Shown here: one piece after another, positions 1 through 64,000 of the stretch
How positions within the stretch are numbered: the first letter of the stretch is position 1
Layout of the letters: each line of letters starts with the position of its first letter
DNA from: Paraphysoderma sedebokerense
Lineage: Eukaryota > Blastocladiomycota > Physodermatomycetes > Physodermatales > Physodermataceae
Length of the DNA: 64,000 nt
Direction of reading: 5' to 3'
Assembly: GCA_025602915.1 (NCBI GenBank)
Contig: JAHLJZ010000057.1
Location: forward strand, 92,753-156,752
Position numbers and translations under genes: made by a program
The notes under the pieces: model-generated
Databases searched by the model: none
Told to the model about the DNA's origin: nothing
What the model saw: only the letters and a program-made list of their open reading frames with translations

Positions 1-1382
1 ATTCTTATCATCGATTCGTTCGGGAAGGACTCGATCGATGCTTTTATTTGAGGAAGTGATGTCTGAGAGCAACGCGGTAATGACTGAAGATTTTCCTCTA
101 GATATGGAGTTAATGATTGTTTCGGGGATAAAAGGCGTTCAGTTGACAAGGTTTACCAGTTCTCTTCATGTAATCTAAAGTTCGAACTACTTTTTCAATA
201 TTATTAAGCCTATCACCGACAATTTGTGGCAAATCCCTGGAAGTATTATTGACACTGAGTTGGTTGGTGAAAGGCGAATCATACGAATCGATATATCTGA
301 CTTGAAATCTAGATCGAAAAGGAGGATCCAAGGGATTTCCAGTATACGGCGGAATCTGGGACACAGTTTTTAACCTTGGCCCGAAACTGAAAAACATAAA
401 TGTTTGCTACATACGGGAACTCCAAGAGCAATCACTCTGAACCGTTCAGAAACTCTAACTAGATTCCACTTTAGCAACTGCTCCTCAGAATGCTTTTGGC
501 GAAGATGATCGTATCGCTGAGGATGAATGAGATGTCTGCCATCCTCGAGCGTGATCTCTCTATTCTCCAGTAAGTTGTTGAGAACTGGTAGAACGTTTCG
601 CTCGGCTTTTTCGATACCTGTCGAAAGTACAATATAAAACATTGTTAAAGAATCCGATGGGTCCTACAATCGAATTCAAATAGCAACCTTCAATCACCAA
701 AACTCTTCCATGAAGTGCGGCACTCACAGCCGGCCCGTCAATCCATTCAACTCGATCTATTGGTGTCTTCCTAATTTCTCGTCGCTGCTTGAAATCCGAT
801 TCTCCCGACGTATCTCGATGCAATGAAACATATTCTACTTCACGATTGGTCAGGTGAAGATATGTTAAAGCAATATTTCGCCTCAAAGTTCCAGGAGGCC
901 TAAATAAAAAAATTATAATGAATAGTTGCGCGGCATTGGATTTTGTGATGAAGAGTAGAGACCGAGCCATACCCAAGTAAAAAGATATCCTGTCCTAATA
1001 GATCCTTCTGCATAATCCATTGCAAATGTTCGAGAATATCCTAGTATCAAAGAATAAGAAAACGGTATTAACATTATAAGTTTCTTGGACACAATGTAGT
1101 CAGTCATACTTGTCTATTCAAATCACATCGCACACCAATTGGAACTTTTTCCAAAGATTCCGGAGAAAGAGGAAGAACGTCAATTGATGTTGAGCCTATT
1201 GATAAGGTTTGATTTGCTAAGATTTGATGAAATAAAAATGGCAATGCTTAGTTTTAATACTAACGCAGATTTCAAATCTCGGCAGACTCACCAGCATCGG
1301 CAGAAAGTGCTCTCGTCGGATTTAAAAATAGCCCTCGCAGATGTTGCAGCCTTCTCAAAGACGATTTGGCAGTGGATGCCAT
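1..1382 (-). CDS. VWA8: VWA8-like AAA+ ATPase, N-terminal part (runs off left edge)
   Basis: Seven exons on the minus strand: 1382-1292, 1216-1110, 1040-973, 899-688, 617-415, 355-157, and 83 to the window edge. Phases agree through the first six; the last join is less certain. The start is the first Met of a Ser/Arg-rich leader (MASTAKSSLRRLQHLRG) that looks like a mitochondrial presequence. Then come the hallmark VWA8 blocks: DILEHLQWIMQKDLLGQD, the degenerate P-loop LLGPPGTLRR, NREVEY, DFKQRREIR, EGIEKAERNVLPVLNN, LLENRE, RVSERFRVIALG and GNPLDPPFRSRFQ. These match the first AAA module of VWA8, a mitochondrial AAA+ ATPase of about 1,900 residues that carries a C-terminal von Willebrand A domain. 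The second and third AAA modules and the VWA domain would lie left of the window. The gene lies outside the duplicated unit, so it is single copy here. The family call is strong; the exact N-terminus is inferred. Confidence 0.87.
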
Positions 1383-1694
1383 TCTATACTGATAAATATT
1401 TGAAGAAGAAATCCTTAAATACGACAACTGAAGTAATTGCAAGTCTTGGATTCTTTCAGTTGACAAACTCCGTAATTGATTTTGCGAGTGTTAAAGCCCG
1501 CCACGCCTTAGATACGTGATCCAAGGCGCCTGAATTTAAGAGAGCAAAATGCGGAACAGCAATGATAGTAATTGCAATCAGGGTTGTATTTAGTGATACT
1601 GCTATAGCATATACATGCAATACAACTTGTCGTTCATATCGGGACAGCAACAGAGTAACAGGATAAACGGTAATACTAGTCTACAATGTGCAAT
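1383..1694. other. Spacer between VWA8 and NIF3 holding the left duplication boundary
   Basis: This stretch holds the VWA8 promoter side, the 3' flank of NIF3, and the left edge of the duplicated unit at about 1631. Short open frames on both strands cross it (for example minus 1456-1650, hydrophobic). None has family similarity I recognise or an ATG-led structure, so I call no gene. Confidence 0.6.
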
Positions 1695-2908
1695 CTACAT
1701 TATCACAAGGGGCTCTTCGTCAAACTTACTCACGACAACGTCAAAGCCTCCATCATCCTCTTTTTTCAACTCTGTATACAATTTCTCTGCTAGCACTGCT
1801 TCAAGAAACCCGCGTTCCGTATTTGTATGTTCACAAAGGATGACAGAAGTGTTATTCGCAACAGCTTGGAGAACTTCGTGGTGAGACATTTCACCTGTAA
1901 AAATGAGATCAGGGGGAGGGGAGAGTGGGAGAAGAACAGAGGATCCTGCATAATGGTTGAGGCTAAGATTAACTGATGAGAGCGAGAGCAGCAAAGAGCA
2001 AAGAGCAATTTACCGCTTCCGGCGCAGATTCCAACAGTTTCGATTCTTGAGGACCCATGACTTTCGGCCACTCGGACTACAAAGTTTGAAATGATATTCA
2101 ATTGGACGAATGAGTGCTCGTTATGCAGAATAATCATACCATGTTTCAATTTTAAATGAGCTTTAATTCGATCTACTGCCTCTAATAAAGTCAGAGGTTT
2201 GTCTAATGTAACCAGTCGACCCGATCCTTCTTGACCCGTGCCCTCTTTTGACGGTGCGGCCGGAATTCTAGTACCAGGGCCCAAACAGGAAGCCAACCAA
2301 TCATTGACTAAGAGCACATTAGAATACAAGCGATCAAAAGAGAAGAGAATATGGAATTTGACATCGATACTTGCTTCCTCCAACAGCAGCATCAAGGGAA
2401 GTATGAGGACTGTATATTGATATTCCACTTGCAGCGCACTTGAGTGCAATTTCTTGTTTTACAGACTCAGGGTTGCCTGGTTTCGACATAGTAAGCTGTT
2501 TCCAGCCCCGAAATATTGGTGGATGATACTTCATTTAAGAAATGCCGAATGTTGGCACGTCAAAAGGATGCTGAGGCCTCATCGACACGGTGGAGAAAGA
2601 GAAGAAAAATTACCGCAACGATGACACCACAAGAGGGATCATCAATAGCTTCACTAACAACATCCTTGGTAAGATCAATTGTCAAAAGCACTGTTGATGC
2701 ATGCTGTCTCGGGTACGGGCCTGAGTATAGAAAATGATTTTTGTAAATAGCTTACATAGCGGCAACACAGACAGGATGATATTGGTGGTATAGGTAAACG
2801 TTGCTTACACTCTACGAGGACACCGACATTGTCCCAGGCTGTCTCCGCAAATTTCAACGGCGCTATGCGGTCCATAGCACGGACAACACTGTTCAGCATT
2901 GTGTGCAT
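1695..2908 (-). CDS. NIF3: NIF3-family (DUF34) protein, unit 1 copy
   Basis: Six exons on the minus strand: 2908-2809, 2720-2614, 2528-2375, 2307-2140, 2076-2014 and 1945-1695, giving 280 aa in one consistent phase. Family blocks in order are FAETAWDNVGVLVE near the N-terminus, TVLLTIDLTKDVV, VAYHPPIFRG, SPHTSLDAAVGGINDWLA, a central VRVAESHG...VGICAGSG segment, and the C-terminal signature FTGEMSHHEVLQAVA followed by ILCEHTNTERGF. The histidines and acidic residues in these blocks are the di-metal ligands of the NIF3 fold. The family is conserved from bacteria to humans; its substrate is not settled. The third intron (2308-2374) is GC-AG with a strong gcaagt donor. Met 2908 was chosen because family similarity begins right after it, although the frame is open upstream to 3181. 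It is transcribed divergently from the sacsin-like gene across about 240 bp. Confidence 0.92.
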
Positions 2909-3149
2909 TATTGTTAGTGTCTGATAAATGATACTCGATGGAATATTTTCTGCAAAAGATGAGTTTAACCAGTTCACTTTAGGGGCAGGCGGATAGTGGG
3001 ACTCGGATAAAATCTGTTCATTATTAATGGAACACAAGGAAGGTGGCTTGGTCAAATGGAAACTCTGACGGTGGATTTTAGTTCCATTCCATCCCGCCTC
3101 CTTTCGAGTTCCATTCCTCAACTGCGGTGATAAGTTGGCTATCATTAGG

Positions 3150-6100
3150 ATGGCTGCACATACGCAATTTGATAAGGCCAACTTTCAGGCTGCTCTGTCC
3201 TCCGGAATTGAAGAAAAAGTTGAAGTCAGTAAGTTGTCGTCAGTCCCGCTGAATCTACCGCCGTGAATTACTCTTCCACAAGAACTTGATTCCCTGCTCG
3301 TTCCTACTATTATATTAATAAATTCTCATATTTGAATAGACCAGCGACACTTGATTGACAAAATTTTGGCCAGATATTCGGCACAGTACACAGTTTTTAG
3401 AGAGTTATTACAGAATTCTAACGATGCCGGAGCCAAAGAAGTCGTTTTGCAGTTCCAAAGCCAAAATGATAATCAATCACAGAGTAGCAAGAAAATAGAT
3501 ACCGTAATATACAAAAATAACGGTAGAGTGTTTATGGAGCAGGATTGGAAACGTTTGAAGAGTATCGCCGAGGTTAGTGTTAATGCGTCGATTCCATTGG
3601 AAGACTCCCCGCTTTGTCATCAGTCGTCACTGACTAGTCCTCTCTTCAACCTATACTTTAATCTTGCATTGTCATTCCCGCTTGAATATGTAGGGTAATC
3701 CGGATGAGACAAAGGTTGGATTTTTCGGGGTTGGGTTCTACAGTTTATTTTCTATTTGCGAAGAGCCATTAGTTTCATCAGGAGATCAATGTCTTGGTTT
3801 TTTTTGGAGAGGTGATCAATTATTTTCAATGAAAGCTGTGGTTCCGGAGAATGTGTCTGCAGAGGAACGTTTGTGGACAACTTTCTATATGGATCTGAGG
3901 GAGCCTATGAAGCTGCCAGATCGTGATGATTTCTCCAAGTTTATTGCAACTTCGCTCTCTTTCACTGAATTTCTGTGTACTGTTAAAGTATTTTACAACG
4001 ACGAGCTTGTAATATCGCTGTCGAAGAAAAGTTCGCCCTTTCGAGACATGCCGATTCCCGCTTATATAGAACGATCTAGTCCGAACAATGTATTGAAATT
4101 AAAGGCGGTTGAGATTCGACAGGTCCAGATGGAGGCAGAAGTTCTGCCTGAAGAAAATGCGTCGAAATTATCTTCGTTTCTCGGACTTGCTTCTCCTAAG
4201 ACATCTCGCAAAGAGAAGGTCAGCTGTACTATTTTCCTCAGAATTGCCCGAGCTGTTGTAGATGTAAAACTTGGTGCGAATTTTGCCGCCTCCATGCAAA
4301 GAACTACCAAGAAACCCCCGCCATCTACAACTGTCATCCAACTTATATATACGAATTACGACGAATATGATGCGAGCGAGAAAATGCGGACTAAATATTC
4401 AGTTTTCAACGACATCGTGCCATTTCCGTCGCAAGGACGTGTTTTTATCGGGTTCCCCACTCACCAGACAACTGGTTGTTCGATTCATTTAGCTGCGCAC
4501 CTCATTCCAACAGTGGAAAGAGAAAATATAGATTTTGTTGATCCAATATTGAATCAGTGGAATCAAGAGATACTTTCAATGGGAGGGCTATTGGCGAGAA
4601 TCACCTATGATGATGAAATGAACGCTATTAATCGGCTTTATACTGAAATCATTCAACCCGGCCGTAGAGAAGGGACGACGTTAAGCTCTCCGCCGTCTGA
4701 AGAATTTCTTTGGCTTTCCAAGAAAGCTATACATGCCATGAAATCATTCACTTTCCGGGATTCAACCCCAGCGTCTCTCGTTAACCGAATCATTTCGAGT
4801 TTCTTTTACAAGGCATCCAAACAGCCATTAGCGCTTCTCTCGACTCATGGCGTCCTCCCTTGTCCAACCGTTCGTGTTTTTGATTCTGATACAGAAATGT
4901 TCGTCAAGAATGTGCCTGCGGTTCCAAAAAAGCTTCTCTCGGATGTTCCAGATTTCATCAAACCATTGCAGCAACAAGGTCTAATCCGTGATATTTCAAA
5001 GGAGGATGTGTTCCAAGAATTAGCGGGGCGAAATCTTCCTGAAAATGAAATTGTCGCTGCGCTCAAATGGTGGATCAAAGGCTGTAAAATTGGCCAATAT
5101 AACGAGTCGGATCTTGTTTCGTTCAAACAACGATTAAAAATTACATCCGCAGACGAGACGCAGCCAAGAAAACTGGAAGCTATGAGGTACTTCCCGAACT
5201 ACAGGGTATTGCCCCCCGATGTCCCCTTGTCAACCGACACTTTGCCGATGAGTATATCCAAGCAGCTGATAGATTTAGATTTAGTCCAATGTCTTCGGTA
5301 AGCCTGCATTGTTTCCTATTTTACTGTGCCGTATTAACTTAAATTGCTTCAGTCTGTCTGAATTACCACTTTCGGCCTGGTCTGTCTTCATATCAGAACA
5401 TCCATCATTCTCCGGTCAGAATGCATCACCTGAATTCGTGCAAAAAATATTCGGTGTTCTCTCGCGTGCTTTACCGAACTTAAATCATACCGAGAGAACC
5501 TACATTGTGTCTGCTTTTACTGTCAAATCATGTATTCCGACCACTAAAGGGTGGAGAACCCCAGCTGAAAGCTATTTCAAATCAGTGAATCTGTTTGAAG
5601 ACCTCAGTGTAGTCCAGTTTCCTAATGAGAAAGTCGTGAGCCCAAAGTTGTTGGCAATGCTTGGAGTTAGAGAACATGTTGACTTGCAAATGATTTTTGA
5701 CAAGCTAGACACCTTGAATTGGGATCATGTCCACTTGGTGAGAACAAATTCGTCGTTTCTGTTGTCGTTCTGCTCTAATTATACCCAAAATTAGGTGAAA
5801 TATCTGAGTACAGTCAGCGATAAACTTACAGATTCCGAGATAGCGAAACTTAAAAATGCATACATCTTGCCTATTGAATCTAATGGTTCACCACAAACTA
5901 TCTCAACCGATAAATCAAGTAACAACTCAGCAAGTGCCCAAGTAGCGCCGGCTGTACCTGGCACAACGGCTCATGTTCCATCTAAACGATTTCGGGCTCA
6001 AGATGTCTTCCCACCCACAGAGTTATTCCGATCCCTTAAACTCCCCATTCTATCGTGGCCTCGAAATAAATGGCGATCGAATTCTCCCGAGACAAAGTTA

Positions 6101-9100
6101 CTCCATCGTCTTGGGCTTCCGACACATTTGACTCTACAATACATCATCAACCAATGCTCACTGGCCACTACTGCATCTGAAACTCGACTTTCGTTGTTGC
6201 AATACTTTTCAAACAATTTTGAACACTACAGGTGTCAATATGATCCGTATCGAATCACAGTCCCTTTTTTGCCCACCCAAGATGGAAGGTTGGCTCTCCC
6301 TAAGGACATATTTGTCGAGGAAGAGGTCAAGTTACTGGGATTTAATGTTTTATTGAAGGATTTGAAAGATAAAAAGGAATTATTAGGGGTTAGAGATCAT
6401 CCTAGTGGAAAGGAGCTGGTGGATACATTACGTCAGAAGCCTCCAAGTTTAAAAGAAGCTGTAGCAGTATTCTCATATTTAACTGGGCTCCAGAAGGGTA
6501 TGTTTTATGATTTCCTTCTTCCAGACAGCAGTTAATGAATCATTCTAATTATGTAATTCTCCCTCATTGTAGAATTCTCAAGAACCGATTTTTCCGTTCT
6601 TCGTGACTTAAAGTTTATACCGATCGTTACGAAAGCTTCAGAAGAAAAATATCATTATTCGGAACCGGGACGAGTTTATTTCTCAAATAATTCAAACAGG
6701 TACTCAAACAAGTCCTTGCTTTTTACAGTTTTCAGGCCTCTAACAAATCATGGTTACGTTAGTTCCCACTTGCCGCCTGACTTATTCGAGTATATTGATT
6801 TCGGACTTCCAGCCAACAATTTTCTCCGAGCATGTGGCGTGAAAGACGAGCCTTCTCCTATTGAATTGGCGCAATTAGTACTTGAAGATCCGCGGCGATT
6901 TTTCGAATACGGGGTTGATCGGTATATCGCTATATTAAACCAATTGGCTGCCCATTGGGAAGTTATTAGATACAGCAGCGGATTGGTTAGTAAAATGAAG
7001 AAAACTAAATGGGTGATCGGTTTGAAAGTAGAAAGTCAGAATAAAGTGAAGGATGTTGAAACGCTTGCGGAGAAGGGTGAGGCCGAAAAAATAGATGAAG
7101 GAGAGTTGGCGAAGGAAAAGACTCTTGCGAATTGCGAGCTGGCTATTCCTGGAGATGTGTATTTAATTGATGGTGTGTTCTCTGTGTTCACTGATTCGTC
7201 ATTGAATTATTTTTGTCTTTCCGTTTACTAACTGGTAGAGTCATTTTAGACCCCCTTCTTCAATCTATATTTTGTCCATTATCCTGCCCGTTAGAACCCA
7301 CCTTAGAAAAGATGTACGAAGCCCTGGGAGCCCGGTGGCTCTCAAGAATGGTCACATCGAAGTATAAACTTCACGGAACACCTATGCAGACATCACAATC
7401 TAAACGACTTCAAGCTCTCATACACCAACGTGGACCCTTGTTAATTTACGATAACAATTCATTGAACAATAACGTCAAATCGAACGCTCAATCCACCATC
7501 GATTCATTAAGATGTCTACAAGCCGATGGGATTGAGATTCTTCGCGAATTTAACAAATCAGTTCACAAACAACCTATTTCAGCTTGTGTAACTGAGGAGA
7601 GTTCTGGTCGTTGGGGTAGAAAAAGTGGGTATTTATTGATAGTAACGAAAGGCGAAGTTGACTTCTTCGATGTCGCTAGAGGATTGAGTGATTTGTTGTT
7701 TAAGAGGCCAAAATTGAATGATGCGCTGCTTTTGAGTACGATGTTAAGTACATCCCTGGATAACTTGCGGAGAAAAGGTTTGTTTAACATTGTCGCGGGT
7801 CTCGAACATCGCTGCTGTGTACTCACGATTCTTACTTGACAGGATTTCCTGTCGACAGAATTTTGAATATTGCCCCTCAGTTGAAGAAAGCAACACCGCC
7901 AGCCTCACCCTCATCTCAATCACCATCTCTGCAGCGAAAATTACCGGAATTACCGTCCCCGCCAGATAATTCCAAAGACGGTTTCCAAATGTCACAAGAA
8001 CTAGCGGCCTTTAAAGAGCTGAAAGAAATGTTTCCGGACGTGGATTCCAATTTTCTGCGTGGGCTTATACAAAAGGAAAAGGACAATCCTGTTATGAATG
8101 TTTCTAATCAGTTGTTAGATATGAAGTATCCTGTTGAGTCCAATCGAGAGGAGTCCCCAACGAAGTCGGAATTAGGACAAGATAGCTCGTTATCAAAATC
8201 GAATTCAAACTCAACGTTGGCCGAAAAGAAACCGTTACTGGAGAAACAGGAGAGTATTCCAGGCGGATTTTCCTCAGGACCATCATCTGGCGGAGGTGGC
8301 TTCGGAGGTGGTCTATTTGGATCATTATTAAACCAAGTTCAGCGTACCGTGGAGAACGCAGCCAAGCAAGCCGGGATTGACATCGCTCCAACTCAAACAA
8401 CGCAACCCAAATCTCCCATTGCAGGCACAGGCCCATCATCTAGCAATGCGCCGCAACAAAGAAAAATCAGTGAAATTGATCCTGCTTTCAATCGCCATTT
8501 AAAATCAGATTTGGATTCTTCCATCCGCTCTTGTCGTCCGAATTCGACATCCTCCATTTCCTCCACCCCCTCTGTCGCCACTCTTGCCAACACGACATAC
8601 TGTGATCTCACCCCAGGGCATGACCTACGACAAATAACTCAAATTGAGGCTGTTTCGGTTTGGCTAGATCCTGCAGTCTCGCCTGCTATCTTAGATACTT
8701 ATCAACTCGGGCTATACAGTTTCATTCGAATGTTAAAAGAGTTGGCGCAGGTATTTGGCGTTCAAAATGACGCTTTGAATTTGTACATGGATGATAAAAA
8801 TGAAACAGTTGCATTCAATCGCGGTCGCACGCTCTATTTTAATGCTGGGTTCTACTTGAAGATGCATTGGGAACAATCTAGAGGAGCGTTCACTCCGCGA
8901 ACATCTGATTCTTATACTTATTGGTTCATGGTATGTTTTCTAATTTTGGATTTCCATGCAGCTATGCATTGTACTCACGTTTCATTGTGAATTTGTTATT
9001 TGAATAGGTGTTTGCGCACGAATTGGCGCACAATCATGTAGCGGCGCATGATAGTCAACATGAATTTTACATGAGTAGTTATGCCAGTGTGTATATGGTT

Positions 9101-9148
9101 AAATTGATGAAGATGTTACTCGAGAAAGGAGTAGAACTTCAGATTTAG
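3150..9148 (+). CDS. Sacsin-like HSP90-type ATPase (DUF3684 family) with CUE-like segment and C-terminal HELAH motif, unit 1 copy
   Basis: Exons: 3150-3228, 3340-3572, 3694-5297, 5353-5737, 5795-6497, 6573-7172, 7241-7777, 7843-8930 and 9008-9148, about 1,789 aa. The N-terminus is a GHKL/HSP90-type ATPase: N-box FRELLQNSNDAGA, then VGFFGVGFYSLF, as in sacsin and the fungal DUF3684 family. A long middle region follows without a motif I can name. Around residues 1434-1472 FKELKEMFPDVDSNFLRGLI resembles a CUE ubiquitin-binding helix bundle; a Ser/Gly-rich linker comes next. The last exon encodes FAHELAHNHVAAHDSQHEF, a HExxH zinc-peptidase-like motif with further histidines. A chaperone or proteostasis role is an inference from the ATPase and CUE-like parts. 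A 36-nt stretch (6700-6735) looks like a mini-intron, but it is open, divisible by three and unusually short, so I left it in the exon. Confidence 0.85.
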
Positions 9149-9674
9149 AATTTGTGAACTTTCTGATAACGTACTTTTAATTGTAGAGTATCTCGTACCG
9201 TAGCATGTGAAATTGATGATGATTTGTGTATATACTGTACTTTTATTTAAGCATGAATGGAATTTACTCATTTTCCATGTCAATACGTTCGCATTCTCAT
9301 TGACCCAAGTGCTCGCCAATGTTGGAGGGAGCATTCGGACTTAAATCGTCAATCTGAATCTTCCACAATCATTGGAAGAAAAGTAATCCCTCGTTTATAT
9401 CGCAGATTGATGTCGTGATTTGGCGCTAGCATGAATTAGACTCGTTGATCCCTGGCAAAAGTGTTGCCTTCCGTTTCAAAAATTCGCACTTATTCTGGTC
9501 ACGTGACATTCACGCGGCATCAATGACGTTGGCCGGCATCAACAACGAGGGAGTACCTTTCCAGTTGTCTCCTTGCGTCCGTCCCCTCAGACATCACCGC
9601 AAACAACTCTGCAGAGAAAACGTACAAAACATACAATCCAAATACAGGAAATACCTCATTCTCCGATAAACGAA
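9149..9674. other. Intergenic: 3' flank of the sacsin-like gene and promoter of the FAD oxidoreductase
   Basis: No coding region is supported. Short frames such as minus 9116-9334 and plus 9445-9669 have no family similarity. The notable element is the CACGTG palindrome listed separately. Confidence 0.6.
9498..9507. promoter_or_regulatory. 10-bp CACGTG palindrome upstream of the oxidoreductase
   Basis: GTCACGTGAC is a perfect palindrome 168 bp before the oxidoreductase ATG. CACGTG is the E-box core bound by fungal bHLH factors of the Cbf1 type. Regulatory use is inferred. It recurs at 33051-33060 through the duplication. Confidence 0.4.
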
Positions 9675-12168
9675 ATGAATGCGACTGATATCTTTACTTC
9701 GTCATCTAATCTTTCATCTGAATACCCAGATTCACTCGTTGAAGAAGCTGTGATAAATGAATCAAACATCCTAGACGTTTTGGTCATTGGTGCTGGTCCT
9801 CATGCGTTAGCTTTCTTGACAAGATTACTGGAACCGTATCCATCTGCCATTATGGATGATCGAGAACATTTGAGAGTACTCAGGTGGCGCAAACGTCAAA
9901 ATGAACGGGAGGGGGATGAAAATGACCTAGTGTCGAAGCGGAAAAAATTGGTCAAGGAAAAAGTAATGGTTGTCGATAGGTTTGGATTCTTCTATTTCAT
10001 TCAATTTGTCAATTAGGCTTCTTAGGGATAAGACTAAACGTTATTGTTTGTTCTTTTTATAATGCAGGCATGGAAAATGGATGCACCAATGGAACTCGCA
10101 ATTTGCCACATTCCAAATAGACAAATTGCGATCTCCAGTGTATTTTCATCTAGATCCGTGAGTATCAATTTTTGTGCAAGCTTCGCTATAAATTTATATT
10201 AATGAACACATTTTATAGACATGATCACAGTGGGCTTCGTGCTTTCGCTGAAGAGACTGATCGGATGGACGAATTATACCATCTCGAAAATATTTTTGAG
10301 GACAAGAGTCATCGCAAACAGGATGGGTAAGTAGCTTGAATATCTTTTATGCCGATATCATAGTTATCGCATTCGGGACTAAGATGTATAAGGTGTAATC
10401 ATTAATACCACGGTTTTTTAATCTACCATCAAATAGAAAGAAATTTCGAACTCGAGGAACCCTATTTAATGAAACTCATCGCAATGAATACTTCGTCCCC
10501 TCGACCAAACTCTTTCATCATTTCAATCAAGAACTGTTGAAACGATATTCACTCTCCGATTCAGCAATCATCAAAGCAGATGTCGTTTCTATCACGCCTG
10601 TGAATGGACCAGGAAGTTCAACGATATATCAAGTTTCCTTATCAAACGGAGAAATTGCTTACGCGCGAAGTGTGGTGTCTGCCATTGGAAATGCAAACCT
10701 CAAACGGGTTCCTTTATGGGCTCAAGATTTACGAGTCTCGGGATATCAAGACAAAATAGTTCATGCTTGGGAAATGAATCAAAACTGTATTCATGACATT
10801 GATGCAAACAGTGGCGAATCTACAATTGCTCAGAACAGTTCCAAATCTTTAGATGAATGTAAAATCTGTCAATTTGGTAAATTCACGGACAATGGCGAAA
10901 TCAGGAAATCCTCTAAAAATTCACGTCGGAAAAAACTCAAGTCTCGGAATCCCGAAAGGCACGCTGTTCCTAAAGCCAAATCTTTACAAAATCTCACACC
11001 AGCGAAACGACCTAGCATGTATCTTCCAATAGAAATATCTGCAGATATTGAAGCGAAATTGCAATCGCCGAATCATCGACCGAAGCTCCTAATTGTCGGT
11101 GGAGGATTAACTGCCGCTCAATTAGCTCGTGTCGCGGTTGGTCGTGGGTTCGAGGAGGTTCCGTTATTTTTACTTACATAAGATGACATTAAAAGGATTA
11201 TAATCTAATATTTTTATTGTATGAAACAGATTCAAATGATTACACGCTCGCACTTCAAGACGAAACAATTTGACGTTGATCTAACTTGGGTTGGTCGATA
11301 CCGAGGTGTTTGCTTTCAAAAATTTTGGGAAGAGACTGATAAGTTCGGTAAATATCGCATTATTTTAAATTATACCCACAGAGTCACTTATTTCTTTTTT
11401 TTTTATTATAGAACGTGTCAAGATGATTCGGCGTGCCAGAAATGGTGGCAGTATTACACCTGAGATGATGAGTGTTTTGAAACAATACATCAACAACGGC
11501 ATCCTTCGTATGCAAAATCAATGCGAAGTAACGAACTGCATTCGTTGTGAGGACACCAATAAATTTAAAGTGACATATTCCAACGGAGAAACAGATTATG
11601 TGGATTTAATTTGGCTGGCTACAGGAAGGTAAGGGAATATATTCTGGAATTTATATTTAAAGTGTCGTTGCTGAAATACGTAATCTCTAGCTTCTTAGAT
11701 GCAAGACAAGAGCCCATATTCAAAAATTTTATGGATGAGTTCGACGTGTCTACAGTAGAAGGATTCCCAGATGTCACTGAAGGTAAAGTTTATCACAAAA
11801 CACGCAAAATCAGGGACTGCAATCTAAATTGATATTCTACACCACCAGACCTGCGACTCCATCCTGATCACAACGTTTTCGTTCTTGGAGGTTATGCTTC
11901 ACTTCAGTTAGGACCAAACGCTATCAATCTAATCGGAAGTAGAGCAGGCAGTGAACGTGTTGTAAGTGTTTTGGAAGGATTGTTAGACTTGGGATTTGAA
12001 AGCGATGTAACAGATGAGATCCAGGATTCTGGAATTGGTTCTGAGGACGGGGATGATGTAGATATTCAAAAGAAAGAAATTTGGAAGGGACAGAAAGCTA
12101 TTGAGGTATTTTCTAATGCTGGTAACTGGTTTGAAGTCTTGGATGGATTGGGCGATGAAGAGGATTAA
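9675..12168 (+). CDS. FAD/NAD(P)-binding oxidoreductase (monooxygenase-like), unit 1 copy
   Basis: Eight exons: 9675-9979, 10068-10157, 10219-10326, 10437-11157, 11230-11347, 11412-11628, 11691-11782 and 11849-12168, giving 656 aa with all phases consistent. The FAD Rossmann motif VLVIGAGPHALAF lies at residues 37-49. HGKWMHQWNSQF and IDKLRSPVYFHLDP follow, as in flavin N-hydroxylase-like and related oxidoreductases. A second dinucleotide motif, LLIVGGGLTAAQLA, near residue 384 probably binds NAD(P)H. The typical late motif DLIWLATG and a C-terminal FVLGGYASLQLGP close the FAD fold. Between the two nucleotide-binding motifs there is a Lys/Arg/Ser-rich insertion of about 80 residues. The C-terminal 60 residues are strongly acidic. 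The substrate is unknown. The ATG at 9675 is the first in frame; the open frame before it lacks ATG. It converges with ETT1 across about 150 bp. Confidence 0.84.
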
Positions 12169-12321
12169 TGTGTTGTCAACCGATCCGGTTTTGACGATTG
12201 TTAATTGATTGGTTTAGCAAATATGATTAAGAATATTACATTTATTGAGCGATAAGATCGTTATGCTGTATGAATCTTTGTGACATGCGAAAATTTGTAT
12301 ATACAACGACTGAGAGCGCGA

Positions 12322-13943
12322 TCAACGATCCAAATCGTGACAAACTTTCTCTTTTAATTCGACAATTATGTCATCTACATCCGCTCCAGCATCCTTCGCA
12401 CTTCCGAAATATCTTAACGCTTCAGCGTAATGATGATTTGATTGTTTTTTAAAATCAATATCTTGGATTTTAGATTCGAAAATTGGCTTTTCTTCCGAAG
12501 TCAGCGGTTTCAGGCGATACTCGTAAAGCGCGCCGAGGTTCAATTGCGTCTCAGCCATCTGTGATCCAAAACAACTTAATGGGTTGTCTACACATGTCAA
12601 GAATTGAAAACGAATGGACATACCAGGGAATACACCTGTTCTCGAAGAGTTTGCTCAACGTCAGAGTCAAAAAGCTTGATTGCCTGATCTAAGGCATTTA
12701 CCGTCCGCTCTGAATATTCCTTCGCTTTGTTGAACGTTGAAAACGATATATTAGTTTCTTCTTCTTCATTTTCGTCTTCGTCTACGTTATCGTCCCCAGC
12801 GGCGGATTGAATAATGAATGAGCCAATTGATGAATACGCTGTGGCATAGCCAAGTAAGGCTGGGATGCGGATATTCGGGTCGGTTGATTCTATGGAAAGA
12901 AAAATTCAGAATTACATATGGAGATAAAAAAGGGGATCAAAGACAAACCTTGACTAATCTGGTCGAACAAATTGGCTGCCCATATATTATAAGTTCGCTT
13001 CTCCTCTTCGTTATCTACGAAATCACCATACATTTGAACTTGCCAGGCCATGTCAACCAAGTCCTTTATGGTATTCTTCATCTCTTTCGTTTTCGCTTCT
13101 ACGGTATCCTTTTCTTGCATAATAATCTTCACAAGCTCTAGACTCGAAGACGCCACTCTGTCGAATTTTTCAATAGCCGCTTTAATGAAGTCATGTCGCT
13201 TTTCATCGGTCCATAATTCGGACTGATCGTCTAAATCACCAGACAGCCCACTCATGCAATACTTAACACAATATCGCCCATCTAGCAAATCAATCTTGCT
13301 TTCTATTGAAGATCGGTCTTCGGGTTTGATATCTTTCACAAGATCTCGTGCTGTCGATATCTTATCGCAAATTGCTGACAGATACTCTGATATCTCCATG
13401 TCATCTTTAGACTTGAACATTTCGTCGGTACTATTTGATACTTCTCCTTCCTGTGATGATTCGCATTCTAAATGAAGATTGTTACTCAATTCGAGTAGGG
13501 CATTGCCGTAAACTACGTATAAAGAGGCCAAAGAGCATGGGTCCTGAAGTTCGCCCAAGCGTATAATACGGTCGCATTCATGTATAGTGGCTCTTAGCAA
13601 TAAAATTCCATTCTCGATATCCTTCTGAGTCACTAGTGGAGTGTGAGTAATCCAGATTAGTTCACAGCCAATCTCGATTCCGAAGCATGTGCAACGAAGT
13701 ACCAAGTTTATCCATGGCCATATCAAACAAGGCCTGAGTCTCTGCAATTTCGTTGCCTTCTTCTACGTCGGGCATCATGATTGTTCTGCTTCCATCATCA
13801 GATTGGCTTGTCGACGACAAGTCCGATTCTACTGTAGATCTGACTTTCTTAGTTGGCTGAGAGTCGTAAGTCGACTCGGTTGGTGTCGAGGAAGATGACG
13901 CTTTTAAACCTCTGGGACGTTTTTTGGAATTACCTGCAGTCAT
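12322..13943 (-). CDS. ETT1: ETT1/NRO1-like protein (enhancer of translation termination), unit 1 copy
   Basis: Four exons on the minus strand: 13943-13703, 13632-12949, 12889-12636 and 12558-12322, giving 471 aa with phases 1, 1 and 0. The N-terminus has the family signature SKKRPRGLKAS (KRPLGL in yeasts), then a charged low-complexity region. The second exon opens with VTQKDIENGILLLRATIHECDRIIR, matching the conserved NGIxHECDRLLR block of Ett1 and Nro1. The rest is helical and TPR-like, with an acidic stretch (DDNVDEDENEEEE) in exon 3. In yeasts Ett1/Nro1 is a nuclear protein that helps translation termination and controls the Ofd1 dioxygenase; that role is knowledge of the family, not visible here. 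It is divergent from the kinesin, and a CACGTG palindrome lies about 80 bp upstream of the ATG. Confidence 0.82.
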
Positions 13944-14466
13944 TATGTAAAGAGGGAATGGATAATGATGAGTCTCGCACTATGATATCAATATATAACC
14001 GATATTAAGACATTGCATCTCTATCACGTGATTACTGCGATATAGCAACGAAGCTATTGCCCGGGCATTAAAATGCATAGACACATAAAAACGGCAATAA
14101 TTAAAGTCTTTACCCAAATTCAGGAATTAAAGATCCCATAATAAACAGATGTACGTTTAATCTAGACTCATGAGACTACGAGGACGCCAAGATTATATGT
14201 CGGAGAGCGTCCAAATTTCGAATTATATGCTCTGGTAATTGTATCTGGGATGGCTAATGGAATTATGGAAAGGAAGATAGTAGCAAATTTGAGTTCAAAT
14301 TGTCGGAATTTATGTGACCGAGATGCAAAATGTGGACGTGAGAAGCCCATTCCATATAATTAAACTTGATACGGGGTGCCTGAAATCTATATTCACCACA
14401 TTGTTGCTCTTCAATCCGACTGCCTTCCCCATTCATTACCAGACTGCATAGAGATATATATTACCT
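13944..14466. other. Divergent promoter region, ETT1 / kinesin
   Basis: No coding potential that I can support. It contains two 10-bp palindromes: ATCACGTGAT (14023-14032) and TGCCCGGGCA (about 14058-14067). Small frames (for example minus 14168-14350) lack family similarity. Confidence 0.6.
14023..14032. promoter_or_regulatory. 10-bp CACGTG palindrome in the ETT1/kinesin promoter
   Basis: ATCACGTGAT shares the 8-bp core TCACGTGA with the element upstream of the oxidoreductase. It sits 80 bp before the ETT1 ATG and about 435 bp before the kinesin ATG. A bHLH binding role is inferred. The second copy is at 37576-37585. Confidence 0.4.
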
Positions 14467-17400
14467 ATGCCCATATCCCCTTCGCCGTCCTCGTCTTCCC
14501 TCCATTCGGATTCGACAGTCGCAGGTATTGTTTAAGTTATCCGTCCTTGCCAAACTAATGCGCGCGACCTTTCGATTTACTTTCTTCATTAATATCCAAA
14601 GGTTCGAAGGGTGAGAATGTTAAAGTAACAGTGAGGGTGCGGCCTCTTACGCCATCCGAAGAAAGGGAAAATCAATATGGAGTATGGGATGTAGATGCAC
14701 TAGACTGCACCGTCAGATTGTCGAAGGAGTTTGCAGAGAGGAACAAGAAATTAGTAACCGACTTTCGTTATGGTATGTAACAACATTGATCTATTATTGA
14801 TGAAATTGGCTACATTGCATTGCATTACTGTGATGTGTGAGGAGTTTTTAAGACGAATGAGTGTAGAAGACGACGAAGTGTTTAGCTCAAATCTATTAAC
14901 CACATATCTGTTTGTTTATGTTCAGACCAAGTATTTATGGGAAGTAATAACGCAGTGGTTTATAGTCAATCGGTTAAAAATTTAGTCTGGTAATGTTGGA
15001 ATTTTGTATTGGCAGTCTCCGTTAATCACACAAGCAGCTAACATTGCCGCTCACCAAGGTCTTGCATGGAAGGATACAACGGAACTGTTTTTGCCTATGG
15101 ACAGACTTCCAGTGGTAAGACATATACCATGGTTTGTCTCAAACCTTTCATATTTGCGAAGGAGTGTTCGAAATTGGATTGATTGACAACTTTCCATTAG
15201 ACTGGTACTGAGTTCCAACCTGGTGTCATACCTCAAGCGGTTGAAGATGTTTTCGCCTATATCCATCAGGTAGTTCTGGCCATTAATTCTTGCTTTCTGA
15301 TTTTTGAGTTACTCACCTCTAATTAGTCTGCTGGAAAAAGAGAATTTTTGCTGCGAGTGTCGTACATGGAAATTTATAACGAAAGTGTTCGTGACCTTCT
15401 GTCGCCAGAAACAAGAGATCTGCGTATTCATGAAGATAAAAAGGTAGTTATATTTGAATGTTCTTGTGCGATATAACTATACTAAACAGTTTTGGTTCAG
15501 AGGGGTGTCTATGTTAGCCCGCTGAAAGAAGAAATCGTCACTACACCGAAACAAGTTATGCGTGTGATACAACGTGGTGAATGTACCTGTTATTTTACAC
15601 TATTGAGTTGAGCAATATCCGGGTTATTCATTAATCGTCGATAATAGCAAATCGTCACGTATCTACGACCGATTATAACGAACATAGTAGTCGTTCACAT
15701 ACAATATTTCAAATGGTGATTGAGAGTCGGGACAACTCGTCCCTGTCCAGTCCGGCCCAGCTGCGAAAAGGGGGGAAAGGTTCTAACGCCGTACGAATTT
15801 CTTTATTGGTTAGTCTCTCGTCCTTTAGTCAATGAATCTGTTGCTATGTATTGATGGTACTGTGCATCAGAACTTGATAGATTTGGCTGGGTCAGAGAAA
15901 GCTTCTTCGAACGCCGATCGCAGAAAGGAAGGTGCTTACATCAACCGTTCATTGCTGACTTTGGGGACGGTTATTTCAAAGTTGACTGAGGAAAAAGGGT
16001 CTGTATTATTTCTATTCCTTGTGGCTCCTGTGGGTTTTTCTAAGTTTAGGGTCAATATTCAGATCACACATTCCCTTCCGAGATTCTAAGCTGACTCGGA
16101 TACTACAATCATCCCTGAGCGGAAATGCTCTTGTCAGCGTCATTTGCACAATGAGCCCAAGCTACGTTAACGTCGACGAGAGTGCAAACACGCTGAAGTT
16201 CGCCGCTAGAGTGAAGAGAATCGTTACACGAGCCACAACAAATCAAATTCTTGACGATAAAGCTCTACTTCAGAAATATAGATTAGAAATAGCAGAACTG
16301 AAAGAGAAGCTGATGATGACAAATGAATTATACGAAAAGCAAAAGCAACAAGAGATCGCTGCGCTGAAGCAGGAGAAGGAAAAGGTATGGGTGACCCAAA
16401 AAGGGAGCAAACGCACACACACGGTTAACCTTTTACCTCTAGTTCGAGGAAGAAATAGCAGAGCAACAGTTGCTTCGCACTGCGCTGAAAGAGAGGATAG
16501 ATCATTTGACACGTCTCATTCTGACATCTTCGTCTATCAATGCAAAGTCTCTTGGTACTACTTCGATATCGTCATCAAATGTAATTATTCTTTCTAGTGG
16601 TTGCATTTCCAATCGAGACATCTAATGTATTAAATTTTCGCTTCAGTTGATTACACCAGGCATGGGTTCAGCGGCTAGCCAACAGACCTCTCAGCAGTCT
16701 CTGCAGTATGAGAAGGTGCGACAGTCTGGTTACTTTACTACTAATAGTCCGAATTCACATTCACATTATGAATATTTGTAATACTTTAGGAACGACTCGA
16801 ACTCATTAATCATGAATTAATTCAGAAAGACGTAATGATTCAAAAACTTCATTCGGAAAATGACCGCAAGGATCGCTACATATCCCGACTTGAGCCAATA
16901 TTCAGCCGCATTCTCCAATCAGAATTTCTTGATCATTCTCAGTTGAGCGAAATCAAGTCCGAGATTGCTTCCGCCAGGGACCATAGCGTACATCAGAGTC
17001 CGAATAAAGCAAACCAAGATCAAAATGATGTCGGTTCACGTGCTGAAACCCCAGGTAACAAGGATGAAGAATTGATGACATTACGAAACGTGAATCGGGA
17101 AATGGAGATCATCCTGAAAGAACAAGAAGAAAAGATTACTCAATTACAATCAATGATATCCGGTGGAAATCCTGCCGACAATACGAGTCGGTGTACAAGC
17201 CCTGTGTCGAGTCAGACTCAATATGAACTTCAACTAGCTACACAGCGAATACAAGAACTTGAATCTGCAATAACCGATTCCGAAGATTTCATACGAGAGC
17301 TATCCACCGAAAACCGAGAATTCAAAACAATGATAATGGAACTCAAGAACAAGATACGAAAAATGGAATTATCACAATTCGAAAATGCCGAAGTCGCGAC

Positions 17401-17859
17401 TTCACAACCATCTACACCTTCATCGACAATAGATTCATTCACCGATTCATTACAAAGTAGTCAAAATCAAGCTCCAACCATCCCAAGGCGAAGTTCGAAA
17501 CGAGATGTGGAAACTACTGCTCGATTGAGAGAAGCAGAGTATTTATTGGAAAAGGAGAGAAAACTTAGGTTAGAAGAACAAAGTAAAATGCATGATCGGA
17601 TTGCTTCATTAGAAGCTGAATTAACAATTACAAAAGGTGGTATTGCTTTTCAAAGATTGTAGCGTAATCGTCCTTTATTAACGGTTGTTAATTTCCTATT
17701 TCTTGGTTATTTTGATTAATTGTAGCCGAACTGTCAGTTGCCCAACTCGTATCCAATTTTTCCCCTGGCACTTCTTTTTCGCCTCCACCTTCAGACATAA
17801 ATTCCACAACCGACAATTTTTCGCCCATCGAAGTTCCATCGTCTTTAAAGGACAATTAA
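14467..17859 (+). CDS. Kinesin-7-like motor protein, unit 1 copy
   Basis: Fourteen exons: 14467-14524, 14602-14772, 14926-14989, 15059-15131, 15201-15269, 15327-15443, 15501-15576, 15648-15808, 15871-15998, 16063-16384, 16443-16580, 16647-16715, 16790-17636 and 17726-17859, about 808 aa. The motor domain begins within 25 residues: [11 protein letters not shown]-loop GQTSSGKT (about 110), switch I NEHSSRSH (about 221), switch II DLAGSE (about 267) and [14 protein letters not shown]. The SEKAS...[22 protein letters not shown] pattern points to the kinesin-7 (CENP-E/Kip2-like) group with an N-terminal motor. Long heptad coiled coil follows. In the last intron I prefer splicing at AAAG|gtggta to tgtag|CC, which extends the coiled coil into a Ser/Pro-rich tail ending at 17859. 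Without splicing the frame stops at 17662. Kinesin-7 proteins work at microtubule plus ends or kinetochores. Confidence 0.88.
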
Positions 17860-18687
17860 TCTGTATCCACGACTACGAATTGCCCAGATGTATCTACCAA
17901 ATTAGGGTGACCTCGTAGTGGTATTGCAGGTTCACCGACAAATATTAGTTCGCGGCAGGATGAAAACTTGGATGTAGATATGATCAGGATCCACTTTCGC
18001 TAGGTCAACTGTAGTATTTGTATTATACATTTTAAGTATTCTGAGGAAATTTATAATAGAAAATCGTTTCGAGGGATATAGCAGCGCAGGAAAGGCATTC
18101 AATTTTTCGTTGAAGTGTATCAACAACACAAAAACGGTTTTATTTCTACTTAGTTAATGCACAACACAAGGAAACTAGAACACAAAGATTAAAACAACAC
18201 GCAAAATTATGACTTATAAAGACCAGAAAGTTTTGTAAAGAAACGTATAAAGGGGATAAATTTATAGTTTGATTACAATAATGTCTTGGCATCCTATTTT
18301 GCGTTGAAGTTTTGGAATATTTGATCGTAAAGTTTCCGGCAAGTTTTCGGGAACGAGTAAGGTCAACGTGAATACAAATCGCCGCATAAATATACACATG
18401 GGATAAACAAACGGGACGTATCGGCATAGTCAAGAGGGATAATAAACACAGCGGATTGATGAGAAGAAGATCGAGATGGAGGGTGTAGTTCGATTTACAA
18501 AGACAACGAGAGTGTGAAGATCGGTTACAATTTTGAAGGTAGATTTTAACAAACGAGAGAAACGGTAAGTACGGATGGTACAGTCTTTTTAGCATTGCGG
18601 TTATATATTTATAGATGTCATTTGTTGAGATAGAAAAAAAAGAAACCAAAATGGTAGTCAAAAATAGACTTTCCAAGGGAAAAGTGC
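17860..18687. other. Convergent 3' intergenic region, kinesin / pyruvate kinase
   Basis: About 830 bp of AT-rich sequence between two convergent genes. The longest frame (minus 18146-18676, 176 codons) has a biased, Cys/Leu/Ser-rich translation with no recognisable domain. I see no gene here. Confidence 0.6.
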
Positions 18688-21360
18688 TTAAAGCGGAGAA
18701 GATGCAACAATGACAGTTTTAGCAATGTATTGAGAGGAAAAATTACAAACCAGAATACGCATGGTGTTCGTCTTTCCACTACCACCGCGCCATCCTTGAA
18801 TTGCGACGACGTTGCATTGTTCAGGGATCTGTAAAAACGGCAGACAATGCCATATGAGAAACAGTTTTGTAAGATCAGATAAGCCGCAGTTGTAACAAGT
18901 ATGATAACAGAAGATATCGTGGTAGCGACTTACCAATTTTGATTGAACGGCAAACTGAACAGCCCATCTAATTCTCTTATCGACATCATCCTGCCATTCG
19001 TCTCCAGTAGGGGTGGCAATTCCATGAGGTTCAGCATACACAAGAGGATAAACGCCACGATACAAATGCATTTGTCGGGCAACATGTTCATATCGAGTAA
19101 TAGCAATGATAGGGACGTGAGGTCGGTATTTAGCGACGAGACGGGCAGTGTTACCACTGTAAATTAGCAAAAAAAGAGATAACGCATGGTTAGATACGAT
19201 GCGTAAAATGTGATACGTCAATAAAAGGGTGATCAGGAACCTGGTAGTCAGCACGATGATAGCCTTCAAATCTTGATCTTGTGTGGAGGCGACGGCAGAA
19301 ACAGCGACGGTCTCGGTGTTGTCGAACGGTCGCTTGGCAAGAGCACGGACTTCAATAGTGAGTGGGGGATAGCAAATGACGGACTCAGCTTCGATACTAC
19401 ATAAAATCAATAATTATTTTTAGACAATCGTACGTCAATAAAAAAATGCAAATAAAGAACCGAAGCCAGAAATAAAACATACCACACATGGTGCATCATT
19501 TGAACAGTTTCAATCGGATATATCCCTTTGGCGGTTTCACCAGATAACATGACACAATCAGCGCCATCTAATACAGCATTAGATACATCTGACACTTCGG
19601 CACGAGTGGGACGAGGATTGTTCTACACTGAATAAATTAGCAACATAACTAAGGAAGCGGAGAACGCCAATGATACTGACTGTCATTGATTCCAACATTT
19701 GTGTGGCACTAGAGTAGAAGAGAGGTGTTAGATGAGAGAGGCGAAGTGCGTTGACAAAAAAACAAGACGAACCAAATAACTGGTTTTCCTTGAATATTGC
19801 ATTTGGCGATCATCATTTTTTGGGCAATAAAGACTTTCTGTAACGGAATTTCCATACCGAGGTCCTAACAACAACGTTTAAAGTGAGTTTCGATTGTAAT
19901 TGGCTGGCAAAATCACAAAGAACTTCGTACCCCTCTAGCGACCATAACGCCGTCGGTTTCCTTCAATATAGAGTCAAAGTTTTTGACTCCCTGTAAATTT
20001 TCAATTTTGGAAATAATCTTAATATGTCTTCCTTTTGGACCCAAGACATCTCTAATTTCTCTCACGTCTTCGGCTCTTCTGATAAAGGATGCAAAGATCA
20101 TATCAACTCCTTGCTCAACTCCAAACAACAAGTCTTTTTTATCTTTTTCACTGACTGCCGGTAAATCGACGTCGGTACCAGGTAAATTCACGTTCTTACG
20201 GGATGACAATTTATGCGTGTTGACAGCTTTAGCGAGGATGTGGTGAGTATCAACGACTTTGGTCACGATAAGTGAAAGATTGCCGTCTTCAATAAAGATT
20301 TGTTTTCCAGGGGCCAAGGACTTGGTGAGGGAGGGGTATTCAATGTAAAGGATGGAACCAGTACATTTCCGTTCGTAGGCCGGGTCGTTCGTCAGAGTGA
20401 TTTCTGAACCGGCTTCAATAAGAAACTAAGAAATTGGTGTGCTTGACATGAGCCAATGAATCATTCGTCAGTCGAAATGAGCAAGTTACATACCTCTTTG
20501 TCGTCCACCATGTAACCTGTTCTAATTTCAGGACCCTTGGTATCTGTGGATTGAAAGTGAGTACACACACCGACCGTGCAAGAATTATACACCACTACAC
20601 GTACCAAGGGCAATAGCAACAGGCCTTCCGGGCATATCGATGAAGCTATCTCTAGTGTTCTTTATGACAGAGGCATGATACTTGAGGGCGGATGGTCAAT
20701 GTCAGTATAGAAATTTTAAGCAAAAGGGGCCGGGCCCCACCGATTTGATCCCAAAAAGGAAATAGAATTCAGATTGTAAAAGCTTACTTCATATGATCCA
20801 TGAGAGAAGTTCAACCGCACGATGTTCATACCGGCGTTGCGTAATTCTTGAAGCATTTTGACCTAAATACAACACAAGAAAGGGCCACGAAATATTTTGA
20901 CATTCCGAACACGGATAATTTAATCGAGGGTCAATCAAGCAGAATCGGAATAAATCGCTTTAAAGATTCTAAAGTAGGGATAGCAAAACTACTTACCGTA
21001 TTTGTTTTCGGCCCTGTTGATGGAGTACCATGTTGCGATAAGGTCCAAAAACACACGCAGCAAATTTGCGACAACAACACAACTGATCAGTCTTTGACGG
21101 AAAAGTTTGCACCGTAAACGTAGACATGTCTGCAAGAATAAAAAGAACGTACCGATGGTACAAATGATGGATGTTCTTCGGGTGTTGGAAGGTTCCACCT
21201 CGATGTCCTACGAAAAAATGCTGGTCAGGACCTGAGGCCGAGACATGGCGCGCAGAAGAGGAAAAAGGAAGGGAAGGGAGGGAGCGGAAGACAAGGAATA
21301 CGAAAGCATAACTACCATGCAAGAGATCCATTCTAGCTTTGTGGTGACGAGGTCGGCCAT
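18688..21360 (-). CDS. PYK1: Pyruvate kinase, unit 1 copy
   Basis: Thirteen exons on the minus strand: 21360-21316, 21207-21153, 21013-20997, 20862-20788, 20680-20605, 20543-20494, 20425-19931, 19864-19773, 19708-19681, 19622-19483, 19396-19241, 19156-18934 and 18828-18688, giving 530 aa. It catalyses phosphoenolpyruvate + ADP to pyruvate + ATP, the last step of glycolysis, in the cytosol. Family blocks: [52 protein letters not shown] with the catalytic Lys, [47 protein letters not shown] and TTSGNTARL. The C-terminal domain has the glycine loop [11 protein letters not shown]. Exon 3 is only 17 nt yet supplies part of the IGPKTNT motif. The final residues read through a possible donor after MRIL, so the last 20 codons are doubtful. 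Confidence 0.94.
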
Positions 21361-23038
21361 TCTGTGTCTGTATTGGGGAGATGAGGGAGGACAGCTGTCT
21401 GCGTTTCTGCAGGAAGGATGCGGTGTTATCGATGCGAGCATTTTTCGGGCGACTTTGGATACAGGAGAGAAAAGGGGAATTTCTGCCTCAGATCAATTAA
21501 GCTCAAATTCCCACCTCAACGCAGAGAAGAACATCTATCCCTCATCATCGTCATCATCATCTCCACCATCATCATCCGTATCATGGACCACTGCGAATTC
21601 GTCTTGTGTCGATTATGTTGGTTCCGGCCCAGCGCACGTCACTCATGATACTCGTATAATTATTGCCGTGATTCGAAATAAATACTAGATGAAATATAAT
21701 ATTCGTGGCATGTTTCATTATAATATTGGATCTATGCTATTGCACAAGTTATGGCAAAATTCAATTATGATCATCTCACTGCAGTATATAAATAGAGTAT
21801 TTATTCATTAATGTGGCACATATGGGATTTTGAAATATAATATCATGAACCGACATCGACACAAATTGGAAGAATCAAATATCATCCGGAATGATGCTTA
21901 TAGTAGTTCGGCTCCCGCCAATGATTGAGGACCCGTTGCCGTCAATACCTTAAGCATCTCAAATATGAGCATACGATGAAGCTCTCCTGGCTATTAATAG
22001 TTTTTTGGCTTCCATGATAGCTTATGTTCAAGCATGTTATGTTTTTTATCGATCAATAGCCTAACTGTGTAAAATTATCGGGCACTATCTGCGTTTATCA
22101 TGCATAATTGCGCCCCAGGCTTCGCCCATACCATTGCCATCCCGGGGACAACCGTTTAATGAGGCAGCTAATATGATCGATATTCTCTGAATCGGCTAAT
22201 CTGACCCTACTCGGTTCATTCCGCTGCAATCAATGTCATCTCAAAATTTCCATTATTCACTGAAAGGAAAGGACAAAAAAAAATTTGCAGAAATTAAAAA
22301 TGATGAACCGATATTCAATACCATTTGTTTTTCAATTTTCTGTTAATTTCTGAAGATTTTTTTCCCTTCAGCCATGAGAGATCCAAAATGCATAAACCTG
22401 ACAGTTGGACAAAAGCCAACCCAGATAATATGCGTGACATCACTTGTCAATCTAGCGGCAAAGTCGTTACGGTTTAATCATTAATGGGCAAGCATGCATC
22501 CAAATCGGCCCACTATGCCAGAAGCGGTACTCGAATAAGTGTAGCGGCATTCTAAATATTAAACAAAGGGCAGGGGAATTGGGAATAAAAGCTTCCACTT
22601 TTTAGACAAGCAAAAAGAATTCCAGATGCGTGTGATTTGAGCGAGGAACCGCTTCCCTCCTGACATCAGCAATAATCTCTGCGGACTCCCCGTCTCTGTC
22701 GTTGCGAGAATTGCTTCTTATATTGTCCTGAGCATCTAGTACACTAAAAGTATATCACACAGTATCAGGGTCGCTGTACTTCGTCTGTATTTCGTCTGAA
22801 TTGCACTGTTTGTCAATTCGTCATATAGTCCCGACCCAATTTTAGCAACAAAGCGTGCAGACGGTATGTGTGGCTGTTGACTTAAAAGCATTTTCAGTCG
22901 ACAACTTTTTATTCTCTTCTCAGACGTCTTTCGGACTTTTGCAAAGAAGTGAACCTGACATTGTATCATTCGTCCCCTTCATCCTTTGCATAGACTTCCT
23001 GCTCTTCCAGCTCGGCCCTCTAACTGAATCCGATAATA
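21361..23038. other. Divergent promoter region, pyruvate kinase / LEA-2 protein
   Basis: About 1.7 kb without a supported gene. It holds a TCA/TCC-type trinucleotide run (about 21540-21583), AT-rich stretches and homopolymer runs. Frames such as plus 21245-21688 overlap the first pyruvate kinase exons and encode low-complexity Ser repeats, so I treat them as chance. Confidence 0.6.
21540..21583. repeat. TCA/TCC trinucleotide low-complexity run
   Basis: An imperfect microsatellite of tcatcatcgtcatcatcatc type, about 180 bp upstream of the pyruvate kinase ATG. It is repeated at 45093-45136. Confidence 0.6.
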
Positions 23039-24776
23039 ATGGCTTCGTCAAACCAAAATGCATCATCACAGCAGCATTACAACCATAACCTGGACTCTGA
23101 ATATGCCGCTTCTGCATCCGCTCTATTGTCTGCCCTACCTACTAGTCAGCATCCGATGAATAACTCCTCTAGCGGTTATCCGCAGAACATCACTTATGAC
23201 CCAAATTATCAACAGTCTGATAATGTGATTTCCTTGGTAGACTATTCAGAAGACTCGGGAGATTCATTGGATATACCGAATCAAGATATTCCCGCTACGA
23301 CTGTATTGGAGAATGGGCCAAATGTTACCAACGAGAGTCGTCCTCCTCGAACTCCAGAGTCAGCTTTGAACTCCCAACGTCAGTCTCCCCATCCTCCGAG
23401 ACAAAGTTATATTCGAAGCAGCACAATGGGATCACCGTTACAACCGAACCCATCAGTAAATGGTTATTCTTCAACAACTCAGGGCCAAGCTATTGCAACC
23501 CCCCAGTCTCAATTTGCCAGTCAGCAGTTCTATTCGCCGTATCCTCAACACCCATCTGAAGCAAGCAACTCTGCTGTATCATTTAGTTCATTGGAGAATC
23601 CTCAATTGAATTCTCAATATTCAGCACAACAAGCTCCGCCATCTTTTTCCGACGGTCAACCCAGACCAATGTCAGAAATGTATGCAAATCGACCCACGGC
23701 CGCTGCTGCTCCCGTTATGCCATCATTCCGCAATAGTATCGCTTCCCCGAACTCTGCGCAGCAGACTCAGTCTCAACAGAAGCCCGCTCCGACATACTTG
23801 AATTATGATAATTTTTCCAATGAGCCTGCCCCAGCGCCCCCGCCAAAGCACTCTCATAATATGTCTAGTTCCTCCGCTTTTCCCTACAATCGAACTTCAC
23901 CTGCATATGTGCATCCTCAACATCAACACTCTTCGTCATCTGTTTCTCTTCCTTATGGTCAACCGAATACCCATTCTCAAATGACTCTAACGGAATCCAC
24001 GAATAAACCTCTTCCTGTCATCGAACCCACCCGTCCCCCGACCAGTAAGCGTCCACCCCCATCTGATCCTTCGCAAGCACCACCACCTCGCCGCCGATAC
24101 TGTCGCTTTAGAACTCGTCTTGGATGTTGTTGCTGCTTCTCATTCTTATTCCTTATTTTGATAGCGGCTGGTTTAGCAGTGTTCTTTGTGTTCTTTTTCA
24201 AAGCGCCCAATGTTCAATTCGACAGAGCAGTACCTCCGTCTGACGCACAACCATTTACTATTCAAAGCGACGGTACCTGGACAATAAATTGGGGACTTAG
24301 ATTTAACGCTACCAATCAAAACTTTTTTACAATCAATCTGAATAATTTGGCAGTCAATGTACGCTCATTTTTCTTTTTTATCCAACACATGTGTGTATCA
24401 AATTTAACGCAATCCTTTTAATTTCCGTTACTTTTTTCAGGGTTTCCCCACTGCTGAACGAACACCGCCCGCTCTAGCTACAGGCAGTCTCCCTAATTTG
24501 TCCCTTGCCTCAAACCAACCCAACCAATTTACTCTCCCGTTCCAAATCACATATAATCCTTCAACGGCCCTAACGGATCCTCGCTCACAATTCTTGGTAG
24601 AACTAGTTAGATCTTGCACTGGTTCCGACAATGGTAGAATCAAAATGTTTGTAAACATAGAAGTTGGCTGGGTGGTAATTAGTTGGACAGGATACAAATT
24701 TAAGTTTGATCGTGATTTAGATTTTGCTTGTCCGGTTGATTTAAGAAATTTACGTGATCGGCTGGGACAACGGTAA
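23039..24776 (+). CDS. LEA-2 domain single-pass membrane protein, unit 1 copy
   Basis: Two exons, 23039-24358 and 24441-24776, giving 551 aa. The first 340 residues are Ser/Gln/Pro/Asn-rich, disordered in appearance, and end in a basic proline-rich patch (PPPRRRYCRFRTR). A cysteine cluster GCCCCFSFLFL leads into one membrane span at about 363-386. After it comes an LEA-2-type beta domain: WGLRFNATNQNFFTINLNNLAVNG, then FTLPFQITYNP. This layout (disordered cytosolic tail, one membrane span, lumenal LEA-2 fold) is known from NHL-type and fungal vacuolar LEA-2 proteins such as Tag1. The precise role is unknown. The Cys cluster before the span may be palmitoylated (inference). The ATG at 23039 is the first in a long open frame. 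Confidence 0.78.
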
Positions 24777-25139
24777 TCGATGGAAGATTTTAATGGCTTT
24801 TGTGAGTTGGTTTTGGGTGATCACGGAGAGAGAACAAAAGCAAAATGGAAAAAAAATTGATACTGTTCTTGCTTTTATTATTTATATCTTGAGTACTTTT
24901 TCTTGTATAAAATATAAATGTACTATCGAATTGATGAATTGATTTAAACTGTTCGATAAATTGATCGATATCAAGTAACTTTGCAGGGAAAAATAAAAAT
25001 CATCAGATTTGGGAATTTGGACATATTTAAGGTCGCTGCAGAGCAGTCCAACCAGGTATAAAAGCGGGAATGATATGAACTTTTCTGTCGTCCTTGCGTT
25101 AATGTAATATCATTCGTATTGCGACCACATCTCTCAGTT
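24777..25139. other. Spacer between the LEA-2 gene and the truncated tRNA (unit 1)
   Basis: About 360 bp, AT-rich, no gene seen. A TATAAAAG sequence lies near 25057, about 80 bp upstream of the tRNA remnant; its role is unclear. Confidence 0.5.
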
Positions 25140-25185
25140 GTCTTCGTGGTGTAGTCGGTTATCACGTCTGTCTAACACACAGACG
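25140..25185 (+). pseudogene. Truncated tRNA-Val(AAC), first 46 nt only, at the duplication junction
   Basis: The sequence equals positions 1-46 of the intact gene at 48693-48766: acceptor 5' strand, D arm, anticodon arm with AAC. It then switches at CG to the NIF3 downstream flank (ttcatatcggg). The variable loop, T arm with the Pol III B box, and acceptor 3' strand are missing, so it cannot make a tRNA. This is the only gene broken by the novel junction. Confidence 0.95.
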
Positions 25186-25247
25186 TTCATATCGGGACAG
25201 CAACAGAGTAACAGGATAAACGGTAATACTAGTCTACAATGTGCAAT

Positions 25248-26461
25248 CTACATTATCACAAGGGGCTCTTCGTCAAACTTACTCACGACAACGTCAAAGC
25301 CTCCATCATCCTCTTTTTTCAACTCTGTATACAATTTCTCTGCTAGCACTGCTTCAAGAAACCCGCGTTCCGTATTTGTATGTTCACAAAGGATGACAGA
25401 AGTGTTATTCGCAACAGCTTGGAGAACTTCGTGGTGAGACATTTCACCTGTAAAAATGAGATCAGGGGGAGGGGAGAGTGGGAGAAGAACAGAGGATCCT
25501 GCATAATGGTTGAGGCTAAGATTAACTGATGAGAGCGAGAGCAGCAAAGAGCAAAGAGCAATTTACCGCTTCCGGCGCAGATTCCAACAGTTTCGATTCT
25601 TGAGGACCCATGACTTTCGGCCACTCGGACTACAAAGTTTGAAATGATATTCAATTGGACGAATGAGTGCTCGTTATGCAGAATAATCATACCATGTTTC
25701 AATTTTAAATGAGCTTTAATTCGATCTACTGCCTCTAATAAAGTCAGAGGTTTGTCTAATGTAACCAGTCGACCCGATCCTTCTTGACCCGTGCCCTCTT
25801 TTGACGGTGCGGCCGGAATTCTAGTACCAGGGCCCAAACAGGAAGCCAACCAATCATTGACTAAGAGCACATTAGAATACAAGCGATCAAAAGAGAAGAG
25901 AATATGGAATTTGACATCGATACTTGCTTCCTCCAACAGCAGCATCAAGGGAAGTATGAGGACTGTATATTGATATTCCACTTGCAGCGCACTTGAGTGC
26001 AATTTCTTGTTTTACAGACTCAGGGTTGCCTGGTTTCGACATAGTAAGCTGTTTCCAGCCCCGAAATATTGGTGGATGATACTTCATTTAAGAAATGCCG
26101 AATGTTGGCACGTCAAAAGGATGCTGAGGCCTCATCGACACGGTGGAGAAAGAGAAGAAAAATTACCGCAACGATGACACCACAAGAGGGATCATCAATA
26201 GCTTCACTAACAACATCCTTGGTAAGATCAATTGTCAAAAGCACTGTTGATGCATGCTGTCTCGGGTACGGGCCTGAGTATAGAAAATGATTTTTGTAAA
26301 TAGCTTACATAGCGGCAACACAGACAGGATGATATTGGTGGTATAGGTAAACGTTGCTTACACTCTACGAGGACACCGACATTGTCCCAGGCTGTCTCCG
26401 CAAATTTCAACGGCGCTATGCGGTCCATAGCACGGACAACACTGTTCAGCATTGTGTGCAT
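25248..26461 (-). CDS. NIF3: NIF3-family (DUF34) protein, unit 2 copy
   Basis: Same 280-aa product as the copy at 1695-2908. Exons: 26461-26362, 26273-26167, 26081-25928, 25860-25693, 25629-25567 and 25498-25248. The only difference in context is downstream: the stop codon is now 64 bp from the novel junction, followed by the tRNA remnant instead of the VWA8 flank, so the 3' untranslated region and polyadenylation signals may differ. Confidence 0.92.
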
Positions 26462-26702
26462 TATTGTTAGTGTCTGATAAATGATACTCGATGGAATATT
26501 TTCTGCAAAAGATGAGTTTAACCAGTTCACTTTAGGGGCAGGCGGATAGTGGGACTCGGATAAAATCTGTTCATTATTAATGGAACACAAGGAAGGTGGC
26601 TTGGTCAAATGGAAACTCTGACGGTGGATTTTAGTTCCATTCCATCCCGCCTCCTTTCGAGTTCCATTCCTCAACTGCGGTGATAAGTTGGCTATCATTA
26701 GG

Positions 26703-29700
26703 ATGGCTGCACATACGCAATTTGATAAGGCCAACTTTCAGGCTGCTCTGTCCTCCGGAATTGAAGAAAAAGTTGAAGTCAGTAAGTTGTCGTCAGTCCC
26801 GCTGAATCTACCGCCGTGAATTACTCTTCCACAAGAACTTGATTCCCTGCTCGTTCCTACTATTATATTAATAAATTCTCATATTTGAATAGACCAGCGA
26901 CACTTGATTGACAAAATTTTGGCCAGATATTCGGCACAGTACACAGTTTTTAGAGAGTTATTACAGAATTCTAACGATGCCGGAGCCAAAGAAGTCGTTT
27001 TGCAGTTCCAAAGCCAAAATGATAATCAATCACAGAGTAGCAAGAAAATAGATACCGTAATATACAAAAATAACGGTAGAGTGTTTATGGAGCAGGATTG
27101 GAAACGTTTGAAGAGTATCGCCGAGGTTAGTGTTAATGCGTCGATTCCATTGGAAGACTCCCCGCTTTGTCATCAGTCGTCACTGACTAGTCCTCTCTTC
27201 AACCTATACTTTAATCTTGCATTGTCATTCCCGCTTGAATATGTAGGGTAATCCGGATGAGACAAAGGTTGGATTTTTCGGGGTTGGGTTCTACAGTTTA
27301 TTTTCTATTTGCGAAGAGCCATTAGTTTCATCAGGAGATCAATGTCTTGGTTTTTTTTGGAGAGGTGATCAATTATTTTCAATGAAAGCTGTGGTTCCGG
27401 AGAATGTGTCTGCAGAGGAACGTTTGTGGACAACTTTCTATATGGATCTGAGGGAGCCTATGAAGCTGCCAGATCGTGATGATTTCTCCAAGTTTATTGC
27501 AACTTCGCTCTCTTTCACTGAATTTCTGTGTACTGTTAAAGTATTTTACAACGACGAGCTTGTAATATCGCTGTCGAAGAAAAGTTCGCCCTTTCGAGAC
27601 ATGCCGATTCCCGCTTATATAGAACGATCTAGTCCGAACAATGTATTGAAATTAAAGGCGGTTGAGATTCGACAGGTCCAGATGGAGGCAGAAGTTCTGC
27701 CTGAAGAAAATGCGTCGAAATTATCTTCGTTTCTCGGACTTGCTTCTCCTAAGACATCTCGCAAAGAGAAGGTCAGCTGTACTATTTTCCTCAGAATTGC
27801 CCGAGCTGTTGTAGATGTAAAACTTGGTGCGAATTTTGCCGCCTCCATGCAAAGAACTACCAAGAAACCCCCGCCATCTACAACTGTCATCCAACTTATA
27901 TATACGAATTACGACGAATATGATGCGAGCGAGAAAATGCGGACTAAATATTCAGTTTTCAACGACATCGTGCCATTTCCGTCGCAAGGACGTGTTTTTA
28001 TCGGGTTCCCCACTCACCAGACAACTGGTTGTTCGATTCATTTAGCTGCGCACCTCATTCCAACAGTGGAAAGAGAAAATATAGATTTTGTTGATCCAAT
28101 ATTGAATCAGTGGAATCAAGAGATACTTTCAATGGGAGGGCTATTGGCGAGAATCACCTATGATGATGAAATGAACGCTATTAATCGGCTTTATACTGAA
28201 ATCATTCAACCCGGCCGTAGAGAAGGGACGACGTTAAGCTCTCCGCCGTCTGAAGAATTTCTTTGGCTTTCCAAGAAAGCTATACATGCCATGAAATCAT
28301 TCACTTTCCGGGATTCAACCCCAGCGTCTCTCGTTAACCGAATCATTTCGAGTTTCTTTTACAAGGCATCCAAACAGCCATTAGCGCTTCTCTCGACTCA
28401 TGGCGTCCTCCCTTGTCCAACCGTTCGTGTTTTTGATTCTGATACAGAAATGTTCGTCAAGAATGTGCCTGCGGTTCCAAAAAAGCTTCTCTCGGATGTT
28501 CCAGATTTCATCAAACCATTGCAGCAACAAGGTCTAATCCGTGATATTTCAAAGGAGGATGTGTTCCAAGAATTAGCGGGGCGAAATCTTCCTGAAAATG
28601 AAATTGTCGCTGCGCTCAAATGGTGGATCAAAGGCTGTAAAATTGGCCAATATAACGAGTCGGATCTTGTTTCGTTCAAACAACGATTAAAAATTACATC
28701 CGCAGACGAGACGCAGCCAAGAAAACTGGAAGCTATGAGGTACTTCCCGAACTACAGGGTATTGCCCCCCGATGTCCCCTTGTCAACCGACACTTTGCCG
28801 ATGAGTATATCCAAGCAGCTGATAGATTTAGATTTAGTCCAATGTCTTCGGTAAGCCTGCATTGTTTCCTATTTTACTGTGCCGTATTAACTTAAATTGC
28901 TTCAGTCTGTCTGAATTACCACTTTCGGCCTGGTCTGTCTTCATATCAGAACATCCATCATTCTCCGGTCAGAATGCATCACCTGAATTCGTGCAAAAAA
29001 TATTCGGTGTTCTCTCGCGTGCTTTACCGAACTTAAATCATACCGAGAGAACCTACATTGTGTCTGCTTTTACTGTCAAATCATGTATTCCGACCACTAA
29101 AGGGTGGAGAACCCCAGCTGAAAGCTATTTCAAATCAGTGAATCTGTTTGAAGACCTCAGTGTAGTCCAGTTTCCTAATGAGAAAGTCGTGAGCCCAAAG
29201 TTGTTGGCAATGCTTGGAGTTAGAGAACATGTTGACTTGCAAATGATTTTTGACAAGCTAGACACCTTGAATTGGGATCATGTCCACTTGGTGAGAACAA
29301 ATTCGTCGTTTCTGTTGTCGTTCTGCTCTAATTATACCCAAAATTAGGTGAAATATCTGAGTACAGTCAGCGATAAACTTACAGATTCCGAGATAGCGAA
29401 ACTTAAAAATGCATACATCTTGCCTATTGAATCTAATGGTTCACCACAAACTATCTCAACCGATAAATCAAGTAACAACTCAGCAAGTGCCCAAGTAGCG
29501 CCGGCTGTACCTGGCACAACGGCTCATGTTCCATCTAAACGATTTCGGGCTCAAGATGTCTTCCCACCCACAGAGTTATTCCGATCCCTTAAACTCCCCA
29601 TTCTATCGTGGCCTCGAAATAAATGGCGATCGAATTCTCCCGAGACAAAGTTACTCCATCGTCTTGGGCTTCCGACACATTTGACTCTACAATACATCAT

Positions 29701-32700
29701 CAACCAATGCTCACTGGCCACTACTGCATCTGAAACTCGACTTTCGTTGTTGCAATACTTTTCAAACAATTTTGAACACTACAGGTGTCAATATGATCCG
29801 TATCGAATCACAGTCCCTTTTTTGCCCACCCAAGATGGAAGGTTGGCTCTCCCTAAGGACATATTTGTCGAGGAAGAGGTCAAGTTACTGGGATTTAATG
29901 TTTTATTGAAGGATTTGAAAGATAAAAAGGAATTATTAGGGGTTAGAGATCATCCTAGTGGAAAGGAGCTGGTGGATACATTACGTCAGAAGCCTCCAAG
30001 TTTAAAAGAAGCTGTAGCAGTATTCTCATATTTAACTGGGCTCCAGAAGGGTATGTTTTATGATTTCCTTCTTCCAGACAGCAGTTAATGAATCATTCTA
30101 ATTATGTAATTCTCCCTCATTGTAGAATTCTCAAGAACCGATTTTTCCGTTCTTCGTGACTTAAAGTTTATACCGATCGTTACGAAAGCTTCAGAAGAAA
30201 AATATCATTATTCGGAACCGGGACGAGTTTATTTCTCAAATAATTCAAACAGGTACTCAAACAAGTCCTTGCTTTTTACAGTTTTCAGGCCTCTAACAAA
30301 TCATGGTTACGTTAGTTCCCACTTGCCGCCTGACTTATTCGAGTATATTGATTTCGGACTTCCAGCCAACAATTTTCTCCGAGCATGTGGCGTGAAAGAC
30401 GAGCCTTCTCCTATTGAATTGGCGCAATTAGTACTTGAAGATCCGCGGCGATTTTTCGAATACGGGGTTGATCGGTATATCGCTATATTAAACCAATTGG
30501 CTGCCCATTGGGAAGTTATTAGATACAGCAGCGGATTGGTTAGTAAAATGAAGAAAACTAAATGGGTGATCGGTTTGAAAGTAGAAAGTCAGAATAAAGT
30601 GAAGGATGTTGAAACGCTTGCGGAGAAGGGTGAGGCCGAAAAAATAGATGAAGGAGAGTTGGCGAAGGAAAAGACTCTTGCGAATTGCGAGCTGGCTATT
30701 CCTGGAGATGTGTATTTAATTGATGGTGTGTTCTCTGTGTTCACTGATTCGTCATTGAATTATTTTTGTCTTTCCGTTTACTAACTGGTAGAGTCATTTT
30801 AGACCCCCTTCTTCAATCTATATTTTGTCCATTATCCTGCCCGTTAGAACCCACCTTAGAAAAGATGTACGAAGCCCTGGGAGCCCGGTGGCTCTCAAGA
30901 ATGGTCACATCGAAGTATAAACTTCACGGAACACCTATGCAGACATCACAATCTAAACGACTTCAAGCTCTCATACACCAACGTGGACCCTTGTTAATTT
31001 ACGATAACAATTCATTGAACAATAACGTCAAATCGAACGCTCAATCCACCATCGATTCATTAAGATGTCTACAAGCCGATGGGATTGAGATTCTTCGCGA
31101 ATTTAACAAATCAGTTCACAAACAACCTATTTCAGCTTGTGTAACTGAGGAGAGTTCTGGTCGTTGGGGTAGAAAAAGTGGGTATTTATTGATAGTAACG
31201 AAAGGCGAAGTTGACTTCTTCGATGTCGCTAGAGGATTGAGTGATTTGTTGTTTAAGAGGCCAAAATTGAATGATGCGCTGCTTTTGAGTACGATGTTAA
31301 GTACATCCCTGGATAACTTGCGGAGAAAAGGTTTGTTTAACATTGTCGCGGGTCTCGAACATCGCTGCTGTGTACTCACGATTCTTACTTGACAGGATTT
31401 CCTGTCGACAGAATTTTGAATATTGCCCCTCAGTTGAAGAAAGCAACACCGCCAGCCTCACCCTCATCTCAATCACCATCTCTGCAGCGAAAATTACCGG
31501 AATTACCGTCCCCGCCAGATAATTCCAAAGACGGTTTCCAAATGTCACAAGAACTAGCGGCCTTTAAAGAGCTGAAAGAAATGTTTCCGGACGTGGATTC
31601 CAATTTTCTGCGTGGGCTTATACAAAAGGAAAAGGACAATCCTGTTATGAATGTTTCTAATCAGTTGTTAGATATGAAGTATCCTGTTGAGTCCAATCGA
31701 GAGGAGTCCCCAACGAAGTCGGAATTAGGACAAGATAGCTCGTTATCAAAATCGAATTCAAACTCAACGTTGGCCGAAAAGAAACCGTTACTGGAGAAAC
31801 AGGAGAGTATTCCAGGCGGATTTTCCTCAGGACCATCATCTGGCGGAGGTGGCTTCGGAGGTGGTCTATTTGGATCATTATTAAACCAAGTTCAGCGTAC
31901 CGTGGAGAACGCAGCCAAGCAAGCCGGGATTGACATCGCTCCAACTCAAACAACGCAACCCAAATCTCCCATTGCAGGCACAGGCCCATCATCTAGCAAT
32001 GCGCCGCAACAAAGAAAAATCAGTGAAATTGATCCTGCTTTCAATCGCCATTTAAAATCAGATTTGGATTCTTCCATCCGCTCTTGTCGTCCGAATTCGA
32101 CATCCTCCATTTCCTCCACCCCCTCTGTCGCCACTCTTGCCAACACGACATACTGTGATCTCACCCCAGGGCATGACCTACGACAAATAACTCAAATTGA
32201 GGCTGTTTCGGTTTGGCTAGATCCTGCAGTCTCGCCTGCTATCTTAGATACTTATCAACTCGGGCTATACAGTTTCATTCGAATGTTAAAAGAGTTGGCG
32301 CAGGTATTTGGCGTTCAAAATGACGCTTTGAATTTGTACATGGATGATAAAAATGAAACAGTTGCATTCAATCGCGGTCGCACGCTCTATTTTAATGCTG
32401 GGTTCTACTTGAAGATGCATTGGGAACAATCTAGAGGAGCGTTCACTCCGCGAACATCTGATTCTTATACTTATTGGTTCATGGTATGTTTTCTAATTTT
32501 GGATTTCCATGCAGCTATGCATTGTACTCACGTTTCATTGTGAATTTGTTATTTGAATAGGTGTTTGCGCACGAATTGGCGCACAATCATGTAGCGGCGC
32601 ATGATAGTCAACATGAATTTTACATGAGTAGTTATGCCAGTGTGTATATGGTTAAATTGATGAAGATGTTACTCGAGAAAGGAGTAGAACTTCAGATTTA

Positions 32701-32701
32701 G
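26703..32701 (+). CDS. Sacsin-like HSP90-type ATPase (DUF3684 family), unit 2 copy
   Basis: Same product as at 3150-9148. Exons: 26703-26781, 26893-27125, 27247-28850, 28906-29290, 29348-30050, 30126-30725, 30794-31330, 31396-32483 and 32561-32701. The upstream region, shared with the divergent NIF3, is fully included in the duplication, so its promoter should be intact. Confidence 0.85.
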
Positions 32702-33227
32702 AATTTGTGAACTTTCTGATAACGTACTTTTAATTGTAGAGTATCTCGTACCGTAGCATGTGAAATTGATGATGATTTGTGTATATACTGTACTTTTATT
32801 TAAGCATGAATGGAATTTACTCATTTTCCATGTCAATACGTTCGCATTCTCATTGACCCAAGTGCTCGCCAATGTTGGAGGGAGCATTCGGACTTAAATC
32901 GTCAATCTGAATCTTCCACAATCATTGGAAGAAAAGTAATCCCTCGTTTATATCGCAGATTGATGTCGTGATTTGGCGCTAGCATGAATTAGACTCGTTG
33001 ATCCCTGGCAAAAGTGTTGCCTTCCGTTTCAAAAATTCGCACTTATTCTGGTCACGTGACATTCACGCGGCATCAATGACGTTGGCCGGCATCAACAACG
33101 AGGGAGTACCTTTCCAGTTGTCTCCTTGCGTCCGTCCCCTCAGACATCACCGCAAACAACTCTGCAGAGAAAACGTACAAAACATACAATCCAAATACAG
33201 GAAATACCTCATTCTCCGATAAACGAA
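32702..33227. other. Intergenic, unit 2 equivalent of 9149-9674
   Basis: Same content as the unit 1 spacer, including GTCACGTGAC at 33051-33060. No gene seen. Confidence 0.6.
33051..33060. promoter_or_regulatory. 10-bp CACGTG palindrome, unit 2 copy
   Basis: GTCACGTGAC, 168 bp before the second oxidoreductase ATG. Possible bHLH site. Confidence 0.4.
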
Positions 33228-35721
33228 ATGAATGCGACTGATATCTTTACTTCGTCATCTAATCTTTCATCTGAATACCCAGATTCACTCGTTGAAGAAG
33301 CTGTGATAAATGAATCAAACATCCTAGACGTTTTGGTCATTGGTGCTGGTCCTCATGCGTTAGCTTTCTTGACAAGATTACTGGAACCGTATCCATCTGC
33401 CATTATGGATGATCGAGAACATTTGAGAGTACTCAGGTGGCGCAAACGTCAAAATGAACGGGAGGGGGATGAAAATGACCTAGTGTCGAAGCGGAAAAAA
33501 TTGGTCAAGGAAAAAGTAATGGTTGTCGATAGGTTTGGATTCTTCTATTTCATTCAATTTGTCAATTAGGCTTCTTAGGGATAAGACTAAACGTTATTGT
33601 TTGTTCTTTTTATAATGCAGGCATGGAAAATGGATGCACCAATGGAACTCGCAATTTGCCACATTCCAAATAGACAAATTGCGATCTCCAGTGTATTTTC
33701 ATCTAGATCCGTGAGTATCAATTTTTGTGCAAGCTTCGCTATAAATTTATATTAATGAACACATTTTATAGACATGATCACAGTGGGCTTCGTGCTTTCG
33801 CTGAAGAGACTGATCGGATGGACGAATTATACCATCTCGAAAATATTTTTGAGGACAAGAGTCATCGCAAACAGGATGGGTAAGTAGCTTGAATATCTTT
33901 TATGCCGATATCATAGTTATCGCATTCGGGACTAAGATGTATAAGGTGTAATCATTAATACCACGGTTTTTTAATCTACCATCAAATAGAAAGAAATTTC
34001 GAACTCGAGGAACCCTATTTAATGAAACTCATCGCAATGAATACTTCGTCCCCTCGACCAAACTCTTTCATCATTTCAATCAAGAACTGTTGAAACGATA
34101 TTCACTCTCCGATTCAGCAATCATCAAAGCAGATGTCGTTTCTATCACGCCTGTGAATGGACCAGGAAGTTCAACGATATATCAAGTTTCCTTATCAAAC
34201 GGAGAAATTGCTTACGCGCGAAGTGTGGTGTCTGCCATTGGAAATGCAAACCTCAAACGGGTTCCTTTATGGGCTCAAGATTTACGAGTCTCGGGATATC
34301 AAGACAAAATAGTTCATGCTTGGGAAATGAATCAAAACTGTATTCATGACATTGATGCAAACAGTGGCGAATCTACAATTGCTCAGAACAGTTCCAAATC
34401 TTTAGATGAATGTAAAATCTGTCAATTTGGTAAATTCACGGACAATGGCGAAATCAGGAAATCCTCTAAAAATTCACGTCGGAAAAAACTCAAGTCTCGG
34501 AATCCCGAAAGGCACGCTGTTCCTAAAGCCAAATCTTTACAAAATCTCACACCAGCGAAACGACCTAGCATGTATCTTCCAATAGAAATATCTGCAGATA
34601 TTGAAGCGAAATTGCAATCGCCGAATCATCGACCGAAGCTCCTAATTGTCGGTGGAGGATTAACTGCCGCTCAATTAGCTCGTGTCGCGGTTGGTCGTGG
34701 GTTCGAGGAGGTTCCGTTATTTTTACTTACATAAGATGACATTAAAAGGATTATAATCTAATATTTTTATTGTATGAAACAGATTCAAATGATTACACGC
34801 TCGCACTTCAAGACGAAACAATTTGACGTTGATCTAACTTGGGTTGGTCGATACCGAGGTGTTTGCTTTCAAAAATTTTGGGAAGAGACTGATAAGTTCG
34901 GTAAATATCGCATTATTTTAAATTATACCCACAGAGTCACTTATTTCTTTTTTTTTTATTATAGAACGTGTCAAGATGATTCGGCGTGCCAGAAATGGTG
35001 GCAGTATTACACCTGAGATGATGAGTGTTTTGAAACAATACATCAACAACGGCATCCTTCGTATGCAAAATCAATGCGAAGTAACGAACTGCATTCGTTG
35101 TGAGGACACCAATAAATTTAAAGTGACATATTCCAACGGAGAAACAGATTATGTGGATTTAATTTGGCTGGCTACAGGAAGGTAAGGGAATATATTCTGG
35201 AATTTATATTTAAAGTGTCGTTGCTGAAATACGTAATCTCTAGCTTCTTAGATGCAAGACAAGAGCCCATATTCAAAAATTTTATGGATGAGTTCGACGT
35301 GTCTACAGTAGAAGGATTCCCAGATGTCACTGAAGGTAAAGTTTATCACAAAACACGCAAAATCAGGGACTGCAATCTAAATTGATATTCTACACCACCA
35401 GACCTGCGACTCCATCCTGATCACAACGTTTTCGTTCTTGGAGGTTATGCTTCACTTCAGTTAGGACCAAACGCTATCAATCTAATCGGAAGTAGAGCAG
35501 GCAGTGAACGTGTTGTAAGTGTTTTGGAAGGATTGTTAGACTTGGGATTTGAAAGCGATGTAACAGATGAGATCCAGGATTCTGGAATTGGTTCTGAGGA
35601 CGGGGATGATGTAGATATTCAAAAGAAAGAAATTTGGAAGGGACAGAAAGCTATTGAGGTATTTTCTAATGCTGGTAACTGGTTTGAAGTCTTGGATGGA
35701 TTGGGCGATGAAGAGGATTAA
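33228..35721 (+). CDS. FAD/NAD(P)-binding oxidoreductase, unit 2 copy
   Basis: Same 656-aa product as at 9675-12168. Exons: 33228-33532, 33621-33710, 33772-33879, 33990-34710, 34783-34900, 34965-35181, 35244-35335 and 35402-35721. No frameshift, stop or splice-site change was seen relative to unit 1. Confidence 0.84.
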
Positions 35722-35874
35722 TGTGTTGTCAACCGATCCGGTTTTGACGATTGTTAATTGATTGGTTTAGCAAATATGATTAAGAATATTACATTTATTG
35801 AGCGATAAGATCGTTATGCTGTATGAATCTTTGTGACATGCGAAAATTTGTATATACAACGACTGAGAGCGCGA

Positions 35875-37496
35875 TCAACGATCCAAATCGTGACAAACTT
35901 TCTCTTTTAATTCGACAATTATGTCATCTACATCCGCTCCAGCATCCTTCGCACTTCCGAAATATCTTAACGCTTCAGCGTAATGATGATTTGATTGTTT
36001 TTTAAAATCAATATCTTGGATTTTAGATTCGAAAATTGGCTTTTCTTCCGAAGTCAGCGGTTTCAGGCGATACTCGTAAAGCGCGCCGAGGTTCAATTGC
36101 GTCTCAGCCATCTGTGATCCAAAACAACTTAATGGGTTGTCTACACATGTCAAGAATTGAAAACGAATGGACATACCAGGGAATACACCTGTTCTCGAAG
36201 AGTTTGCTCAACGTCAGAGTCAAAAAGCTTGATTGCCTGATCTAAGGCATTTACCGTCCGCTCTGAATATTCCTTCGCTTTGTTGAACGTTGAAAACGAT
36301 ATATTAGTTTCTTCTTCTTCATTTTCGTCTTCGTCTACGTTATCGTCCCCAGCGGCGGATTGAATAATGAATGAGCCAATTGATGAATACGCTGTGGCAT
36401 AGCCAAGTAAGGCTGGGATGCGGATATTCGGGTCGGTTGATTCTATGGAAAGAAAAATTCAGAATTACATATGGAGATAAAAAAGGGGATCAAAGACAAA
36501 CCTTGACTAATCTGGTCGAACAAATTGGCTGCCCATATATTATAAGTTCGCTTCTCCTCTTCGTTATCTACGAAATCACCATACATTTGAACTTGCCAGG
36601 CCATGTCAACCAAGTCCTTTATGGTATTCTTCATCTCTTTCGTTTTCGCTTCTACGGTATCCTTTTCTTGCATAATAATCTTCACAAGCTCTAGACTCGA
36701 AGACGCCACTCTGTCGAATTTTTCAATAGCCGCTTTAATGAAGTCATGTCGCTTTTCATCGGTCCATAATTCGGACTGATCGTCTAAATCACCAGACAGC
36801 CCACTCATGCAATACTTAACACAATATCGCCCATCTAGCAAATCAATCTTGCTTTCTATTGAAGATCGGTCTTCGGGTTTGATATCTTTCACAAGATCTC
36901 GTGCTGTCGATATCTTATCGCAAATTGCTGACAGATACTCTGATATCTCCATGTCATCTTTAGACTTGAACATTTCGTCGGTACTATTTGATACTTCTCC
37001 TTCCTGTGATGATTCGCATTCTAAATGAAGATTGTTACTCAATTCGAGTAGGGCATTGCCGTAAACTACGTATAAAGAGGCCAAAGAGCATGGGTCCTGA
37101 AGTTCGCCCAAGCGTATAATACGGTCGCATTCATGTATAGTGGCTCTTAGCAATAAAATTCCATTCTCGATATCCTTCTGAGTCACTAGTGGAGTGTGAG
37201 TAATCCAGATTAGTTCACAGCCAATCTCGATTCCGAAGCATGTGCAACGAAGTACCAAGTTTATCCATGGCCATATCAAACAAGGCCTGAGTCTCTGCAA
37301 TTTCGTTGCCTTCTTCTACGTCGGGCATCATGATTGTTCTGCTTCCATCATCAGATTGGCTTGTCGACGACAAGTCCGATTCTACTGTAGATCTGACTTT
37401 CTTAGTTGGCTGAGAGTCGTAAGTCGACTCGGTTGGTGTCGAGGAAGATGACGCTTTTAAACCTCTGGGACGTTTTTTGGAATTACCTGCAGTCAT
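35875..37496 (-). CDS. ETT1: ETT1/NRO1-like protein, unit 2 copy
   Basis: Same 471-aa product as at 12322-13943. Exons: 37496-37256, 37185-36502, 36442-36189 and 36111-35875. Convergent with the second oxidoreductase, divergent from the second kinesin. Confidence 0.82.
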
Positions 37497-38019
37497 TATG
37501 TAAAGAGGGAATGGATAATGATGAGTCTCGCACTATGATATCAATATATAACCGATATTAAGACATTGCATCTCTATCACGTGATTACTGCGATATAGCA
37601 ACGAAGCTATTGCCCGGGCATTAAAATGCATAGACACATAAAAACGGCAATAATTAAAGTCTTTACCCAAATTCAGGAATTAAAGATCCCATAATAAACA
37701 GATGTACGTTTAATCTAGACTCATGAGACTACGAGGACGCCAAGATTATATGTCGGAGAGCGTCCAAATTTCGAATTATATGCTCTGGTAATTGTATCTG
37801 GGATGGCTAATGGAATTATGGAAAGGAAGATAGTAGCAAATTTGAGTTCAAATTGTCGGAATTTATGTGACCGAGATGCAAAATGTGGACGTGAGAAGCC
37901 CATTCCATATAATTAAACTTGATACGGGGTGCCTGAAATCTATATTCACCACATTGTTGCTCTTCAATCCGACTGCCTTCCCCATTCATTACCAGACTGC
38001 ATAGAGATATATATTACCT
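37497..38019. other. Divergent promoter region, unit 2 ETT1 / kinesin
   Basis: Same content as 13944-14466, with ATCACGTGAT at 37576-37585. No gene seen. Confidence 0.6.
37576..37585. promoter_or_regulatory. 10-bp CACGTG palindrome, unit 2 ETT1/kinesin promoter
   Basis: ATCACGTGAT, 80 bp upstream of the second ETT1 ATG. Possible bHLH site. Confidence 0.4.
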
Positions 38020-41000
38020 ATGCCCATATCCCCTTCGCCGTCCTCGTCTTCCCTCCATTCGGATTCGACAGTCGCAGGTATTGTTTAAGTTATCCGTCCT
38101 TGCCAAACTAATGCGCGCGACCTTTCGATTTACTTTCTTCATTAATATCCAAAGGTTCGAAGGGTGAGAATGTTAAAGTAACAGTGAGGGTGCGGCCTCT
38201 TACGCCATCCGAAGAAAGGGAAAATCAATATGGAGTATGGGATGTAGATGCACTAGACTGCACCGTCAGATTGTCGAAGGAGTTTGCAGAGAGGAACAAG
38301 AAATTAGTAACCGACTTTCGTTATGGTATGTAACAACATTGATCTATTATTGATGAAATTGGCTACATTGCATTGCATTACTGTGATGTGTGAGGAGTTT
38401 TTAAGACGAATGAGTGTAGAAGACGACGAAGTGTTTAGCTCAAATCTATTAACCACATATCTGTTTGTTTATGTTCAGACCAAGTATTTATGGGAAGTAA
38501 TAACGCAGTGGTTTATAGTCAATCGGTTAAAAATTTAGTCTGGTAATGTTGGAATTTTGTATTGGCAGTCTCCGTTAATCACACAAGCAGCTAACATTGC
38601 CGCTCACCAAGGTCTTGCATGGAAGGATACAACGGAACTGTTTTTGCCTATGGACAGACTTCCAGTGGTAAGACATATACCATGGTTTGTCTCAAACCTT
38701 TCATATTTGCGAAGGAGTGTTCGAAATTGGATTGATTGACAACTTTCCATTAGACTGGTACTGAGTTCCAACCTGGTGTCATACCTCAAGCGGTTGAAGA
38801 TGTTTTCGCCTATATCCATCAGGTAGTTCTGGCCATTAATTCTTGCTTTCTGATTTTTGAGTTACTCACCTCTAATTAGTCTGCTGGAAAAAGAGAATTT
38901 TTGCTGCGAGTGTCGTACATGGAAATTTATAACGAAAGTGTTCGTGACCTTCTGTCGCCAGAAACAAGAGATCTGCGTATTCATGAAGATAAAAAGGTAG
39001 TTATATTTGAATGTTCTTGTGCGATATAACTATACTAAACAGTTTTGGTTCAGAGGGGTGTCTATGTTAGCCCGCTGAAAGAAGAAATCGTCACTACACC
39101 GAAACAAGTTATGCGTGTGATACAACGTGGTGAATGTACCTGTTATTTTACACTATTGAGTTGAGCAATATCCGGGTTATTCATTAATCGTCGATAATAG
39201 CAAATCGTCACGTATCTACGACCGATTATAACGAACATAGTAGTCGTTCACATACAATATTTCAAATGGTGATTGAGAGTCGGGACAACTCGTCCCTGTC
39301 CAGTCCGGCCCAGCTGCGAAAAGGGGGGAAAGGTTCTAACGCCGTACGAATTTCTTTATTGGTTAGTCTCTCGTCCTTTAGTCAATGAATCTGTTGCTAT
39401 GTATTGATGGTACTGTGCATCAGAACTTGATAGATTTGGCTGGGTCAGAGAAAGCTTCTTCGAACGCCGATCGCAGAAAGGAAGGTGCTTACATCAACCG
39501 TTCATTGCTGACTTTGGGGACGGTTATTTCAAAGTTGACTGAGGAAAAAGGGTCTGTATTATTTCTATTCCTTGTGGCTCCTGTGGGTTTTTCTAAGTTT
39601 AGGGTCAATATTCAGATCACACATTCCCTTCCGAGATTCTAAGCTGACTCGGATACTACAATCATCCCTGAGCGGAAATGCTCTTGTCAGCGTCATTTGC
39701 ACAATGAGCCCAAGCTACGTTAACGTCGACGAGAGTGCAAACACGCTGAAGTTCGCCGCTAGAGTGAAGAGAATCGTTACACGAGCCACAACAAATCAAA
39801 TTCTTGACGATAAAGCTCTACTTCAGAAATATAGATTAGAAATAGCAGAACTGAAAGAGAAGCTGATGATGACAAATGAATTATACGAAAAGCAAAAGCA
39901 ACAAGAGATCGCTGCGCTGAAGCAGGAGAAGGAAAAGGTATGGGTGACCCAAAAAGGGAGCAAACGCACACACACGGTTAACCTTTTACCTCTAGTTCGA
40001 GGAAGAAATAGCAGAGCAACAGTTGCTTCGCACTGCGCTGAAAGAGAGGATAGATCATTTGACACGTCTCATTCTGACATCTTCGTCTATCAATGCAAAG
40101 TCTCTTGGTACTACTTCGATATCGTCATCAAATGTAATTATTCTTTCTAGTGGTTGCATTTCCAATCGAGACATCTAATGTATTAAATTTTCGCTTCAGT
40201 TGATTACACCAGGCATGGGTTCAGCGGCTAGCCAACAGACCTCTCAGCAGTCTCTGCAGTATGAGAAGGTGCGACAGTCTGGTTACTTTACTACTAATAG
40301 TCCGAATTCACATTCACATTATGAATATTTGTAATACTTTAGGAACGACTCGAACTCATTAATCATGAATTAATTCAGAAAGACGTAATGATTCAAAAAC
40401 TTCATTCGGAAAATGACCGCAAGGATCGCTACATATCCCGACTTGAGCCAATATTCAGCCGCATTCTCCAATCAGAATTTCTTGATCATTCTCAGTTGAG
40501 CGAAATCAAGTCCGAGATTGCTTCCGCCAGGGACCATAGCGTACATCAGAGTCCGAATAAAGCAAACCAAGATCAAAATGATGTCGGTTCACGTGCTGAA
40601 ACCCCAGGTAACAAGGATGAAGAATTGATGACATTACGAAACGTGAATCGGGAAATGGAGATCATCCTGAAAGAACAAGAAGAAAAGATTACTCAATTAC
40701 AATCAATGATATCCGGTGGAAATCCTGCCGACAATACGAGTCGGTGTACAAGCCCTGTGTCGAGTCAGACTCAATATGAACTTCAACTAGCTACACAGCG
40801 AATACAAGAACTTGAATCTGCAATAACCGATTCCGAAGATTTCATACGAGAGCTATCCACCGAAAACCGAGAATTCAAAACAATGATAATGGAACTCAAG
40901 AACAAGATACGAAAAATGGAATTATCACAATTCGAAAATGCCGAAGTCGCGACTTCACAACCATCTACACCTTCATCGACAATAGATTCATTCACCGATT

Positions 41001-41412
41001 CATTACAAAGTAGTCAAAATCAAGCTCCAACCATCCCAAGGCGAAGTTCGAAACGAGATGTGGAAACTACTGCTCGATTGAGAGAAGCAGAGTATTTATT
41101 GGAAAAGGAGAGAAAACTTAGGTTAGAAGAACAAAGTAAAATGCATGATCGGATTGCTTCATTAGAAGCTGAATTAACAATTACAAAAGGTGGTATTGCT
41201 TTTCAAAGATTGTAGCGTAATCGTCCTTTATTAACGGTTGTTAATTTCCTATTTCTTGGTTATTTTGATTAATTGTAGCCGAACTGTCAGTTGCCCAACT
41301 CGTATCCAATTTTTCCCCTGGCACTTCTTTTTCGCCTCCACCTTCAGACATAAATTCCACAACCGACAATTTTTCGCCCATCGAAGTTCCATCGTCTTTA
41401 AAGGACAATTAA
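38020..41412 (+). CDS. Kinesin-7-like motor protein, unit 2 copy
   Basis: Same product as at 14467-17859, with all exons shifted by 23,553; the last two are 40343-41189 and 41279-41412. Unspliced, the frame would end at 41215 instead. P-loop, switch I and switch II are intact. Confidence 0.88.
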
Positions 41413-42240
41413 TCTGTATCCACGACTACGAATTGCCCAGATGTATCTACCAAATTAGGGTGACCTCGTAGTGGTATTGCAGGTTCACCGACAAATATTA
41501 GTTCGCGGCAGGATGAAAACTTGGATGTAGATATGATCAGGATCCACTTTCGCTAGGTCAACTGTAGTATTTGTATTATACATTTTAAGTATTCTGAGGA
41601 AATTTATAATAGAAAATCGTTTCGAGGGATATAGCAGCGCAGGAAAGGCATTCAATTTTTCGTTGAAGTGTATCAACAACACAAAAACGGTTTTATTTCT
41701 ACTTAGTTAATGCACAACACAAGGAAACTAGAACACAAAGATTAAAACAACACGCAAAATTATGACTTATAAAGACCAGAAAGTTTTGTAAAGAAACGTA
41801 TAAAGGGGATAAATTTATAGTTTGATTACAATAATGTCTTGGCATCCTATTTTGCGTTGAAGTTTTGGAATATTTGATCGTAAAGTTTCCGGCAAGTTTT
41901 CGGGAACGAGTAAGGTCAACGTGAATACAAATCGCCGCATAAATATACACATGGGATAAACAAACGGGACGTATCGGCATAGTCAAGAGGGATAATAAAC
42001 ACAGCGGATTGATGAGAAGAAGATCGAGATGGAGGGTGTAGTTCGATTTACAAAGACAACGAGAGTGTGAAGATCGGTTACAATTTTGAAGGTAGATTTT
42101 AACAAACGAGAGAAACGGTAAGTACGGATGGTACAGTCTTTTTAGCATTGCGGTTATATATTTATAGATGTCATTTGTTGAGATAGAAAAAAAAGAAACC
42201 AAAATGGTAGTCAAAAATAGACTTTCCAAGGGAAAAGTGC
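41413..42240. other. Convergent 3' intergenic region, unit 2
   Basis: Same content as 17860-18687. No gene seen. Confidence 0.6.
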
Positions 42241-44913
42241 TTAAAGCGGAGAAGATGCAACAATGACAGTTTTAGCAATGTATTGAGAGGAAAAATTACA
42301 AACCAGAATACGCATGGTGTTCGTCTTTCCACTACCACCGCGCCATCCTTGAATTGCGACGACGTTGCATTGTTCAGGGATCTGTAAAAACGGCAGACAA
42401 TGCCATATGAGAAACAGTTTTGTAAGATCAGATAAGCCGCAGTTGTAACAAGTATGATAACAGAAGATATCGTGGTAGCGACTTACCAATTTTGATTGAA
42501 CGGCAAACTGAACAGCCCATCTAATTCTCTTATCGACATCATCCTGCCATTCGTCTCCAGTAGGGGTGGCAATTCCATGAGGTTCAGCATACACAAGAGG
42601 ATAAACGCCACGATACAAATGCATTTGTCGGGCAACATGTTCATATCGAGTAATAGCAATGATAGGGACGTGAGGTCGGTATTTAGCGACGAGACGGGCA
42701 GTGTTACCACTGTAAATTAGCAAAAAAAGAGATAACGCATGGTTAGATACGATGCGTAAAATGTGATACGTCAATAAAAGGGTGATCAGGAACCTGGTAG
42801 TCAGCACGATGATAGCCTTCAAATCTTGATCTTGTGTGGAGGCGACGGCAGAAACAGCGACGGTCTCGGTGTTGTCGAACGGTCGCTTGGCAAGAGCACG
42901 GACTTCAATAGTGAGTGGGGGATAGCAAATGACGGACTCAGCTTCGATACTACATAAAATCAATAATTATTTTTAGACAATCGTACGTCAATAAAAAAAT
43001 GCAAATAAAGAACCGAAGCCAGAAATAAAACATACCACACATGGTGCATCATTTGAACAGTTTCAATCGGATATATCCCTTTGGCGGTTTCACCAGATAA
43101 CATGACACAATCAGCGCCATCTAATACAGCATTAGATACATCTGACACTTCGGCACGAGTGGGACGAGGATTGTTCTACACTGAATAAATTAGCAACATA
43201 ACTAAGGAAGCGGAGAACGCCAATGATACTGACTGTCATTGATTCCAACATTTGTGTGGCACTAGAGTAGAAGAGAGGTGTTAGATGAGAGAGGCGAAGT
43301 GCGTTGACAAAAAAACAAGACGAACCAAATAACTGGTTTTCCTTGAATATTGCATTTGGCGATCATCATTTTTTGGGCAATAAAGACTTTCTGTAACGGA
43401 ATTTCCATACCGAGGTCCTAACAACAACGTTTAAAGTGAGTTTCGATTGTAATTGGCTGGCAAAATCACAAAGAACTTCGTACCCCTCTAGCGACCATAA
43501 CGCCGTCGGTTTCCTTCAATATAGAGTCAAAGTTTTTGACTCCCTGTAAATTTTCAATTTTGGAAATAATCTTAATATGTCTTCCTTTTGGACCCAAGAC
43601 ATCTCTAATTTCTCTCACGTCTTCGGCTCTTCTGATAAAGGATGCAAAGATCATATCAACTCCTTGCTCAACTCCAAACAACAAGTCTTTTTTATCTTTT
43701 TCACTGACTGCCGGTAAATCGACGTCGGTACCAGGTAAATTCACGTTCTTACGGGATGACAATTTATGCGTGTTGACAGCTTTAGCGAGGATGTGGTGAG
43801 TATCAACGACTTTGGTCACGATAAGTGAAAGATTGCCGTCTTCAATAAAGATTTGTTTTCCAGGGGCCAAGGACTTGGTGAGGGAGGGGTATTCAATGTA
43901 AAGGATGGAACCAGTACATTTCCGTTCGTAGGCCGGGTCGTTCGTCAGAGTGATTTCTGAACCGGCTTCAATAAGAAACTAAGAAATTGGTGTGCTTGAC
44001 ATGAGCCAATGAATCATTCGTCAGTCGAAATGAGCAAGTTACATACCTCTTTGTCGTCCACCATGTAACCTGTTCTAATTTCAGGACCCTTGGTATCTGT
44101 GGATTGAAAGTGAGTACACACACCGACCGTGCAAGAATTATACACCACTACACGTACCAAGGGCAATAGCAACAGGCCTTCCGGGCATATCGATGAAGCT
44201 ATCTCTAGTGTTCTTTATGACAGAGGCATGATACTTGAGGGCGGATGGTCAATGTCAGTATAGAAATTTTAAGCAAAAGGGGCCGGGCCCCACCGATTTG
44301 ATCCCAAAAAGGAAATAGAATTCAGATTGTAAAAGCTTACTTCATATGATCCATGAGAGAAGTTCAACCGCACGATGTTCATACCGGCGTTGCGTAATTC
44401 TTGAAGCATTTTGACCTAAATACAACACAAGAAAGGGCCACGAAATATTTTGACATTCCGAACACGGATAATTTAATCGAGGGTCAATCAAGCAGAATCG
44501 GAATAAATCGCTTTAAAGATTCTAAAGTAGGGATAGCAAAACTACTTACCGTATTTGTTTTCGGCCCTGTTGATGGAGTACCATGTTGCGATAAGGTCCA
44601 AAAACACACGCAGCAAATTTGCGACAACAACACAACTGATCAGTCTTTGACGGAAAAGTTTGCACCGTAAACGTAGACATGTCTGCAAGAATAAAAAGAA
44701 CGTACCGATGGTACAAATGATGGATGTTCTTCGGGTGTTGGAAGGTTCCACCTCGATGTCCTACGAAAAAATGCTGGTCAGGACCTGAGGCCGAGACATG
44801 GCGCGCAGAAGAGGAAAAAGGAAGGGAAGGGAGGGAGCGGAAGACAAGGAATACGAAAGCATAACTACCATGCAAGAGATCCATTCTAGCTTTGTGGTGA
44901 CGAGGTCGGCCAT
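42241..44913 (-). CDS. PYK1: Pyruvate kinase, unit 2 copy
   Basis: Same 530-aa product as at 18688-21360, including the 17-nt exon 3 (44550-44566) and the intact catalytic KIENLQG and ARGDLG motifs. The whole 1.7-kb upstream region is duplicated too, so this copy should be expressed like the first. Confidence 0.94.
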
Positions 44914-46591
44914 TCTGTGTCTGTATTGGGGAGATGAGGGAGGACAGCTGTCTGCGTTTCTGCAGGAAGGATGCGGTGTTATCGATGCGAGCATTTTTCG
45001 GGCGACTTTGGATACAGGAGAGAAAAGGGGAATTTCTGCCTCAGATCAATTAAGCTCAAATTCCCACCTCAACGCAGAGAAGAACATCTATCCCTCATCA
45101 TCGTCATCATCATCTCCACCATCATCATCCGTATCATGGACCACTGCGAATTCGTCTTGTGTCGATTATGTTGGTTCCGGCCCAGCGCACGTCACTCATG
45201 ATACTCGTATAATTATTGCCGTGATTCGAAATAAATACTAGATGAAATATAATATTCGTGGCATGTTTCATTATAATATTGGATCTATGCTATTGCACAA
45301 GTTATGGCAAAATTCAATTATGATCATCTCACTGCAGTATATAAATAGAGTATTTATTCATTAATGTGGCACATATGGGATTTTGAAATATAATATCATG
45401 AACCGACATCGACACAAATTGGAAGAATCAAATATCATCCGGAATGATGCTTATAGTAGTTCGGCTCCCGCCAATGATTGAGGACCCGTTGCCGTCAATA
45501 CCTTAAGCATCTCAAATATGAGCATACGATGAAGCTCTCCTGGCTATTAATAGTTTTTTGGCTTCCATGATAGCTTATGTTCAAGCATGTTATGTTTTTT
45601 ATCGATCAATAGCCTAACTGTGTAAAATTATCGGGCACTATCTGCGTTTATCATGCATAATTGCGCCCCAGGCTTCGCCCATACCATTGCCATCCCGGGG
45701 ACAACCGTTTAATGAGGCAGCTAATATGATCGATATTCTCTGAATCGGCTAATCTGACCCTACTCGGTTCATTCCGCTGCAATCAATGTCATCTCAAAAT
45801 TTCCATTATTCACTGAAAGGAAAGGACAAAAAAAAATTTGCAGAAATTAAAAATGATGAACCGATATTCAATACCATTTGTTTTTCAATTTTCTGTTAAT
45901 TTCTGAAGATTTTTTTCCCTTCAGCCATGAGAGATCCAAAATGCATAAACCTGACAGTTGGACAAAAGCCAACCCAGATAATATGCGTGACATCACTTGT
46001 CAATCTAGCGGCAAAGTCGTTACGGTTTAATCATTAATGGGCAAGCATGCATCCAAATCGGCCCACTATGCCAGAAGCGGTACTCGAATAAGTGTAGCGG
46101 CATTCTAAATATTAAACAAAGGGCAGGGGAATTGGGAATAAAAGCTTCCACTTTTTAGACAAGCAAAAAGAATTCCAGATGCGTGTGATTTGAGCGAGGA
46201 ACCGCTTCCCTCCTGACATCAGCAATAATCTCTGCGGACTCCCCGTCTCTGTCGTTGCGAGAATTGCTTCTTATATTGTCCTGAGCATCTAGTACACTAA
46301 AAGTATATCACACAGTATCAGGGTCGCTGTACTTCGTCTGTATTTCGTCTGAATTGCACTGTTTGTCAATTCGTCATATAGTCCCGACCCAATTTTAGCA
46401 ACAAAGCGTGCAGACGGTATGTGTGGCTGTTGACTTAAAAGCATTTTCAGTCGACAACTTTTTATTCTCTTCTCAGACGTCTTTCGGACTTTTGCAAAGA
46501 AGTGAACCTGACATTGTATCATTCGTCCCCTTCATCCTTTGCATAGACTTCCTGCTCTTCCAGCTCGGCCCTCTAACTGAATCCGATAATA
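44914..46591. other. Divergent promoter region, unit 2 pyruvate kinase / LEA-2
   Basis: Same content as 21361-23038, with the trinucleotide run at about 45093-45136. No gene seen. Confidence 0.6.
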
Positions 46592-48329
46592 ATGGCTTCG
46601 TCAAACCAAAATGCATCATCACAGCAGCATTACAACCATAACCTGGACTCTGAATATGCCGCTTCTGCATCCGCTCTATTGTCTGCCCTACCTACTAGTC
46701 AGCATCCGATGAATAACTCCTCTAGCGGTTATCCGCAGAACATCACTTATGACCCAAATTATCAACAGTCTGATAATGTGATTTCCTTGGTAGACTATTC
46801 AGAAGACTCGGGAGATTCATTGGATATACCGAATCAAGATATTCCCGCTACGACTGTATTGGAGAATGGGCCAAATGTTACCAACGAGAGTCGTCCTCCT
46901 CGAACTCCAGAGTCAGCTTTGAACTCCCAACGTCAGTCTCCCCATCCTCCGAGACAAAGTTATATTCGAAGCAGCACAATGGGATCACCGTTACAACCGA
47001 ACCCATCAGTAAATGGTTATTCTTCAACAACTCAGGGCCAAGCTATTGCAACCCCCCAGTCTCAATTTGCCAGTCAGCAGTTCTATTCGCCGTATCCTCA
47101 ACACCCATCTGAAGCAAGCAACTCTGCTGTATCATTTAGTTCATTGGAGAATCCTCAATTGAATTCTCAATATTCAGCACAACAAGCTCCGCCATCTTTT
47201 TCCGACGGTCAACCCAGACCAATGTCAGAAATGTATGCAAATCGACCCACGGCCGCTGCTGCTCCCGTTATGCCATCATTCCGCAATAGTATCGCTTCCC
47301 CGAACTCTGCGCAGCAGACTCAGTCTCAACAGAAGCCCGCTCCGACATACTTGAATTATGATAATTTTTCCAATGAGCCTGCCCCAGCGCCCCCGCCAAA
47401 GCACTCTCATAATATGTCTAGTTCCTCCGCTTTTCCCTACAATCGAACTTCACCTGCATATGTGCATCCTCAACATCAACACTCTTCGTCATCTGTTTCT
47501 CTTCCTTATGGTCAACCGAATACCCATTCTCAAATGACTCTAACGGAATCCACGAATAAACCTCTTCCTGTCATCGAACCCACCCGTCCCCCGACCAGTA
47601 AGCGTCCACCCCCATCTGATCCTTCGCAAGCACCACCACCTCGCCGCCGATACTGTCGCTTTAGAACTCGTCTTGGATGTTGTTGCTGCTTCTCATTCTT
47701 ATTCCTTATTTTGATAGCGGCTGGTTTAGCAGTGTTCTTTGTGTTCTTTTTCAAAGCGCCCAATGTTCAATTCGACAGAGCAGTACCTCCGTCTGACGCA
47801 CAACCATTTACTATTCAAAGCGACGGTACCTGGACAATAAATTGGGGACTTAGATTTAACGCTACCAATCAAAACTTTTTTACAATCAATCTGAATAATT
47901 TGGCAGTCAATGTACGCTCATTTTTCTTTTTTATCCAACACATGTGTGTATCAAATTTAACGCAATCCTTTTAATTTCCGTTACTTTTTTCAGGGTTTCC
48001 CCACTGCTGAACGAACACCGCCCGCTCTAGCTACAGGCAGTCTCCCTAATTTGTCCCTTGCCTCAAACCAACCCAACCAATTTACTCTCCCGTTCCAAAT
48101 CACATATAATCCTTCAACGGCCCTAACGGATCCTCGCTCACAATTCTTGGTAGAACTAGTTAGATCTTGCACTGGTTCCGACAATGGTAGAATCAAAATG
48201 TTTGTAAACATAGAAGTTGGCTGGGTGGTAATTAGTTGGACAGGATACAAATTTAAGTTTGATCGTGATTTAGATTTTGCTTGTCCGGTTGATTTAAGAA
48301 ATTTACGTGATCGGCTGGGACAACGGTAA
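46592..48329 (+). CDS. LEA-2 domain single-pass membrane protein, unit 2 copy
   Basis: Same 551-aa product as at 23039-24776. Exons: 46592-47911 and 47994-48329. It is followed by the ancestral right-hand context with an intact tRNA. Confidence 0.78.
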
Positions 48330-48692
48330 TCGATGGAAGATTTTAATGGCTTTTGTGAGTTGGTTTTGGGTGATCACGGAGAGAGAACAAAAGCAAAATG
48401 GAAAAAAAATTGATACTGTTCTTGCTTTTATTATTTATATCTTGAGTACTTTTTCTTGTATAAAATATAAATGTACTATCGAATTGATGAATTGATTTAA
48501 ACTGTTCGATAAATTGATCGATATCAAGTAACTTTGCAGGGAAAAATAAAAATCATCAGATTTGGGAATTTGGACATATTTAAGGTCGCTGCAGAGCAGT
48601 CCAACCAGGTATAAAAGCGGGAATGATATGAACTTTTCTGTCGTCCTTGCGTTAATGTAATATCATTCGTATTGCGACCACATCTCTCAGTT
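48330..48692. other. Spacer between the unit 2 LEA-2 gene and tRNA-Val(AAC)
   Basis: Same as 24777-25139. A TATAAAAG lies at about 48610-48617. No gene seen. Confidence 0.5.
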
Positions 48693-48766
48693 GTCTTCGT
48701 GGTGTAGTCGGTTATCACGTCTGTCTAACACACAGACGGTCTCCAGTTCGAATCTGGACGAAGACA
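48693..48766 (+). tRNA. tRNA-Val (anticodon AAC)
   Basis: A 74-nt cloverleaf without intron. The acceptor stem GTCTTCG pairs with CGAAGAC and the discriminator is A. The anticodon stem TCTGT/ACAGA closes loop CTAACAC, with AAC at 48727-48729. The T arm is TCCAG-TTCGAAT-CTGGA. The A box (TGGTGTAGTCGG) and B box (AGTTCGAATCT) are present, and a TTTTT Pol III terminator follows at 48767-48771. It resembles fungal tRNA-Val(AAC). The right edge of the duplicated unit cuts this gene at nt 46. Confidence 0.96.
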
Positions 48767-48771
48767 TTTTT
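48767..48771 (+). terminator. Pol III T-run terminator of tRNA-Val(AAC)
   Basis: Five T residues directly after the discriminator base. Confidence 0.8.
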
Positions 48772-49650
48772 GGTCGGTTGTCGTTTTACTACAGTCAATA
48801 AATCATTTTGGTTTAGCAAGCAGGCTATATTAAACTAAGGTTTACTATTCTGAAAAATTTAATGCACATTCAACCTTTGATAAATTAGGAAATCATGAGA
48901 ATACTTTGATTATGGAGAAATCAATCTAACATCAGCAATCATCTTCATGATTTACGTACATTTCCACCAAAATTTACATTCTACTGTTCGCAGAGGACAT
49001 AACGACCTTTCATCTTTTTAAGAGACCAAACACAACAACAGAATGACATGATCATTGACGTTAAGCAATGTGAATTGTTACTGTCCCCTTTCTTGACCTC
49101 CACGGTTATTTCGCCTATGAGTCACTATTCCGCAGTTTTTTACATTCTGATCATTTCATTCTGTTGCACTTGCGACCAGCGCCAACCGATACCTGCGTGG
49201 TGCTGAGTCTCGCACGAAGATGAAGGGTGCGTCGTAATGTTGTCAGCGAAGAGTAGAATGGATGAAAACATGTGTTGGTCTCAAAAGTAATTGCTGTCGA
49301 TTGCGGCGAATGAAGTTGCCAGCGAGGTTGTCAATAAAAAGACGGAAGGGAATGGGGGCCGAGAGTGAGCCGAAATTGAGCTTCCGGATTTGACATCTGC
49401 GGCGAGGAAACCCGGGTGATACTTGATTATTGCTCGTGACTATTGGTGATATCAGACTGTTTGTCGACGGAAGATGTCAGAGCGGAATTATGGATAGGAA
49501 AGATGAGTGATAGTGTTCCACCGTAACGGAAAAGGCCCTACCGATAATGATAGAGACAATGAATAAATAAGAAAGGTGGTGAACGTTCCTATATGTCGCA
49601 AAATATCATTGAAGGGAATAAGGATTAAAAAATTGATCTACCAATCAGTT
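48772..49650. other. Intergenic region between the two tRNA-Val genes
   Basis: About 880 bp of unique sequence. No open frame over 60 codons and no RNA fold or family that I recognise. Confidence 0.6.
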
Positions 49651-49742
49651 GTCTTCGTGGTGTAGTCGGTTATCACGTCTGTCTTACAAGTCACAAGCTT
49701 GTGGAACACAGACGGTCTCCAGTTCGAATCTGGACGGAGACA
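49651..49742 (+). tRNA. tRNA-Val (anticodon TAC) with an 18-nt intron
   Basis: A 92-nt gene. The acceptor GTCTTCG pairs with CGGAGAC (one G-T pair) and the discriminator is A. The anticodon TAC is at 49685-49687. The intron, 49689-49706, sits one base 3' of the anticodon, the standard place for eukaryotic nuclear tRNA introns, and its removal leaves loop CTTACAC. The intron can pair with the anticodon region (ACAAG with CTTGT), as expected for the splicing endonuclease substrate. Outside anticodon and intron it matches the AAC gene except for one acceptor base. A T-rich terminator follows from about 49746. Confidence 0.93.
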
Positions 49743-49922
49743 CTTCTTTTTTATTTTTTTCAAAATCCTCACTGAAAATTGGTTTAACAGGTTCTAACAT
49801 TTCCATATTTCCCTGGTCAAAATGTGTGTCGCAAAATCGAGTGTTTATAGACTTAATTTATATTATTTTCATTAATATCTTTGAGTATAATACATCTTCA
49901 GCAGTTATTCTTACATCAATCA

Positions 49923-52160
49923 TCATTTAAAAGTTGACCATCCTTTTCCTTCCCATCCCCACCCATCATCAACAAAATTATCATCTAAACCTGGGTCCGC
50001 ATTATACAAATCCAGAACTGGCTTTTTAGTTGTATTGTGTTTAGGAAGTGTCTTGGAATTTGTCGATGAATTTTCTGATCGAGAGTTCGTCTTGGAGGTC
50101 ATGGGTTTAATACCGCCTGATGAAACGAAAGGGAAAAAACAAGGAAAGCAGTAAATGCTGTCAACTTCCAAGTAAAAATGAATTACAATCAATTTAAACC
50201 GACTCACCTCGTCCCCGCTGTACTTGACTTGAAGAGCGTAAATTTCTGGATGACCCATCACACTCAAAATCATTTGGCTCATCTTCCATATCCTCTCTAA
50301 AACTCGACGTTGTCCTGGAATTTGTTGTGGACCGTCGGGATCGTGATGTTGACGTTGATGTTGATATAGAACTGTTATTTGATCTGACTTCCTGCTGTTT
50401 TTTGAGCGCATAATAGCGTTTCCTATTGCCACCAGCCTGTTTCCACAAAGTTTTCGAAGAAGACCCCCGTCCTCTCCGTCGTCCTCTACCGCGACCGCGT
50501 CCGGTCCCTTCAGTAGAGGACTGACCACGACTTCTTGACGAGCTGGTCGTAGACCTCGATGTGGTTGGATTACTGCCATCATTAAATTGTTGATAATATT
50601 TCGCCATTGTTGAGTCTCGAGAAGTGAGGTCACCCAGACTACTGAAGTCGGTGGGTACTTGATCCAGTTCGTCCGGAGTGAAGTCGTCCAGGTTGAATTC
50701 TAAATCATCTTCCACAAGTTCAAGACGTGAGTCATCCTCCTGGGAAAGGTCATCCTCATAATCCTGAATGTCATCCATAGATGCGTCCCCATAATCGTCC
50801 TGATAAAACTCATCGTACGGTTGCGGATACGAATTCTCATTATTTGATCTATCCTTCCGCCCTGACTTACTATCACCAATCGTAATGTCCCTGTCATTCG
50901 CTTTGCTCAATCCGTTTGATTCCCTCAAAGAATTGACCTTTCCTTCATACTCAGCGTCGTCGTCGTTGATAATGTTTCTCTTTTCAGCATTTAGATCAAA
51001 CATACTCTTAAATGTTGACGCATAGTTTTTAGTACCGATATCTTTGTCAACTGTTTGATCGTCTTTTGATTTATGACAGCCACTAGTATGAGAGTTCATA
51101 AATAGTTTGGGGAAGAATTGATTGCAGTACGGACATTGGGAGTAATCAGATTCTAGATGCGATTTTGAAATGAGTCGTGGCTTCGGGCCTTGTTATCAAC
51201 CGTCCCAGAAACGAAAATGTGAGAAACTGAATTTAACTATTCTATTTGAAGCACTACCAAAGCATACCTGTTAAGGAATACGGAGAGTCTTTGGCGAAGG
51301 AAAGAGAATCCAGTTGATGATGTGGTGAAGATAAATTCAGAGAAGTTGTCGTATTATCCTTCCCAAAACCACTGAGACTTTGAATCCGATTCTGCGAATC
51401 TTTGAGGTCGTTTCCTTTCTGTCTTAATCGTTCGACGTCGTTCTTCCTCCTTTTATAATAATTCGCTACTGACTCGTTGCATTGCTCAGTTGTCAAATCG
51501 TCATTTCTCATCTGCTTCAACCTCCGCTTGAGTCTGCTGGGTCGCGCTTTTATTGTCGGAGATGGACTATTTGTCTGTCGACTGACAGGAGCGGTGGGCA
51601 GAAAATCATCATCATCGGAGTTGCTGGCTGGTTGGATTATTGCTGATTTCACCTTTCGTTCTGTATTATACTTGGTTCCCATGCAATCAGAAGAATGTTG
51701 AACAATGTCGGAGGAAGGAAGCGACTGTAAGCACGTCGGGCATGGAACGGAATCAAGAACAGAATTAGCGTTTGATTGTGTGGGCTTTGATGGGATAGTT
51801 TCCACCTGAAATGAAACCATGTAGTTAATATGTTGCCACTAGTCATGGCATCCTACACGAAAGTACCTGCGATAATTCAGTAGAATCCCTTCCGGAGCTG
51901 GGAAATGAAGAATTTTGATGGTTGAAGGCATCAGGCGATATCCTGTTGATGAAATTGTCGTCATCACTATCTAAACATATTAAAGGCACATTTTGTTGGA
52001 CTTGTGCAGGTTTGTTAAACGCATTAATGACAGTTATCTCGTCGTCGGAGTCAATAACGATGATGGGATTCCTTTTGGTATCTTGGTTAACAGGCAGAGG
52101 TTGCGCAGACTGATGATATGGATCATCATCGTCGTCGATTGTTACGATAGGCGTGCTCAT
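49923..52160 (-). CDS. Nuclear protein with SUMO-interacting motifs and two UBZ-like zinc fingers, function unknown
   Basis: Four exons on the minus strand: 52160-51867, 51805-51268, 51188-50208 and 50116-49923, giving 668 aa with consistent phases. Residues 1-70 contain two textbook SUMO-interacting motifs, PIIVIDSDDE and VPLICLDSDDD. A UBZ4-like finger, VPCPTCLQSLPSSDIVQHSSDC (C-x2-C...H-x3-C), follows near 118-140. A second, CPYCNQFFPKLFMNSHTSGC, lies near 300-320. A very acidic stretch comes next, then an Arg/Gly tract (GRGRGRGRRRGRG) and basic Ser-rich sequence. The end GWGWEGKGW is Trp-rich. SIM plus UBZ is the layout of DNA-repair scaffolds such as RAD18, SLX4 or RAP80, but I see no RING, SAP, SprT or nuclease domain, so I do not name it. 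A role in SUMO/ubiquitin signalling on chromatin is inferred. It is divergent from the ARP10-like gene. Confidence 0.7.
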
Positions 52161-52295
52161 GATATAATTTAAAAATAGCTAATAATTATTGGATAATCTA
52201 CCAGAATGGATCGTGTCCGAATTTGAACGAAATAAACAACAAGTTGGGGAAGAACACAAATTCTTGCTCTCTGATCTTCAATCGACATTCAACAG

Positions 52296-52334
52296 ATATC
52301 ATCGGGACATATCATCGGGGCATATCATCGGTAC
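52296..52334. repeat. Three tandem 13-bp units in the ARP10 leader
   Basis: Units are atatcatcgggac, atatcatcggggc and atatcatcggtac. The related relic at 63838-63850 has one unit. Gaining 26 bp would shift a reading frame, which argues that this leader is not coding and supports the start at 52421. Confidence 0.85.
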
Positions 52335-52420
52335 AAGAAGGGAGAAGTATTCTTTCAGTGTCCCATCGAAAAACAAGTAATTTTATTGTCGATACAACAC
52401 CTATCGATCTCTCCCTCCGA

Positions 52421-54515
52421 ATGGCCTCATCTTCCGCCACCTCGAAAACGGGTCGGCCGTTGTCGGTGGAATCAATTTTAAAAAACAAACCATCATATTC
52501 CTTCTATTCATCTGACGATGCGATTGTTATAGATTTGGGATCATTGTATTCAAAAGTTGGATTTTCGAGCGACCACTCTCCAAGATTCATCATCCCGTAT
52601 CGCCCGCCCAAACCTCACCCGAGCCCAAATGATTTGCTACAATTATGTAGCCTTGAATTCACGCAATCTGATACAGAATATGTCATTTCGATATTGCGAG
52701 ATCACTTATTTGATGTGTTCTTCAGGTACATCTCTACTATAATTCATTACCATTAAGGAGACTCGGCGAAATGAACTCACGTCAAATTGAAGATACCTTT
52801 TATGTGACCCAAAGAACAAATCTGTTGTGCTGTGTGAGAATCCTCTCATGCCAGTCCGCCTGAAAGAAGTCATTGCTCATGTCTTATTCGATTACTTTCA
52901 GGTTTGGTTGTTTTCAATATGTTTGGTGACATTCTAAACTAATTGAGTTTACTTATCTAGATAGAATCTCTTTCGTTCGTTCCTTCTCCATTAGCATCAT
53001 TAATGACTCTTGGCCAAGAAGATGGGATTGTGTTTGACTGTGGTCATCTGGAAACCTTCGCAATACCTGTAAGCTGCTCTGGAATTTTACGATTAGGACT
53101 TTATGTTGAACGATTTTTGCTCGTAGATTTATGATGGCAGGCCCCTGATTACATCCATTCACAGTATTCCAATCGCGGGAAATTCCGTCACGCAACGACT
53201 GAAGGAGCTCCTTGTCCGTTTCGGCTCCCTTTTGACACCTTTGAATGACGGTACTTCCTCTTCTCAGACGTCCATTAAAAGTAGCAGTCAGGGAGTTTGG
53301 CTTGAATGGGCCGTATGGGCATTAGGGGGTCCACTTGAAAAACAACAAATAGAGGAAAACGAACACACGACGGGATATACTTTGGTGCCTTGGGATAATT
53401 CTGTCATCGAATCGATTTTAACTTTAGAATTTCTGGAAGAAATCAAGAGTCGAGTGTGTTTCGTGGGGGATATCCCAAAAGAGGAAGAATTTGTCGTGGG
53501 GCAACAACCCGTTGAAACTACAAAGGCTGATCACGATCCTAAATTGGTCCAACAATATAAAATATACAAAAGTACAGCAACAACAGTCTATTATCCTCTT
53601 GGGGATAGAGGTACGAAGGTTACTGGCAGTAAGAATATGAAATTAATTATTCCTGGTTGGGTGCGAGAACGAGCGGCAGAAGTCTTATTCGAAGGAGACG
53701 ATGACTCTAAATCTATAGCGACTTGCATCCTCGATGCACTTAAATCGGTAAATCCTGCGTCTGTTCATCTAAAACTTTATTTACATTGTCTTGCTGATGA
53801 ATTAATTGATTTAGTCACCGTCTGATACGCGCTCGACATTATCGAAAACTATCCTTCTCACTGGCGGCACATCGATGCTTCCTGGTTTCTACAGACGAGT
53901 CTACGCTGAGCTTGATGCTATGATAGGATCCAATAAATTTTACGAAGAGCTGAAGGGCCTGTTAAAGCTATTGCTGTTGCGAAAACCAGGTGATGGTGTG
54001 ATTCATTGCAACATCTCGAGTTGGGTAGGAGGTATGAAAGTCGTTGTATTGGTAGGCTTATCTGATGAAGGCGATGGCTGACATTAACCTTTATTTGCAA
54101 AGCCTCCATTGCCTCATCTGCCAAATTGTTGTCGCCGAAATTCGAATTTACCAAATCTCAATACGCATCAGCCCTGTCTCAGTCCAACTCACCGCCTTCA
54201 TCAGAGCCGCTACCACAAACAAGTCCGATGGATCTTAAAATTTCGTCGTTAGAATCCCATAGCGTTAATGCTATTCCCGACTGGAGCAATCAGCTCTACG
54301 CAGCCTTAGATCATGAAGCACCGAAAGAGAAGGAAACGAAAAGCGTTTTAGGTAGAAATTGGGGAATCGGTAATACGAGTATCTCTGCCAAACGGTATAG
54401 CCGCTTAAGCAGTGGTGAATATAGCAGGACAGGTATTGTAGGTCGATCAAGTCCTGTTGGTGGTGGCAGACAATCTCATATCGTTAGTGATTCCGGAAAA
54501 GAGAATGTAGAATAA
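52421..54515 (+). CDS. ARP10: Actin-related protein, Arp10-like
   Basis: Six exons: 52421-52725, 52793-52901, 52961-53068, 53127-53747, 53815-54031 and 54103-54515, giving 590 aa. Actin-fold blocks: DAIVIDLGSLYSKVGF (phosphate loop 1), VVLCENPLMPVRLKEVIAHVLFDYF, DGIVFDCGHLETFAIPIYDGRPL (phosphate loop 2), SKTILLTGGTSMLPGFYRRVYAEL (adenosine motif) and SSWVGGASIAS near the end. The weak conservation, insertions in the middle and a long Ser-rich C-terminal tail fit Arp10/Arp11, the pointed-end subunit of dynactin, better than actin or Arp1. The assignment to Arp10 rather than another divergent ARP is an inference. The frame is open upstream to an ATG at 52223, but that part holds a 13-bp tandem repeat and I regard it as leader. 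A diverged partial copy lies at the right edge of the window. Confidence 0.8.
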
Positions 54516-54525
54516 AATAACTTTC

Positions 54526-54605
54526 GGTACTGAATTAGCATATTTTATTAATCGGTGGGATAAGTTTCAATACCGAATTAGAGTATATTTTAGTAATTAG
54601 TGGGT
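54526..54605. repeat. Imperfect direct repeat of about 36 bp just after ARP10
   Basis: ggtactgaattagcatattt (from about 54526) recurs in diverged form as taccgaattagagtatattt (from about 54571), and each is followed by a similar taatcggtggg/taattagtggg block. Confidence 0.6.
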
Positions 54606-55519
54606 TGCGAAAGAAGCACTATTGATATGATATTGCCACACTTTATTTCATTCTGTTCAAAGTGGGCTAAGCCAAGAAAAGCGAACCTGTATCTCGCTTT
54701 GGAGGACTTTCGAGGACAGCATATGGGCCCGAATGACAGTTCTCCCATTGACGAAATTTCATATTCTTTGTCTGCACAATCCCTTTTACATCCACATTGC
54801 ACATAAACTCTCTGTCATTCGATCAACATGTCTTAATCGCCAATCCATAACCCCCTCTCCGGAACTCCAAATATTAGGATAGAATAACGTGCGTTTTGTC
54901 TAGCGCCGCCTTGAATTGGCCATAATTCAAAATTTTGAAGATCCATAACTGCAGATAATTAATTCTAATGCGGGAAAGTAAAAGGAGCTCTACATAAAGG
55001 GCTAAGATTAGTGGTTCTCAATGGCCGAATATATTCCAGACGAAGTTGCCGTTTAGATGTTCAACAAAGTTTATACTATCAATCATACTATTCGCAAATA
55101 ATAATAAGACAGTAGAATATTATCAATGGAAATGACCGGTCAATCGGATTTCCGGTAAACAAAATGGAAGGAAAGCGGGCACCCGTTAACCCAGATCATG
55201 AAATTCATTCGTCATTATTTCAAGGACTGCAACAACGGTACTGTGAATGATTTTCCCTCCAGTTGTCCGAAGTGTAACGACCTCTATGTGGACCGCATCG
55301 TTAGAGGGAGCCGCAGAGCTGTCTGTCAAACGATTTTATAAATTGTATTGGGTCTGTCGATTTCATTCAAATGTATTTCGCACTTGAATCCAGGTTAAGT
55401 TAAGCTGAAATAGGGGTGATTGGTGGGACAGAACCATCCCCATTCTTAATCTTGATGATTATCGATTATCCGTCGAAATCGACGAAAAAGGAGTGAAAAA
55501 GGACGAATGTTTGTAGCTG

Positions 55520-55553
55520 CTTAGTCCTTAGAGCTCCTTAGTCCTTAGAGCTG
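55520..55553. repeat. Two tandem 17-bp units
   Basis: cttagtccttagagct(c/g) occurs twice in a row, about 230 bp upstream of the next gene. Confidence 0.75.
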
Positions 55554-55780
55554 TTCTCAGCCTGTTGGTTGCCGACGTCTCCCGCTGCCCCGTCACCTTT
55601 CAATGAATTCAGGAGGCAGCCAGGCGCCGGATTGCTGGAGTCGGACCTGGTCGGACGCGAAAATGGAATGTGGGCAGAGCAAGATGTATGCGTCAGAGGC
55701 CAAGATACATAAGTCTCTGCGAACATACCTCACAGTTCCAACCTGTGCAACCGAGTCGTTCTTGCCATAGTCCATACTGA

Positions 55781-58700
55781 ATGCAGCACATTCGGCCACT
55801 TCATCTGCAATGCGTCATCGCTTGCCTCTTCCTCTTCTTTTGCTCCTCACGGGCAGCTCTGTCGAATTATTCTCCCTTTTACATGAATGCAACTTGGACG
55901 ACGGGCATCCCATCATCGACAACGGTTGTAGATAGTGTCTTCGACAACTCTAGCAATGTGGTGTACATTCTGGATAGTCAATTCAAGGTATACAAACTTA
56001 ATTATTATACGCTCTCGACGTCCATTACTAGAGACTGGTCGTCTGTTGTTACGTCTGGCATGATGCCTTGGTCCCACGAAAGGTAGATATAATGTACCGT
56101 TGCGCACACAGTGTCTCTATGTGTCCCGCCAAGAGTAAAATTTTAAACTTATTTTCCCTTGGGTACGTTCGGAAGGAAAACGAAGAATTCAGTCCTTGGG
56201 GTCAACCCTTATAGTTCTGAAGTATTTTTAGCGGTAGATATATCCGAATTCTCTTTCCGAAAGAAATCCCTATTTCTTTTAACTCTAATCGAATTTCTGC
56301 CATTAAACAGACGTACTGTTACGCCTCTTCCGGTAGATCGACTCTGATAATTTATCGCTTTAACGGCAATTTATATCAAATTGGAAACTCTGTTCAATAC
56401 ACTTATTCGTCGAGTAATTTCTTCACCAAACAGTATCGAAATCCGTATGTAACTTGTTTAGTCTAGTAAATGTCTTCGGTAAAAGAACCAACTCAATGTC
56501 TCTTCAAATTTAGCCGTCTCAAACTGCATTTTGTATCGAGGGACATCCTGCACGTTGCAGCTTTTCATGACAACAGTGTTTACAATGGTTTATGGTTGTC
56601 AAGCATAAGGATTTCATACAACTTTGGTGATGATGAGGAGGAGGACAATAATTTGACCACGAAACTAGCCACTTGTCTGGCATGTCTCCAAATCACTGCC
56701 GTTGCCATTGATTTTGGATGTAACGGCGCTTCCGTATGCATTTGGACAAATTCCAGAGCCGTATCCGAATACCGACTTACAGATTATTCATTCAAAAATC
56801 AGACTACAATCGACACTTTGTCGACCCCAATCCAATTTGATCCCGCCGCTCATAGGTTTGGGGATGTAATCTTCTTTGTTCACAGGCTGGTTAATGATTC
56901 CAGTAAACTGATAGCACACAGTAAAACCACTACACATAATTCAGTGGACACCGATGTTTTACCATATAGATATGACTTTCCAGCACAAATTGATATTGAT
57001 ATAAGGGTTTCCCTTGGGGGGTCAGTTTTTGTGGGATTTACATCCAATATTACCAGCTCGAATCTCAATAGCTACGACATCGTCATTTCTCAATATAATT
57101 CTTCACTCCGCCGCCTTTCGACAACCGTTATGACTACGGTTAGACAAGACAATCTCACTTTAGTTATTCCGCGGAATAATAACATGTCATTCAGTGTCGT
57201 TGGGTCATCAGATGGTTCATTAGATAATCCAAATGCAACTCAAGCGTCACGAACTATTTTCGTTGCGCATTTTAAAGCGTTCAGCATATCAAATGTCCAA
57301 CCTAGTATCGTTTCTCCCGGTAAATCGATTGAAATCGAGTTCTCCGCTCTCCCGTCCGGTGCTACTGCAGGGATTCCGAGAGTAATATTCAATGGTCGAA
57401 TGTGTACAAACTCGAGATGGAATTCAAACCTACTAAATACGACTGTCGGCCCTGGCGTGGGAGGTAAATTGTCATATCCTCATGCCCGCGCATGGTAAAT
57501 GTTACTAATTTCACCATTATAGGGCCTCACGAGCTCTCAGTTATATTTGATTACCTTCCATTCAGACCAAGTGTTGCCACCGATACCATGTTATCTTTTC
57601 CGCCTGCCGCTATTCTAAATATTATTCCTTCCGAGGTCCCCGCTGGTATGTCGCAATGTGCTGGATATTTTATTTTCTCTTTGGCTGACACCTCATATCT
57701 TTAGCGGGTTATCCCATTACGATCATACTGAACCCAATCGGTTACACGACGGAAAGTTTGGCCGTCGAAGTTGGGGGAAGACCCTGCGCGAATGCGGTAC
57801 AAATATCGGAGAATTCACTTCAATGCACTGTGGGCCCAGGTACGTCATCTCAAGTCGCTTCATGTTTGCTTACTTGTCTTCTCAATCTATCAATTGATAG
57901 GCACCGGCCGAAATCATTCAGTTGTCGTAATCATTGGTACCAACCGCAGCAATGGTTCTGCTTTCATATCTTACCACCGCCCTATCTTAAGCCAAATCGT
58001 TCCATCAGCTGGCCCCGTAGCTGGCAACAATCAAGTGAACTTAACGTGTGACGGTGTCCTATTATTTCTCTTTTACATCTTCCCCGTACTGACTTCTGTG
58101 CTCCTAATAGAGGCTCAAATTTCGGAACATGCTCATCTGGAGTTCCATGTTCGCCGGCCCCTAACTCCTGGGTGAACATTGGTGGCAAAAACTGCACAAG
58201 CATAAAGCTCTTCTCTGACACTCGCCTCACTTGTGTTGCGCCAAGTGGTGTTGGCAGGAATCATACCGTTTGCCTGAGCATTAATGGACAGGAAAGTAAT
58301 GAGATTTCGTATGCTTATGAAAGACCACTTATTTCAGTTCTTGTCCCACGATCGTCGGTGGAAAGTAGTCCGGTAAGTCAAACTCCTTATAAATGTAGCT
58401 AAACCACTCTCTAACGATTGTAATAGACTGTTTATATTGAAGGTTTCAACTTTGGATTTAATGAAAGTCACGTTTCCGTTAATTTCACCGATGTCAACAC
58501 ATCGGCTGCGTACCCTTGTCCTACTGTGACTTTAAGCTCTGATAGTCATCTCCGGTGGTAAGCGTGGTTTTTTTCTGGGAATTGTGAGAAAATATTTGCT
58601 TACACTTATATATCTTGTGACAAAAGTGATTTTGGGAATAGCACCATCCCACTATTCGCTGAATTCGATGTGACCATAACTGTTTTCGAACAAAAAAGTT

Positions 58701-61700
58701 TGCTTTCCAGTAACAGCAAATTTTACAGCGGGATCTCCAACAGCCCTCCAGTTGCTTATCAGTTTAACACCTCTGTGCATGAAGATCAATCAACCATTAT
58801 CCAGTTAGAGGGCAGCGATCCGGATGCAGGGGATGCAGTCAGAATATATGTTGTCACTACGCCTCAACATGGAAACTTGTACTATTATTTGGCAACATCC
58901 ATAGATCCTAAAGGACCCATCGTAGATGCATCTTTATGGCCTGTCGAGCTGCCACTAGGGCGAGTAATCTACTTTCCCCCCTTTGATTTTCACGGAGAGG
59001 ATTCTTTCTCCTTCATAGTTCGAGATAACTACAATGCAGGTTGGTGTCTCTGAACCTTACAAATCATTATTGGTAATTATCACATTTAATGCCCTCTTTC
59101 TTGTCTTTAGAGTCTTCACTCTCGTATGCAAACATTTCTATTTTACCGGTCAGCGACCCACCTGTTCCGAATCCATTACACATCAATATTTCCGAAGACA
59201 GCGTGGTACTTGTTAATTTCACATTCTCGGATCCCGATTCGCATACCTCGGTAATCAGTATTATTATAATTACATTGCCTTCAGCTGGCTTTATTTTCGA
59301 ACTCGATGACACCCAAACGCCAATCACTGAAATCACCAGCGTTCCCTTTGAATTGTCTAATTATTCCAAAACCGTCATGTACAGACCGCCATTGAATTCA
59401 GTGGGTATCGTCAGTGGATTATCGTTCAAGGTGCGCGACGAGACTGCAGATTCGTTGATTGCGGCCGAAGTCACAATTTCCATTGATCCGGTTAATGATG
59501 CTCCAGTTGCATCCAACAAGTCGTATTCAATTTCGGAGGATTCCGCTGTCACCATAACATTCGACTGCGGGGATGTCGATTTTGGCGACAAGTTGTCGGT
59601 ATATGTCGATTCGGTTCCACCGTTGGAGGCAGGGAATCTATTCTTTCCGGAATTAAGATACAAATTACGGTACGTTTCTCCTGATTAAGTTATGAAGAGT
59701 GCAATTTCCTCTAATACGTTGCCATGTCAGTGTTTACCCAAATGATCCCGTTCCTGCATCTTTAACTTTAGAACTGGCATCAAATTTTTACGGTGACTTC
59801 TCTTTCGGCTACAGGTGTAGGGATGGAAGTTTATTCAGTGAACGAGCGTACATCAATGTCGAAGTCACGGATGTGAACGATGCACCCACCGCTTTATCCG
59901 AAACCTTTACAGTTGACGAAGAAACAGATCTATCAATTCAACTCGTTGTGTCAGACGTAGAAACGAACGACCAAATTTCTATAACTATTCTAGCACTTCC
60001 GCACCAAGGAAATTTACTAGCTCAGATGAACGACACTGATGCGTTAAACAACACTTGGTCAGTTATTACCCCGGACACCATTCCATGGACGATGCCCTTC
60101 TACCGAAAAAATCTGATTTTCCGCCCTTTTCCCGATACGCACGGTGACCCATATGCCATTTTCTCTTTCCAATGCGACGATGGAATTGACAAGTCCATTA
60201 TTGCCACTATTGCTATCAAAGTGACCTCAGTAAATGGTGCGTTCAAATGGAGAATTTATTTAAGTATCACTCTCACTCTTCCATTTCCAATAGATCATCC
60301 AACAATGAACTTCACGTCGCTTGATATCTTGGCATACGAAGACAGCGAAGTCACAATAACGTTGGATATAAAAGATGTAGATCTGAACGACCGATTGCTG
60401 GTGAAGATAACTGATATTATTGTCAACGGAACGTTATATCATTTCGACCGACGAACCAATTCACGAACCCAGTTAACAATTGGAGAAGGAAGCGAGATAG
60501 CAGGGCCACCTTATGTGATAGTTTTTCGTCCAACTCCTGATTTCTACAGCGAAACTGTAGACTCAATTCAGAAGTTCAATGTGACATTCACCGATCTCTC
60601 AGGTGCTGGCTCATCTCATCAAGTCAATTTTTCGGTTCTCCCAGTCAATGATAGACCAATTATTGATTGCGTATCGAATTCAATCGAACTTCCTCTGGAC
60701 TTCGTGATTACGAGTTTTGGGGAATATAATTTTACTATTGAAGTAACAGATGTTGACAATGCCCAAGTGAATTTTGTTCTGGTTAAAGCTCCCCAACAGG
60801 GGTACTTGAGCGCCGAAGGGATAGCATTTGCAGAGAACAGTCAGTTCACAACTAAGCAGTTATCGTTTCATTCTAATAATTCAGGAGGAGGATATCCGTA
60901 TTCTTATTTCTCGGTATATGCTGTCGATGACGCTGGTGCTGTGTCCAATACTTGTACTTTTCAGTTTACTTTTACTTGTCCACCGCGTAAGTTTTTCCCT
61001 TCTGTCAGAATACGGTAATCGCTGTATGAATTGACCATTTGGCAGGTCTCTATAACAATATCTTTTCTGGCGGAAAGGGCCCGACTTGTAGCGAATGCCC
61101 GGTAAGTTGACATTCAAAGCTCTTTTTACTTTTTCTTTAATTGACCCTTAATCCATAGACTGGCTCTTTCTGCAGGTAATATTCTAGTTGTACCGTGCAT
61201 ATGTCGTCTGCATATTGAATACAATTTCTGCTGTAGCCAAGACGGAAAGCATCGTCCCCATCCAAATTTTGGTTGGTGGAAGAACAACGATAGTAATGCC
61301 TATGTGCCATGTATTCCGGTAAGTTCCATTTGAATAACTGTTTGAAAATTTTTTCTAAATCGAAGTGATACGTGAAGCTCGAAGCCTGCCCTGGATCAGA
61401 ATCTGAGTGCAGTGTTGGATATGAAGGGCAACGATGTGGTAAATGCTCAAGCGGATTTTACCGAATCTCTGGCACTTGTAAATCCTGTAAAACTGCCTTG
61501 CCGGATTGGGTAGTGCCTGTTGGGACAGTTGGAGTGTTCACTTTGATTTGTGTCATGTCATTAGCCTTAAAAGGGGGCCCAAGGTAAGCTTCAATCAGAT
61601 TACGAAATTACGCTGGACGATAATTAAATGAAAATTCAGCGAAGGCCTTATGAACATTATACTTAATTTCATTCAAACCGTGGCGTTGTTTGATCAGTAG

Positions 61701-63207
61701 GTGTTTTTGATTGTCTATCAAGTCGTCACGAATTCTCACATGATACTACATCTTGCAGGCTAAATTTTGACTTTTATCCGGCTTTGGAAGGCCTCGCAGA
61801 AGGTTTTCATAGTATCGGCTATCTCAATATTGAAGTGGGGGCGCCTGAATGTATACTTTCGAAGTATCAATTTGTTGGAGCCTTGGATTACCGATTCAAG
61901 TTTACCGTAATAACGTTGCTGCCGCTGATATTACTTGGAATCGTAAGCGCAGTTGTAATTCTGAATACTTATCCATTCCTGTCACTATTTGTGCGCATCC
62001 GAAAATGCGTTGACCGACAAAATTCTGTTCCACCTGAAGTTCTGTATGACCATCAAAACAGAACCTTAGTCAGTTGTATCCAAGCCTACAACACACTCCT
62101 TGGGATGATATATATTATTGTTGTTAACCAATCACTTGCGTTAGTGTCATTATCCCTTTTCAAGGAAATGATGTCTGAAGAAACAATAATAATACTGTCG
62201 TTTTTTTTTCAGAATTTTCGATTGCAGTTTGGAGCCAGATGGACAGTACTGGATGGACGCTCAGCCGGATTCACTTTGTTACCAAGGTTGGTGGGAAAGT
62301 TACGCCACCCTGGCGTATGTCGCAATTGCCTGTTATGTCATCGGTGAGTGTTAATCTTTGGATGCAAATACGGCTGTGCTAAGTTGCTGATAACCAGCGT
62401 TCAGGAATTCCATTATATTTCGCTGTCTTGATATTTTTTTACTACCAAACCAGATTTTTTGGAACACATTGGTTGCAAGCTAGAGAATATGCGGAACGAA
62501 TGTTGAATGTTCAAAAAAGTTACTTCAGAATGACTCATCAATACTTTATCGTCATCCAATTCATGCGGAAGATATTAGTTGTGGTACGCATTTCAAGAAC
62601 GTATTCATCTTTCTGCAGTTGCCTGAAACTAAGACCCGCACGATATAAATAGATCGTTAAAATGTTTTTCAGCAAGTATTTAGTTCTCCAAGCTGTGCTA
62701 ACGTCTGTCATTTTGTCGATTGATGCGGTTCTGTCGGCTAAATATCTTCCGTATGTATTTAAATCTTTGAATGCATTGGAAGTCATTTGTACCCTTTCCG
62801 CCATTGTTATCATGAACGGTGCGCTATTGTACGTTTTTCAGTTTGTGACGCTGCGTGAGTCTTGTATTTTGATATTTTTCGTTGTTAGAATACACCTCAA
62901 TCAATTTCGAACCGTCTCACAAAGGGATGTGGTAGCGGCAATAATTATTATCCTCCTAATCAGTTGCGTAACTGTCGCGATCTTGATGGTGATCATCGAA
63001 GTCATTGCCCGCATTAAGAAGTGGAAGGAAATCAACCAGAAATCGCAAGTTTTCGACGAAAAGTTCTTGGCAAATACTCAAATTGGGGGGAATATTAGCC
63101 GATTTAAATTGGTGAATATGGCATTGCTGAGGACAGTTTTTGAGCAAACCTTAGATGAAGCAGAGGAATCTATGGCGAAATTGAAACAAAAAAATAGACA
63201 CGCATAG
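55781..63207 (+). CDS. Large surface protein: TIG and cadherin-like repeats, Cys-rich segment, multiple membrane spans
   Basis: About 21 exons with consistent phases, total about 2010 aa: 55781-56082, 56176-56233, 56311-56444, 56514-57463, 57523-57645, 57705-57839, 57901-58053, 58113-58372, 58427-58557, 58627-59039, 59111-59669, 59731-60236, 60294-60986, 61046-61101, 61159-61175, 61237-61318, 61378-61583, 61759-62172, 62213-62343, 62405-62583 and 62677-63207. It starts with a signal peptide (VIACLFLFFCSS). IPT/TIG-type folds follow from about residue 420 (VQPSIVSPGKSIEIEF, LQCTVGPG, TCVAPSGVG). Six cadherin-like or tandem-95-type repeats lie at about 786-1470, each with an ED..V..DPD/DVD pattern and NDAP linkers. 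A Cys-rich EGF/ephrin-receptor-like segment (GYEGQRCGKCSSGFYR) leads into several membrane spans beginning with DWVVPVGTVGVFTLICVMSL, and a short basic cytosolic tail. A receptor or adhesion role is inferred. One exon (61159-61175) is 17 nt. Confidence 0.78.
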
Positions 63208-63321
63208 AGAGTTTTGCAAATTTTCAGAAGTTACCATATATGTATTGCAGTTAATACTTTAATTAGTGATTTCGGTAGATCCGGAACAGTCAGCCTAAAT
63301 GTTTACTAGATAGCTACGGCA

Positions 63322-63498
63322 ATGGCAGGTAATTAATCTATATTCAGTCCTTCTTTTTACTGCTTTGTAAATATATTACTTTATTATTCAGACGTTGGTC
63401 GAAATAAACCCAAATATATTTCGTACGGGTACATTTTCCTACAACTACTCTCGAGCTGGACATGGATACCAAACGTCTACAGATTCACCAACCAATAA
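63322..63498 (+). CDS. Possible two-exon small protein (37 aa), low support
   Basis: ATGGCAG (63322-63328) is followed by a good donor gtaatt, a T-rich tract and acceptor ttattcag. The second exon (63392-63498) continues in phase to a TAA. The product, MADVGRNKPKYISYGYIFLQ and 17 more residues, has one hydrophobic stretch, as in small mitochondrial membrane subunits, but I recognise no family. It could be chance. Confidence 0.22.
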
Positions 63499-63784
63499 AT
63501 ACGGCAAGTTAAATGTCAATTTGGTCAAATTCTTATAGAATTCAACAATACTTCCATAATCCAAAGCAAACTCTCCGATACTTCTCAATGGCGACACCAG
63601 AACGTTGCCGAATTCTATTTCGCGTCATTTTCTTTTGTTCAGGAATTTTAGCGCTGCCAGAGGTTTCGTGGTGATCACAGTACGCGACACGGAGTTTTCC
63701 TTGAAGATAGGTAATAAATATCGTGATTATCTTCAACCTGATTATCATTCAGAAGGTCCCTCCAAAAGCATCCAGTTATTCCAA

Positions 63785-64000
63785 GTTGGGGCGGAACACA
63801 AATCCTCGCTGTCTAATCTTCAATATACAGTCAACAGATATCATCGGAACAAAAAGGGAGGAGTATTCTTTCAGGGTCCAGTTAAAAATCATTGTCGATA
63901 CAACACCTATCGATCTCCCTCTTTTTATCGAAACTTTCCTTCTCAGCTGGCGGCACATCAATTCTTCCCGGTTTCTACAGACGAGTATACGCTGAGCTTG
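63785..64000 (+). pseudogene. Diverged, internally deleted ARP10 relic (runs off right edge)
   Basis: 63785-63918 matches the ARP10 leader (about 52235-52416), including gttgggg.gaacacaaat, a single atatcatcgg unit, gtattctttcag and gtcgatacaacacctatcga. Then from about 63926 it jumps to the region matching ARP10 exon 5 (53841-53915): tatcgaaa...ccttctca, ctggcggcacatc, tttctacagacgagt and tacgctgagcttg. The roughly 1.4 kb that encodes most of ARP10 is absent. Compensating 1-bp indels keep LPGFYRRVYAEL readable. It may be a pseudogene or the edge of a second, rearranged paralogue. Confidence 0.75.

Follow-up and report, generated by a model that had tools for sequence, protein, structure and literature searches.

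A perfect 23,553-b head-to-tail repeat in a Paraphysoderma sedebokerense contig is probably a product of the assembler

The window, a stretch of 64,000 nucleotides that makes up the final 64 kb of contig C57 of the Paraphysoderma sedebokerense assembly and ends where the contig ends, carries a 23,553-b unit twice in head-to-tail order; although the record does contain this repeat, the organism most likely does not. Judged from the letters of the assembly, the duplication is very probably false and made by the assembler. This reading is favored because the same assembly (195 contigs, 27,287,198 b; in falling size from C1 with 954,334 b to C195 with 10,333 b among the contigs whose size was seen) contains further perfect head-to-tail copies as well as many contig ends that recur exactly, and is supported by the position of the copy–copy junction inside a tRNA-Val gene, a repeat at which the contigs C128 and C78 also break.

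The original prediction described a duplication at a constant offset, identical also in introns and intergenic DNA, and a base-by-base comparison of both units bears this out: the 23,553 b agree at every base, and the window is free of N. Comparing the window with itself at an offset of 23,553 gives a single uninterrupted exact run, 1631–25185, of 23,555 matches, while identity in 500-b bins wholly outside the run is 0.21–0.30. Two bases, CG, are common to all three unit edges, which read TTGT-CG-TTCATA on the left, CAGA-CG-TTCATA at the junction, and CAGA-CG-GTCTCC on the right. Microhomology of at least 2 b at such edges has a chance probability of P ≈ 0.16, so the microhomology at the junction is not beyond chance and the shared CG carries no signal. 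The unit itself aside, the direct repeats found at the unit are pieces of tRNA-Val, and a search of the whole assembly with the unit edges (1631–2447 and 24000–25183) matched, outside C57, only tRNA-Val paralogues; no second contig with the unit's edges was found.

Table 1. Features of the window and of other contigs. Positions are those of the window unless a contig is named; gene spans are approximate.
Feature	Position	Strand	Basis
Copy 1 of the 23,553-b unit	1631..25183	+	exact self-match, offset 23,553
Copy 2 of the unit; the shared CG comes next (48737–48738)	25184..48736	+	exact self-match
Copy–copy junction GA-CG-TT, at the truncated tRNA-Val end; its sides have only CG in common	25182..25187	.	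sequence
First 47 b of tRNA-Val at the junction, without the 3′ half	25139..25185	+	sequence
Intact tRNA-Val(AAC); right edge of the unit just past its anticodon stem	48692..48767	+	ARAGORN
DUF34/NIF3-like gene, exon span	1695..3184	-	ORFs; Pfam DUF34_NIF3
Large multi-exon gene with DUF3684	3336..8990	+	ORFs; Pfam
Multi-exon gene, flavin monooxygenase look by eye; Pfam: none above cut-off	9507..12168	+	ORFs
Gene with TPR-protein look by eye; Pfam: none above cut-off	12322..13979	-	ORFs
Kinesin gene, 3′ part; 5′ exons upstream of the span	15829..17662	+	Pfam Kinesin
Pyruvate kinase gene; 5′ exons outside the span	18688..20425	-	Pfam PK, PK_C
Hypothetical-protein gene, membrane-bound look by eye; relative BKA69DRAFT_1040529	23024..24776	+	ORFs, protein match
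End overlap, 4,374 b	C13/C37
End overlap, 7,418 b	C13/C151
End overlap, 16,074 b	C58/C136
End overlap, 4,418 b	C76/C40
End overlap, 1,231 b	C43/C160
CCTAA at contig starts	C5:3–48; C76:218–247; C130:161–190; C144:194–218
TTAGG at contig ends	C30:252954–253003; C120:61068–61117; C138:35137–35161; C17:412240–412269

Both the junction and the right edge of the unit lie inside the tRNA-Val(AAC) gene, a feature absent from the original prediction; an Rfam scan at the gathering threshold listed the neighboring tRNA at 49651–49742 and not this gene. The neighbor (49651–49743) is itself tRNA-Val-like, without a clear anticodon in ARAGORN and with 52.7 bits for Rfam RF00005, and the insert in its anticodon loop resembles a 17-nt intron. 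Apart from the window's own copies, 12 places in the assembly were listed as matching the tRNA wholly or in part; one is the neighbor, and two are contig ends that lie inside the gene, the end of C128 and the start of C78. The former stops 3 b further along tRNA-Val than the window junction.

The manner in which contigs end bears on how they were built. The end of C128 falls exactly 55 b into the longest exact repeat that it has in common with a tRNA copy, at C78:9068, other than its overlap partner of 8.4 kb; the start of C78 falls exactly 55 b ahead of the point where such a tRNA-Val repeat ends; and C124 opens with the 55 b that close C160. Ends or joins placed exactly 55 b inside repeats or overlaps, as in these three cases, are, as far as contig sequences can tell, what a k = 55 de Bruijn assembly leaves behind, and 55 is a usual last k in the SPAdes family. 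In addition, C2 ends in poly-T, C56 in CT repeats, and C30 and C120 in a 24-b tandem repeat, which also fits short reads. For strain AZ_ISR of the same species, one report describes a dipSPAdes assembly of 150-b Illumina pairs (25.43 Mbp in 427 contigs; PMC9224648), and another describes the use of Falcon/FinisherSC for a different fungal assembly, at least one, that was annotated by the JGI pipeline (PMC6908789); how the present record was assembled did not emerge from the literature consulted, which included PMC11258239, PMC9224648, and PMC6908789. The possibility that the overlaps stem from long reads (Falcon/FinisherSC) was set aside, since the contig ends in question sit exactly 55 b inside repeats.

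In an assembler error of the kind we favor, one segment of ≈ 23.6 kb, present once per genome, would form a piece of a path in the k = 55 graph, and two overlapping contig paths, flank-to-segment and segment-to-flank, would have been joined with their common part unmerged, so that the segment came out twice in succession. The double printing may be triggered by the tRNA-Val repeat that lies at the right end of the segment, and the error that made the window copy would be the same as the one we believe acted on C78. In draft assemblies, false tandem duplications arise from overlapping contigs or haplotypes left unmerged; the window unit is like them in its identical copies, in its boundary at an assembly-breaking repeat, and in the many duplicated contig ends around it, although such pieces are usually left as separate contigs or joined by N, whereas the window copies are joined without N.

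The closest parallels come from the same assembly. At the end of C78, a segment that we call E stands in two head-to-tail copies with a period of 26,433 b and 0 mismatches in the 2,200 b compared, and C20 finishes on a 4,372-b segment present twice head to tail with 0 mismatches, the second copy running to the last base of the contig. The corresponding junctions lie at C78:83479 and C20:322631. The window unit resembles these cases in size, perfect identity, N-free join, and an end in an assembly-breaking tRNA repeat. Two further contigs, C55 and C79, both start with a 55-mer followed by E and are alike up to position 26,488 (470 b sampled, all identical), beyond which they diverge (93% identity over 160 b, 50 shared ones included). 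The 55-mer is present before the first C78 copy of E and absent before the second, and 26,488 − 55 is 26,433; the trim looks as if one graph edge had been joined to itself and the overlapping k-mer cut. The end-to-start form of E on C78 comes with 2–5 shared bases, and for E the fit to the graph vertex is exact. The 55-b offset could possibly reflect a true branch at the left border of E, such as an allele without E, with which contigs would likewise start 55 b before the border, but no contig was found that joins the left flank of E elsewhere, among contigs of which the smallest seen is ≈ 10 kb. For C20, no other, independent contig to which the same 55-b trim test could be applied was found. 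Together, the C78 and C20 cases point to a systematic cause.

Exactly repeated contig ends are frequent. Of 34 ends queried, at least 14 have an exact 100-b second place in the assembly, a floor, since 40 of the 71 candidates were scored for the first set of 17, and one that applies to a non-random sample in which several ends came from contigs already chosen for tRNA hits or known overlaps. Repeated were at least 7 of 17 in the first set (ends of C78, C1, C13, and C58; starts of C13, C40, and C160) and 7 of 17 in the second (ends of C79, C151, C136, C20, C70, and C160; start of C7), with the ends of C56, C30, and C120 and the starts of C70, C76, and C5 (low complexity or repeat family), as well as eight 60-b starts, left out of the queries. 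A further comparison confirmed the second places of the C1 and C20 ends. The last 8,372 b of C128 (C128:40857–49228) equal the first 8,372 b of C78 (C78:1–8372) with 0 mismatches; tRNA-Val genes flank this stretch, which may be a tandem duplication that the assembly broke at the middle one of its tRNAs, or else an overlap left unmerged. Five more pairs (Table 1) show matching sequence at either end of an overlap that has the same length on both sides and extends from contig end to contig end, the interior having been sampled in C58/C136 alone, where 500 of 500 b were identical. A 54-kb tandem copy on C1, suspected from its repeated end, was rejected on finding that interior pieces do not match, and the repeated end of C151 was rejected as a head-to-tail copy, not being head to tail at the period tested. 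On C160, the repeated end belongs to an array that is periodic at 2,198 b, includes an older, diverged unit, and may be genuine.

Not everything about the window unit fits an assembler error. The two sides of the junction have nothing but CG in common, and no overlap accounts for the junction; moreover, if the assembler used only k-mers derived from reads, reads across the junction must exist. The junction leaves the tRNA at 48738 (right end of the segment at 48736–48738), 3 b short of the graph vertex predicted from the paralogues, 48741, so the simple model is not exact, and at the predicted left end of the unit, ≈ 1576–1578, nothing was seen that would make a branch. It is because of these misfits (the 3-b miss, the unexplained junction bases, and the want of a second contig with the unit's edges) that we hold the artifact to be very probable and go no higher.

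Seven gene-like blocks per unit emerge from our own reading of ORFs and Pfam hits, with approximate gene models and part of the exons scanned, which agrees with the seven genes first proposed. The left edge of the unit lies 64 b past the stop codon of the last ORF of the NIF3-like gene. One ORF of the hypothetical-protein gene is 91% identical over 95% of its length to BKA69DRAFT_1040529 of P. sedebokerense, a gene model that differs from the ORF and bears a locus prefix that we take to be JGI's; another protein matches the same ORF at 98%. The original prediction had also stated that there was no terminal repeat or transposon signature. Indeed, a search of the window found no inverted repeat reaching 25 b, and Pfam found no transposase or recombinase domain in 18 distinct ORF pieces scanned from the unit; a mobile element was rejected on these grounds.

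To the right of the repeat lies an actin-related gene (52163–54515; Pfam Actin below cut-off), of which a diverged second copy is interrupted where C57 ends: the last stretch of that contig (63782–64000) holds short blocks of the copy's 5′ part at 86%–94% identity, and C128 opens with its 3′ end (C128:1–100, 88%). Given this split, C57 and C128 probably adjoin in the genome. A large gene with cadherin-like and Ig-like domains (≈ 55781–63207) has three relatives in a row at C13:290239–313516 with 67%–70% DNA identity, and elsewhere on C57, 22273–24610 and 25565–27882 (contig positions) are old tandem paralogues, 73% identical.

That the sequenced strain truly underwent a very recent segmental duplication in head-to-tail order, by end joining or template switching with the 2-b microhomology and with one break at the tRNA gene, is unlikely, including the form of it in which the assembler walked a true graph loop twice. 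Breaks at tRNA genes are plausible biology, as a tRNA gene may stall replication, and the window is like known recent duplications by end joining or microhomology-mediated replication in its direct order, its microhomology, and the lack of a mobile element found; such an event would supply the junction bases for which an overlap does not account, and a graph loop printed twice would likewise give perfect identity. Against it stand the other perfect head-to-tail copies and the many redundant contig ends, the exact 55-b trim on C78, the chance level of the microhomology, and the difference that C78 and C20 suggest a systematic cause. Furthermore, short reads at k = 55 alone cannot resolve a 23.5-kb identical repeat, so two copies cannot have been measured even with reads across the junction, and the identity is uninformative on age. 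If one supposes instead that the copies on C57, C78, and C20 are several real, letter-identical tandem duplications or circles of 4–26 kb, one of them ending in tRNA-Val, the supposition is a decidedly improbable one.

Scarcely probable is a segment single in the chromosome and also present as an extrachromosomal circle, whose circle-closing reads gave the junction that the assembler then wrote into the chromosome: the junction does have the end-to-start form, which E shares, but no empty junction from left flank to right flank is present in the assembly, either for E or for the window unit, and the Pfam scans found no recombinase or transposase domain. An old tandem duplication maintained by gene conversion, which would suit the identity of introns and intergenic DNA, is the least credible, because 0 differences up to both edges would need traceless conversion of the whole unit and because other tandem paralogues (the C57 pair, and the C13 relatives of the window gene) have diverged. 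Of the three options first offered, namely a very recent origin, gene conversion, and duplication by the assembly, the last is the best supported, given the redundant contig ends and the further head-to-tail copies; the standing of the repeat as a real, rarely caught tandem duplication finds no support.

A separate observation concerns the contig ends. Exact runs of four CCTAA units occur in 8 contigs only (30 overlapping matches, with 4 for the reversed control pattern). All of them lie no more than 1.7 kb from a contig end and are oriented as in a telomere: the 4 contig starts all read CCTAA forward, and the 4 contig ends all read TTAGG forward; short satellite-like pieces adjoin several of these sites. 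The runs are possibly a TTAGG (pentamer) telomere repeat, or an element that targets such a repeat, in this blastoclad fungus; a brief literature search for a TTAGG-type blastoclad telomere repeat found nothing.

Until reads across 25184 are seen, the repeat is not usable as evidence of recent duplication. If it is an artifact, as we believe, gene counts, copy-number studies, and gene-family studies on this assembly would be inflated, by about seven genes here and probably by more elsewhere, and the 55-base trim suggests a simple flag for false tandem copies in k-mer assemblies. A real window copy would offer a rare view of a segmental duplication newly arisen in an early-diverging fungus, and if the copies on C57, C78, and C20 were all real, segmental amplification in this blastoclad would have to be very recent or still under way.
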